Origin: Cephalotus follicularis
Taxonomy: Eukaryota > Streptophyta > Magnoliopsida > Oxalidales > Cephalotaceae
Direction of reading: 5' to 3'
Assembly: GCA_001972305.1 (NCBI GenBank)
Contig: BDDD01005056.1
Span: 46,337-110,336 of the forward strand
DNA length: 64,000 nt
Made by a program: the position numbers and the translations under genes. Each line of letters begins with the position of its first letter. Positions within the stretch are counted from its first letter, which is position 1. The notes beneath the pieces were generated by a model, which was not told where the DNA came from, searched no databases, and saw nothing but the letters and a program-made list of their open reading frames with translations. Positions 1-64,000 of this stretch are shown here, in pieces.

Positions 1-1861
1 GCCAAGTATGACAAGGGATTATAGTACACGTGGACTTAGAAAATCTAGGGTTAATGAGGTGAGTAATAAATTATGGGAAAATTAATTAGATTAATTTTTC
101 CATCTGGATAATATTAGATATTATTCCGAGAGCATTTAAATGGTTTGGGATCATTTAGAATGGTTAAACCGGACCCAAGGGGTATTTCGGTAATTTATGA
201 ACACCTCTCGTTTTAACCAAGATTTTAAAGGGTCCCTGCCTTATAATGATTAGATATTTAATATGTTGGACATATTAAGTCTTGGTGTCAAATATCAGTT
301 ATGTGGATTTTGTATTTTGTGGAAATACATATGTCTGATCTTACTTAACCAATATTGGAAGGGTAGATGAGAACACTAAAATTGTTAGACTCTTAATGCT
401 TCACTGGCCAGACAAAGGCGTCGATGTCTTTTAGAAAGACGTCGATGCCTAATTCTTTTAAAGACATCGATGTCTTTTAGAAAGCATCGATGTTTTTAGT
501 GCCACATTGCATGGGCGTCGATGTCCTTTGGAAGGCGTCGACGTCTTTGAGCAGAACGTGCAACCTGTGCACGAGCTCACTTCATGGGCACGATTTCTCT
601 CTCATATCCAGCTTCCACCTCTTGTTCTTGCACGTTTAAGAAACATGGGAATCATGGCTTCGGACTCCCAGGGAGTGAAGGCCATGATCGTAATTGAATG
701 GGAGATTGGGAGAGAGAAAAGGAGGCTAGTAATAGGCATTTTCTGCAGAAAATGAACTAAGTGAAAAAGAGGAAAAAGTTTGAGTTTTTCTGGGCAAGAG
801 AGCTCGAATTCTTCTCTGCAGTGTGTTCTCTTCATCTGTGATACACCAAGCAAGAGCTTATCTAGGGTGGATTGATCATTGACTTCATTGGTCAATATCA
901 ATATACCTTTTCTAAGCTAAGTAAGAGAGAGAGAGTTCATACATTATATCATTGCTGGTTGGATTGCTCAATGTTCCTGAGACTTGGAGAACATCAAAGG
1001 GGAATCTACTCAAGCTTGTAGCGGCAAAGAAAGAAGGAACCTTCACCCGCTGGTATAATTTTTGGTCCTTCTTCCTTTTGCATTGTTTGTGTGTCACCAT
1101 TGTTTGTAATGGTGACACCAATTCAATTTTGTAGATGTTGTGGTCATCCATGTGGTATGTGGACGTGCCATAATGGACTAGTTATGTTTTAATTGGGTGT
1201 TATTCCGCTGCCATGATTGTATGTTTTGTTTTGTTCTACACCCTATATGCCTAAGTCTATTTATGGCATTGGATTCGGTTTTGTCCGATTCCATGGACTT
1301 TCTTTTCTTTATAAAACACACATTCAAAGTTTAAAAAAAGTAACTGTCTTCCCATCAAAGACTTAGTGGGATAACAGGATCCCGTAAAAAAACTGTCATT
1401 ATCCTTTAATTTAGCTAATTCAAATAAAAGGGTTTATCTATTGTGTGTTTAACCAACTACATTATTTAATCACATATATAGTAGGATAACACACAAAAAT
1501 ATATTATCACTAACGTGTATATTTATTATCTCATTAAAAACTTTAGAATCACAATTCTTAATGAGTAACCTTATTATCATAATTGATTTCCCATCATCCC
1601 GTTACTTTATCTTTATTAAATGTAAGCCGAAATTAAGAAAAACTCTAACATAATCCTCAAATGATAGAAATTTGTACTTAGAGAATCCCAAATGCTTGAT
1701 ACAATGACTAAAAATGAGGATTTGATATGACAAGCTAAGATATGCGTGATCAACCCTATCTAAGAAATTCGCAGATTGGATAGACTCCAAAGATGGTCAT
1801 ATTTACAAGGGCAAATTCAAGGCCTCTCCAAAATATTCTATTCACACAAGTGATCAAAAGT
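1..1861. other. Unassigned repeat-like sequence at window edge
   Basis: No convincing gene is present; the open frames are short and without recognisable domains. The left part carries a cluster of RTCGAY palindromes (415-548) like those inside LTRs elsewhere in the window, so this is probably the remainder of an LTR-type element that begins outside the window. The right part (about 1300-1860) is AT-rich with no feature I can name. Confidence 0.4.
415..548. repeat. RTCGAY palindrome array, copy 1
   Basis: Five or more copies of GCGTCGATGTC-like words separated by about 10-20 bases (for example AGACGTCGATGCC and AGACATCGATGTC). The palindromic core with near-symmetric flanks matches the arrays at 3842, 5262, 8318, 19905, 23308, 33600, 42060 and 63735. 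Confidence 0.7.
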
Positions 1862-2480
1862 TGTGACCCTCGAGTTCGAAGGGCAAGCATGAGACATCGG
1901 TCTCTGTCCTATTCAGTCTCTTAGTCCTATGGTTAAGTACTAGTTAAGTCTATCAATTGCGAAAATAAAATAAAAAACTTCAATACAAGTTATACAGTAA
2001 TCCATTCCTTATACTTAATATAATAATTGTCGTGCATAGAAACATACAATCTAATTGCAATACAATTGTGGCTGTTTGAATATAAAAGCAGTAATCCAAA
2101 AAGACAATTCTCAGTCCAAGCTACTACAACAAATCGACTCACTGTCCACCACTCCCTACCTCTCTTTCTGTACACAATATCAATGCCCCATCTGGAAGGA
2201 TGGGTTAGCCAAATAGTCAAGTACAATATTCTCCACGCACAGTGGAATGAATAATATACAATAATAATGCATGTCATAGTATATGCATGAATGCGAGTTG
2301 TGGTCAACTATTCATATACAATCGTCTCCACGGGAGGAATCCTCCAAAAAAGGTATGTTTAGAACATCTAGCCATCCATGAATCATCCCATGGATAACGC
2401 AGACTAGATGGTGATCTAACTGTCTTGGATCAGCCAAAAGAGTATGCAATTAGATTTGACTTTGTTGTTCTGGATCAATC

Positions 2481-4908
2481 TGTAACACCCCGCGTCCGCA
2501 GGGCAGACACGTGTCATTACTCTCAATCCAATACACAATACAATGGTCGGGACTAGCAATATAAAAATGCGAAAAAACGTAAAACTTTACAATACATATC
2601 ATTGTGCGGAAGATACAGTACAACAATCCATCCATACGGTACAATACAATACAAAATCCTTTACAATACCAATCTTTTACAATATATTTATCAAACTCTT
2701 CAAAGCAATATTACAATGAACTCTGTCAGATCCAGACGATCCCCTCGGTCGACGGAATCTTCAATCCTTCGGTCCGCTGCTACCTGCTGCCCTACCTATG
2801 CTGCACACAAAATGTACAACACAGCCCCACCCCGAAGGATGGGGTTAGCCACACTGGCTAAGCAGAAACCTCATGCAGTGTGTAGGCATGTACAATGTGC
2901 AATATCGGTGACAATCCATGCAATATCAATGTGCGGTGTACAATATCAATGCATGACATGGCAAATGCATGCGTACAGTTAGAGATCAGACTACCCGTAT
3001 GACAATGGCCCATAACAAAGTATACGTATAGGATCTATAACAATCAATCAATGGCAGACACTCAGTGGTGGTGTATAAAACACCCAATCAATCAATCATA
3101 TCCTATAGAGCATGCGTCCTCCGGTCAATACAATGTCAGTCAATGGTAATGATCAATCCCACGGAAGGTAGTCCTTCAAAAAGGGTGGGAGATCTATCTA
3201 TTGTTCTTAGACTGATCAGGTCTGGAACTCGTAGATCTTCCAACATATGGCTGGGTCAATATAGTCTCGATGAGCTACAACCGAGGGAGCTACTATATCG
3301 TCAGGGAGCTATGGCCCTCAAGGGAGTATCAATCGTCAATCAATACACTACTACTCGTCAGCAGGTCAATACAATACAATGAATGAAACGGTCGACGGAA
3401 TAGGTGGACAGAGTCAACAACCTAACATGCCGACATGAATCATAAGGTCGCTCTATAGGATCCATACAATACAATCAATCTGTCGGTACAATGTCGATAA
3501 GTGGTGATGTCTAATGGAGAAATGGGAATGTGAGTTCAACGTTCCGAACTTAGACTCATGACACTTATGACTCAAGCAATCAATCAATCAATCAATAGCT
3601 AATAGACGGTGACAATCAAATAACGAGATAGGAAAGAACATCTATCCAGCCAAAGAAAGTCATTGGGTCATCGCCTATGACTCAAGTTGTCACTTTATCA
3701 ATTTATCAATTCAATCTTTGAAAACCATGTAAAAATGTGTTTCAAACGCTTGAATACCTCAAGCGAGGCTCCGGTCAAGCGGCAATGTGAAAAGGAGTTG
3801 AAAACTAGCTTTAAACAGCTAAAAGTTTCATTCAGCCTGATAGGCGTCGATGTCCTTGGCCAAAGATATCGATGCGTATCAGGGTATTCCTTTAAACGGT
3901 GGAAGGACATCGACGTCTTTGAAAGACATCGATGTCTTTCTCTATTGTATAAAACTCTGTCCAAAGACGTCGATGTCCTTGGACAAAGACGTCGACACAA
4001 TTCAATAAAAATAGTCTGGGAATGCGTATCGATGTTCAGCATCGATGTCTTCTCTGAGGAGAAGACATCCCAAGGAAAAGACGTCGATGTCTTTCAAATA
4101 CATCGATGTCTTTGCTGCGGAATCAAGGATGTTGTACTCTAAATCGAAAGACATTGATGTCCATGGGCTGGGGATCGATGTCTTTGCTGGGCAGGGTCGA
4201 TTTTATGCAGAAAATACAGCCAATCTCAAGTCAAAATCCAATTTAAAGCCATTCTTTGAAAACTAAGGGTTAAAATCAATCATTTAAGGTTAGTAAAACT
4301 TGTTACAACCTTCCAATTTCAGATTAAATCCTTCTAGATCAGTTAGATCAAAGAAATCAATAAAAACCCTAGTTTTTCAATTCTATACAATACAATCACT
4401 CAATCAATCAATTCAATCATTCAATCAATCAAGCAGTAGGCAATTCAAGTAAAAAAGTCCTACCTATAACCGAAGCTTCAAAATTTGAGCTTCCAATCAA
4501 TCAATTGACTAAAATCACCCACGAATCAGCTGCTATCTCACTCAAACGGCAACCCATAACTTGCAATCTCTATCCTTGATGATGGAGATATAGTCCAGGC
4601 TGCTAGGGAGGAAGATGGAGGCTGCTCAGCTAGAGAGAGAGAGAGAGAGAGGGAGAAGGATAGAGAGAGGGAGAAGCATGTGAATATGAGAGAATGAGAG
4701 TAAATAATTGACTTATATAGTCAATTCTGCCGATTCTCGGAAACTCAGCCCAAAATCCCGACTATACATGCATATAATCAATACGATAACAATAGGTATA
4801 GGAATACCTCAATTCAATACAATACAATACAGTTCAATACAATTCAGTACAGTACAATACGATACAATATATGCATGAAAAGTACAAAAGGGAATTCGGG
4901 TCGTTACA
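2481..4908 (-). mobile_element. Solo LTR nested in the older LTR
   Basis: The unit reads TGTAACACCCCGCG at 2481 to GGGTCGTTACA at 4908. It is flanked by caatc (2476-2480) and taatc (4909-4913), a 5-bp target duplication with one mismatch. It has no coding capacity, and I see no second LTR within it. It contains many CAATC and CAATAC runs, the stem-loop at 2845-2861 and a palindrome array at 3842-4190. Its layout matches the surrounding LTR, so it is probably a younger relative that inserted into an old copy. Orientation is inferred from the stem-loop and the following C/T box. Confidence 0.75.
3842..4190. repeat. RTCGAY palindrome array, copy 2
   Basis: About a dozen copies of the form AAAGACRTCGAYGTCTTT, some perfect (GACATCGATGTC), in about 350 bp. 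Spacers are irregular and not themselves repetitive, so this is neither a simple microsatellite nor a uniform tandem repeat. Confidence 0.8.
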
Positions 4909-5261
4909 TAATCCAAGGAATACGTAGTTAAGCCTCATAGCTGTCTAAGGATTAGCCCAACAGACTACTTAGGTAGGTATAACTGTCTAAGGATCAACCC
5001 AATAGACTACTCACCTATATATTGGAATTAACCAGTCAGTCAATCAGTCGTTCGATACAATCAATCAATCAATCAATTTTGGTTTTGTTAAATCGGTAAG
5101 CGAAAATCGCCCCATGATCAATTCGTGTTAAAAACAATGTTAAAACAATGGCACGAGCCTTGGAAAGGTCCCATGATATGTCCAGTAAAAAATGTCTAGT
5201 TAAAACCATAGAATAAATCCACTTGAAGAAAATAGGGGAAAGGCATTGATCCACTTGAAAA

Positions 5262-5595
5262 TGCGTCGATGTCTTCCCTTGGACTTTCAAGTCCAGTGCA
5301 TTCAGATAGGAATGTGTCGATGCCTTTCTTGAAAAGCATCAACGTAATTTTGTCTTTATGTCTTAGTGGTCTCTGCCAAAGAGCATTGATGCTTTCAGGT
5401 TGAAAGCATCAACGCTTTCATCAATTACATCGATGCTTAAATGAAAAGCATCAATGTTTGTCATCAACTACATCGACATTTAAAGGAAAAGCGTAGATGC
5501 TTTTAGGCATGGGCCTTACAGAAAACGAATGAATGGCATTGATTCACATGCAGAGCCATTGATGTCATTTCCTTGAATAAGCGTCTCATCGATGC
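5262..5595. repeat. RTCGAY palindrome array, copy 3
   Basis: About ten copies of the GCRTCGAYGC type. In the core stretch near 5385-5500 successive palindromes lie roughly 22-26 bp centre to centre, for example GCATTGATGC, GCATCAACGC and CATCGATGC. The outer half-site is mostly GC...GC, unlike the GAC...GTC type that dominates the nested LTR. Confidence 0.75.
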
Positions 5596-6407
5596 AATTT
5601 TTTTTGGGCGAGAGTAAAACACACACTGCCTCAATGCAATTTTTCTCCACTTTTGAACTTAAACTCAATTTCAGTCATTTCCATTGTAGAGTCTTGTTAT
5701 GAAAAGCTTTAGGGAAGTTCATAAACACCATATGAACACATTAAAACCAATTTTGATTCATGGAATCATTAAAATCCCGTTTTAGGTCTAAAATCCTCAA
5801 TTCCAACCCAAAATCAATTTTATTACTAATTCAATCAATCCAAAACAATTTATAACTTAATCAATCAGTTTAGACACTGTATAAAGCAGTAAATCACTTA
5901 TCCATAGTGCATTTTAGGTAGAGAAAAGCTACCAATAAGTTTTGAAGCTTTAGATTGAAGGAAGAATAAAAAAAATAAGAGAAAGAACTCAAGCTCTTTG
6001 AATCCAACAAGCTTCAATTGGTTTTCAATCAATGAAGGATCAGTTTGCAAGCAAGAAAAATTAACGGATCCCCATTCCCTTTGATCCCAAAGCTTGGGTA
6101 GTAGAGGAGAGTTGGAGAAGAAGAGAGTTTTGTGTGTTTGTGAGAGTGGTGTGAGAGTAACGGGTGAGGGAGAGATATTTATTATGAGGTAAGGGTAATG
6201 ATTCAGTGGATCTCAGTGTATTGTAGGGTATATGTTCCTACTCCATGTCCAGTTAAAACGGTAAACAAACACGTAAATATGCATACGAGTATAAAATACT
6301 TCAATCTGCTAAATCAGTAAATAAGCAATCATGCATAATATTAGTACAGTAGACAAATGTGAATGCTAAAAATATAGTAAATGGACTCAATGGATCCGGG
6401 TCTGACA

Positions 6408-6921
6408 TCCTTCCCTCCTTAAAAGAATTTATCACAATATTCACTTTTCGGTAAACAATTGAGGATGTTTCTCCCTCATATCTTCCTCTCATTCCCAATT
6501 ACACTAATCTATAACATGGTACTGCTATAGATACTTAACCAAATAATAGCCGGTCCAACTAGTGAATTGGTCTGAGTCGGTCATCGGATAGTTTGAGCAG
6601 TCTACACGATCTCGACCCAGTCAAACTGGTTGATTGGCCGATTGTTTCAGTCTCAGACAATAGACCGGTGAACTGGGCCAAGTCACATCGAACTGGTTGT
6701 ACCAAAGTTTTTTTATATTTAAATTAATTTATTGGTTGACTCATTGACCAATCGGCCAGTTAGATCATTGACCCATTATATGAGTCTTAATGGATTTAGT
6801 CACCGGTCCGTTTCTAAGAGCAACTTGATACTCCCGGACCCAGCCCGCTGGGATCCGTCGCGCCCACTACGAGGCCAAGACTCCCATTAGAGACTCACCT
6901 CGTAGGTTAAGCAAAATAGAG
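6408..6921. other. Gypsy internal remnant and CCGGT-rich repeat
   Basis: 6408-6425 is the purine-rich tract of the minus-strand Gypsy fossil, followed by a short internal remnant without a readable protein. About 6545-6800 is rich in inverted CCGGT, ACTGG and CCAGT words (such as GGTCCAACTAG and GACCAATCGG), typical of a dispersed palindromic plant repeat. 6833-6921 is GC-richer and unassigned. Confidence 0.4.
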
Positions 6922-8317
6922 TGTAACGCCCCGAATTTCATAAATAATTATTATGAAATTGGTGCGTGTACGATTGTAATAAAATCGATAGAGGCCCGGA
7001 GTAATAAAAAGGTATTACGCATTTAAGTAGTAATCGTGTTAGCTAAGACGGCTAATAAAGCCTATTTTTAATGCGCGACAATAAAGCCCAAATGCTCACA
7101 ATATTATTGCGATTATTTTGGTGGTTGTTTGGATAATTTATGTCGCGATTCGCGGAAAAATCGGGACCTAGACCTTAGTATTTTGCCAGAAAATACTAAG
7201 GGAGAAGCAAAATGATAAAGGGAGAGGGGGAGAGACACAGGCACATCACACGCCCGTGCAAAAGAAAGAGAGCGGGCGCACCAAGCGCCCGTGCCAGAGA
7301 TAGAGAGAGAGAGATTGGGAGAGAGTGCGGTAGAGAGATCGGGAGATGACGTCGGAGCCAGCTACCGGACCGGGAGAGCACGCCAGTCAACCCAGGCACG
7401 CCAATGGACGGTAACTCCTCCTTCCCCCTTCTCTTTTCTCTTCTTTTTCTTCTTCTCCCCGCCACTGTCGCGCCTCCTCCCGGCGTTTCCCGATGCCGTT
7501 AGCGTAGCGGGTGGGGTGGGTTTTGGTGTAGAGGGCTAGCTCTTGCCATTTTGACCATCAGTGAGGCATGATTCGGCCGGAATCAGTGGACCGAGTCGAC
7601 TCAGGGAGTCGACTCACGGCTGCCTGAGACGGCGCGTTTGGCGCCGAGTCTTGGCAAGTCACGAGGATGGGTGTGTATAACTAGTGAATGTGTGGCGTTT
7701 TTGGGTGGTGGTCGGACCTGTGGAGGTCCGGCGAGTTGACTCAGTGAGTCGCAACTCACTGCCGGTCGTGGCGCGGTGTTCGGCGCCGATTCCCGATGAG
7801 TCTTGACAGTTTGGAGTAGACCGTTCAATGTGGAACCCGTTGATGGGTGTTTCACCGCCTGGTTGTGTCGGTCGGAATCCGGCCGGCGTTTCAGCGACGG
7901 AAATGTTTTGTGTGTCGAACATAACGGAAATGTGTTGTATGTGCAGTGTGTAAGCGGCAATTGGATTTGGCAGTGAGGAACTGATCAATTGGCAAGAACT
8001 GGCTTCAGTTCAACGGTTATCGAAAAGGTTCAGCAATTGAACGTGCAACTCGACTGTACGGTTGTTACTGCTGTAACAGGTAGGGGAAGCTATACATGCA
8101 AGTTTGAGTTCAATAATATTGTATTGCCATTGATGACATGCATGGTTTGCGGATTGTGAATTGTGTGATTCTGTTAGGGTTGCTATGAATAGTTAACCTG
8201 TAATGCATATTGCGTTTTACAATGATTGCGGATTGAATGGCATGTGTTTTATGATTGTGTCCTATTGGTTTTGAGACGTGTTGAAGGAACCGTGTTTTGG
8301 TTCGCTTAACTGTTGAC

Positions 8318-8605
8318 GCTTAGGAAAGAAGCGTCGATGCTGTGGATTGTTATACGGAGAATGAGTCCTGATTCGCGATAAACGTCGACGCTTATAGAAA
8401 ACGTCGACGCCACGATTCGTTGTGTGTGAGAATGGACATGTGTGCCGTTGATGCCTGAGGTTCCTACCTCAGAGCATCGACGCCAAAGGGATGAGATGTT
8501 GACGCGTAAAGTTTCTGGTTGAAAGCATTTACTCTAAAAGTTAAGCGGCGACGCTTAAGTGACTGGGTTGGACATTAACACCTATATGGTGTATGTTGAC
8601 GCGAA
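8318..8605. repeat. RTCGAY palindrome array, copy 4
   Basis: Copies such as GAAGCGTCGATGC, AACGTCGACGC and GCATCGACGCC, with degenerate neighbours, inside the 6922-9059 LTR. Spacing is irregular at about 20-45 bp. Confidence 0.7.
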
Positions 8606-8674
8606 TAGAGCCCGTTTGCATTATTGAGCATATGTTCACATTGCATACAATTGTTGATTGAGCTATCACCTGTT

Positions 8675-8699
8675 TTCTAAAATGTTCTTCATTTTAGAA
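8675..8699 (+). other. Perfect 10-bp stem-loop inside LTR
   Basis: TTCTAAAATG, loop TTCTT, CATTTTAGAA. It resembles the shared LTR stem-loops in its 5-nt loop, but it lacks the C/T box that follows them, so it may be unrelated. Confidence 0.5.
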
Positions 8700-9059
8700 G
8701 TGTATAAATGGTTTATTAAATCATTGTTATATGGAAAAGTATGTTTTCGGAAAGGATTGTTATATATATTTTGACAAATATATATGTTGCAAGTATTTAT
8801 ATCTATAAATTACTTGAAGTGTTTGAAGGGAAATGTATTGTTGCAAGTACGCTCCGTTTGTGGGCAGTTAACTTTGATGATGTTTTGTTGTAGCATGTAG
8901 TATGGGATGCATGTTACGTTTTATTTCGGCTTATATTTGAATGCTTCTGCAAGTTGTTAATGGATATGGAAAGTTTTAAATTTATGGTAAATTGCATAAG
9001 CCGGATTTATATGTTGATTGCCACCACTTTTATTGTTGTTATGGGAACGGGGTGTGACA

Positions 9060-11900
9060 CAGAGTTTCAGAAATAGAAGAATTTTCTTCAAAAACTTGAA
9101 AATAATTCTAACTCTTAAAATTTTACTAAAATCGGGTATGTAGTATCCGTTTATCGGATTATGCCCCCTGTAAAGAAAAACAAAATTCATATGATGAGTT
9201 TAGCGCTCAACAGACCACACACCCGTAGGAGGAAAATCCATTATATATATATATATATATATATCAAAACAATACTGCCATTCGTCTGCAGATCTCAATA
9301 ACAGAATAAACAGAATAGGTTTGGGCCCCGTCCATATCATCAAAAATAGAAAACAACTTATCGGATATATATATCAAAACAATAGTACCATTCGTGGGTA
9401 GATCTCAATAACAAAATAAACCGAATAGGTTTGGGCCCCACCAATCTCATCAAAAATAGAAAACAACTTATCGGATTCAGTTCGTCAACAGAATAAAGTT
9501 TTAAATATAACTAATACATGAAAAAAAAAATCCAACTCATTAAGCATTAAAGCGATAAAGGAAAAGTGAGTTTAGTTTTTACCATACAGATATCTTTAAC
9601 TGGAATTAAAGAAAACAATTGAAAATAAATGTATGTATAATGGATGCATTATGCAATCAATGTAATGCAGACAATAGAATAGGTAAGTATGCCCTCGTGA
9701 TCTCACCTCAACAGACTGATTGATTTTGACTGACAGAACTCAGCAGACTAACCTATCATAACTGAAAATGGAGGGGGTTAGTCCACAGGACTGGTGAGAT
9801 GGAACAAAAGACTTAGACTGAGTTTTGCTCGCAATAAATTGTATTTTTGTAGAAATGTTATAACTAGAAGTATAAAACAATTTAAACAGAATTTCAGAAA
9901 CAGAATGAAAATCTGAAATCTGATTTATAAAACAGATTATAAAATAGAAATTAACAGAATCAGCAGATTATCAGATCATTTTCTTAAAACAGCCTTAAAT
10001 CATCAGAAACTCAGATATATATAGTATTTAACAGAGTTTAAAACAAAATAAATATATAACAATGCAATGGGTCTACAAGCTAAGATTGACGCATGGGCCC
10101 CGTCGGGCCAAACGTCCAACATAAAATAGTGGCAATGACATCGTAGTGTCAAAGCATTAGCAAAAAGTGCCTCTCATGGGAAACAAATGAATAACAAATA
10201 CAATATCGAGATCTCCAGTGCATCAACACATATTTAAAACAGATTTCAAAGATACAGAAATCACCAATGTCTCAAAACATATTTAAAACAAATTTAAACA
10301 GATACAGAAATCATTTTCTTATCTAATACATATATAACTGAAAATAGCGTCATACTATGACTATCTTCATGCGAGAGTTTGAAAAACATTAAAAGAATGT
10401 ATCAAACATTAAAATTTAAATAGATTTCAGAAATGAACTATATCCAAGTTCATTCAGACACAGAAATGAATAAGTGAACGCATTTAAAATTTTAAGTCAT
10501 TTAAAAGAATTTCATAATAAAAAAGGTTAAAAAAAAGTGTTCCACCCACTGAACAGACGAACAAGTCCTACAACTGGTCGCCTCCATGGTTGACCTAAAT
10601 CGCAAGATCCTCTATCACTAGACAGACAGATAGACAACAGACTATCAGAACTCAAACACATACTATGTCGCATAATGTTTTATGCAATGAAATACGTGCA
10701 GATATCAGAAAACTATAACCGACCTATACTGTCAACAGTAGCAGAAGTCTGATTATTAAAAACCTCGTTTAAACATTCAATTAAGCACACTTCCAAAAAT
10801 CATTAAAGCAAGTCCAAGTGGTTGTCCAGGTTATCCAATTTTGAATTGATTAAACAATTCAAGTTCTTAATATCATAGAAACAGATAGAGAAATACAGAA
10901 TTCAACGGAAAGCAAAATTAACGAAACAGAGTTCAGAGTTTACCGGAAAAAGACAAAACAGAGTACAGAGCTAGAATCACGGAGCGGAACTGGAATGAAA
11001 TACCTCAACTCGGAAAACGAAGCCAGAGTGTTGACGCTCTGCCAGAGGCTGCCGACGCGTGGGCTCACGCACTACCACTGATCGAAGCGTGACAGCAATG
11101 CGGTGTGGTTGTTCGGTAACGGGGAAGGTCAGATCTGGTGTGTCGGAGGTCGGGGATCATTGATCTGAGGTGCGTTGGTCACGGCACCGCCGCATCTGGC
11201 CGAAACGAAGGCGTTTGACCGGGGCTGTCTTCACTGGTGACTTGCACTGTCGGCGTTGTCATGGGTCGGGGCTGGTTGTGTTTGACTCGCTTTGACACGA
11301 GGATGCTGGATATGGGCTTACCTTGCCGTGATTGTAGTCAGAGACGGAGATTCGATGCACGACAGAGGTGGGGAGAGACAAATGGTTTGTCGTGTGCACG
11401 GGGGCCGTTCGCAGACACCGGGGTGAGGTCTGGCGCGCTCGAGAGACAGCAGCAGTCTCTCCGGTGTCATTTCGGCACTAACGCTGATAGCAGAGGCAGA
11501 AAAGAGAGAAAGAGAACGGGAGAGAATGAGAGAGAAAATGAGAGATGAGGGAGAGAGAAAAAAATCTCTTTGGCATTTCATTTTTATACACAACCAAAAC
11601 AGACTAGGTTTTTGTTCAGAATTTAATCGATATGAACAGAAATTTGGATGTTTAGGACATATCACTTGGCTTATTTTTCAAATTTAGCAACAACTTTCGT
11701 AAAACATCATTTAATTTTAAACAAGGAAAGATTTATTTGTTATGCAGATAAAATATCAAAATAAAATCACACTGATAAAAATTTGTTAATATCATGATGC
11801 ATATGTCACAAATGTCAGAAAAGCAGACTAATCGTTAGACAAATAGACAGAACACCGTGTAGGCTCACAGATACAAACTACTGGGATACAAATGTCGCAA
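9060..11900 (-). mobile_element. Old minus-strand LTR remnant
   Basis: The stretch at 9065-9180 closely matches sequence near one end of the LTRs at 15203 and 30103 (shared words ATTCTAACTCTTAAA, ATGTAGTATC and ATGCCCCCT). The stem-loop is present at 9780-9792, followed in the minus sense by the C/T box. 11000-11560 is the GC/GA-rich zone seen near the other end in relatives. Terminal bases were not found: the left end is obscured by the 6922-9059 insertion, and the right end near 11900 is an estimate. It is a fossil without coding parts. Confidence 0.55.
9254..9475. repeat. Two-copy tandem duplication, about 110 bp
   Basis: The stretch beginning ATATATCAAAACAATA and ending GAAAACAACTTATCGGA occurs twice head to tail (about 9254-9363 and 9364-9475) with roughly ten differences. 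A TA microsatellite precedes it (9241-9265), so slippage or unequal exchange is the likely origin. Confidence 0.8.
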
Positions 11901-12854
11901 AAGATAATTCGTTTAATTTTTCTGTTTTGATCGAATTGATGTCAATATTTTAGTCATTTTCTTTGCAACATGCCTTAAGAATTTAAATTTATGTTTCATT
12001 TTGCTTCCTAAAATTTGTAAGTGAAAATAAATGATGTTTTCTTTCTATTTTCCTAATTTTATTTTTACACAAATTTACAATTGTGGTTGACGAAGAATAG
12101 CATGCAATCTATGAGGAGATTTCACCGATTCAAGTGAATCAACCCATTACTTGGTTTGTAGCGTGGTGAACCTTTTGTTTAAATTTGAAGATTTGATTGC
12201 GTTAATTATTTTAGCTAATTGAACTATTTGGTCTTCTTAGCCTTGTTGATAAGGAAGTTCGATGCTTAGTTGTTAACAAGTAACGAATTAAATCGAGTAA
12301 TGATATTAATCATAAGTGATTTGATATTATAATTAAATTGTTAAAATATTATTTTTATTTTTATAAACTCTATTAATGATGTTTTAACTTTAATAAAATA
12401 ATCACTGATAATATTTTGATAATTTACTTATAAATTATATTAATCAGTTATGATTAATAATATTACCTAATTAAATATGAACTAGTATTTATTTGGAACA
12501 ACGAATTTGAGTTGGTAAGATGCAATGTGATAGTTGTAAGACTAGTGTGATGAATACTTCTTTTAACATTAAAGCAAGAAACTACTTCAATCATCATTGA
12601 ATTCCTGCGAGTCATAAGATATTGCCATTATAAATGTAAAAGACTACAACAAGCCTATGTTTGTGCACTATAAAGAAATAATGTTTGGAAGACATCGATC
12701 CAATGATAATTGAACAACTGTCCTTTATGGGGGCTTTAAGTTTTTATTTTTTTTAGAGTGGTCCAAGCTTTTGATTTTCTGCAAGAGGAGGCGGAGACAA
12801 AAAGATGTAATGGAATAGCCAACATAGAGAATTATGATAAAAAGAATCCAATAA
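11900..12854. other. AT-rich stretch without recognised features
   Basis: No long open frame, inverted end or known repeat is visible. It forms the left flank of the Copia element at 12855. Confidence 0.5.
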
Positions 12855-13095
12855 TATAAAAAAAATCAAACATGAATAGTAAATTACTATTACAATAACC
12901 AAACAATATTTCAACCACCAAACACTATTTCAACAACCCCTAAACTCCTATAAATAGAAATATAATGTTAAGAAGAAATGAATGAATTCATAATAAGAAA
13001 AACTCTTATTCTCTCTTATTTTCTCTCTCAATTTCTCTCTGAATCTCTTTATAATATAATCTTCGTTTGTGAGTTAATCCCAGAAGTTTATAACA
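12855..13095 (+). repeat. 5' LTR of the Ale-like Copia
   Basis: It aligns with 22383-22606 and includes a shared TATA box, TATAAATA (12949-12956), and a CT-rich leader. It ends ATAACA immediately before the presumed primer-binding site. Confidence 0.85.
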
Positions 13096-13651
13096 CGTTA
13101 TCAGCACGAGACTTTATCCAACTGAGATTTGAGGTAATTTAAATTAGTTTCTCACATATATATGTACATATATATACATACATATATATATATATATCAT
13201 AATAGAGATTAACGGTTCCATCGATTGGTCGGAGTGCCGCCTATGTGTGGAAACTTATATACATATATATAATAAAGTTTCGCGTTTTCATATTTCGTAC
13301 GGAGTACCGACAGCTTATGAAAACGTATGTCTCTATTATTACTTTAATGTTTTACTTATTTGTGCGGATCACCATATACGTTGTATGAAATATTGTTATG
13401 ATTTATTGTTTTTGAGGTACCATTTGTCTACTTGAATTGTCTGAGACTTAGTGGGAACCTATATATTTAATATCTAACGGTATCACCTTACGATGTAAAT
13501 GTGAAAACCCGTTTACTGTTTTATATATTTACATTATTTGTTTTATGATCAATTTTAATTATTGCAATTATCTAATATTTCATCCATTTAATAATGTAAG
13601 TAATGATATTATCATATATCTATATATATTTAATCTTGGAAATGATTATCA

Positions 13652-13825
13652 TCACTTGAGGTGGTGACTTAGTGGTAGGAAGCCACTCGTTCATACATGA
13701 GGTCCGGCGTTCAAGTCTCGGCAAGCCCCATTATGCTCGAGTGGTCTCATACCCTGATTAAATATGGGGAAAGTGAGCGTGGCCTATGATTGCACCAATG
13801 AGGTCCTAAATTTTTTTTTATTACA
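13652..13825 (+). mobile_element. tRNA-derived SINE
   Basis: It has an internal RNA polymerase III promoter: an A-box-like TGACTTAGTGGTAGG (13665-13679) and, about 40 bases on, a B-box-like GCGTTCAAGTC (13707-13717). The unit ends in a T-rich tail (about 13811-13820). It lies in the untranslated leader of the Copia element. The sequence does not fold as a complete tRNA, so I call it a SINE rather than a tRNA gene. Target duplications were not resolved. Confidence 0.7.
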
Positions 13826-13890
13826 GTACACTTTATTTATTTTACTATGCTCAAATGACATTTATTTTTATCTTTTGATTCAGTATAAAA

Positions 13891-14963
13891 ATGGCAAACA
13901 TTGAAAATCAAAAATTCATTGCTCTTGATATTTTTGGAAAGAATTATCTATCATAGGTACTTGATGTGAAACTGCATTTGAGTGCTAAGAAATTGAGGCA
14001 CACAATTGATGAAGATAATGCAGCATCAAATGAGGAACGCGCCACTGCGCTGATTTTCCTAAGGCATCATATTGATGATGGCCTGAAATATGAATATTTA
14101 ACTGTTGAAAATCCATTTGAACTATGACAAAACCTAAATGATAGGTTTGAGCACTTGAAAGCTGTTGTACTGCCAAAGGCATTGAATGATTGGTCACAGC
14201 TACGATTTCAGGATTTTAAAACAGTTTCGGAATATAATTCCACGTTATTCAAAATTGTATCACAATTAAAGATGTGTGGTGAAGTTATCACCGAGGATAT
14301 GTTGCTGGAGAAAACATATCGAACATTTCATGCATCCAATATGTTACTGCAACAACAGTATATGTTGTACGGGTTCACAAAATATCGTGAATTAATTGGA
14401 TCTCTTCTTATTGCGGAGCAAAATCATGAATTACTCCTGCAAAATCATGAAAGTCGTCCGACTGGTTCAGCCCCTTTACCAGAGGTAAATGCAACATCGT
14501 CAGAATTTAGAGGACGAGGAAGAGGGCGTGGACGGGGACGAGGACGTGGAAGAGGACGTGGCAGTGGAAGAAATCAAAATTTCTTGGGGCCACGTAATAA
14601 TAATAGCATGAAATGGCAAAATCCTGATACAAAACAACGTCAAAAGTGGCGCAATCCTGGACAATCCAGTAAGGATGAACAAACCCAAAATAGAAAGGGT
14701 AATTGCAACCGATGTGGTATGGAAGGTCATTGGTACCGTGCTTGTCGCACAGCGAAGCATTGGGTCGACTTATATCAAGCTTCTCTAAAAGAGAATGACA
14801 AACGGATTGAAACAAATTTTATAGGTCATTGTGACCCTTTGGAAACTACGCAATCAGACTTTGGTTCAATGGGTATAACCCATATGGACATTGCTGATTT
14901 CGTAACTAATCCAAATGAGAAAATGAATCAAGTGATTGTCGACGAAGACTTCCATCTCGGTTG
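13891..14963 (+). pseudogene. Copia gag part (Ale-like)
   Basis: This is the nucleocapsid-type gag of the Copia fossil. The N-terminal part begins MANIENQKFIAL and is of the UBN2/retrotransposon gag type. It is followed by an arginine-glycine repeat tract (about 14510-14570) and a CCHC zinc knuckle with the spacing C-x2-C-x4-H-x4-C (about 14704-14745). It is not intact. Confidence 0.8.
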
Positions 14964-15059
14964 ATGTTATGTGCTGTAGTTTTAATGTTTATCACTTTTT
15001 GAATAAAGTGCTTATGAAGTTAAATATAACTATGTTATATTTATTAACATGTGTGTTTT

Positions 15060-15202
15060 TATTTATAGATCATCATATAATGGATATTGGAGATATATGC
15101 ATAGCTGACAGTGCAACAACACACACAATACTCCAGAGTGAAAAATACTTTTCACATTTAACAATAACAAAGGCTAATGTTGGAACAATTTCTGGTACAT
15201 CA
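15060..15202 (+). pseudogene. Copia protease part
   Basis: Reads DIGDICIADSATTHT, with the aspartic protease-like D-S-A-T-T-H-T found at the start of Ale-type pol. The reading is interrupted at 15203 by the solo LTR, and Copia sequence continues on its far side. Confidence 0.75.
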
Positions 15203-18200
15203 TGTCACACCCGTTCCCGATAACAACTGATAACCTACCGAGAACGGATGTGACTATCACGTAACAAGTCTCCTTTCGGAAACTCCACGTGATAGCTAAA
15301 AACCGTTTCGAAAGCCGTATAAAGCTATGTAATCAAATTTGAAAAATCATAAAGTTAAAGTTTCCAAAACTTTGAAAAAAAATTCTAACTCTTAAATTTT
15401 TACGAAAATCGGGCATGTAGTATCTGTTTATCGGACTATGCCCCCTTTAAAGAAAAACACAGTTTATATACACACTCCCAAAGGAGGAATCAACAGTTTT
15501 AAATAGGCTCAGCCCTCAGAAAACCACAATTTAAACAAGTAAACATGGGTTGGGCTCAGCCTCAACCATTTCAACAAGCAATAAAAGTAAATCTATAGGG
15601 TTCGGCCCTTTTTAAAAGCAAAACCATAAAATGAAATCATTAATATAAAAATGAGTAAATGCGTAATTTAATTGTTGATGTAGTATGCTATGCATGTGTT
15701 AAAATCCTGGTAGCATGCGTTGCCTCCGTGGTCAATCATCAACAGCAACAAACTAGCACTCACTTACCATCTTGCCTTTATCTGGAAGGGAAAGAAAAGA
15801 GAGGGGGTTAGTCCAAATGACTAAGTGAGTAGAAACAATAAATACATCTCCCATAACTATATACTGAATAAACGGAGAAATAATATAAGCTCAAAGTAGA
15901 AAACAATGTAAATCTACAGCAAGATGAAATCAAGATCCAAAAAGATAGTCAAAATCAACAGAAAATATCAAGATCCATAACAAATCATGATCCACGAAGG
16001 ATATCGAGACCATAAAGGGATATCGAGGCTCATAAATACAAACGAAATCCACGAATATAAACAAGATACACAAGTGTAAACAAAAATCCGAGAAAGGAAT
16101 CTCGATACTCAACGAATAGCTCCACAATATAAATATAAGTCAGGAATGAAAACAAGATCCACAAGCGATATCAAGATCCCTTAACGAAATTCACAAATGA
16201 AGTTGAATATATGAAAGGAAACTAAATACTTAGCAAATGGGCTCCATAAAAGAAACCCTTGAACTTAACAACAAAGTCCACTTAACGAATATCAAAGTCA
16301 AGACAGAAATCAAATACATGAGAGTCAACAACAAATCCAAGTATCTGAATATCAAACTCAAAGATACGATCATAAATCTAATATCAAACATAAAAAATGT
16401 AATATGAGCCCAAAGAATCATAAACAACAAATATAAGGGGATGCTGGTACCAATCCTGTCACTGTCTCATATCCCCGCCAAATCACATGGCGTCATAACA
16501 TAACCGCTGCCGCAATAATATAGGCCAATAGGCTACAGGATGTGATCATCATCCATCATACACCGGTGCAGAGTGTCTATGGTAAGCATAACATCCAAAC
16601 CTCGCACGAGGGGCCGACATATACCGCACGGACCCTAGCCCTCGCTGAGCAACCCGTACGCACACTCAACGTCATCCGAGGGACCCGCGTGTAATATATA
16701 TCAACAACCAAACACAGTCCAATAGGAGGGTAATGGAGCAGCTCTGCTGCACTCACACTCAGCATACCATCGTAGACAATAGTATGCCGCAGATCCAGGT
16801 ATGGAACCCGGGGGCAGTTTCCACATAACACCCCATCATAGACCAATGGGCCTGCTAAGTAGAGTTGAGCGTCGAACATATACCACTCCTTGGACCGGTA
16901 ATACATATCCATCATCCCGGTACCCAGCATCAGAATATAAATAGTATAACCATATAACAAGTCACAAAGTCACAAGTGTGAGAAGGTGACCAAGTCACCC
17001 AGAGCATCGAACATATAACCGCTTGGAATCACATCACAATCATGAATACGTTAACAGAAGACAACCGGGATACAAATCCCAACCAAGATCACATATCACA
17101 AGAAATCGGGCACATATGAAAACAACATGACTCTCAAATAAAGAATTGGTCAACGGCATCAACAACAAAGCTCAAGTATAAGAATGCGGAAACCAATCAA
17201 ACTTAACAAATCCGGCCCTCAATAGCCATTTCATAATAGAACCACAAAAAAAAGCACATTCCCGGCAACAAAACTCAAACATGACAATACGAATCTAGAA
17301 TGAATATAACCGTAGCAACAAAAACGATATATGTCCGCAGGAGCCAATGCGGATACGACATCGCGAAGTGAAATGAATATATGACTACAAGGTCTCATAT
17401 CAATGTGAACATTCAATCAGAATACCAACACAGGGCTCAAAGCAAACGATTAAGGAATTGATTTCAATTCGACTATCAACAAGTCATATCAATATGAACA
17501 TTCAATCGAAATACCGATAATGGATTCCAAGAACAATTATGGAATCAACATATCACAAATCATATCGTATGATAAAATCAAGCAACGAAGGCTATCAACA
17601 AGTATAGAAATCAACTCCAAATCAGATTATCAACAAATCAAATGATAATTAAGAATCGTAATAAAGCACACAACAATCATCAACGAATTTCAAAATCAAA
17701 TAAGATAAAGGAAGGGGATGTTCTACTCACAATATCAAAGCCGATACTACCACGGACTAACCCCGTTAAGCTTTGAATCAACTATCGGGTTCTCGCCATC
17801 GTTTCGAAACTCTATCAACCGTCACACTGCATTAACAACACATATCCGTTACTTTATACACATATGCAGTTAACACTGTGAGTCACCGGAGCTTTGGCCA
17901 ATTTCCGGTCAACCTGCCAAAGTTCCGACGACACCCAAAACAACCCCTAAAACAACTGATCAACTCACATTATTGATCGAAACTCACTGTGACTCGCCCG
18001 GAATTAGGCAGCCACCGCCGACAGTGAGTTGACTCACTGAGTCAGCTCGCCGGTCATCCAACAAATATAGCCACTTCACAAATAAGTCACAAAACAACCA
18101 GGCCTACACATCTCCGCCCGAAACTCGGTCAGACTTGGTGGCTGTCGCCGCGCCGGAGCTCTGGTCGAGTCGCCATTGCACTGGTAATGCCACCCCTAGC

Positions 18201-18792
18201 CTCCACAGCGTCCCGGATACTCATTGGTGGCCGAGACTCGCCGGGAATCGGCGCCAAACGTGGCGTCACAGGCGGTAGGGTGACTGGGTTGACTCAGCGC
18301 CTAGAATCCGGTCGATTCCGGCCAAATGATGCCACAGCCACTGTCGAAATGGGTATAGGTGATCCCCACGACGAAGACCAGCCCCACCCGCGACGGTATC
18401 GGTGGCGGAGGAGCAACGGCAGTGGCCGTTTGGCGCGGAAGAGAAAAAAAAATAAGAGAGAAGAAAGAGAAAGGAGGAAGAGAAGGATACCTAGCAGTGG
18501 TGGTGACGTCGTCCGCCGTCTTCCCCGGCCTCCGGTGCCTCTCCCGACGTTTCTCTCCCGGTCTTTGCATCTCTCTCTCTCGTGTTCACTCTCTCTGTCT
18601 CATCTCTCTCACACGGGCGCTATGCCCGTTTCTTTTAATTGGTTTGGTGCGTCTAGAACGACTCCCTTTTTTTTTCTTTTTTTTAATAACAATTATAATA
18701 ATATATTATTATAATAACGATAATAACAATCACAATAATACTATACTTGAGTCATACACATCGACCTCGTAAAAGTGACTCGAGGTGTCACA
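15203..18792 (-). mobile_element. Solo LTR, 3.6 kb, inside Copia pol
   Basis: The ends are TGTCACACCCG (15203) and AGGTGTCACA (18792). A perfect 5-bp target duplication, catca, lies at 15198-15202 and 18793-18797, and the Copia protein reading is continuous across the empty site. No coding domain or second LTR is visible, so I read it as a solo LTR; a non-autonomous element with very diverged LTRs is the alternative. It shares layout and much sequence with 30103-33539. The stem-loop lies at 15808-15824, a GTTGACTCA palindrome at 18026-18048 and a GGGC hairpin at 18612-18629. The minus orientation is inferred from relatives. Confidence 0.85.
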
Positions 18793-19420
18793 CATCAGAC
18801 CTAATTGAAGGTTCTGGGATGGCCAGTTTTGTGTTATCAAATGGAACACAAATGCGCATTACAGATGCTTTATATTCGACAAAGTCTAGAAGAAACTTGC
18901 TTAGTTTCAAAGATATTCGCCGAAATGGTTATCATATTGAAACCATAAATAAAAATGACAAAGAATATTTTAATATCACTGGTAATGCTTCCGGCCGAAA
19001 GCAAATATTGGAGAAACTCCCTGGGCTTTCTTCTAGGCTATACGTTATGAAAATTAGAGCAATTGAATCTCATAATGTTGTGGATTCAAAAGTCATAATC
19101 TTAAAAGGGTTCATGATTTGGTATGAACTGCTAGGCCACCCAGGTGTGACAATGATACGTCGAATCATTGAAAGTTCACATGGTCATCCACTTAAAAAGC
19201 AGAAAATGCTATTGAATAATGAGAACCATTACGTTGCTTGTTCGCAAGGAAAACTCATTACAAGACCATCTACAACAAAAGTGGTTATAGAATCTCCAAA
19301 ATTCTTAGAGAGAATTCAAGGAGATATTTGTGGACCGATTAGTCCACCATATGGACCATTTCGGTATTTCATGGTCTTAATAGATTCATCGACAAGATGG
19401 TCTCATGTATGCTTTAACCC
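18793..19420 (+). pseudogene. Copia protease end, pre-integrase and integrase start
   Basis: Continues the Copia reading with SDLIEGSGMASFVLSN, then a GAG-pre-integrase segment and the beginning of the integrase core (GDICGPISPPYG and FMVLIDSSTRWSHV). Another LTR-type fragment follows. It is part of a fossil. Confidence 0.75.
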
Positions 19421-19429
19421 CTTTCTGTT

Positions 19430-20530
19430 ATTGTTTTGTTTTACTCAAATTTAGCTTTAGCCACTACCTTATACACCAAAGTTATGTCTTTTATACGATT
19501 AGATGTTATATGCTCTGCTCTGCTCTTATCTTAGTATATTTATTTAGTTTTAATTTAGTACTGAATAAACTACAAGGGGGGTGTAAATGTTTGTTTTTGT
19601 AACTAAACCTCTCACAAGGTTGGATTTTACAATATAGAATTGCTCAAAATAATGAGAACAAAAAAATGGCTTAGAAAGCAAAAATGAGACTTTTGATTGA
19701 GCTCTTTGATTTCAATGCTTTGAGTGTGATTTTCTTGAATGATGTTTGTATGCTTGATTCACTTGTGTTGTTCTCACACTTGTACTTCAAAACATTCGTC
19801 CATTTATAGCTTAATGCCTCAAAGATCCGTTGGGATTAGTTTAGGATTAATTCCTTAATGGAATGTCCACTGAAATCTGTCAGAAAATTGCTGCAGACGA
19901 TCAAAGCGTCGACAGACCTCTCCCAAGCGTCGATGGTCATGTGACCGTTGGGGCTCCCAAGTTTGAATTCTCTGCTTGAAGCGCAGACGTTCCATTGATT
20001 ATGTCGACCGCCAGATAAAGCGTCGACCGCCAGCCTTGAGCGTCGTCGCTTAGGCACATTTTAATTGCCATTTACTCTCTGTACCAGACAGCAGACGCTT
20101 TGCACTAAGCGCATGCGTTTTGCGCCTTAAAGCGCAGACGCTTGCTTTTGAGCGTCGACGCTTGGAGTGTTATTTCCAATTCTCCAAGTGCTTCACCGGT
20201 AGGCGCTTTGTTCTTGTCTCGACCGCCAGCTAAAGCGCAGATGCTTTAATTTCAAGCGTCGGCGGTCTGGGTAGTTTCTGCATAATTTCTGCTGATATGT
20301 TTATCTTTTATCTTTCTTGCACAAAAAGAAACTTTGTCAAATACAAATATGTTATCATCAAAACATAGGATTGAGACATAAATGTCAACAAGTACATATG
20401 CTGGACAGATTTATATCTTTTATTCAGGTTCAGTTGATAAGGAGTAAGGTAATTATTGTCTAGTCCTAGTCCATAGGAAGAGTGGGGTGGTGTACAAAAC
20501 CCTGAAATAACATTAATACAAGATAATGTG
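19430..20530 (+). mobile_element. LTR-type fragment between Copia integrase and RT
   Basis: The Copia reading stops near 19420 and resumes near 20540. In between, ACAAGGGGG followed by TGTAAATG (19572-19589) looks like a purine tract and an LTR start at 19582. The LTR-like sequence contains a dense palindrome array (19905-20270). No right terminus or target duplication could be fixed. The superfamily is unknown, and the limits are approximate. Confidence 0.5.
19905..20270. repeat. RTCGAY palindrome array, copy 5
   Basis: At least ten units such as AAAGCGTCGACAG, GAGCGTCGACGCTTGG and AAGCGCAGACGCTT. Both perfect and diverged halves of the GCGTCGACGC type occur. Confidence 0.75.
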
Positions 20531-20539
20531 TTATTTTCA

Positions 20540-22235
20540 GAACTCACATTGACTCTAATGATATTATAGTTAATGACAAATTTGCCTATGCGTTGCATTG
20601 GATATTACAAATCCTGTTATGGATCCTGAACCATAAAGTGTTGAACAATGTCAATGAAGAAATGATTGGCCAAAATGGAAAGATACAATACAAGCAGAGT
20701 TGCAATCTTTGTCAAAATGAGAAGTATTTGGACCATTAATTCAAACACCAAGTGGTGTAACCCCTGTTGGATTCAGATGGATATTTGTTCAAAAACGAAA
20801 TGAGAAAAATGAAATTGTGAGATACAAAGCAAGGCTTGTAGCTCAAGGGTTCTCACAGAGACCAGGTATTGATTACCAGGAAACATATTCTCCAGTTATG
20901 GATGGAATCACTTTTCGATTCCTGATTAGTATGGCTGCTTCGAACGGACTTGAAACTCGTCTTATGGACATAGTAACAACATACTTATATGGATCACTTG
21001 ATAGTGATATATACATGAGAATTCCTGATGGATTTAAAGTTCATGAATCGAACAAATCTCACCACATGTATTCAATTAAGCTACAACGTTCGTTGTATGG
21101 ATTGAAACAATCTGGTCGAATGTGGTACAATCGACTAAGTGAATATTTAATCAAAGAAGGGTATATAAATGATCAAATATGTCCATGTATTTTTATCAAA
21201 AAATCTAACGATGGATTTGCTATTATTGCAGTATATGTGGATGACTTAAATCTTGTAGGTACTTCTGAAGAACTTACAAAGACTGCAACCTATTTAAAAG
21301 GCGAGTTTGAAATGAAAGATCTTGGAAAAACAAAGTTTTGTCTTGGTATACAGGTGTAGCACATATCATGTGGGATCTTCATCCATCAATCCACATACGC
21401 TGAAAAGTTTCTTAGTCGACTCAACATGGACAAAGCTTATCCTCTAAGCACTCCAATGGTAGTTCGATCTCTTGATGTCAAGAAGGATTCATTTCGTCCT
21501 CAAGAAGAAGGAGAAGAAATCCTTGGACCTGAAGTTCCTTATCTTAGCGCAATTGGAGCACTATTGTATCTTGCAAATTGCACAATACCTGATATTACAT
21601 TCTCTGTCAATTTACTGGCAAGATATAGCTCTACACCAAAGAGAAGGCACTGGAATGGGATTAAGCACATAATGCGCTATCTGCGTGGAAGCACTGATAT
21701 GGGTCTATTTTATCCAAGGGGAACAAATACAACATTGATTGGATATGCTGATGCGGGATACTTGTCTGATCCACATAAAGCAAGATCACAAACTGGTTAT
21801 GTCTTTACCTTTTGTGACACTGCTATATCATAGCGTTCAACAAAACAGACAATGACAGCAATTTCTTCGAATCATTCAGAGATCCTTGCAATTCATGAAG
21901 CAAGTCGAGAATATATATGGTTGAGATCAATGATTCAACATATATAAGAATCATGTGGACTATCTTCAATTAGAAATAATCTCACTGTAATATATGAAGA
22001 TAATGCTGCTTGCATCACACAACTCAGAGGAGGATATATCAAGGGTGATTGAACGAAACATATTTCACCAAAATTCTTCTACACCTATGAGCTTCAGAAA
22101 AATGGTGATATTGATGTACAACAAATCCGATCAAGTGACAATTTAGTGTATTTATTTACGAAGGCATTACCAGGTACTACATTCAAGAAGCTCAGACATG
22201 ATATTGGGATGCGTCCGATTAAAGATCTTCATTAA
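20540..22235 (+). pseudogene. Copia reverse transcriptase and RNase H parts
   Basis: Reads the segment before RT (NDIIVNDKFAYA), then RT with ARLVAQGF, the SLYGLKQ motif and the catalytic YVDD (21234-21245), then RNase H (ALLYLANCTIPDITF, MRYLRGSTDMGL and GYADAGYLSDPHKARS). The pattern fits the Ale/Retrofit lineage of plant Copia. The 3' LTR follows after a short untranslated stretch. It is a fossil. Confidence 0.85.
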
Positions 22236-22382
22236 TACAGTTCAAGAACTTGTGAAATTTTGTTTCAGGGGGAGACTATACTCTTTTTCCTTTGCAAAGG
22301 TTTTTATCCCAATGGGTTTTTCCTAGCAAGGTTTTAACGAGACAGTCACAGTAATATGGAATAGAAATTCAAGGAGGAGTAT

Positions 22383-22606
22383 TGTAAAAGAAGTCAAACA
22401 TGAATAGTGAATTACTATTCCAACAACCAAATACTATTTCAACAACCCCTAAACTCCTATAAATAGGAATGTAATGTTAAGAATAAATGAAGGAATTCAT
22501 AATAAGAAAAACTCTTATTCTCTCTTACTTTCTCTCTCTCAATTTCTCTCTGAATCTCTTTATAATATAATTTTCTTTTATGAGTTAATCCCAGAAGTTT
22601 ATAACA
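22383..22606 (+). repeat. 3' LTR of the Ale-like Copia
   Basis: Begins TGTAAAAGAAG directly after the purine tract and ends ATAACA, matching 12855-13095. Confidence 0.85.
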
Positions 22607-23068
22607 TCTAACTTGCAATCGTTGAGTATATTAATAATATATCTAGATTCTACAAGAAATCATAGGTCACTTTTTATCGTCATAATTTTGATTTTGCAAT
22701 TCACAATAAGTATATTCATACTAAATATAATTTTGATTTTGCAATTCATAATAAGTATATCGTCATAATTGTTGAGTAAATGAAACTTTAAAAAAATGGA
22801 GAAAGTTGAGTTGGTTTGAAAAAGATATAACTGTGTAAATTGATTGATAACCTGAAACAGATTTGACGTATCATATAGGATTATTTCTTCTTCACCAAAT
22901 CTCTATTTGTTCTTTCTTTTGTTGTATGAAATACTTCATGAATGTTTTATTTTTATTTTTGGTAAAGTTGCTATCAACTAGGTATAAATTTGTTTTTTAG
23001 CATTATGCCATTATGGTACAGTCCTAAGTGGTATGTGATTTTTCTTATTAAATAAACTAGTATATAAT
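22607..23068. other. AT-rich spacer, nothing recognised
   Basis: Low-complexity AT-rich sequence with a short repeated phrase (AATTTTGATTTTGCAATTCA near 22690 and 22727). No gene is visible. Confidence 0.5.
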
Positions 23069-23159
23069 TGTAATGACTCGAATTTCCATTAAAGATATTA
23101 ATTATAGAAAGATGATTTGTTGTTGTGTAGTTGGCAAATAGTTCAAGGGACCCATAGTA

Positions 23160-23270
23160 TGACCCTACGCTCGGGGGGTTCGGGGGTTCCGCTCCCCGGT
23201 GAGCGGACGGGGGGTCCCGCTGCCCGGACAGCGGGCAGAGGGTCGGGGGCAGCGCCCTCGGAAGAAAATG
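23160..23270. other. GC-rich patch with internal inverted repeats
   Basis: About 75% or more G+C in otherwise AT-rich DNA. It contains paired words such as CGCTCCCCGGTGAGCG and CTGCCCGGACAGCGGGCAG. Similar GGGGG/CAGCGCCC patches are familiar from plant LTRs; the function is not known to me. Confidence 0.6.
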
Positions 23271-23307
23271 GAATTTGGCTAAGTGTTGATAAGGAAAACT
23301 GTCTTAA

Positions 23308-23560
23308 GCGCCGGCAGTTCCACTTCAAGCGTCGACGCTTTGGTAGTAACGGTCGACGCTTAGACCCCTCCTAACGGCGCTTTAAACCAGTGCAATGGCA
23401 AATTTGAGATATGCCTCTAACAGACGACGCTTGGACTAAAGCGGCGACGCTTTGAAGTAAAGCGCCAGCGCTTCAAGTTTAACGGACGACGCTTTGGAGA
23501 TCAAGTATTGAGGTTGACCTGGAGGAGACTTAAAGCGGCGACACTTTAAGGAAAGAGTTG
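23308..23560. repeat. RTCGAY palindrome array, copy 6
   Basis: Contains the perfect palindrome AAGCGTCGACGCTT near 23327 and about seven related units (GGTCGACGCTTAG, AAAGCGGCGACGCTTT and AAAGCGCCAGCGCTT). It lies upstream of the element's TATA box, that is, in its presumed U3. Confidence 0.8.
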
Positions 23561-23801
23561 CCGCTTTGCCCTGTGTCAGGTGCAGAATTCTAGCTTTTTA
23601 TCTCGTTTCGGAGGATTTAAATGGATCTAGGGACACGTGTCAAGCAAGGGAAGGAAGACTTATGTTTTTCTGCTGGAAAGGGGCAGGTGGCATCATTGGA
23701 TTGGATGGAATTCCATCAAATGGGCTGCTAAGGGGGCAAAGGCACATGGGTGAGGTCATGGATGACACCATCCAAGCTTGACCTCCAAGTTTCCCATTCT
23801 C

Positions 23802-23809
23802 TTTATATA
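23802..23809 (+). promoter_or_regulatory. TATA box of the LTR
   Basis: TTTATATA in a CT-rich context, about 735 bp into the LTR. Its position relative to the array and the long downstream leader fits an LTR promoter. Confidence 0.45.
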
Positions 23810-25620
23810 TGGGTGCATTCTCAATTGATGAAGGGTTGCTTTTCTGCTGATATTAGAGAGGAGGATGTTTGGGAGAGAAGAAGAGGAGGAGATCAAAATG
23901 AGGTAAGGAAATTCTATACCCATTTATGTCAAAGCTTCCTCTGTTTTACTTCCAAATTATGCAGAAGATAGTTTAATTCATATCTTGCTGAGTTCTTGAT
24001 GAAATTTCGAATGGTTTAATGTTTTCAAAACCTTAAGATGTCTACTTTAACTTTTATGTTTTATGCATCTCGAAATTGTATCGAATTCTTGATGAAAAGC
24101 CATGTTTTCTTCTACTGTTCATGTCCTATTTTTAAAAGGAAACTACAACTTTAAAAATTTATTACAGCTTTGTTTCTCAATGGAATTTTATGATTTTTAT
24201 CTCTATAGATTCATTGAGATGTCTACTTTAGTGTTTATGTTTTAAGTTTTCTCTGAAAATGCTTATTTCTATATGAATTATCAGTTTTCGTAAAGCTGTG
24301 CAAAACTATTTTATGAACTCATTTGAGTCATTTACTCAAATGAAGAGAAAGGTTTATGAATTGTGAAAGAAATTCTATGAAATGATTTTATGAATGCTTT
24401 GAGCTGATCACTCAAAGTATATGATGAATGAATCGCCCTTGGATTGCGATCCAAGGGGAATGGAGCGAGATGCTCAATGTTAATGGAGCCGAGCGTGCTC
24501 ACGGACATGCATGTGATGTAAGGATAGTAGTCGGGGAGTGCACAATGCCCCGGTGAAGCGGTGTAAAAGGGTTCATTAAGGTTTTTATAAACCCCTATGT
24601 TTTATGAAATGTTCTGATTATGTGATATGATCAGAAAAAGAAAATGAATGTGCAAATGTTTTGGGTTTATAAAATGATGTCAGACAATGGTTTTCAATGA
24701 AGTTATGTTTTTGAGCATGGCTATGATATATGCCAAAAGAATGTATGATTTGGAAAATGTTTTTTTTTTATCGTTTTCAAGTCTGGTGGTATTGTACACC
24801 AGAAAATGTATGATTCCAGAAATATTCTGATTTTATGAATATTATAAGAAAACAATGGATTTCAATAGCGAAATGTTCTGATTTTATAAAACTAGAAGAT
24901 GATTTTCAAAGGTATTTTGAAATGTATGATGTTGAAACGTTTTGATTAAGATTATCAAAAACAAAGGATTATGATAACGTTTGATGACTATGATTCTTAC
25001 TGAGCTCTTTAAAGCTCACTCCTTTCAATGTCTTGTTTTCTATCAAATCTTCCAGGAAACGTTGAACGTAAAGTTGCGAGCTTTAGAGGAAGTTCGTAAA
25101 AGAAGTGTAAGGAAAGGAAGTATGATATGCTATGAAGTTATGTTTTAATGTCATGTGTTAATGTTTTCTGCCATGTAACGTTTTATGATAGACGATGTAT
25201 AGATGTGAATGTATAGAGACAAATGCTATCGATTATGGTGTTTTTTATGTAAGATGGTGATATCAAAGGTTTTTTGAATACATTTGAGTGTATGAGAAGT
25301 TAATGATAAATGCGAGTATATGATTATTTTATGATGTGATAAGATTATGTTTTTCCGCTGTGTAAGGTTACATGATTAGTGATGTATAAATGCAAAGGTA
25401 TTAGAAACGATCATGATAATGAAAATATGATATTTTGAAATTGATGTTTCAAAGATATAAGCATATAATGTTAGGTTTTAAATCTAAGCTAAGATTATAT
25501 GATATAAAATGGATCGTTAAATGATTAAACGATTTGACGGTCAAAGGTTACACCCATGTAACGCACCGATCTTCGGAGCTCGCTTTGAGCTTAAAGTGGA
25601 CTCGGGTCGGGGGCGCTACA

Positions 25621-26092
25621 ATCGACATTATATGTGGGATTTGACTTAATATCATAGTTATCGAATATCATAATTATAAGCAAAAATTCTTATATACACT
25701 TGCTATAATTTATTTAGTCAATATTATATAATCAAATAAACAAAAACAAGTAAAATTTGTTGGTAAAAATATTACAAATGTTGATGTCGCTTTTCTCTCT
25801 CTCACACAAAAGCGAGGGAAACCTTTAATTTCTTCTTCCCTTTTCTCATAATCAATACTCCTACAAATCAATACTTTTTTTAATGTTTGTATAGATTTTA
25901 GAAGGTTAGCCCTCTTCTCTTTACAATTCATAGATCTGATTTTGATTGGGTTTTAAATCACCACTTTCAGTTGGTTAGTTTACAAGCTTTACCCTCAAAA
26001 CAAACAATAATTCTCTTTTGCTTTCTTGCTCTACACTCCTCCTTATAAACACGTTGCCATATATATGTATCTCTGCAGCTTTAATCAATCGA
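25621..26092 (+). promoter_or_regulatory. Upstream region of the hemerythrin gene
   Basis: AT-rich, with a TATA-like CTTATAAAC (26041-26049) about 50 bp before the coding start and CT-rich tracts around 25790-25870. No other regulatory element is certain. The promoter is squeezed between the LTR ending at 25620 and the start codon. Confidence 0.45.
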
Positions 26093-26131
26093 ATGAACGA
26101 TGGGAAACTGTTTGCGTGGCTCCAAGAATAG
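26093..26131 (+). CDS. Upstream ORF, 12 codons, overlapping the main start
   Basis: The upstream ATG at 26093 opens a 12-codon frame, MNDGKLFAWLQE, that stops at 26131 and overlaps the main ORF out of frame. Its context has C at -3 and A at +4 (weak). The main ATG at 26100 has A at -3 and G at +4 (strong). Known scanning rules would allow leaky initiation at the main start. Whether the transcript includes this ATG is not shown by the sequence. Confidence 0.45.
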   Translation: MNDGKLFAWLQE

Positions 26132-27469
26132 GAGATCGACAGCTGGGATAGCTCCTTACGACAACATCAGGAACTCCATCGTCGTCGACCTACGCTCAGG
26201 ACCGGAGGGTTGCCTCCTCACGACCTACATCCGGTTCGCTCTCGAATACAAGTACGCGAGCTACCGAATCCTGCCGGGGTACGAGAGGCCCGCCGTCTCC
26301 ATCGGGACGGAGACCGTTTCGGGCGGACGGGAGGCCATGCTCCGCTTGATCGAGTCTAGGTTCCCAGAACCGAGGTTCAAGGACAGCAATGAATCGTTGG
26401 AGGAGACCACGCCGTTGGTCGTAAGAGTGGCTTGGTTGCAGCACAGTAGCATTGTCGTTCATTTGGGGTGCTTTGTGAGGTGGACTGAGGATCTGTCGAC
26501 ACGTGGAGGTCTGTGGTCGGTGGATCCGGCTGTGGGGAGTCCTCGGATGGAGGTGAGGAAGTTTGAGGAGTTTTACTCAGTGTTGTTGGAGGTGATGTTG
26601 GAACATGCCCAGATGGAGGAGAGGGTCATTTTCCCTTTGTTAACTAAGGCTGATCCAGGTAATTCATATATATATATATATAATCTATGATATTATCACC
26701 TTCAAAATAATTACGTAATGATGATTAATTAGTGTTCTAATACTTTTCATTAATCTAGGATTTTGATTGCTAAACATTGAATTTTGAATAATGCTCTTCG
26801 TATGATTTGGTATTAGTATAATTTTGCCCCTAATGGTACAAGTAAATAAAAAGAAATATGTCTCTTCTATTAATTGGTAAGTGGGAAATGAATGATGTTG
26901 CAGGATTGTGTAGAGCAGCTAATGAGGAACATGCAAGGGACCTGCCAATCATGAATGGCATCAAAGAAGGCATCAAATCTATTGGAGTGATGGAGATTGG
27001 GAGCGCTGCTTATAAAGAAGCTCTCTCTGGCGTTGCTAGTCGCCTTAAATCACTAGAGGTACGTATAAGCTGGTAACTATTTATTTAAGACCACATGGAT
27101 CAAAAGCTGTATCATGATTCATGATGCATCTCTGATTCCCTATCACGCCATAAGCTAGTTTGTAGTGCACGATAAGATATCCAATGTGGAGCTGCTAGTT
27201 TGGTGTTGTGATCAACTAATAATAGAGATAATTAAATTTGATTTAATGGGTAATGACAGAATCGTTGTAAAGAACACTTCGAGGAGGAAGACAAAAATTT
27301 GCTGCCATTGATGGAGGCGTTGGAGCACAGTAAAGAGCAGCAAAAGAGGGTTTTGAAGGAGTGTGTGGATGTGATGGAGGCAACTCACTCTCATTTGCTC
27401 AACTTTTTTCTTCAGGCCCTCCTACCCCAGGATGCCATGCACTACTTGAACTATATCATGCTTAACTAA
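26100..27469 (+). CDS. Hemerythrin HHE-domain protein, three exons, 307 aa
   Basis: Exons are 26100-26658, 26904-27058 and 27260-27469, all with GT-AG introns (245 and 201 bp) and phase-consistent joins. The protein starts MGNCLRGS: Gly2 suits N-myristoylation and Cys4 palmitoylation, so membrane attachment is likely. Residues about 28-95 resemble the thioredoxin/GST-N-like half seen in plant relatives. Residues about 108-300 form a helical HHE domain with two HxxxE motifs (H169-E173 and H244-E248) plus H115 and H196 as further candidate metal ligands. HHE proteins bind di-iron or other metals; the exact role of this plant family is not established to my knowledge. The frame is unbroken and codon use is GC-richer in exon 1. 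It is the only intact host gene seen. The start was chosen for its strong context and MGNC motif. Confidence 0.9.
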
Positions 27470-29811
27470 CTTATGAGAAGGGACTGCCTCCCCACTTTCC
27501 TGGCCCTTGAGTAAGATGTATCACTTAAATGTAATGGTTGGACATATATAGGATAAGATTAAACTAGTTTAATGGGTGTTTTTCATGTTAACGGTGTCAA
27601 TTAAGTGCTTTCTTTGGGAATTTATATGTAGCAGAAAATGATCTTCATTACTTAAAATGAGGACACACACATTCTCTCTGTACAATACCAAGAATTTTTG
27701 GGTTGAGCTAGTGTACTATTACTACCTAAAAGTAATATGTTGGTTGGATATGTTTACTTGATCTGTATATAGTACTGTTTTTTTATATAATCTTTATGAA
27801 AAAACTAAACACAAAACTTTAAAGGTGAAGTTGTGTACTTTTGTTTTTAGCTTAAAAAATTATTAAAAAGAATTAAAAACAAAAGTCAAAAACACGTTAT
27901 GGTTTCCAAACGCAGCTGATAGAGATGTTTGTTTTAAAATGTTAGTCCATAGTCAAATAGTCAATGAGTTGATGCATATTTTCTAGTTATGACTTTTCTT
28001 TTCATACTAATTAGACTCCACTTAAAATTTAATAGTAGATGAGATATTCTTTTTATTGTTTAATACTTATTTAAAACAATATGTTTTTTCTTATCAATTG
28101 ATTACTAAAGTTAGACGGAGCGAGTTTTTAAAATTGTTCATTTGATTTTTCTGCTCACCTATCTAGAGTGCTTTGCATACAATATATAGTACCTTTTTAG
28201 AAAACAAAATAAAAACGAATTCTAAAATGAAACCTACACAAAAGTCTTTTAGTATTACAAATACATTATAATTGAGTTGTTAAAATATTATTAATATTTT
28301 TTTATTAAAAATTAAAATATTATTAATGTTGTTTAACAAAACAACAATGATATTTTAATAATTCCGCACTTGTAATGTCACTTCACTTATGATTAATAAC
28401 ATTATTCTGTTTTAATAAATGTAGAATTTAGAACAATACAACTTAAGTTAACTCACTCAAAAAGTCATATAACTTTTTTTAATATTTAATTAGATTAATA
28501 GATGTGAACAACGGTTGTAGTCACAAATGAGATAATAAAATCTTAGTCGTAACTTTTTTAAAACATCAATTTAATTTTTGTAAAACATTAATGATAATCT
28601 TTTTAATATCACAATTAATTTTGTCACTCATTTGTGATATCACAATTAATTTTGTCACTAATTTTGTCACTTATTTGTGATAATCTTTTTAATATCACAA
28701 TTAATTTTGTCACTCATTTGTGATTTCACATACTCATATAAAAGATCTAACCAAAAACCATATCCATATTCTCATATTTAATTTGCAGTAGACTAAGGGT
28801 CTGTTTAGTACTGTTATATATTTCACAAAAGTGTTGTGTAAAAGTACAGTGAATAAAAACACTGTAACATAATTGAAAGCATTTGGTAAATTCAATGACC
28901 GAAAGTACTTCTTCAAACAAAAACAATGCATATCCTAAATATATATTTGAAAGTGCTATACATATATGAAACAACTTAAATTGACATAAAACTTTAAATG
29001 ACATGAAGATGTGAGCTAATGAAATAAATGCTTCAGTCAATGAAAAAGAGTAAGGTATATTGGTCTAAATTATTGTATTAAATACATGAAGATATGGGCA
29101 TATGAAAAGCATTTTCTCAATAAATATATTTTGGTGTTGTGAGAAAGTGTTTTTTTTTTTGTAGAAAATAAAAAGTTCTTTTACTTAACTGAATTTGATT
29201 ATTTTTTATCAAACATTAAAATAATATTGTTTTTGGGTTCAAAAAGTGTTTTTAACAACTCACAGTCAGTAGAAAATAGGGGCTAATTAGCACCCAAAGG
29301 TTTTCTTTTTTTGCTTACTGGGTCCCTATGAAGTAGTTTCTTGCAACAGTAAATAGGAAATAAGACAGACTAACTTTATATTGGGTGTGTGTATAATCAT
29401 ACCTGCCTCTGAACAAGTGTTTGGCATTCTAGATTAGAGGTGTTCATTTTAGACCAAAATCCTAACAATCAATCCGCAATTTTTTCAAATTTCGGTTTAT
29501 TCTGTCCCTTGGAGCTTCATTTTGGATTTTTTAAATAGAAATTTCGGTAATCCGAATGGATGGTTGTTAGGCCGTTTGCACCGTATCGCAATGCACTCAA
29601 GAATACAATTAAGAACAAAGACTATAGAAAGGCATCCCATTAATTTAGAACCAAGATTTTGAAGTTCTTTTTCTTTTTTTATTTATTAACAAATTGTTTT
29701 ACTTAGAAAAATTACATTTCAAAAAAAAATTATTGTGAAATAAAATATTTTTTGTTATGATATTTGGATTAAGATGCTATTAAACCATCAGAAGCAATTT
29801 GGCATAGTAAG
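27470..29811. other. AT-rich intergenic DNA
   Basis: The presumed 3' UTR of the hemerythrin gene, then AT-rich sequence. It holds a direct repeat block (28594-28728). A stretch at about 28796-29280 beginning GGGTCTGTTTAGTACTG has MITE-like wording, but no inverted ends could be paired. No other gene is supported. Confidence 0.5.
28594..28728. repeat. Direct repeat, about 46 bp, two copies and a partial
   Basis: The phrase TAATCTTTTTAATATCACAA plus its continuation TTAATTTTGTCACTCATTTG occurs at about 28594 and 28680, with a truncated copy between. It looks like local tandem duplication. Confidence 0.8.
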
Positions 29812-30048
29812 TGTTGTAAAACTAGCTTCAGAAATCTCTAATAATCTAATAGCAAAGTTTAATCAAGCAAACACAAGCAAAACACTAAGGATAAATCGAC
29901 ACAAGATTTACGTGGTTCGATCAATGTGATCTACGTCCACGGACAGAGGTGATATGGATTTTACTATGTGAATTCGGATTACAATGAGTCTTTATGCTCT
30001 CTAGGTTGCTCTCTTTATTTGTCACTCCTTTTTACAGCTGCCCCCCTT

Positions 30049-30085
<37 letters not shown>

Positions 30086-30102
30086 TTATGTTACACAAAA
30101 CC

Positions 30103-33100
30103 TGTCACACCCGTTCCCTACAACAACCGATATCCTACTGAGAACGGATATGACGTTCTACATGACAACTTCATTTCGGAAGTCACCACATGGTTCCTAT
30201 AAAACTCACTTTAAACTTGGAAATAAAAAAGTTAAACGTTTCCAAAACTTTGAAAATTTTTCTAACTCTTAAATTTTTACGAAAATCGGACATGTAGTAT
30301 CCGTTTATAGGACTATACACCCTGTAAAGAAAAACACAGTTTATATACACACTCCCGAAGGAGGAATCAACAGTTTTAAAATGGGCTCAGCCCTCAGTAA
30401 ACCACAAATGGGCTCAGCCCTCAGCAAACCACAATTTTTAAAGCAGTAAACATAGGTTGGGCTCAGCCTCAACCATTTTATCCAAACATGCAAAACAAAT
30501 ATGTAATGGCTCAGCCATTTAAAAGCAAAACCATAAAAGAAAAACCATTATATAGAAACATAAGTAAATGCTAAATTAAATGTTGATGTAGTTATGCTAT
30601 GCATGTGTTGAAACCCTGGTAGCATACCCTGCCCTCGTGGTCCATTATCTACCGAAAAATAAACTCAGCAATTGCTTACCATCTTGTCTTTATCTGGAAG
30701 GGAAAGAAAAGAGAGGGGGTTAGTCCAAATGACTAAGTGAGTAGAAACAACAAATACATCTCCAATAACTATGTATCAAATAATATGAGAAATAATATAA
30801 GCTCAAAGTAAAATACAAAGTAAATCTACGGTAAGAATGAAATCAAGAATCACAAAGGAAATAAAGATCCAAAGGGATAGTCAAAATCCACTGAAGATGT
30901 CAAGATCCATAAGATTTCATGATCCACAAAAGGATATCAAGATCACAAAGAAATATCGAGATCCTCGAAGGATATCAAGTTCCATAAACGTTAACTCACA
31001 AAAAAGGAATCAAGATACGCAAGTATAAACGAAATCCGAGAAGGAAGTCTCGATACTCAACAATTATCTCCACAATATAAACATAAGTCAATAAATGATA
31101 ACAAGATCCACAAAAGAAATCAAGATCATCTCAAAGCTCAAGACTCACGAGTACAATAAAATCAGGCACATAAAGTATCAAAATCAAGGATGTGATCAAG
31201 AATGTAAACTCATGCTGATAGAATCAATAAATGAAAGAAATGAAAGATCATCATGACTCCATAAAATAACGCTCAGACTCATCAAATGCAATAACGTAAG
31301 AATCCATGAAACAATCTCAATGATCAAGTCAATACTATACAATACGATGGACTCACAATGAATTAACTAAGGACTCATCAAGTCCACTGAACGAATATCA
31401 AAATCAAGGCAGAAATCGATATATGAGAGTCAAAATAAATCAGAGTATCTGAATATCAAAACTCAAAGATATGATCATAATAAAATATTAAGCATCAATA
31501 ATGTAATATGTGCCCAAAGAATCATAAACAACAAATATAAGGGGATGCTGGTACCAATCCTGTCACTGTCTCATATCCCCGTCAAATCACATGGCGTCAT
31601 AACATAACCGCTGCAGCAATAATATAGGCCAATAGGCTACAGAATGTGATCATCATCCGTCATACAATGGTGCAGAGTGCCTATGGCAAGCATAACATCC
31701 AAACCTTGCACGAGGGGCCGGCATATATCGCACGGACCCTAGCCCTCGCCGAGAAAACCCGCACGCACACTCAACCTCATCCGAGGGACCCGCGTGTAAT
31801 ATATATCAACAACCAAACTCAGTCCAATAGGAGGGTAATGGAGCAGCTCTGCTGCACTCACACTCAATAGAAACACAAAAGAGCACATAGCTAACAACAC
31901 AACTCCAACATGACAATACAAAGCTAGAATGAATATAGCAATAGCAATAGAATAAAATAGATCTTCGTTGAAGTCCAACAGATATAACAACAACAACAGA
32001 AATAATATATGTCCGCAGGAGCCAATGCGGATACGATGTCACGAGGTGAAATGAATATATGATCACAAGGTCTCATATCAAGTAGAAGTTCAAACGAGAA
32101 TACTCAAAGGATTCCCGAATAACAAACGTGTCATATCAATATGAACATTCAATCGGAATATCAATAGAGGGCTCAACGCAAGCGATTAAGGAATCGATTT
32201 CAATAAAGGGTTCAAAGCAAGCGATTATAGACTCAATTACACAACGGACAAATAACAAGTCCTATCAGAGTTCAATCGATAATGTAAATAAAGGATTCCA
32301 AGAAACCATTATGGAATCATATAACAAGCCACATCGTATGATAAAATCAAGCAACGAAGGCCATTAACAAGTATGGGAATCAATTCCAAATCAAATTATC
32401 AACAAATCAATGATAGTTACGAATCACAATAATGACACATAGCAATCATTAACGAATTTCAAAATCAAATAAAATAAAGGAAGGAGATGTTCTACTCACA
32501 AATTCAATGTCCATTTCTATAACGAACTAACCCCTCGAAGCTTTGAATCAGCTATCGGATTCCCGTCATCGTTTCGAAACTCTATCAACCGTCACGCTGC
32601 ATAAACATAGCACGTATCATTATGACGTATTCATAGGAAACATAATTTATCGTAATCGGAACTCCGACCAACCTGCCGAAGTTCCGGTGACACCCAAAAC
32701 CGAGCCTCCATAATTGCTGGTCAACACATTACTGACCGAAACTCACTATGACTTGCCCAGAATTAGGCAGCCACCGCCGGCAGTGAGTTGACTCACTGAG
32801 TCAACTCACCGGTCATCCAACAAATATAGCCACTTCACAAATAAGTCACAAAACGACCTGGTCTACACGTCTCAGCGCCATTGCTCCGGTCTCCCCACCC
32901 CTGGCCTCCACAAGGTCCGGTCTACGCGTTGGTGACCGAGACTCGCCGGGAATAGCCACCAAAAGTGGCGGCAGAGGCGGCAGCGAGTCAACTCGTTAGT
33001 TGACTCAACCGCTAGAATCTGGCCGATTCCAGCCAAATGACGCCTCAACAGCCGTCGAAATGGGAAGAGGTGGTCTTCTAGACCATGACCGCACCCATCG

Positions 33101-33539
33101 GCGAAGCCAAAAGTGGCGGACGACGATGGCAGAGGCCAAGACGCAGGGGGAAGAAAAGAAGAAAAGAGGAGAGAGAAGGAGAAGGAGGGGGTTACCGGTG
33201 GTGGAGAAGCCGTAGGGATGCTCGCCGCCTCTTCCCGGTTGCCGGTCTGACATCTCTCCCGCTCTCTGCATCTCTCTCCCGATCTCTCTGTCTCATCTCT
33301 CTTCTCTCTCTATTTCATCAATGGCACGGGCGCTATGCGCCCGTGCCTTTGTTTTATTTTTGTTAAGGCGCCAGGCGCCTTCTAGAGACGCATGGTGTCC
33401 CTTTTTTTTTTTTAATAACATAATATATATATATTATAATAAGAACAACAATAATTTTAATTACTAAAATGCCACTCACGAAATTTTCACGCTCATGTGT
33501 TTGCAAATCAGCTTCGTAAATGTGACACGGGGTGTCACA
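30103..33539 (-). mobile_element. Solo LTR, 3.4 kb, inside the Copia LTR
   Basis: TGTCACACCCG (30103) to GGGTGTCACA (33539), flanked by a perfect aaacc duplication (30098-30102 and 33540-33544). The sister LTR at 42008-42012 shows the empty site. It is closely similar to 15203-18792 over most of its length. It has the stem-loop at 30720-30736, a GTTGACTCA palindrome at 32785-32807 and a strong GC hairpin at 33323-33347. It has no coding domain. Confidence 0.9.
33323..33381. other. Two adjacent perfect inverted repeats
   Basis: 33323-33347 pairs GGCACGGGCGC with GCGCCCGTGCC around a TAT loop. 33365-33381 pairs AAGGCGCC with GGCGCCTT around a single A. In the element's sense they lie about 160-220 nt from the LTR start. 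Weaker forms of the first occur at 18612-18629 and 7274-7290. Confidence 0.8.
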
Positions 33540-33599
33540 AAACCCTATTCAATCAAATAAGGAAAGAAAACACAAGAAATAACAATTTTCTCCGTCAAA

Positions 33600-33805
33600 A
33601 GAGTCGATGGTTTAATCAAACTGTTGACGCTTTAGCGCATAGCGTCGACGGTTTAACACTGATTGTCAGCGCTTTATTCTAGAAGGTATTTGTCCTTCTC
33701 CACACTTCTAAAGCGTCGACTTTTTTCTCCTTCATCTTCAAGGCAGCGGCGATTTCAACCAAAGCGGAAGCAGTTTCGATCAAAGCGTCGGCGCTTTGAG
33801 CAGAA
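33600..33805. repeat. RTCGAY palindrome array, copy 7
   Basis: Units such as AGCGTCGACGGTTT, AAAGCGTCGACTT and AAAGCGTCGGCGCTTTG in the U3 of the Copia 3' LTR. The same array is in the sister LTR at 42060-42275. Confidence 0.8.
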
Positions 33806-33899
33806 ATTTCAAGGCATAATTCAACAAATCTCCACATTGACTTGAATTTCCATCTTCACATCAACTACTCTATAACCCTCACCTCTGCCATCCCAAGAG

Positions 33900-35738
33900 A
33901 TTATATGTAGCATCCAATTAAGTTCAAGCAAAGCTTGAACTTTTCTCTAGGAACCGGTTTAGTCAACATATCAGCTGGATTCTCGGCTGTGGCTATCTTC
34001 TGAACTTCAATTTCACCTCCTTCGATAACATCCCGAATGAAGTGATATCTGACACTAATGTGTTTGGCTCTCTCATGAAACATCTGATTCTTACTCAAAT
34101 GAATAGCACTATGACTATCACAATACACCATTGAAGTCTGCTGTATCAAACCAAGACTGCCAACCAAACCACGCAACCAGATAGCTTCTTTCACTGCCTC
34201 AATCAATGCCATGTATTCTGCCTCCGTCGTAGACAAGGCCACTGTTGGTTGCAACGTAGCCTTCCAACTAACTGCACATCCTGACAAAATGAAAACATAC
34301 CCCGTGAGGGATCTCCGCTTATCCATGTCTCCCGCATAATCAGAATCCGAGTAGCCCATAACATCCATACTAGCAGCTCCACCGCTGTTATAGACTAAAC
34401 CCACATCTGTAGACCCTCTCAAGTACCTCATTATGCATTTCACAGCATCCCAGTAAGCTTCACCTGGATTAACCATATACCTGCTAACCACACTCACAGC
34501 ATGTGAAATATTTGGCTTAGTGCACACCATGGCATACATCAGACTACCAACCGCACTAGCATATGGAACACGAGACATGTGTTCCACCTCAACCTCAGTC
34601 TTCGGTGACAGTGAATCTGACAATTTGAAATGTCCAGCCAACGGGGTACTTACCGGTTTAGATTTTTCCATTCCAAACATCTCAAGTACTTTCTCGATAT
34701 ACTTTTCTTGAGATACATATAACCGTCTAGCTTGAAGATCCCTTTGAATATCCATACCTAATATCTTCTTGGCTACACCCAAATCCTTCATATCAAATTC
34801 ACTACTTAACTGAGCCTTTAATCTATTGATTTCAAATTTATCCTTCGACGCAATCAACATGTCATCAACATATAACAATAGATACACAAAAGAACCGTCC
34901 GGGAGTTTCTTTAAGTACACACAGGTGTCATACTCACATCGACAATAACTGTTCTTGATCATAAAAGTATCAAACCTTTTATACCATTGTCTAGGGGATT
35001 ACTTCAATCCATACAAGGATTTCTTCAGTAGACACACATGATCTTCTTTCCCTGAAAAATGATAACCTTATGACTGGGACATGTAAATCTGTTCCTCTAA
35101 CTCACCATGTAAGAATGCAGTCTTGACATCCAGTTGCTCAAGCTCCAAGTCTAGACAAGCAACCATAACGAGTAATACACGAATCAAGCTATGCTTCACA
35201 ATTGGAGAGAATACTTCATGAAAGTCCACTCCCTCTTTCTGAGTAAAAACCTTAGCAACTAACCGTGCTTTGAACCTTCTTGCCTCAACCCCTGGTATAC
35301 CTTCCTTTTTCTTGAAGATCCATTTGCAGCCTACAACTCGTTTCCCCTTTGGCAAGTCTTGTTTTTTTCAAGAGACTGAATTTCTTCATTCATAGCAGTT
35401 ACCCACTCAGTTGATTCTTTGCTTTTCACTGCTTCTTTATAAGTGGACGACTTTTCCCTTTCAACACTTTCAGCGACTGATAAAGCAAAAGCTACCGAGT
35501 CTGCATGACTGTACCTCAGTGGTGGTCTAATCTGCCTCCTCTCTCTGCCTCTAGCAATACTATACTGTTGCTCATGAACTACTCCATCTTCTTCCTGATC
35601 TTGCAATTCAGTTTGATTTGACATACTAGAAGAAGCTTCATCTGCCCTTCCCAGAGCTTCTAGACTAAGCTCCACCTGTTTCTCTATACCAAGGTCTTTC
35701 TCACCATTCTCAACAAACTTCTCCTTCTGGTTGACCAT
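33900..35738 (-). pseudogene. Tork-like RT and RNase H parts
   Basis: On the minus strand from 35738 down: a linker, RT with GCKWIFKKKEG and ARLVAKVFTQKEGVDF, the catalytic YVDD (34861-34872), FDMKDLG, then RNase H with MRYLRGSTDVGLVY, GYSDSDYAGD, RRSLTGYVF and TEAEYMAL. The wording is typical of Tnt1/Tork Copia. Tnt1-type elements make RT and RNase H as part of one polyprotein. It is a fossil. Confidence 0.88.
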
Positions 35739-35783
35739 AGCAGACTCATCGAATGTCAGATCTCTGCTAATGAGAAACTTTGG

Positions 35784-37061
35784 CTACTTAGAATTTTCAG
35801 TACACCACAACCAATACCTTTTCACCCCATCTGCACACCCTAGAAATATGCACTTCTTTGCCCTCGTCTCAAGTTTACCATCATTCACGTGAGCATAAGC
35901 AGGACAACCAAATACTTTGAAACCAGAATAATCACCTGCGGTACCTGACCATACCTCTTGTGGAGTCTGTAACTCAATGGCTGTTGATGGAGACCTATTT
36001 ACCAGGTAAGCTGCTGTATAAACTGCCTCAGCCCAATACTTCTTCACGAGACCAGCATTAGAAAGCATGCAGTGAGCTCATTCTAATAACGTTCTATTCA
36101 TATGTTCTGCAACTCCATTTTATTGTGGTGTTTTCTGAACAGTGTGGTGTCTCACTATACCTTCATCCTTGCAGAACTTGTCAAATTCCCCCGAGCAGTA
36201 CTCCAAACCATTGTCAGTCCGTAGAGTCTTGACCACTCCTCCTATTTTCTTCTCTACCATGGTTTTTCACTGCTTGAACTTGACAAACGCCTCATCCTTA
36301 CTCTTCAGAAAATATGCCCAGACCTTTCTAGAATAGTCATCAATTAAGGTCATCAAATACCGGCTTCCTCCAAGTGACACCTGTGATGAGGGACCCCAAA
36401 GGTCAGAATGAACATAATCCAAAATACCCTTGGTCTTGTGAATGGCAGTACTGAACTTCACTCTACACTGTTTTCCATACACACAATGTTCACAGAAATC
36501 CAGTTTCCTCGATTTCACTCCAGCTAGCAAACCCTTCTTGGACAGAATTTGCAACCTTCTCTCACTCATATGCCCCAAACGCATATGCCAAAGCCAAGTA
36601 GTATCTGCATCTTTATCCCCTGATGAAGAAGCAACTGCTGCAGTACCCAATACGGTATTCCCTTGCAGCTGATATATGCCATCAATATTCTTTCCCTTCA
36701 TAATAACCAGAGCACCCCTAAGAACTTTGATTATCCCATTCTCCCCGGTAAACTTGCAACCATGAGAATCTAGAACCCCCAAGGAAATCAGGTTTTTCTT
36801 CAGCCCTGGAACATGCCAAGCTTCCAAAGTTCTAATCACACCATCAAACATCTTGATCTGAACTTTCCCACATCCGACAACCTTCAATGCATTGTTGTCT
36901 CCCAACATAACTTTCCTCTCCTTGACGTCATAGGTGGTGAACCAATCCTTGTTAGGTGTCATGTGAAAAGAACATCCCGAATCAGGAATCCAACTACAGG
37001 TGTTATTTACGCTAATAGACAGATTTAAATCTATATCAGCCTCATCCAAACTTTCATGCAC
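35784..37061 (-). pseudogene. Tork-like protease and integrase parts
   Basis: The minus strand reads the protease-like SWIPDSGCSFHMTPNKDWF, then GAG-pre-integrase (LWHMRLGHMSERRL), an HHCC-type zinc segment ending CEHCVYGKQCRVKF, and the integrase core (DLWGPSSQVSLGGSRYLMTL, with AYLVNRSP further on). It is part of the same fossil. Confidence 0.85.
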
Positions 37062-37096
37062 TACACCTTCATTAGCTTCAACTGTATTCCCTTTAG

Positions 37097-37705
37097 CTAT
37101 CCCTTTTCCCTTATATCTCGGACAATCAACCTTCCAGTGCCCTGTTTCATTACAGATAAAGCATCGAGAATTCTTAGCTCTCGATTTAGATTGTGACTTA
37201 CCTTTTTTCCTGATCCTCTCTCTCTGTTCCTGCCTTTAGCCACCAAGCCTTCTGCCTGATTTCCCCCCATATTTTCTGACACCCTTTTCTTCAACTCCCT
37301 AGACTGCAATGCATCCTTAACATCATTTACATCAATGGAGTCTCTACCATATAACATGGTATCCACAAAGTGATCATATGAGGGCGGCAACGAACACAAC
37401 AAGATCAATGCGTGATCTTCATCATCAATTTTAATATTTGTATTTTTTAAATCATGAATCACCTTATTAAAATTGTCAATATGCTCTTTTACGAACATAC
37501 CTTCCTTCATTCGCAGAGTATACAGACGTTGTATGCGATATAACTTGTTTGTGAGTGACTTGGTCATGTAGCGACTCTCTAGTTTATTCCATAACCTAAT
37601 CGCCGTAGTCTCATCCACAAATTTCCGGAGAACGTCATCCTCCAGACACAGCTGAATCGATGTGTGTGCCCTGTTTAGGATCCTCTTCTTCTCCGCCTGA
37701 GGCAT
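37097..37705 (-). pseudogene. Tork-like gag part
   Basis: Reads a UBN2-type gag (LWNKLESRYMTKSLTNKLYR and DHALILLCSLPPSYDHFVDT) followed by a basic region and remnants of a zinc knuckle. Its upstream portion is separated from it by the solo LTR at 37757-41615. Confidence 0.85.
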
Positions 37706-39399
37706 ATCCTCAGGTAAACCTTCTTCACCATTTACTGCCCCCCAAACTTCTTGTTATGTAACACCTCGCATTATATTTTGAAGTATACATTTTATGTTTG
37801 CATGCCTTGTATAATAATTATGGACTTTGGCGATTTAATTAAGGCAAGCACTAGTTTATTTTGGACTATGCTAATTAAAGCTTAAATGGATTAAGTGATT
37901 GGGTTTAATTTTGGGCTAAGTTAGTAATTTTTTTTAAATAAGCTAATGTATGAGTTGGTTTATGTGATAAACCATAAGGAATTAAAGGCCCAAGCTTTAT
38001 ATTATACATGGCCAACTTTTATAAGTATGTTTAAGTCCATAAATCATGCATTTTAAGGCCCAATTTAATTGTATGAAAATTGCAAGTTTAGCCCAAGCAA
38101 TTTCTCTCATGTGTAGCCAAAAATGATGTATTTGAGCCCAAATAATTTAAATTTTTATAAGAATTTCGGGCCAAGCTTCTCTCCGTCTCTTCATGACCGA
38201 AATTGTCCATTTTTTGTAGTCCAATTCTCTCTTCTCTTCATGGTAACACCGGCCCAAGCTATTCCCTTTCTCCTAGTCTCTAGAAACATCCATATGCTCC
38301 ATAATCTGAGACTTGCAAGGAAAAAAAAATCGGCACTCCAAAATTCATTTGCTCTCTCTCAGCCGAATCATCTATTCTTGACAAACCTTCCACTTTCTTC
38401 AACTTATTTCAAGGAAATGAAGTCGGCAATCAACTTATCTTCCATTCTTTTTGTTCATAAAGGTGAGTTTCATCAATTTATAGCTGAGATTAGTTATTGA
38501 ATAACATGTTAACTTCCTAATTTTGGGTTGCTTTTGGAATGAAGGGAGAATTGATATTTTTATGAAATATTGATATAGTTATGTTAGAATGAATTTAATC
38601 TCTTCCCTAATTCCTCCAAATTTCTGGTTTTATGATTATTAAGGGAGGAGTTGAATAAATAAAGTGTAATGAGATGAAATTTGTATGAATTACTTGTTAC
38701 TTTTATTTCTCAAAAAAAATTCTGGTTTGAAGGATTGTAGAGGGAATTGAAGTTGTAATTACCTGAATTGGACTCTCCTTTATTTTCCTAATTTTTGGGT
38801 TCATTAAGAACAAAGGAGGAATTGATTTTTCTTATGGAATTAGTGGTGTTAATGTGATAGTATGTTGAGAATATTTGTATGGGTTAATCATTTTCTTATT
38901 CTTAAAAATTTTGTCTTTAATTGGAAAAGGGAGAAGAGTTGAGTAGTTCTAAGGAATTATAGATGTAGATGTGTTAGTAAATGAAGGATGTTAGTATGTT
39001 TTATTCCCTCATATTGCTTCTAATTTTTCAAGCTCTCTATGATAAAAAGAGAATGGATTCTTGCATATAGTTTAAAGATGAGATGAATAATGGAGGTTTG
39101 ATTTTGATTATGATAGTAGATAAAAAAAAATGGTGATTGGTTATGAAAGAATGGTATGTGTGTGTTGAAGTTGGAATTATTGCAGGTAAATGGTGTTGTT
39201 TAAGTGATGGTATGAAATACTAGTAAGTGAATATATGTTCAAGTGAGAGGTATTGCCAATGTTGTGTCAAAGTGAAACTAGGAAAATATATGAGATTAAT
39301 AATATTAAAGAATGAGTGGAAATCTTTAAGAAATGTGAAATATTGATATGTAAGCAGTAAAATGTTAAAGCAATGGAAATGGTGAAATTGGGGGATATA

Positions 39400-40040
39400 G
39401 CCTTTATATAGCCGTCATGTTGCTGAAATGTCGTTTTAATCACTTTTCAGACCTAGAGTGGTCTGATTGACTTGAAACTTTAATGGTAGACCTTATGATA
39501 GGTTTAAATATTATCTGTAAAGTTTCGTGTCAAACTGACTTGGTTTAGACTGAAAAGTGCGAAGTTACGCTAAAATCATTTTTAAACGGTAATTTTACAA
39601 AGGAGCTTATAGCTCTGCTTATCCGTTTGAATTTAGTTTTGAGAAGAAGGATCCTAACTATGTTTAAACACATTCCTGAAAGTTTGGTATCAAACATATA
39701 TGATTTTGGACAAAAATTCTCGTTTTTACAGTTTTTACGGAAACATAGTTTAAACCTTAGTTTTTCAAAGTAGCTCATAGCTCCGGTCATCAGTTCGACT
39801 TCATTTTTCAGTGGTAGACTCCTGGGTAGGAATAAATATCATTCCCAAAGTTTCAACTCCATTTGATCTTTAAAAATGGTAAATGAGCATTAACTTTTGC
39901 TTTTGCGGAAAACACGTTTAGCAACGACTTTACAAAGAAGACTAGAGCTTAGCTTGTCGGTTTCACTTGATTTTCGAATGACAGACTACTGGGATCTTTT
40001 AATTATAATCTGGAAAGTTTCATTTAGATACGACATGTTG
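39400..40040. repeat. Degenerate tandem array, period about 168 bp
   Basis: Related blocks recur at about 39440, 39597, 39767 and 39933. Each has a CAAAG-AGCT-ATAGCT-like start, a middle like GTAGACTCCTGGGTAGG, and a CCTGAAAGTTTGGTATCAAA-like or AAAGTTTCA end. The units are strongly diverged, so the array is old. Confidence 0.65.
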
Positions 40041-40483
40041 ATGGATAAAGTAGCTCATATATGCATTTCATGCATTCCATATGTATAAGCGTAAAAATGT
40101 AATTAATGAGATATCTATATAATGCTATTGTAGATGAGAATCATGTATCCGATCCGAAGCATCGAGGGGCTAGTCCGCATTAGTGGATTCCGTAATTCTG
40201 TGAGTGGGACATTCCCTTCCTCTATTTTTTTGTCTTTGAAACTTTATATGACATGTGCCCTTTTTCGGACTCTTGTTATTTGATTGTTCGATCGGGATTT
40301 GGATCCCGTATTTCATTTCGATACTCATTATACCATTGTTGTGATATATGATATTTTTGATGTGTATATGGTTATTCTGGCTCTGGGTGATAATGTCACC
40401 TTCCCTGATGTTTATCTTTGTGGTATGTTATATTGTGTTTTATATTCTGATGCTGGTACCCTTATGATGTTGCTTACATGTAC

Positions 40484-40620
40484 ACCCATAAGAAAGGATG
40501 GGGTACGTGCCGCTTACATGTACACCCATCGTGAGAGGTGGGGTACATGCCGCTTACACGCATACCCTTGGTGGTTGTGGGGTGTGTGCCGCTTACCATA
40601 GGCACTCTGCACCGGTGTAT
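40484..40620. repeat. Minisatellite, about 50-bp unit, three copies
   Basis: The phrase TACACCCATNNNNANGGNTGG then GGGTACATGCCGCTTACA repeats at about 40484, 40522 and 40562 with drift. The corresponding zone in the minus-strand relatives (about 16600-16960 and 31650-31860) keeps the neighbouring GGCACTCTGCACC-type sequence. Confidence 0.7.
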
Positions 40621-41722
40621 GAAGGATGATGTACACATCCTGTAGCCTATTGGTCAGTTATTATTGTTGCAGCAGTTATATGATGATGACATGATATATG
40701 ATTATGACATTATAGTTGTACCAGTATCCCCGGATTTTGTGATTTTTCTTTATGGGCACATACTTTGAGTTATTATTTATGATCATGTTCGGATTCTTGT
40801 TATTCATTCATATTGATTTCATTATAATTCTATCTTGTTGGTAAGCACTGTTTGAACACTGATGTTACTTCATGGATTCTTCTGTTATTGCATTGTTGAG
40901 TTAGAGTGATCTTTCATGGAGCCATGATTTCATTTTCTTTATTCATTGATTTCACTCAGTATGGTTTATAATCTAAATCATGGCATATTTCCTTCAACGC
41001 ATCCAATTTTTTGATGGATGCAACGGGGAATGTTTTGTTCTCACCCACTTAGTCACTTGGACTAACCCCCTCACAGTGATTTGTTTTTAGATGCGACAAC
41101 AGAGGATGATCCACCTGATCCACCAGTTTTGAAGTAGTTAAAGGTAGACCACAAGAGTCAGGCACCTCATGTTGGCAGTTTTGGCCAACCTCACATGCAT
41201 GCATTTGGGATATTCTGGTTATGCGCATATGTGATATGTTGAGTTATTAATTTATTTGATGAGTTATAATTATATAGTAAATATGATGAGACAGGCATGA
41301 TTGTGATGATCCTGTGATAGAATAGAACTAGAATGAACTACTGATTCCTCCTTCGGGAGTGTGGATATATAAACTGTGATTTTATACAGGTGAATTTTTT
41401 TTTGGGAAATGTCCATTTTTAGGGGGAACTCTTGCAGTTTTTCTGCAGGAATTTCCACCCTATACATTGGATAAATAATGATAATAAATAAGATAATTGT
41501 TATGGTTATGAGGTTTAAATATGAAGGGTGAGTAAAAATGGTGATAATAGAGTTAAGAAGTCAAGTATGGCATAGCTCGTCAGTTAGGGTAAAGTTAAAG
41601 GGACGGGTCATGTCATGTTATATCAGTAATGTCCGCATCTTGACACGCCACATACTGAAATCGCCTGTTCCATCAAACTTGCAATATCAAACTTGGTTGC
41701 TGACATCTTGAATCCTGAAGCA

Positions 41723-41744
41723 ATAACCTGGCTCTGATACCACT
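41723..41744 (-). other. Primer-binding site, initiator Met tRNA type
   Basis: The minus strand reads TGGTATCAGAGCCAGG directly next to the 5' LTR, the standard plant Copia site complementary to initiator Met tRNA. Confidence 0.9.
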
Positions 41745-42294
41745 TGTTGTAAAACTAGCTTCATAAATCTCTAACAACCTAATACAAAGTTTAATAAAGC
41801 AAACACAAGCAAAACACTAAGGATAAATCGACACAATATTTAAGTGGTTCGATCAATATGATCTACGTCCACGGGCATAGGTGATATGGATTTTACTATG
41901 TGAATTCATATTACAATGAGTCTCTATGCTATCTAGGTTACTCTCTCTATTTGTCACTCCTTTTTACAGCCGCCCCCCTTTGATATATATATCAGTTAGG
42001 TTACACAAAACCCTACTCAATCAAATAAGGAAAGAAAACACAAGAAATAACAATTTTCTCCGTCGAAAGTGTCGACGGTTTTACTCAAACTGTCGATGCT
42101 TTAGCGCATAGCGTCGACGGTTTAACGCTGATTGTCAACGCTTTATTCCAGCATGTATTTGTCCTTCTCTACACTTCTAAAGCATCGACTATTTTCTCCT
42201 TCATCTTCAAAGCGGCGGCGGTTTCAACTAAAGAGCAACGGTTTCGATCAAAGCGTCGGCGCTTTGAGCAGAAATTTCAAAGCATAATTCAACA
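41745..42294 (-). repeat. 5' LTR of the Tork-like Copia, uninterrupted
   Basis: A 550-bp LTR with TG...CA ends. It carries the empty target site (42008-42012, aaacc) that is filled in the sister LTR, and a palindrome array (42060-42275). Confidence 0.92.
42060..42275. repeat. RTCGAY palindrome array, copy 8
   Basis: Same array as 33600-33805. Between the sister arrays some core palindromes differ (for example GCGTCGACTT against GCATCGACTA), so it evolves as ordinary LTR sequence after insertion. Confidence 0.8.
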
Positions 42295-42299
42295 GTAAG

Positions 42300-42803
42300 T
42301 ATTTATTTATTTATTTTCAAATACATTATAAAACTATAATACCTTCGTTAGGATGACTTTAGCATCAACTCAACTCTAATGCACAAGTTGACAAGCAAGA
42401 CAACTACAACGTATTTTTTTTTCTTTATGACACATCATAGTGCTTAAATCTTAAACCCTCAACCAAGGTTCAATTTCATTTCTCTATTGATGATACAATG
42501 CATTTGCCATTACGGTATTCTTTTGAGAACAACTATAGTTCATATAGGATATAACAACTAAAATTTGCAAATGAGTCGAATGGGATTAAGTTTGGATTGA
42601 TCAATTTTGAATTCAATCTACTTGGCTCAAGTCACTTTCATATTCGTGCATAGAGAATTTAACCCTAATGATACATAAAACAACTCCTCCCCTAAGAAAG
42701 GGGCTTAAGATAACCTTATGCCTTACGACTTCAGTCTCTCCTGACATGGGCAATAAAGCAAGGTCATAAGGGTCATAATGACAACTCGGGCTTACTCTAA
42801 AAG
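42300..42803. other. Left flank of the MULE, possible Gypsy LTR remnant
   Basis: AT-rich and unassigned to about 42640. About 42650-42794 reads on smoothly past the MULE into 50640-50830, so the two are one interrupted stretch, probably LTR or leader of the old Gypsy element. The last nine bases (42795-42803) are the MULE target duplication. Confidence 0.4.
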
Positions 42804-43140
42804 GAGTTTTTTTTTTCTTTCCAAAATATCATTCTTTAAAAAACCAATTCCCAATGTAACATATGTTCTTTTTCCAACAATACCACTCCGAACCACTACA
42901 TCACTCCACACTTGACAATTTTGTACATGAATAAAAGCTTTGTGGGGCCCAGCAATCAACAATTCTATGTGTGGCACTTCAATGCAAAGCTCCAATCTCA
43001 AACCCGTAATTACATGCTTCCAAATCACTAGTTCCCATGCATTAGCCAGCATGCCAAAGCATTAGCTCCCATTTGCGCCGTATTCAATGCAAATCAAACA
43101 GCTTCAAATCAATAGCAAATCATGGCATTATTCGAGTAAA
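42804..43140 (+). repeat. Left terminal inverted repeat of the MULE
   Basis: Its reverse complement matches 50290-50630, including GCATGCCAAAGCATTAGCTC and CAATTCTATGTGTGGCACTT. Confidence 0.9.
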
Positions 43141-43154
43141 ATAAAAAATTAATC

Positions 43155-43231
43155 ATTACTTAAAACGCTTTAGCTTTCTCTCTCTCCCTACCCTTTTCTC
43201 TCAATCTTAAACGCTTCAAACACATTACCGT

Positions 43232-43270
<39 letters not shown>

Positions 43271-43499
43271 TCTCTCTTCCCCAACCCTCCAAAGCCACTA
43301 TCCTCTCCTCTCTCTCGAGAACAGTACCCAGAACCCAGATCGAAGCCACTAAGCAACCAACACACAACCACAACCAAAAAGGCCAAAGCCACCATCGCGC
43401 TACCCATATCGAAGTCAATACCCAGATCAAAGCCACCACGGCCTTCTCTTTCAGAATTGAAGCCACTATCTCCAGATCGAACCCACTTCACAGTATGTC

Positions 43500-43552
<53 letters not shown>

Positions 43553-44084
43553 AAAATCGAAGCCATTAAGCCGGTTTCTTTTTTTGTTCATATTTTAAGT
43601 GGGTTCTCAAATCTGTGGAAGTTAACATCGTTAAGCTCTAGCTTTTAGTTCCATTGTTTTGTTTGGGTCTTACAGTTTTTTTTCATAACTCTATTTATTT
43701 TGAAGCCTTGTTTTTGTTTTGTTTCTTTGATTGTATGTATTTGTTGCTTTCTTTGTTATTTTAGTATCTTCGTTTCCTAAATTAAATTGTCGTTCCTTTA
43801 TCTACCTTCTTTATATTTAAATGCCTAATGAGTCCATTGAACCTGTATAAAGCTGCTTAATAAAATAATGCTCAAGTATCTTTCTGCCTTCCATGTTAGA
43901 TTTAATATAAAAAAAATATTCTTGAAACTTGAAAGAGATGTCATTGTGCAGTTTGGAATTGGAAGAAAAAAACAGTTTTTTCTTATACATGGTTAATTTA
44001 AATGTTCTCCAGGGTAGTCTCTTGATTTTAGATAAGATTGGTGATTTACGCCCTACATTGGAGGGTTGGGGAAGAGAGAAGGAG

Positions 44085-44126
<42 letters not shown>

Positions 44127-44200
44127 CGGTAATGTGTTTGAAGCGTTTAAGATTGAGAGAAAAGGGCAGGGAGAAAGAGAAAGCTAAAGCGTTTTAAGTT
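43155..44200. repeat. Inner inverted repeat with CT/GA tracts
   Basis: 43155-43300 (AAAACGCTTTAGCTTTCTC... then a CT run) is the inverse of 44050-44200 (GA run ... GAGAAAGCTAAAGCGTTTT). Both lie inside the MULE. The loop also contains a long (CT)n microsatellite (43498-43547). A related CATCGCGCTAC ... CAGTATGTCGTCTC segment recurs at 55300-55350 in the other MULE. It may be a nested MULE-derived element; no flanking duplication was found. Confidence 0.6.
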
Positions 44201-45117
44201 GCCCAAATAGTATGTCGTGAATTATTTTTTGGCCCGCTCTCAGTACACCCACCTACACTTACCCGATATATATATTATAAAAAAAAACTAGTTAGAAATG
44301 TTCGATAGTAAAATTAGATAGGAAAATTAGGTAAAAAAATGTTATATAAATGCATATGTGCCCAGCAGTATTTCTCAAAATTTGGATCTCTCTCTCAAAA
44401 TTTCGGTCTCTCTATCTCATTTGTGAGCTTTGGACTTCGGTATCTCTCTCGTATTTGTTCGTTTTGGTGTAGCTTCTCTTTCTCTCATTCTCTCTATTAC
44501 ACTGAAAGTCAATACCAGTGAATAAAAAGAACATCATTATCTACCATTATCACTGCATTGATAATGTTAGAAGGTTGTTGTTTTTTTAAAATTTTTAAAA
44601 TTTAATCATTTAGGGTATTTAAAATAGGTACTTTTCAGTTAATTAATTTGATGTATTTTTTAATTACTTATTATTATTATTTTTCAAATTTGAACATCTA
44701 CTGTTTTTTTAATTACTTATTATTAAATATGTTTTTTCACATTTAATTATTATTATTGTTATTATTATTTCTACATGCATTATTGAAGAAGTATTATTAT
44801 TACTTCTACATGCATCAAATTTATTGTATATGATATCGAGCAAAAGTATATAATGTTAAAGTATAATATGTGGAATGTCTTTTTCAATTCAGTATTAGAT
44901 TTATAGAATATGTTGTTAGTGGCTAAGGGGAAACATGATTAATCAAGAAAAAAAATCCTAAAATGTGGTTGGATTTCATTGCATATTTTAATTGTTCAAA
45001 ATGTTTCTGTTTGTTGTTTGAATTTGATATATTTTCACACGTGAGTTAGATATGTTTTGTTAATTGATATTTGACACAGTTATTTATAATATATTTGTGA
45101 TGTGTTTTCAGAGCGAT

Positions 45118-45618
45118 ATGAATTCAAATTTAGTAGACTTGGAAGCTATTCCTTATATGCTTTATAGCAAGGATCTATACGCTCTTAGCGCAGAAATAGT
45201 CAATCATAACGATCTTCATTATGAGGATGACGATGATGAAGACGTTGACGTAATGCTAGAGAATGAGGATGTTGATGAGCAAGGGTTCATAAATATTGAG
45301 CAGTCTCCTGTCTATTCATCATAATTTTATAAAAGTATGGGGGTCGGGCCATCATCGGCATTTCAGGGGAACATTCCTCCTGAATTTGAAAATATTGACT
45401 GCGCGAGCAGTATGGTGTCCAGTCAATGGGTGCAACAGCAAGTGCAACCCCATATAGAAGGTGAACATTTATTTGTCGGTGCACATTTTGCAAGCTGGGA
45501 GGAGTTAGTGCATGCGATGAAGGTGCACCACGTGGGTGTCCATGCTGAATATAAAGTCTTGCATTTTGATCATGGTCGGTGGAGATTACAATATAAACAG
45601 GGAGGTTTTTGCACCTAG
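45118..45618 (+). pseudogene. MULE transposase, N-terminal part
   Basis: An ATG at 45118 follows a splice-acceptor-like TTTTCAG at 45104-45110. The first piece, MNSNLVDLEAIPYML, runs into an acidic tract (HYEDDDDEDVDVMLENED). A stop at 45322-45324 (taa) separates it from a second frame (45337-45618) containing FVGAHFASWEELVHAMKVHH, which matches the MuDR N-terminal domain type. The reading decays further to 45915, with fragments such as LREIIRSQ and LGKQLAMANLFGNWDASY in shifting frames. Confidence 0.75.
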
Positions 45619-46394
45619 AAACTCACAAAAACATTGCCTCAAAGCCACAATTTTTGGAGGATTTCGAAATTAGAGGGTCTGCACACTTATTTTAATTCGT
45701 ACACTATACGGGATCACAGATAGATAGATTCTCGTTTTGTGGCTGATGAATTGAGGGAAATCATTAGATCACAGTTGAACATTAACATCGCTGTGATTAT
45801 TGCAACGATCAAGCAATGATATCATTACACGATTTCATATAAGAAAGCATGGCTCGGAAAACAGTTGGCCATGGCCAATTTATTTGGTAACTGGGATGCA
45901 TCGTACAGACTTTTACTGTCACGCCCCGAACCGTGGGATGGGCCCCACGACTCGACACGTGGAAATCCGTACAATCATCATCATAAAAAAATTAAAACTT
46001 AAAATAAATTATAAATAAAATCCTTTATTTAATGTGTGGATATACAGACCCAGTTCGAAATATATAATTTACACTGCTATAAACCATAATAAAATAAATA
46101 CATAATTTATTTCCTGCAACTTGTCCATGAAAGCGTACTGTCGAGGAGGAGAAACTTACTGTACTCTTTATCCTTGCCGCTGCTGCGATGTGCCTCCACT
46201 ACCTGTTCCTGTACCTGGCCCATTCAAAGGAATGGGTTAGCAACCCTGAGGGTTGTGTAGGTTACCATATGCACGGGCACATACCCGAGGAACAAACAAT
46301 AAAGCAGAGGAGAAAATAATAATAAATATGCATGCCTACATGAATGCAGATCATAATCCATAACATAGTCATCATCATCCTATGGTCTGGTCAG

Positions 46395-46640
46395 TATACA
46401 TGGTTCACCTTTAGGCTCACCAGCCCGCGGAATTCTCCTCTAGGTTCACCTGCTGAGCGGAATTTGCCCTTTGCTCACCTGCTCTGCGGTTCACCCTTTG
46501 GATCACCAGCTTTGGCGGAATTCACCCTTAGGTTCACCATTGGCGGATTCGCCCGAGGATCACCTGCCTCGCGGTATTCACCCCGTAGGTTCACCTGCTC
46601 GGCGGAATTCTCCCCAATTGGGCTCACCTGCCTGAGATCA
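46395..46640. repeat. Minisatellite, about 30-bp unit
   Basis: About eight drifting copies of GGTTCACCTGC-NN-GCGGAATTC. The spacing of TTCACC and GCGGAATTC is regular. It probably arose by slippage within the solo LTR. Confidence 0.8.
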
Positions 46641-47059
46641 TCCTTATACTTACTTTACTAGTCTTATTCCATTTATTATATTCATTTCCTTTCCTTTAAT
46701 ATGTCCTGGGCATAAAAAAAAGTATACAATGCCTTCCCATGTTCAAAGCCCACATCATTGCCCATGCATGGCGCATGCAGGGAATTGTTGGGTGCCCAGT
46801 ATGCGAATGGACGTGTTACATGGTGCATGCTGGCATTATTTTATTATACAAGCGCATATAAACTACTCATGTACTCGGCACTGTTGCTAGCTTATGGAGC
46901 GCACGAAGCAGGGGACATCATTTCACACTGTGCGTTCCTCGGACATATATCAACAAAGGCGAGTACACTGCTTGGCTCTTTGGACATTCGCTGTTTGGCG
47001 CCATGTCTCCTTGGCATCTCCTGCTCAGTATGTGACTCCTCAGACGTGTGGCCATCTCG

Positions 47060-47330
47060 ATGCTGGGCATGGGGCAGTGGAGCTTAGCACCATGGAAGCT
47101 CGGACATGGGACAGTGGAGCTTGGTACCATGGCAACTCGGGCATACACTGGAAGGGAGCTCGGGCATGGCGTAGAGCTTGACACTCACCCATGGCAGCTC
47201 GGCACTCACAGCTCGGGCGTGGAGCTCGGCACTCCCCCATGGCAGCTCGGCACTCACAGCTCGGGTGTGGAGCTCGGGCATGGCGTGGAGCTCGGCACTC
47301 GCCCATGGCAGCTCGACACTGGCGCCATGT
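47060..47330. repeat. Minisatellite of GAGCTCGGCACT / CCATGGCAGCTCGG units
   Basis: Alternating units of about 25-35 bp, such as GGAGCTCGGCACTC and CCCATGGCAGCTCGGCACTC, each rich in short palindromes (GAGCTC and CCATGG). Frames reading through it on both strands are artefacts of the repeat. Confidence 0.85.
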
Positions 47331-48409
47331 CTCCCTTGATACCCGTCTCTTCAACTACGCACATGGGCGCCTCTGGCATACTTCCCAGGCACAAGCATAG
47401 CGCATCTTGGCACTTCAAGCGTTATGCGTTTCAGGCCCTGGACACATGATTCTTGCTCGCCAGAGATGGAGGGAGCTCGATGCCAGTCACTGAGGCGTGG
47501 CGTGTCTCCATGCTTAGGCGCATGGCCAGGAAGGCCCCATCCTGGCATCCCTGCTCATGGCGTCATTATGCGTGTGTACTGTTTACACAACAGTAACGCA
47601 TAATGTAGGGAGGGGGACAACACGTGGGGCGCACAACATGGTTCATACACAGAACACATGTACATATGTATATATCCTACTTGCAAATACTAATACAAAC
47701 CGTAATGCACCACAGCAAGCAATTAAATAAACAAGCAATGAACGCACACAACAGACAAACAATAAAACAACACACAGCAGCTGGTAGGCACTCGGACATG
47801 AAGCAACCTACCTGGAGTAAGGTTGAAAACGAAGATGCTTCCTCTTCTCCTCGTAGATTCTGGCTTTCCTTAAAGCTGGGGACTGCTACACACTTTGGCT
47901 TTGTCAATTCTTCTTTCTTGCGCATCCTTGCTCCCAGAGAAAGGGGTATTTATACAAGAGAAGGTGCAGGGGACATGGGGCTTCATGGACAGCACCCACC
48001 TTGTCCACATCTCCTACCCTCTCTTTCTCTCCCAAATTATCTAGAGAAATTGTGCAAGAATTAGTCAAAAGGTGTGTCTGAAGGGTCCTTATCTTTTTAT
48101 ATAGGCCATTGGAAGAGTCTAGAACTCTTGAGAGGATTCTCAACGGTTGCAGGCCTTTGCTGGGCTTGGGCCAACCTCCTTCACTTGGGCCAAATTACAC
48201 TTTCCACAATAAAGCCCAAAAATTTAATTATACTAGTAATCACAGCCCAATGAGAAAAACATATTCTCTTTACCCAAAGTTCACAAATTATGTTCCAGTA
48301 GGGCCCAAATAAATACATCATAAAATTCGGGCCCAGTCCAAAAGATGGGAAATAATAATTACAAAGCCCAATAAATATATTTTATAATATTTAGGGCTCT
48401 TACATTTAC

Positions 48410-49736
48410 CCCAGTGGATGGCTGGGATGGAAGCTTCTAATCCAGGCAGCATTGTAGTATGGCACACAACAGAGTCAGGCAACCCAGGAGTACAAGTTTT
48501 CCAACGGGTTTTTTGGGCATTCGGTGCTGCCATTGAGGCTTTCAAATATTGTAGACCAGTTATATGCGTCGATGGAACCCATCTATATGGGAAGTGCAAA
48601 GGAAAATTGCTAATTGTTGTTGGTATTGATGGGAATGGACAGTTACTCCCATTGGCTTTTGCTATATGGAAGGTGAATCAAATGACACTTGGGCGTGGTT
48701 TATGGCTAACTTATGACAGAGGGTTACCAGCAGACATTGTTTGACTGTCATTTCTGATAGGCATATTGGGATATTAAATGCCATGCGAGATGAACATTTG
48801 GGATGGCAAGAACCATATGCATATCATCGATTCTGCGTGAGACACTTGGCTAGTAATTTTAACACGACGTTCAAGAACAAGGCGTTGAAAACCATGGTCT
48901 ATTCAATGGTTGTAGCAACTTAACAAAGACAATTCGATAGCCAATGAGAGAAGATTGATGATGTTGAAGAAGGGCGGGTTGCCCGGTGGCTTAACAATAT
49001 TTCTCGTGACAAATGGACTTTGCTATATGATCAAGGAAGAAGATGGGGAGACATGACGACAAATATGGTTGAGATTTTTAATGGTGTCTTGAAGGGTGCT
49101 CGCGGTCTGCCTATTACAGCATTAGTGCAGCTAAGCTTCTACGGGTCAAATAGTTATTTTGTTATCAAACGACAGGATAGTCAGGCCCTTATGGCATCAG
49201 GAGCTGGATTCACTCCAACGATAGATGCAAAACTTCATGGATTGCGCCAGCTTTCCAGTAGTTATGAGACTGTGATGTTCTATGACAAACCTGGTGTTTT
49301 TGAAGTCTGTCATAGGACAAACCGCTATCGAGGTCATTCCAATACGAGAGAGTCACATGTGGTTGATTTAGGCGAAAGATCATGTACTTGTAACGAGTGG
49401 AGGATCTATCACTATCCGTGTTTGCACGTTCTTACTGTTTGTAGTTTGCATAATATTGACCCTAACGGTTTTATGGCCAAACATTATTCGATTCAAAATT
49501 ATGTGAACACATGGGCTCCTACTTTTCACCTAGTACCTGATAGAACCACTTGGCTAGCGTACGATGGGTCGATTCTTGTTCCGGATCTGACATTGAGGAG
49601 AAACAAGAAAGGCAGACCTCGATCTACCCATTTTCACGATGAGATGGATTCTAGGGAGGGTGTTCGGACATGACAGACATGTGGTCTTTGTCACAATTTA
49701 GGACACAATCGGAGGTCGTGTCCGAATAGGAATCAA
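48410..49736 (+). pseudogene. MULE transposase, catalytic and SWIM part
   Basis: Reads CRPVICVDGTHLYGKCKGKL, the first catalytic Asp block of the MULE DDE domain, then VVGIDGNGQLLPLAFA. After a frame change near 48690-48745 comes TVISDRHIGILNAM (second Asp) and HRFCVRHLASNF, then a stop at 48920-48922. From 49020 the C-terminal part reads GDMTTNMVEIFNGVLKGARG and a SWIM zinc finger CTCNEWRIYHYPCLH (49384-49428). After an in-frame stop at 49671-49673 a CCHC knuckle reads CGLCHNLGHNRRSCPN. The domain order is that of plant MuDR transposases. It is interrupted upstream by the solo LTR. Confidence 0.88.
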
Positions 49737-49739
49737 TGA

Positions 49740-50289
49740 ATGTATTTGTCTTTTCCGTGTAATGTAAATTATTTGTGTTAATGCAATAAATAATCATATG
49801 TTATATATTTAAGATGTTTAATTTTTAATACAATAATTGTATTTGTCTTTTTTCATTTTGTTATTGTGTAATATAAAATATTTGTGTTAATGTAATAAAA
49901 TATCATATGTTATATATTGGGAATAAGTATTTATAATTGTTGTAAATGGGAAAAAAACTCATAAAAGAACATTCAACACCAAATTTAAAACATGAATAAA
50001 TCAAATAATGCCATGATTTTAATTAAAAAAATATTAACAAACATAAATCAATAACTATATAAATTTAATATATAAAATTAATTAATATGAGTTAATTAAA
50101 CAAAATGAGTTAATTTAAAAAAAAAATTGTTAGAAGACATTAGCCGCTCTTGCGTTTTTGATTTGGAAAAAAGGTTGGTTTGGATATAAGCTTGGATACA
50201 TATTGGAGGTATGGATGGTAAATTGTGAATAAGTTTAAGTAAAATGGTATATTGAGAATAAGTGTTTATAATTATGGTAAATGGGAAAA
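49740..50289. other. MULE 3' untranslated region
   Basis: AT-rich, with repeated phrases (TGTAATGTAAATTATTTGTG and a near copy about 120 bp on), no open frame, and leading into the right inverted repeat. Confidence 0.5.
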
Positions 50290-50630
50290 AAAAACTCCAA
50301 GCAAATAATGCAATGATTTGCTATTGATTGGAAGCTGTTTGATTTGCATTGAATGCGGCGCAAATAGGAGCTAATGCTTTGGCATGCTGGCTAATGCATG
50401 GGAACTGGTGATTTGGAAGCATGCAATTACGGGTTTGAGATTGAAGCAGTGCATTGAAGTGTCACACGTAGAATTGCTGATTGTTGGGCCCCACGAAGCT
50501 TTGATTCATATACAAAATTGTCAGGTGTGGAGTGATGCAGTGGTTCGGAGTGGTATTGTTGAAAAAAGTTTCAACCATATGTTGCAATGAGAATTAGTTT
50601 TTTAAAGAATGACATTTTAGAAAAAAACTC
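50290..50630 (-). repeat. Right terminal inverted repeat of the MULE
   Basis: Pairs with 42804-43140. The short frame at 50384-50590 is TIR sequence, not a gene. Confidence 0.9.
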
Positions 50631-50899
50631 CTCTAAAAGGCGTAATTGCATACTTACCAAGTTAGACTCTATCTTCACACTTAAATCCTCTCTCCCCCCT
50701 TCTCTCTCACTTAGTCATCGGAGAGTAGTTCTGGAGGAGAGCTTCGAACCTACCCTCTGACCAATCCTTCATAGGACACCTCGATGCGGGAAGATAAAAT
50801 CTACTAGTAACCAAGTAACACCAGTATAAACTGTCCATCATCATTTTCCTCCGTCTATGGGCTTCTGACAAAAAGCCTCTCTAAGATCTCCCACGGCTT

Positions 50900-51754
50900 C
50901 GAAGTAGAAAAAGGGTGCTCTGTCGACCAATGAGCCAGCACACCAACCAGGATTGCGCAACAACCTGGGAACACAAATCCCGGGCCAAACCCAACGGTAA
51001 TAGTCTGGAGGAGGTGCGAACGGCGATAGGGAGCCCAATAACGGGACCCCTACACAACTTGTTCCGCCCCAGCAACCCGACCATCCTGAAAGGTCTGTGA
51101 CTATGGTAGAGCTTGAGATAATCAGCCAGCAGATGGGAATGGTCGTTCGAGTATTGGGTCAACAAGGGCTGCTTCCAAGCATCCCCCAAGATGCCATACC
51201 GGAAGACAACTAGCCAACTCTTGATGGCAAAACACCGTCGTCCGAGTAGCAAACACAAATGCTATGGCCACACACATAGGAAAGCGTGCCCCGCTACAAC
51301 AGAACACTCATGTTTTCAAGCTAGAGAGAAGATCAGCCATACGCTCCAAGAGATTGCTAAGAAGGTCCACAGGCTCCGAGGAGGGAAGCTCGTCACTGAG
51401 CTGAAGACATCAACACCGGAGACCAAGCCCAACAGGGATAGCGGTGAGACAAAGGGACCATTATCGCATCGCCAACCCAGTAGTCCAGAGAAAGCTGGAC
51501 TAGCCAACTGACGACTCAGGCGCAATAACTGAGAGGACAAATATAAAAAGAATATTGAAGACCACCTACACTCTACCAAGTATCCCTTCATAGATGAGGT
51601 CGTGGAAGCATTCATGTCAACTGAGTTTAAGCTCTCCCACTTCAACAAGTATGACGGTAGCACAGATTCGGGGGACCACCTGGTCAACTTCGCAGACCTC
51701 ATGCTCTTTCACAACATCCTAGATTCTATCAAATGCCACCATTTCCTGGCATCC
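50900..51754 (+). pseudogene. Gypsy gag, first part
   Basis: The conserved retrotransposon gag segment reads EAFMSTEFKLSHFNKYDG, then GDHLVNFADLMLFHN and CHHFLASL up to the insertion at 51758. Upstream the wording is decayed and only suggestive. It is a fossil. Confidence 0.7.
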
Positions 51755-51757
51755 TTA

Positions 51758-53702
51758 TAGCTATGTTTGGTAATGTTGTGAGAGAAAGTGCTATGAGAAA
51801 AAGTATTGTAGGATGGTGCCGTGGAAGAAAGTGCTATAGAGAAAGTTGTGTTGTGACTGAAGTTGTTTGGTAATGCTGTACGAAAAAGTGATTTCTGATA
51901 AGTATTGTTTATGTATCTGATAAATTCTTTTATGACATTGTTGTAAATGTATAAATTTATTAAAATAGATATAATAATGATAGTATTTATAACTTGATTA
52001 TTTATTTCTTAATTTGCTTTTTTTTACATATTTATATAATGCAACATTTTGTTTGTTATGCTTAAATAAAAATAATCAAGAATTGCAATTATATTAAAAA
52101 ATACAAATTAATATGAACTTAATTGTACTCTTTATATTAATAAATAGTCAAGAAACAAAATAACTAATCTTCATATTCAAAAACATATTACCATGTGATA
52201 CATAGGCAAGATATAAAATAACTAACGATATGTCATTAAACTACGAGTAATGACATCACGTATAATCTTTATTTCTCTTCCTCCTTCTTGAGTTGCACTT
52301 TCTGATATACGAATAGCCTCACTTTGAACATCTTTGATTTTATTTGCATCTTCAAGGTCATGACTATCAGATATTTCAAAGTCTGCATCTTGTGTGTTAT
52401 TTCTCCTAATAAAATTTTGTCATGCCATCGTTAGCGCTACAATTTTCACTTATTTGTTATATGGATATGAATGTATTGATTTTATAATTGAGTTGATATA
52501 TATATATCATACATTTATATTTTCTCTTTAAAAAAATTTCTTTTATTTTGTTTTTGTAGCAGTTGAATGTGAAATCTCGAGATTCTCGGCATTTCCTTAG
52601 GGGACAACAATCACCTCCGAAATTCATGCTTAAGCAGTTACAATATGGCACTATAAATACCAGCTTCATAGTCTTAACAAAGGTCAGCCATTTTTACATT
52701 GCAAAGAACCTTATACTCTCTGCATATTGTCTAACTTGAGCGTCGGAGTGTCCCTGGGAGAACAATCTCCTGGACCATCCACCAGTTTGTTACTTTGTGC
52801 AGGACTCAGAGATCGGCGTCTTCCTCCCAGGCATCCTTTTTTGAGCTTTTCTCTTAACAAATTAAAGTCCTCCACGTAGGATACTGTTGAGAGAAGGATT
52901 TCTGTATCAACAATCCTAATCAATCTCCACTCACAAGCTTTTTAACCATATATTGGTTTATGATATATGGTATTAACTTTTTCTCAAGATTTCCTCACAA
53001 GCTATTCGCATATTCACTTTTTCTCACCAGCATAGCCCCATACTTCTCCTTTATTTTTTATCACACCCGCTCCTCCTTGCCAAGAATTCAACGCCACCAG
53101 CCACTTGTTGGCATCCCAAAAGATCACACGCCATAGTTATCCTTATCACAAGGTCAAGCTCATCATCAATCAAGGACTCACGTTTCACACCCAGTAAATC
53201 AGCGCCAAGATCACAGCCCTCCATTACATGTAGCGCTCATCTTCACCTCTTCTTAAGAACCCACGCTTCAATCTCACAGCCAACAGCCGACAGCTCCTCC
53301 ATAAGCCAGAGCAGCTCCACTACAAACTCCGACAGCTTCTCCAAGTCACGACAGTAGCCAGAGTCGCTGGTTGATCTTGTCCGGGAGAGGGATATGTGGG
53401 TTTTGAGTTTGGTTTCTCCTCTGTATGAAAACGAAATGAAGGTACGATCTATGGGTAATTTTGTGTAAAATAAAAAAAAATTGTTTAGAGAAAATGGTCG
53501 AAAAAATTAACTAATGGTTGGAAACGCGTGTTTTCTCCGGACCACAGAAATTGAATCGCGTTCTCACATCTTAAGCTTTGAGACGCGCGTTCTTCGTAAC
53601 TGTGTTCTCAAATTTTTACCAAACATCTAATCTTTAGCGTTTTAAAAAACGTAATTCGCAAAACTGCGTTTGCTGACGTGAAACGCGTTACCAAACGCGG
53701 CT
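51758..53702. mobile_element. DNA element with TTA duplication (Harbinger-type?)
   Basis: Left end TAGCTATGTTTGGTAATG and right end, inverted, AGCCGCGTTTGGTAACG. It is flanked by TTA (51755-51757 and 53703-53705); gag reads straight through the empty site (ASLKGTTRAW). Short GTTTGG-bearing inverted ends with a 3-bp TTA duplication fit the PIF/Harbinger superfamily. No transposase is recognised, so it is non-autonomous. It contains an LTR-like fragment (about 52590-52920) and about 750 bp of unassigned sequence. Confidence 0.75.
52590..52920 (+). repeat. LTR-like fragment inside the DNA element
   Basis: Wording typical of a Gypsy LTR promoter and leader: a CTATAAATACC TATA box near 52652, then ACTTGAGCGTCGGAGTG, a phrase common to many plant Gypsy leaders, then CAGGCATCC. 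It ends near TATCAACA (52905-52912). No target duplication was resolved. Confidence 0.5.
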
Positions 53703-54376
53703 TTAAAGGGCACAACTAGAGCTTGGTTACGGGGGCTCCCTACATGTTCCATCTTTTCGTCCAAGTAGCTCACTAGAGAGTTCGTCGGCAACTTCATCAA
53801 TAGCGCCAGATAGAGGAAAATGATAATCATCCTAATGGGAATCAAGTAATGAAATGACGAGACCCTACGAGCTTACGTCAAGCGCTTCTGAACAGAAGCC
53901 GCACAAGTCTAAAACCTAAATCAATCCAGTACTATGGCTGCCATCACTAATGGGTTGTGACCAAACCTTTTCTATTCCTCACTTGTTAAGTGAGAAGCCA
54001 AGAACCTCAGGGAGTTCCTCTCATGAGCAGACATGTACATAAACCTCAAGGACCCAATGACAGCTCAGAAGGAGGAAGACTAGATAAGCATGCTAGACAA
54101 TAAGAGGAAGAGCTGTGAAGAAGAACGACCCCGAGAAGACCTGAGATCCAAACTCCCAAGAAGGGACGACAAAAGAAGTGATGGTCGCCCTTCCAGATGG
54201 TAGCACACGCCGCTCTAGACAGACCTCGAGAAAATCCTGATGGAAATCAAGAACGGCAAAACAGTCAAAATGGCCAACCAAGACGAAGACCAACAGTAGT
54301 CATCATGATTCGAGCGCATGGTGCAGCTTCCACGATGATCACGGTCACCACACAAGCTATTGACGAATTGATTGGG
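53703..54376 (+). pseudogene. Gypsy gag, second part
   Basis: Continues with GTTRAWLRG, then basic gag sequence, ending near a zinc-knuckle-type CSFHDDHGHHTSY (about 54327-54365). Plain AT-rich sequence follows before the Pack-MULE. It is part of the same fossil. Confidence 0.6.
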
Positions 54377-54513
54377 TCATAATTATTTATAAAAATATTA
54401 TTTAATTATTTTTTTTTGATTAAATATCTACAATGAAATTGATTTAATTTTAATATTTTTTTTGTTCTTGTAAGATTCTAATTAATCGTCTGATTGTTGA
54501 AGAAATATTTGAA

Positions 54514-54730
54514 CGGATAAATGTGTATGGGCGCAGCGCTCATATACTTATATGGGCGCTGCGCCAAAACGGCAGTGCAAATATAACGCACTGCCGTTTT
54601 CATAATTAAAAAAAAAAAGACTTGGGTAGTCTCTAAAATAACACAACCCTTTCTCTGCAATCTCATCTCTCTCTCTCTCTCTAACCCACCTCCCACATCC
54701 CCTTTTCTCTGCAATCTCAAACCAGACTTA
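54514..54730 (+). repeat. Left inverted repeat of the Pack-MULE, with hairpins
   Basis: Within the repeat, GGCGCAGCGC pairs with GCGCTGCGCC (54530-54565) and AACGGCAGTGC pairs with GCACTGCCGTT (54569-54599). The opposite end has the same arrangement with different loops (59760-59845). Confidence 0.85.
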
Positions 54731-54797
54731 AATCCATTCTCTCCTCTATCCAAACCCACTCAAACTAGACTTAAATCCATTCTCTCCTTCACTTCAG

Positions 54798-55020
54798 GTG
54801 CTCAAATTCTGGGACCAACCCGTTTCTGTAACCAATCGGGTATCGCGAGCCGAAGAGATTTTCCCCGTTGGGACGGCAGCTCGAGTTAAACTGGAGGTGG
54901 ATACTGGTCGGATTGAGGAAGAGAGGACACTGGTTGTCGGGGACCACCGTACAGAGGAGGAAGTTGTGGAGCTTGTTAAACGGCACAGACATAGTGATTA
55001 CGCCAGACAAATCAATGTAG
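54798..55020 (+). pseudogene. Unidentified exon-like fragment
   Basis: An open frame reads LKFWDQPVSVTNRVSRAEE, then FPVGTAARVKLEVDTGRIEE and HRTEEEVVELVKRHRHSDY, up to a splice-donor-like GTAAGC at 55021. Codon pattern and the donor suggest a captured exon. I do not recognise the family. The reverse strand is also open (54789-55010), so even the coding strand is uncertain. Confidence 0.4.
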
Positions 55021-55488
55021 GTAAGCTTTTTTCTTTGTTAGAAAAAATTTTGTGTATGTATTATGTGTGTGTGAGCATGTGGGAGGTTTTTGAAATTTTT
55101 TTATGTGGTAATGGGTTCCTTTTGGAGATTCTTCTTGCGAATTTTAAGCTAAAACAAACGGCCACCATCTCTCCCTCACCACCCAAAATAAACGGCCTGT
55201 TAAACGATTGTGAGCGTAACACAATCGATTGAACATTCACAGACCACATCCACACTCACGGACAAAACCCATCCCACCGACCCCCCAATGCATAAAGCCA
55301 CCATCGCGCTACTGAACCCATTACACAGTATGTCGTCTCCCTCTCTCTCTCTCTCTCTCCAATTTATTCTGTCTACTGCGACGTTTAAGTTATCTCATCT
55401 ATCCTAATTTCTGCTTGATTAGTTGTTCGATGTTTAAGTTATCCATTTTTTGCAGATACTACTTTTATTGATTAACTATATGCTGCAG

Positions 55489-56725
55489 GCATTATCTATA
55501 AACAATTCGTTGTTGAGCGCTAAATCAACCGCAGAGAAGGGTCAAGTTGATTGTGGAGTGTTAAGAGATTCAGTCATCCAATTGACAACCGAGGCTGGGG
55601 GAAGAATTGACTATGCTGAGGTGAGGCTTGAAATATCAGTCTTTCTCAATCTCTCTTCATGATTTAGACCAATATATGTGTTAAGAAAATGAATTTGGTA
55701 GAGTTCTTTATTCACAAATGCAACAGTGATTGCCTTCTGAAGTTTATAAAAGTGGCAAGCATGTTTGCTGGAAATCTAACAAATTCATCAAAGTGGTAGT
55801 TCTATTGAACGAAGAATCATCTTTTTGACACCTCTTTACTGAATCCTTTTTAATTTTCTACATGTGGAAGAATCTTACATTTCCTATTCAGCTAAGAATT
55901 ACCTTCTTTATACTTGTTTATGAAACCTTTAAACTTTCTGCATATGGCAGAATCTTGCACCCATATTATTAATAAACTGTCATCTCCTTCCTTGTAGAGT
56001 TGTCATTAGATTATGTGATAGCTGTCATTAGTGTAAAGGGGTTTCATTGGTGGCTGGAAGGATAGTTATTGGATGTACAAGAAGGGGCACAAAGGTGGTG
56101 CACATATTACTTCACTAACCCTCCTCTGTCCCAGGCTGATATCCAGTATGAGCCCTTCTTGTAAATTTTATGGTCCTTGCTATACATGTGCACTTGGACT
56201 TGTTGTTGTACTGAGAAAGCTCAATTTAGTAATGAAAGTTTGGCCATGTTAGATTTTCAAAAAGAGGGACTGGAGAAGGCATCAGCCTGTTGGTGTTTGC
56301 ATTTGCTGGAACAATCTCAACAATTTTTCATAATATGAATATTTTAGGTAGTTATTGAGTTCTAAGGACTTGACAAAATTTGCATAAGATTACTGACTAA
56401 AATGCACCAACCCAACTTGACCTTCTTATTGTGATGGTGGCAACTTGTTAATGATTTTAATTCTCTTGCTTGTTGCACTTGTGAAGGCAACTTGGCCAAT
56501 GTTCTCATTGACACATAATATGATAACACAGAGACTTGTTTGACTGAAATATTAGAAATTGAAGCTGAATATCAGATTGGATTGGCACTGTTTTTGAGTT
56601 ATGACCATGACTGTTGAAATGTTTATTTTCAGTTCTTAATAAAGTGATTTTTGATCTTGCAGATTGTAGAGCAAGAGAGTTTGGAGGCAGTGAATGAAAA
56701 TCAAGAATCCTGTGTTGTTTTGTGT
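55489..56725 (+). pseudogene. Captured pantothenate synthetase fragment (two exons)
   Basis: Exon 55489-55620 (after TGCAG, before GTGAGG) reads ALSINNSLLSAKSTAEKGQV, then VIQLTTEAGGRIDYAE. The next exon, from 56663 after TTGCAG, reads IVEQESLEAVNENQESCVVL. Plant PANC proteins, as I recall them, have ALSISRSL...AK...AEKGQ and RVDYAEIVDQESLEAVEEI...VVFCVAAWFG near the C-terminus, so the match covers the last quarter of the enzyme (pantoate plus beta-alanine to pantothenate, ATP-dependent). The N-terminal catalytic part is missing and the match stops before the CVAAWFG segment, so no active enzyme can result. The intron (55621-56662) is kept. Confidence 0.82.
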
Positions 56726-58399
56726 ATGAAAGCACCAACCACTCTTATGTTCAACCTTTCTGGCTTCGAATGGTCTTCACCGCATACACTGTCAAGTTCA
56801 AGGTGGAACTCATTTTCCCGAACCCCGCATCATTTGCAGTCCCATTAGTTCATTATTGGGTGCCAAAGCCCATATTCCTTTTTTTGTGTTGGTTAGGTAT
56901 CCAATTTGATTTTTTTTTTCTTTCCCCTTGGATAGACTATAGAGTCGATGGACCATATTTTGAAACCAAATTTTATCAGATTCAATAAGATACAAGATGA
57001 AACTATTGTCTTGCCTCTTGATGGTTTTTTTAATTCTGTCCAAGCGTATATCCATAAAGAAGTTATGAGTCAATGAACAATACTCATAGAATTCTCAACA
57101 ATATTCATGAATTTACAAATACATGAAATGTTACATAAATCAGAATAAAAATGTCAACGATTTGAATTGGGTGACTGCAGATGAACATGTGTAGTGAATT
57201 GTCTTATCAAACGAAATAAGGATACAAGCAGTTTGTTAGGTTGGAACAAAAATTTGTAGGTAAAATGCATCAAATTAACTTCACAACTGAGAGAGCAATG
57301 CACTAGTGAGGGCCCTAAAACAGTGCAAGCACCATCAACATTTGAAGCCACCACATGCGGATAGACCACGACAGGAAATCTACTAAAAGCTCAATTTTTC
57401 TGTTTTATCCACTAAAAGCTCAATTTTCTCACCCCGATCAAGAGCCTGCACAATAACATGTCATCATTGGCTAATGTCCAGAGTTTTTATAGAACACGAC
57501 AGGAAATCTACCAAAGAAGGCTCTTCAAAGAAGATGATAAACATACTTAACAATAGATTGACAAGTAAGGCGAATAAAAAACCACACACAAACAGGAAAC
57601 ATAAAACAGCAGGGCCAAAATTTAGGACATGTAAATAAGCCTGTAAGAAATGCAAAGTCTTCAGACACTTCGCAACATAGATGGTAAATTAATCGCAGTA
57701 AGAAATATAATAAAGCTTTAGGAAAGGAAAGAAATATAATTGCATTGTTGATTAACTAGTGATCAGTTAAAAATCCGAAAGTTAATCCAATTAGTTCAAA
57801 TTTAAAAAACAATCAAAATATTCATCAAAACCCAATTAAACCAAAAAGAAAGAATGACCATGCATCTAAAACTTTACAGATATAAAAATCCAGTACCAAC
57901 AGCTTAGAGGCCACCCCCTTAAAAACCATGCATCTAATTTGCTCCACCACAAGGCCAACCTACAAAAGAAAAAAAAAAAAAAAAGAACAGCAACCCAAAT
58001 CAATAAAAATCTTCAAAGTGTTAAACAATGCAATTATATACACCTCAATCTAAAAGATGAGCTGTTAATTACCTGAATAAGAAAGTGAGACGTTTTACTA
58101 ATCATTCACCCACAATAAAATATGACAACAGAAAAATAAAATAGTTATGTCAATGACAACAATATCCTACAACATTAATATCAAGCTTATGTAACAATGC
58201 TAGCCACCCTCCTGGCCCTCACCCAAAACAAGCACCCAGAGAAACAATAACACAGCAGGGGAAAGCATTTGTTATAAACCATGCAATTATATATAAATTC
58301 CTTGACGAAAAATGTGGTTGCTTCCTAAAAGCATGATGTTTCAAATATCTTGGGGTATATTTCCCATATCTAATTCCACGGAAGGTTTTGCATTACATG
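56726..58399. other. Pack-MULE interior without recognised genes
   Basis: AT-rich sequence with an A-run near 57968-57983 and short frames without domains. Part may be intron or 3' sequence captured along with the neighbouring fragments. Confidence 0.45.
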
Positions 58400-58690
58400 A
58401 GAAGCAAAATAAGATATAGAAAACTGAGAATCTGAACAATCCTTGACAAGAAAAAAGGTTGTTAAAGTCACTCTGTTTCTGAAAATGCATAGCTACCAGA
58501 ACCCCTTCCTTCCCTACATTATTCATCCTATATTCTCTAAAATGGTCTATTACATGTTGTGTAGTGATACAAGTATTCGCACCTGTAGCATTAATGGCCT
58601 TAGCAATTTTAGAAGGCCCCATCCCACAACTATGGAGTTGATCCATCAAGTTCTTCCTAAAAGCATTAATGTATATGTCAAGAGATATCT
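58400..58690 (-). pseudogene. Captured fragment resembling a FAR1/FRS-type protein
   Basis: The minus strand reads NLMDQLHSCGMGPSKIAKA, then INATGANTCITTQHVIDHF and REYRMNNVGKEG, after an acceptor-like CTTTTAG. Helical wording of this kind occurs in FAR1-related, MULE-derived transcription factors. The match is from memory of the style of the family and needs a search. It ends in unrelated sequence. Confidence 0.4.
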
Positions 58691-59272
58691 AAAATTCTCT
58701 AAGGAACTAATTTAAAACAAAAGCAAATCAGAAAATCACAAAGAAGGTTCACATAACAGTTGTGAGCGTTGCGCCAAAACGACTTGTCTAGTTAAACGAT
58801 ATGTCATTCAACCTTTTTCATTCTGTTACTCTGTCTCTCTCAAACACTCCCCCATTAAGATACTAAACAAAAAGCTAATAATGCAACATATGGAGCAGCT
58901 AATACCATAACACAGCTACAATGGTTCAAGAATTCAGGCAACTAGTGATCAGTTCATACAAATAGCACTTTTGTAAGTAGACGAAAAACTGCATTTTCGA
59001 AACAGCGAAATTTTAGTGATCAATATAAACATAAAAACACAAATAGCATGAAAGCAGAGTAAAACAAGAATGGGAAATGTGAAACATAATTACTAGCTGC
59101 CAGCTCCAAGTCAAATTCTGATTTCAAATAACATGTTTTTAAGGTGAATGGAAAAACCCAGGGTCACAAAAACCACGATAATTCACTAAAAACGAAGGCA
59201 ACATGTACACTCATAATTGTTTTTGAAACAAGTAGTTAAATAGGGAAAAAGAAGAGCTTAGGGTTTAATTAC

Positions 59273-59520
59273 CTAATGAGATTTTTGGAGGTAATACGAG
59301 GAACCTTGATTGCAGCACAAATCAAACTGCTCCCAGTAATGTAAATTCCCCTATCAAATCCACAGAAAGTAAGTTATCAAAAATCAAGCATACACACACA
59401 CACATATATAGATAGATAGATATGGTGGGCGAGTGTATAGGAATAGGATGAGTAGGTACCAAGCGGCACCGCGGAAGGAGACGCCGATGGCGATGGCGGA
59501 GAAGGTGTAGGGAGAGCAGC
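59273..59520 (-). pseudogene. Captured V-ATPase subunit c'' fragment (two exons)
   Basis: On the minus strand, an exon ending at 59460 reads CSPYTFSAIAIGVSFRGAAW. A 109-bp GT-AG intron (59351-59459) follows, and the exon 59273-59350 reads [20 protein letters not shown] then SKNLI, ending at a GTAATT donor. Plant VHA-c'' reads SPYTFSA...[36 protein letters not shown], as I recall it, so identity is clear. This is the first transmembrane-helix region of the membrane proteolipid ring subunit that moves protons. The start codon region and most of the protein are absent. Confidence 0.88.
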
Positions 59521-59639
59521 TGTGTTGGTAGAGAAGATGTCACCGGTTGTGACGCCGTGGCCAGAGTTGGAGGGTTGGGGAAGAGAGAGGGAGAAAGTAT
59601 TTGTGAGTTAGAGAGAGGGGCATCAGCTGTTTTATGGGT

Positions 59640-59856
59640 TGGTGCCTTAGTTTAGAGATTGCAGAGAAAGGGGGATGTGGGAGGTGGGAGAGAGAGAGAG
59701 ATGAGATTGCAGAGAAAGGGTTGTGTTATTTTAGACACTACCCAAGTCTTTTTTTTTTTTTTAATTATGAAAACGGCAGTGCGTTTTATTTGCACTGCCG
59801 TTTTGGTGCAGCGCTCATATAAGTATATGAGCGCTACGCCCATACACATTTATCCG
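59640..59856 (-). repeat. Right inverted repeat of the Pack-MULE
   Basis: Matches 54514-54730 in reverse complement, including the GCAGAGAAAGGGTTGTGTTA and CACTGCCGTTTT segments and a T-run at 59749-59762. Confidence 0.88.
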
Positions 59857-61084
59857 ATATTCGAAATGGGCATAATTTTGCTTTACTTGGATTATGAGCC
59901 CACTTCATTTGCCTGTTATACGAGCTTATGAGTTGAATGACCAAAAGGGCAGAAAAAAGTGACAGGCTTATTTGGCCTTAGAAACAAAACAATAAAGACC
60001 TTGTGTATGCCGATACCGAGAATAGAATAGAAAATAAGAGCATGTTGTTTTGGCTTTTGGGGAGGCGTGCGTTGCTAGAGAAGAAAGAAAGAACGAAGTA
60101 ATATGCTTTGTTTTGCAATGCTTGTGGGGCCATTGTTGTAGTGGAATAATCACAAAGAGAGGCTGCTGTTTTGTTTTCTTGTGAAGCCATCATCATCTGC
60201 AAATGAAATAAGAGTTTTTGTTGTTTAACTGTTGCTTGCTAACATGGGGTCACCATCAATTGCTTAGGATTATTGGTTGCAAAGAAAAAAAAAAGCCGCC
60301 ATCTGCAATTATATTGTTTTGCAATTGGTGTGTTTCAAGGAGACAAAAGGTGTGGAACCCGCAACATTTTGCGTAGTGAATTATTCTTAGGGTGTGCTGC
60401 TTACGTGTGTTATCGCTCGCAAAGAAAGTTGCTGATTGTGTACCACTCACGTGCATCGATGTCGTTTAATAAAGATTATTGCTGTTGTGCTCTCACAATT
60501 ACTGTCACAAGTGGCTAAGTTTTTTTTTTTGTCCTTAAGTATAGATGAAACATTGATTTATTTAATTAAATTCTGATCACGTATATTTGATTGTTTGATA
60601 TTGAGACTATATTTTTGTTATATGATAGTTATTGAAATTTAGGAAATTTGTTTATGTGATTCATATTATTTCAATGATAGCCTATAATTGATTGAACTAA
60701 GCTTGTTAACCCAAAAATGAAAGACGATAATGATCGGAAAGATAGGTTATAATTAGGAAAAATTGTAATTGCATTTATGCGATATCATTAGGATTGTAAC
60801 TGTGATGAATCATGAATATAAATACGTGATTAATTAATTGATCAATATGGAATCGAATCCTAAAGACAATTTTATTTCTATTGAATTTTATATTTTAATT
60901 CCATATATTTTATCAATTTTTTTCGTTGATTTTTATATTTTAATTTCGTATTTATTTTAATTAATGTTAAAACTTTTAAACCTTAATTGCATTTTAGCAT
61001 TTAGTTCTCTGTGGATACGATCTTTTTCTTATCGCTATTTAGTAGTATTAATAAGGTTAATTAATATTTATTTTTAATCTCGTA
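59857..61084. other. AT-rich sequence between Pack-MULE and Gypsy pol
   Basis: No gene is recognised; short frames have no domains. Together with 54377-54504 it may be an older insertion that carried the Pack-MULE, but its ends were not found. Confidence 0.4.
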
Positions 61085-63570
61085 GCGACAAGATCATTCA
61101 TGGTAAAGGAAGATATTGAGAGCCTCATCAAATGGGGCCATCTAACTTAACATGTCGACAAAAAGGACCTTAGGACCTCATTCAACGAGAAGCGTAAAAG
61201 CCCAGAAAGAAGAATCCTGTCTCGAAAGTGAGAGGTAAACAACCAGAAGGTGAGGTGGTAGATACGATCCAGGTCATTGTTGGGGGGCTAGCGGCATGTG
61301 GGGAAATAACCTCCTCGCGAAGAAAGGACGCAAGGCAAGTCATACCACTTGAGAAACCCTGAAAGAAAGCAAAGGCGAATGTCACAATCTCATTCCCAAA
61401 TGCTGACTTAGAAGGCATTAGAATACCTCACGGGACACCCTGGTGGTGACATGAAGTCTCAACTTCAATGTCTAGTGCACCCTCATCGATAAGGGAGTTC
61501 AGCCAACATCCTATACTATGATGCCTACCAGAAGATAAAGCTACCTCCCAAACAGCTTAAGTCTCTACAATCTCAACTGGTCGGCTTCACCGGTAGCACC
61601 GTTACCCAAAATGCGTGATAAGCTTACTGATCATGGTAGGCATTGCACCTTGCCATGTCACGATCTTTGTCAATTTCTGGTAGTGTGGAAGCTGAGAACC
61701 TGTAACGCAATATTTGGTCGACCAGCACTAGTCGTCTTGAAGGCCATTGTTTCCATGCCTTACATCCAGATGAAGTTCCCAACCCCCGGTAGGATAGGCA
61801 TTGTGAAAGGGAATCAAGAGATGGCTAGGGAATGCTACTTAACCTCCCTAAAGCCCCCTAAAAACAACTTGCCAATGGAAGCCCTGAGGTTAGGAAAGGA
61901 GTCGAACTAGCGAGTTGAGCGAGTGGAGGAGCTAGAGGAAATTAGTTTTGGCTCAGACGGATCACCTCAAGTACTAAGAATTGGTGCTAAGTTGGGACCG
62001 GATGAAAGTACGAAGATAGTCAAATTCTTGGAACAAAACCAAGATGTATTTGCATGGGAAACATCGATGTCCTTGGAATTAACCTAAGCATCATATGCCA
62101 TAAGCTTGGCATCAACCCCGAACGCCGACCAGTAAGGAAAAAGAAGAGGTAATTCATCGGGCAGAGGAAAAAAGCAATACCCATGGAAGTAGGAAAACTC
62201 CTCAAGTCTGGGCACATTTGAGAGGTCAACAATACGAAGTGGCCAGCAAATGCCATACTAGTCAAGAAGGCAAGTGAAAAGTGATGGATCTGCATCGATT
62301 TCACTGACCTCAACAAAGCTTGCCCAAAGGACAACCACTCATTCCCAAAATTTGACCAGTTAGTAGACGCCACCTTGGGCCATGAACTACTCAGCTTCAT
62401 GGATGCCTTCTCCGGATACAATAAGATCTCAATGTAAGAACCCAACAAAGACAAAACATCATTCATAATTGACCAAGGGATTTACTGCTACCAGGTCATG
62501 CCTTTCGAACTCAATAATGCCGTGGAAACTTACCAGAGGTTGGTTAATAAGATATTCACTCCATAGGTTGGGAGAAACATCAAGGTGTATGTCAACGACA
62601 TTCTACTAAAGAGTGCGGTGACTAGATATCATGTCACATACCTCCAAGAGACATTTGGAGTCCTAAGGGAGTACAAAATGAAGATGATTTCAGAGAAGAG
62701 TGCCTTTGGTGTCACCTTAGGGAAATTCCTCGATTTCATGGTTACTCACTGAGGAATAGAGTTAAAACCTGAGAAAATCAAGGTTGTTCTCGAAATGACA
62801 CTACCAAAGAACACCAAGGAGGTCCAAAGGCTTAGCGGCGGATTAGAAGCCCTCAATGATTTCATAGCAAATTCAATAGAGAAATGCCTACCTTTCTTCA
62901 AAACACTGAAAAACGGTAAGAATTTTGAGTGGACGGACGAGTGCCCGAAGGCATTCAAAGAGCTCAAGGCATACCTCGTCGCTCCACCCCTGATAACCAA
63001 ACCATCCTAAGGTGAGGAACTACAACTCTACTTTTCCACATCGAAAACACAGCTAGCTCGACATTGATAAGAGAAATGGAGAAAAACCAAAGCTCGGTCT
63101 ACTATGTCAGAAAGGTGCTCAAGGAACACGAGGTTAGGTTTCCGCCAATCCAAAAGTTAACCTATGCCCTCGTAATCTCAATAAGGAAGCTCTACCTGTA
63201 TTTCAAGGACATACCATCAACATCATGATCAATCAAACCTTTAGGCAAGTGCTACAAAAGCCTGAGATATCAGGAAGATTAGTCAAGTAGTCCATGGAGT
63301 TAGGCGAGTTTTACATACGGTTCAAGCTTCGACAGCCACTAAAGTTTCATGTCATAGCGAACTTCATCATCAAATGCACCCATGTGCTAGAACCACAAGA
63401 ACATATTATGCAAGGGGCCTTAGAATAAGACGGCTGGACGCTGCATGTTGAGGGATCATCTTGCAGACAAGGATTATGTGCATGCTTGATGCTCACCATC
63501 ACAGATGGTTGGATGTTAGAGTATGCCTTGAGGTTCTCTTTCCCCATAATTAACTATGTCACATAATACG
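61085..63570 (+). pseudogene. Gypsy protease, RT and RNase H parts (Tat/Ogre-like)
   Basis: Protease-like GSSANILYYDAYQKIKLPP lies near 61490-61560. The RT region reads WRKCIDFTDLNKACPKDN, then FMDAFSGYNKI, YCYQVMPFELNNAVETYQRL and KEVQRLSGGLEALNDFI. RNase H-like sequence reaches 63570, where an LTR interrupts it. It is strongly decayed. Confidence 0.75.
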
Positions 63571-64000
63571 TGTGATGCCCGAAATTTTCATTCAATGTAT
63601 TGTTGTAATTCTCAATGTAATTTTATCATGAATTAATGAGAAACGATGGATTTTCCAACTTATGATATTAAACTTTGAGTAAGGAATGTTAAGAGTGATG
63701 TATGGAATTGAAAATGTGAAAAATGGCCTAAGGAGTCGACGCCCAAGAGCAAAGCATCTACGCCAAGGAAGCAAATGTCGCTCGTAAGACTCATACCTGC
63801 AAAGTGTCGACACCAAGTGATAGCGTCAACACCAATGAGTAAACAGAGTTAAGCATCGACGCCATGAGGAAAGCGTCGCCGGTTAAAGACGAACATCATA
63901 TAGATTTAAACATCGCAGAAAACGTGTTGAGGGGCCAGGTGTTGACCACTGTTCGGGTGCCAGTAAGTGGCGTGTTAGACACATTGCCATGATTCCTGGC
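63571..64000 (+). mobile_element. Start of an LTR-type element, runs off the window
   Basis: TGTGATGCCCGAAATTTTC begins exactly where the Gypsy RNase H reading stops, and a palindrome array follows. The right end lies outside the window, so a target duplication cannot be tested. Confidence 0.6.
63735..63875. repeat. RTCGAY palindrome array, copy 9
   Basis: Units such as GAGTCGACGCCC, AAAGCATCTACGCC, AAGCATCGACGCC and AAAGCGTCGCCGG, in the LTR that starts at 63571. Confidence 0.7.

Follow-up and report, generated by a model that had tools for sequence, protein, structure and literature searches.

The window, by which we mean the whole 64-kb stretch of Cephalotus follicularis DNA under study, contains a Copia (Tork-like) element, a solo LTR and several LTR-like or candidate LTR sequences, each carrying an array of short palindromes with the core RTCGAY (Table 1). 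The LTR status that the initial annotation gave to all of these arrays holds for the solo LTR, for the Tork-like pair, whose 5' LTR is adjoined by a PBS-like GGTATCAGAGC, and for the array at 3842, the surroundings of which align with a Ty3/gypsy element outside the window (stretch L021; summed pieces of about 880 bp, best piece 83%). The sequences beginning at 23069 and 63571 have LTR-like starts only, and those at 415, 5262 and 8318 are candidate LTRs.

Table 1. Array-bearing and associated features of the window. Matrix clusters hold at least three weight-matrix matches, RTCGAY clusters at least three sites with gaps of at most 75 bp.
Position	Strand	Feature	Matrix cluster	RTCGAY cluster (sites)
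414..548		6 palindromes of AAAGRC-RTCGAY-GYCTTT type; gaps 21, 25, 20, 31, 20; candidate LTR	414-548	420-542 (6)
3840..4201	-	12 palindromes; aligns with 3' LTR region of Ty3/gypsy element in L021 (strand from alignment)	3840-4185	3846-4201 (12)
5259..5593		10 matrix matches (5259-5569) and one RTCGAY at 5588; candidate LTR	5259-5569	
8327..8558		5 matrix matches; candidate LTR	8327-8558	8333-8481 (4)
19562..20390	-	solo LTR, 829 bp; target duplication AGTAC on both sides; sites 19908-20159		19908-20027 (4)
23325..23548	+	4 matrix matches (2 RTCGAY, 2 GGCGAC); LTR-like sequence begins at 23069	23325-23548	
29812..33826	-	3' LTR of Copia (Tork-like) element; split by insertion 30103-33188	33597-33798	33603-33720 (3)
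33904..37235	-	Tork-like coding stretches: RVT_2 (33904-34998); Pol_BBD, gag_pre-integrs, zinc knuckle (36270-37235)		
41745..42294	-	5' LTR of the same Copia (Tork-like) element, 550 bp	42065-42266	42071-42189 (4)
63729..63886	+	4 matrix matches, about 160-300 bp past LTR-like start TGTGATGCCCGAAA at 63571	63729-63886	63735-63860 (3)

Palindrome arrays are not a product of chance

RTCGAY occurs 85 times in the window and forms seven clusters, as compared to 0-3 (mean 0.65) when the window was simulated 20 times with a Markov-5 model. A symmetric weight matrix of 18 bp, trained on 181 clustered sites all from outside the window, finds 61 matches, against a mean of 9.2 over ten Markov-1 simulations, and groups them into eight clusters, whereas the ten simulations together contain none. 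Both sets of simulations rule out a chance origin, and the arrays are real. They lie at the nine places at which the initial annotation had located them, eight being recovered by the matrix and the ninth, at 19905, where only 2+1 matrix matches are present, by the plain RTCGAY criterion; neither criterion yields any further cluster in the window, and no matrix cluster is found at the LTRs at 15203, 30103, 37757 and 45917, in agreement with their description as array-free. The 5-12 palindromes assigned to each array are however too many for most places, which contain 2-12 RTCGAY sites or, in the matrix clusters, 4-12 matches. Half of the matches at 5259-5569 lack the central TCGA and read TTGA, TCAA or TAGA instead.

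When 32 palindrome classes are ranked by neighbour pairs over expectation, RTCGAY comes first in the sample (85 vs 11.2 expected, or 12.1 with N left out) and second in the window (28 vs 5.42), behind RGCGCY (7 vs 0.92). By raw number of clusters of at least three sites in the sample, three AT-rich classes, RAATTY (33), YATATR (30) and RTATAY (25), stand above RTCGAY (20). These AT-rich classes have about 1.5-2.2 times as many sites, and L022 contains one satellite.

The box is a symmetric unit of about 18 bp

The full unit is a palindrome of about 18 bp, AAARRC-RTCGAY-GYYTTT, with a second class reading CAGTCGACTG. In the 1.58-Gb genome AAAGACRTCGAYGTCTTT is present in 51,413 copies and its reversed word in 187, counts which, like the pair counts below, are not independent because families are copied. 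Central RTCGAY is present in 74 of 101 units with strong arms. Clustered window sites (n=36) are symmetric at 2.97 of six outer positions as compared to 1.52 after shuffling of letters, a value reached by 0 of 500 shuffles; for isolated sites (n=49) the figures are 1.78 and 1.52, with 33 of 500 shuffles reaching the observed value. The half-site consensus is thus symmetric beyond shuffles, as had been claimed, but covariation between the two arms of a site is not seen in the window or the sample, and in L025-L027 the effect is small (arm match 3.74 within sites vs 3.51 when swapped, 0/500). Compensatory arm pairing is therefore unsupported in window and sample, and the proposed selection on symmetry comes down to one half-site being present twice, not to a pairing of arms.

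Arrays outside the window have a CpG observed/expected ratio of 1.50, as opposed to 0.61 in flanks 200-800 bp away, an excess that, like the kept central CpG, is partly built into the cluster definition. GTCGAC accounts for 47 of 180 sites with C-G outer flanks and for 31 of 44 with A-T flanks. Of the asymmetric forms, GTCGAT is found 20 times and ATCGAC 57 times in the sense strand (185 sites, 22 oriented stretches), a count in which some elements are entered with both LTRs and several orientations are taken from neighbouring genes or LTR-like starts. When the paired LTRs of single elements are compared, palindromes and remaining sequence differ by 3.1 vs 3.1%, 4.3 vs 4.1%, 0 vs 1.1% and 9.7 vs 7.8%, so that no constraint after insertion is seen in these four pairs; such a result is to be expected where elements are selected as they propagate and resident copies are not.

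Neighbouring boxes are two helical turns apart

The arrays had been described as irregularly spaced. This is not the case, as neighbouring boxes are mostly 19-22 bp apart, corresponding to two helical turns, with weaker phasing beyond. Among nearest gaps of 12-115 bp, 87 of 182 round to two turns. Genome-wide, GTCGAC pairs number 166,339 at 20-22 bp, 5,964 at 25-27 bp and 7,931 at 30-32 bp (reversed-word controls 1,742, 241 and 146), and for CATCGATG pairs the corresponding counts are 2,914, 79 and 449 (controls 0, 6 and 5). Phasing is weaker among gaps of 25-115 bp (n=92, R=0.34 at 10.3 bp; none of 5000 jittered sets attains this value), and it is not significant for the longer gaps when L025-L027 are taken by themselves, where 968 of 5000 jittered sets attain the observed value. 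Pairs of TCGAYG...CRTCGA number 7,614 at 35-37 bp, 40,173 at 40-42 bp and 19,186 at 45-47 bp (controls 740, 431 and 398). Full phasing at every 10-bp multiple is hence upheld only in part, given these 35-47 bp counts and the L025-L027 gaps. A high score is likewise obtained with the control palindrome RAATTY (n*R^2 23.6 vs 27.9 for RTCGAY), a result which we ascribe to the L022 satellite that remained in the data.

Unrelated LTR families share the box

Outside the window, palindromes are found in LTRs or LTR regions of Ty3/gypsy elements in L012, L025, L026 and L021, assigned by RVT_1, RT_RNaseH, Integrase_H2C2 or Retrotrans_gag/Ty3_capsid domains, and of a Ty1/copia element in L027. Together with the window LTR 41745..42294, the array-bearing Ty1/copia LTRs are thus both Tork-like and Sirevirus-like. 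At E 1e-3 the LTRs of L025 (gypsy), L027 (copia) and L021/window-3842 (gypsy) align solely in segments of 19-52 bp that span one to three boxes and occur in both orientations; L012 and L026 have one 81-bp array piece in common. The Tork-like LTR aligns with none of the other LTRs compared, and its sharing of the box is read from the matrix alone. Descent of all arrays from a single recently copied segment is ruled out, since alignments between LTRs of different families extend no further than box-sized pieces, and the annotated sharing between the Tork-like pair and unrelated Gypsy LTRs is supported.

Ten of the 20 sample clusters lie in, or align over at least 140 bp (summed pieces) to, a structurally defined LTR; three do so with LTR-like or positionally assigned sequence, one is a linker array, three have weak alignments (66-105 bp) and three have none. 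The array at 2511-2663 of L027, considered as a further linker array, turned out to be a nested solo LTR belonging to the family of the window LTR at 19562. Within L025 an array segment of 85 bp is tandemly repeated, and the L027 LTR is self-similar at an offset of about 71 bp.

The distance of sites from the LTR start varies from about 80 to 1,500 bp. In all three Copia LTRs checked, TATAWAW follows the last array site at a similar distance: TATATATA after 85 bp in LTR 41745..42294, in sense, where one further RTCGAY, isolated at 41827, is found past the TATA; CTATAAATGG after 105 bp in the solo LTR, in sense; and CTATATAAAG, of the cTATAWAWg type typical of Sireviruses, after 107 bp in L027. 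TATAWAW is absent from the gypsy stretches L012 and L026 and from the L008 solo LTR, and the six copies in gypsy L025 have no clear tie to arrays.

Discussion

The initial annotation knew of no described system of this kind. Sireviruses, however, carry repeated motifs (RM), high-copy palindromes located in the upper LTR half before cTATAWAWg, where they form CpG islands, and clustered also in the linker before the env-like ORF, with a word that varies by element (2010, PMC2829016). Two of the 13 published RM words contain RTCGAY, namely CGGTCGACCG (Vitis) and ACAATCGATTGT (Tnd-1) (PMC2829016). Two of our stretches, L014 and L027, fit this scheme, and the solo LTR of the window has the same sense start, TGTTGACAT. 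The L027 5' LTR contains 20 RTCGAY at LTR positions 126-727, as compared to the at least eight clustered boxes per element of Sireviruses, and the only polymerase domain found in L027 is RVT_2; L014 has an LTR fragment with only three sites and a linker with nine. The linker boxes, at 5080-5350 in L014 and 3501-3750 in L027, lie upstream of ORFs (4923-3532 and 1809-1063) matching PF20167, with E 1e-21 in the former and 27.5 bits, below the cut-off of 45, in the latter, and the two linkers match each other over 323 bp (83%) next to the arrays and over 46 bp within them. From its position, the PF20167 ORF would be the env-like gene. The Sirevirus PPT, several copies of AGGGGGAG of which the final copy precedes the 3' LTR by 10 bp, is likewise recognisable in minus-strand octamers at 696, 823, 885 and 1603 (L027) and at 2918, 3179 and 3234 (L014), the first in each stretch reading AGGGGGAG-AT-TGTTGAC. 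The Sirevirus-like elements thus represent the known RM system with a different word.

Then again, RM are described as specific to Sireviruses and absent from classic retrotransposons, with a CGG-CCG signature in all but Tnd-1 (PMC2829016). This core signature is missing from L014 and L027, as it is from the published Tnd-1; whereas published RM are mostly CGG-CCG (PMC2829016), the box described here is centred on TCGA, with GAC/GC and AT arms, and is found in Tork-like Copia and in Gypsy LTRs as well. The gypsy LTRs of L012, L025, L026 and L021 fall outside the RM definition, which is confined to Ty1/copia. The two-turn spacing is kept here, and the passages of PMC2829016 consulted contain no analysis of box spacing. 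New, then, are a box common to gypsy and Tork-like LTRs, a word centred on TCGA and a spacing of two turns; among the titles and abstract openings searched we found no report of one palindrome common to Gypsy and Copia LTRs.

We suggest, with moderate confidence, that the arrays consist of U3 boxes to which one dimeric DNA-binding protein, probably encoded by the host, binds cooperatively and so drives LTR transcription. Each box would be a symmetric site of about 18 bp for such a sequence-specific dimer, and because boxes two helical turns apart present the same face of the DNA, neighbouring dimers could touch and bind cooperatively. Bound upstream of the LTR promoter, they would activate rather than repress the element. 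The presence of the same box in Tork-like and Sirevirus-like Copia and in several unalignable Gypsy families makes one common protein most likely, on which unrelated families would have converged, probably a host factor rather than one encoded by each element. ONSEN offers a likeness, in that its LTR has captured the symmetric site of a host factor (nTTCnnGAAn), which drives the element; it differs in being one family with known host factors (HSFs) and an LTR without CG or CHG sites (PMC3907296).

But could the palindromes act in RNA or single strands instead, as hairpins or cruciforms that are sources or targets of small RNAs or serve packaging? Folding is more stable than the dinucleotide-shuffle mean in all 12 array pieces (z -1.3 to -11.3), in nine of them better than in any of 200 shuffles, and the arm match in L025-L027 is slightly better within sites. 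Moreover, there is precedent in the maize Sirevirus palindromes CACCGGACNNNGTCCGGTG, where small RNAs are in excess at palindrome clusters (Bousios et al. 2016, via PMC10760457); these too are clustered in the LTR cis-region, and their word recurs in another superfamily, Helitron, though it differs from the box here and the case was made via RNA structure and small RNAs (PMC10760457). Such folding is however expected of any repeated palindrome, the asymmetric form that keeps G-U pairing, GTCGAT, is the rarer one in the sense strand, arm covariation is missing from window and sample, and the two-turn spacing on the double helix is left unexplained, so that we consider a role as hairpins unlikely. 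To a platform for CG methylation or chromatin, on which methyl-CpG or CXXC-type machinery would mark the LTR for silencing or escape, we give an equally small chance. The CpG density of the arrays speaks for it, as does the choice of R/Y, which tracks CpG context as if outer CpG had decayed to CA/TG and the central CpG been kept; yet the cluster definition accounts for part of the CpG excess and of the kept central CpG, and a simple CpG platform would require no 18-bp palindrome with AT-rich ends and no spacing by two turns.

That the boxes are a functionless by-product of amplification, multiplied by slippage or by exchange between LTRs (template switching), is quite improbable in our view. 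It would fit the lack of constraint on resident copies, the pieces of box size, up to 52 bp, common to different families and the internal repeats of L025 and L027, but not the symmetry of arm and core kept in both superfamilies and two flank classes while spacers differ, nor the spacing held at two turns, nor a TATA at similar distance in three Copia LTRs. Very improbable is a reader encoded by the elements for anti-silencing, in the manner of the VANC proteins. VANC21 targets are marked by YAGTATTAY at high density in noncoding VANDAL DNA, and density matters (PMC5735166); like our boxes these motifs are short, dense and noncoding, and they are read by a protein, and in two of our Copia elements an additional ORF matches PF20167, in one case below the curated cut-off. 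VANDAL is however another kind of element with a reader of its own, whereas the array elements here carry LTR-retrotransposon genes, and YAGTATTAY is no palindrome, a term absent from the main text of PMC5735166. Moreover, the same box is present in Gypsy and Tork-like elements, among whose ORF pieces, of which a subset was run against Pfam, neither PF20167 nor another extra domain was found, and the PF20167 ORF occupies the position of the Sirevirus env-like gene.

The cooperative dimer may also be put in a bolder form, in which Copia and Gypsy elements constitute one regulon, estimated on the order of 10^5 arrays, served by a two-turn-phased chain of one dimer that tolerates or reads methyl-CpG. 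As the outer Y is either C in CpG or T, both of which bear a methyl group if the C is methylated, the reader may tolerate or read CpG methylation; the full form is possible, if rather doubtful.

Conclusions

A feature so far ascribed to a single Copia genus is here extended to both LTR superfamilies of one genome, and the geometry of LTR palindrome arrays is defined precisely. Should the box be read by one host protein, that factor alone would act on much of the retrotransposon complement of this genome, and the question of who switches on their LTRs would become directly testable with one short DNA probe.

Results

The palindrome arrays, in which several boxes with an RTCGAY core lie close together, are genuine, and they form a strong and highly abundant feature of this 1.577-Gb genome (9,746 contigs), of which the window represents 64,000 bases. 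The 85 RTCGAY sites of the window are strongly clustered. A symmetric 18-bp matrix, built on 181 clustered sites all from stretches other than the window, found eight clusters there, as compared to none in ten Markov-1 simulations. All eight lie at places that the initial annotation had named, and its ninth place, 19905, was recovered by plain counting of RTCGAY. Twenty stretches were sampled systematically (174,407 bases, N excluded; stretches L007 and L009 are largely N). They hold 20 clusters of at least three sites, spread over nine stretches, versus 0-1 and 0-4 in ten Markov-1 and ten Markov-5 simulations, respectively. Extrapolation from the sample puts the genome-wide number of arrays in the order of 10^5, where one LTR can hold several arrays. 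The array at 5259-5593 is an older or decayed one, in which six of ten matrix hits lack the central TCGA and show forms such as CATTGATG and CATCAACG.

Carriers of palindrome arrays and associated features (L-handles denote other stretches of the same genome)
Feature	Location	Strand	Details
Ty1/copia, Tork-like LTRs	window 41745-42294 and 29812-33826	minus	RVT_2 and gag_pre-integrs in between
PBS-like word of Tork-like element	window 41731
Ty1/copia, Sirevirus-like	L027 1-693 and 8846-9539		LTR similarity
Ty1/copia, Sirevirus-like	L014
Ty1/copia, Sirevirus-like solo LTR	window 19562-20390		TSD AGTAC
Ty3/gypsy	L012 3043-5103		LTR; RVT_1, gag
Ty3/gypsy	L025		LTR pair; gag
Ty3/gypsy	L026		LTR pair, 99%; RNase H, integrase
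Ty3/gypsy	L021		alignment with window 3842
Solo LTR	L008 4581-4824		244 bp; three sites; flanking CCTAT on either side

The LTRs of L025, L027 and L021/window 3842 align with each other only in box-sized pieces of 19-52 bp, in either orientation. A paralogous copy at L008 8440-8640 lacks the solo LTR and represents the empty site. In the Tork-like element (the Tork label is that of the initial annotation), an inserted copy (30103-33188) of the sequence 15203-18477 splits the 3' LTR into 29812-30060 and 33536-33826. Elsewhere, a satellite whose tandem units recur about every 163 bp, possibly centromeric, adjoins gypsy-like LTR arrays in L022 (3260-9998), and an ORF with a SWIM zinc-finger (window 48948-49670) resembles part of a MULE transposase or a FAR1-type protein.

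Clustered sites without A-T flanks (n=138) share the consensus AAARRC-RTCGAY-GYYTTT, whereas isolated sites (n=167) carry almost no signal beyond the hexamer. A second class of unit, CAGTCGACTG, accounts for 14 clustered sites in the flank-class comparison and also occurs in the arrays of L005, L012 and L026. Genome-wide, AAAGACRTCGAYGTCTTT occurs 51,413 times versus 187 for the reversed word, and GCATCGATGC 8,855 times versus 48, the latter being a weak control because the reversed word has two CpG instead of one. The R/Y ambiguity of the box goes with CpG context, GTCGAC accounting for 47 of the 180 sites flanked by C-G and for 31 of the 44 flanked by A-T. The central RTCGAY is kept in 74 of 101 strong-armed units, a figure biased upwards because the arrays were picked by this core. 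We read the pattern as decay of the outer CpG with the central CpG spared. On the sense strand, 57 ATCGAC face 20 GTCGAT among 185 sites in 22 oriented stretches (from the window, L005, L007, L008, L010, L012, L014, L021, L022 and L025-L027), a count which copies of one element entered more than once and in which the orientation of L008, all of whose sites are GTCGAC, is uncertain. It is as if decay to CA at the left outer CpG were more frequent than decay to TG at its right counterpart.

Site-to-site distances have maxima at 19-22, 29-32, 40-43, 48-52 and 69-73 bp. Fourier analysis gives 10.2 bp as the best period in the window (105 pairs) and the sample (271 pairs) each alone, much of this signal stemming from the 20-22 bp mode. 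The phasing was retested on gaps of 25-115 bp against 5000 jittered sets. In the window 15 of 19 such gaps are at most 2 bp off a multiple of 10.3 (R reached by 3 jittered sets); phasing is less marked in the sample (30 of 52; 126 sets) and does not reach significance in L025-L027 (13 of 21; 968 sets), while no jittered set reached the R of all 92 gaps pooled. The two-turn mode is clear in genome-wide pair counts, which take in copies of the same families: at 20-22, 25-27 and 30-32 bp there are 166,339, 5,964 and 7,931 pairs of GTCGAC, and 2,914, 79 and 449 of CATCGATG. TCGAYG...CRTCGA pairs number 7,614, 40,173 and 19,186 at 35-37, 40-42 and 45-47 bp (controls 740, 431 and 398), and therefore the phasing is not strict.

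In the three Copia LTRs examined, the last array site precedes a sense TATAWAW by 85 (window Tork-like), 105 (window solo) and 107 bp (L027). Window 23069 has a single TATAWAW, at 736, and L025 has six without clear tie to its arrays; the motif is absent from the examined stretches of L012, L026, the L008 solo LTR and the cut window 63571.

Discussion

The equal half-sites, the steady two-turn spacing, the location in U3 and the occurrence in unrelated families are all consistent with one putative dimeric protein. Each box would offer it two equal half-sites, and neighbouring dimers would touch across the two-turn spacing. But might the boxes instead be base-paired stems in RNA? All 12 of 12 array pieces fold more stably than the shuffle mean, yet this is a necessary outcome for any repeated palindromes, and the excess of ATCGAC over GTCGAT speaks against a need for G-U tolerant transcript stems. 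Compared with right arms swapped within arrays, the two arms of a site show no covariation in the window (2.97 vs 3.03 swapped) or the sample (3.26 vs 3.20), and a slight one in L025-L027 (3.74 vs 3.51; 0 of 500). On balance, the arm data fit protein half-sites better than stems. Boxes diverge like their surroundings in four of four LTR pairs, one pair being unchanged in 72 box columns; selection, if any, therefore operates on the lineage as it propagates rather than on the copies in the host.

The initial annotation knew of no described system of this kind, a view which does not hold. PMC2829016 describes palindromic repeated-motif (RM) boxes that Sireviruses carry in their LTRs and ahead of the env-like gene. 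These boxes lie upstream of TATA, form CpG islands and are termed Sirevirus-specific. By structural marks L027 and L014 appear Sirevirus-like: they share the marks tested from that text, with four and three PPT copies, respectively, and a linker array before the env-like ORF (linkers align over 323 bp at 83%), but their boxes lack the CGG-CCG core. The TATA mark was examined, and found, in L027 alone. Their ORFs with a Pfam Transposase_32 (PF20167) match (L014 3532-4923 and L027 1063-1809, minus strand) lie between pol and the 3' LTR, the expected place of the env-like gene, and the Pfam name may be misleading here. Nested in the linker of L027 is a solo LTR (2400-3007) of the window 19562-20390 family (88%, 609 bp). 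According to PMC10760457, the maize Sirevirus palindrome occurs in Helitrons too; together with the RM boxes this means that the kind of array is already known. Our literature search found no report of a genome in which Gypsy and Tork-like LTRs share one TCGA-centred word at two-turn spacing. What appears to be new here is the presence of a known kind of array, built on one such word and spacing, in both these types of LTR.
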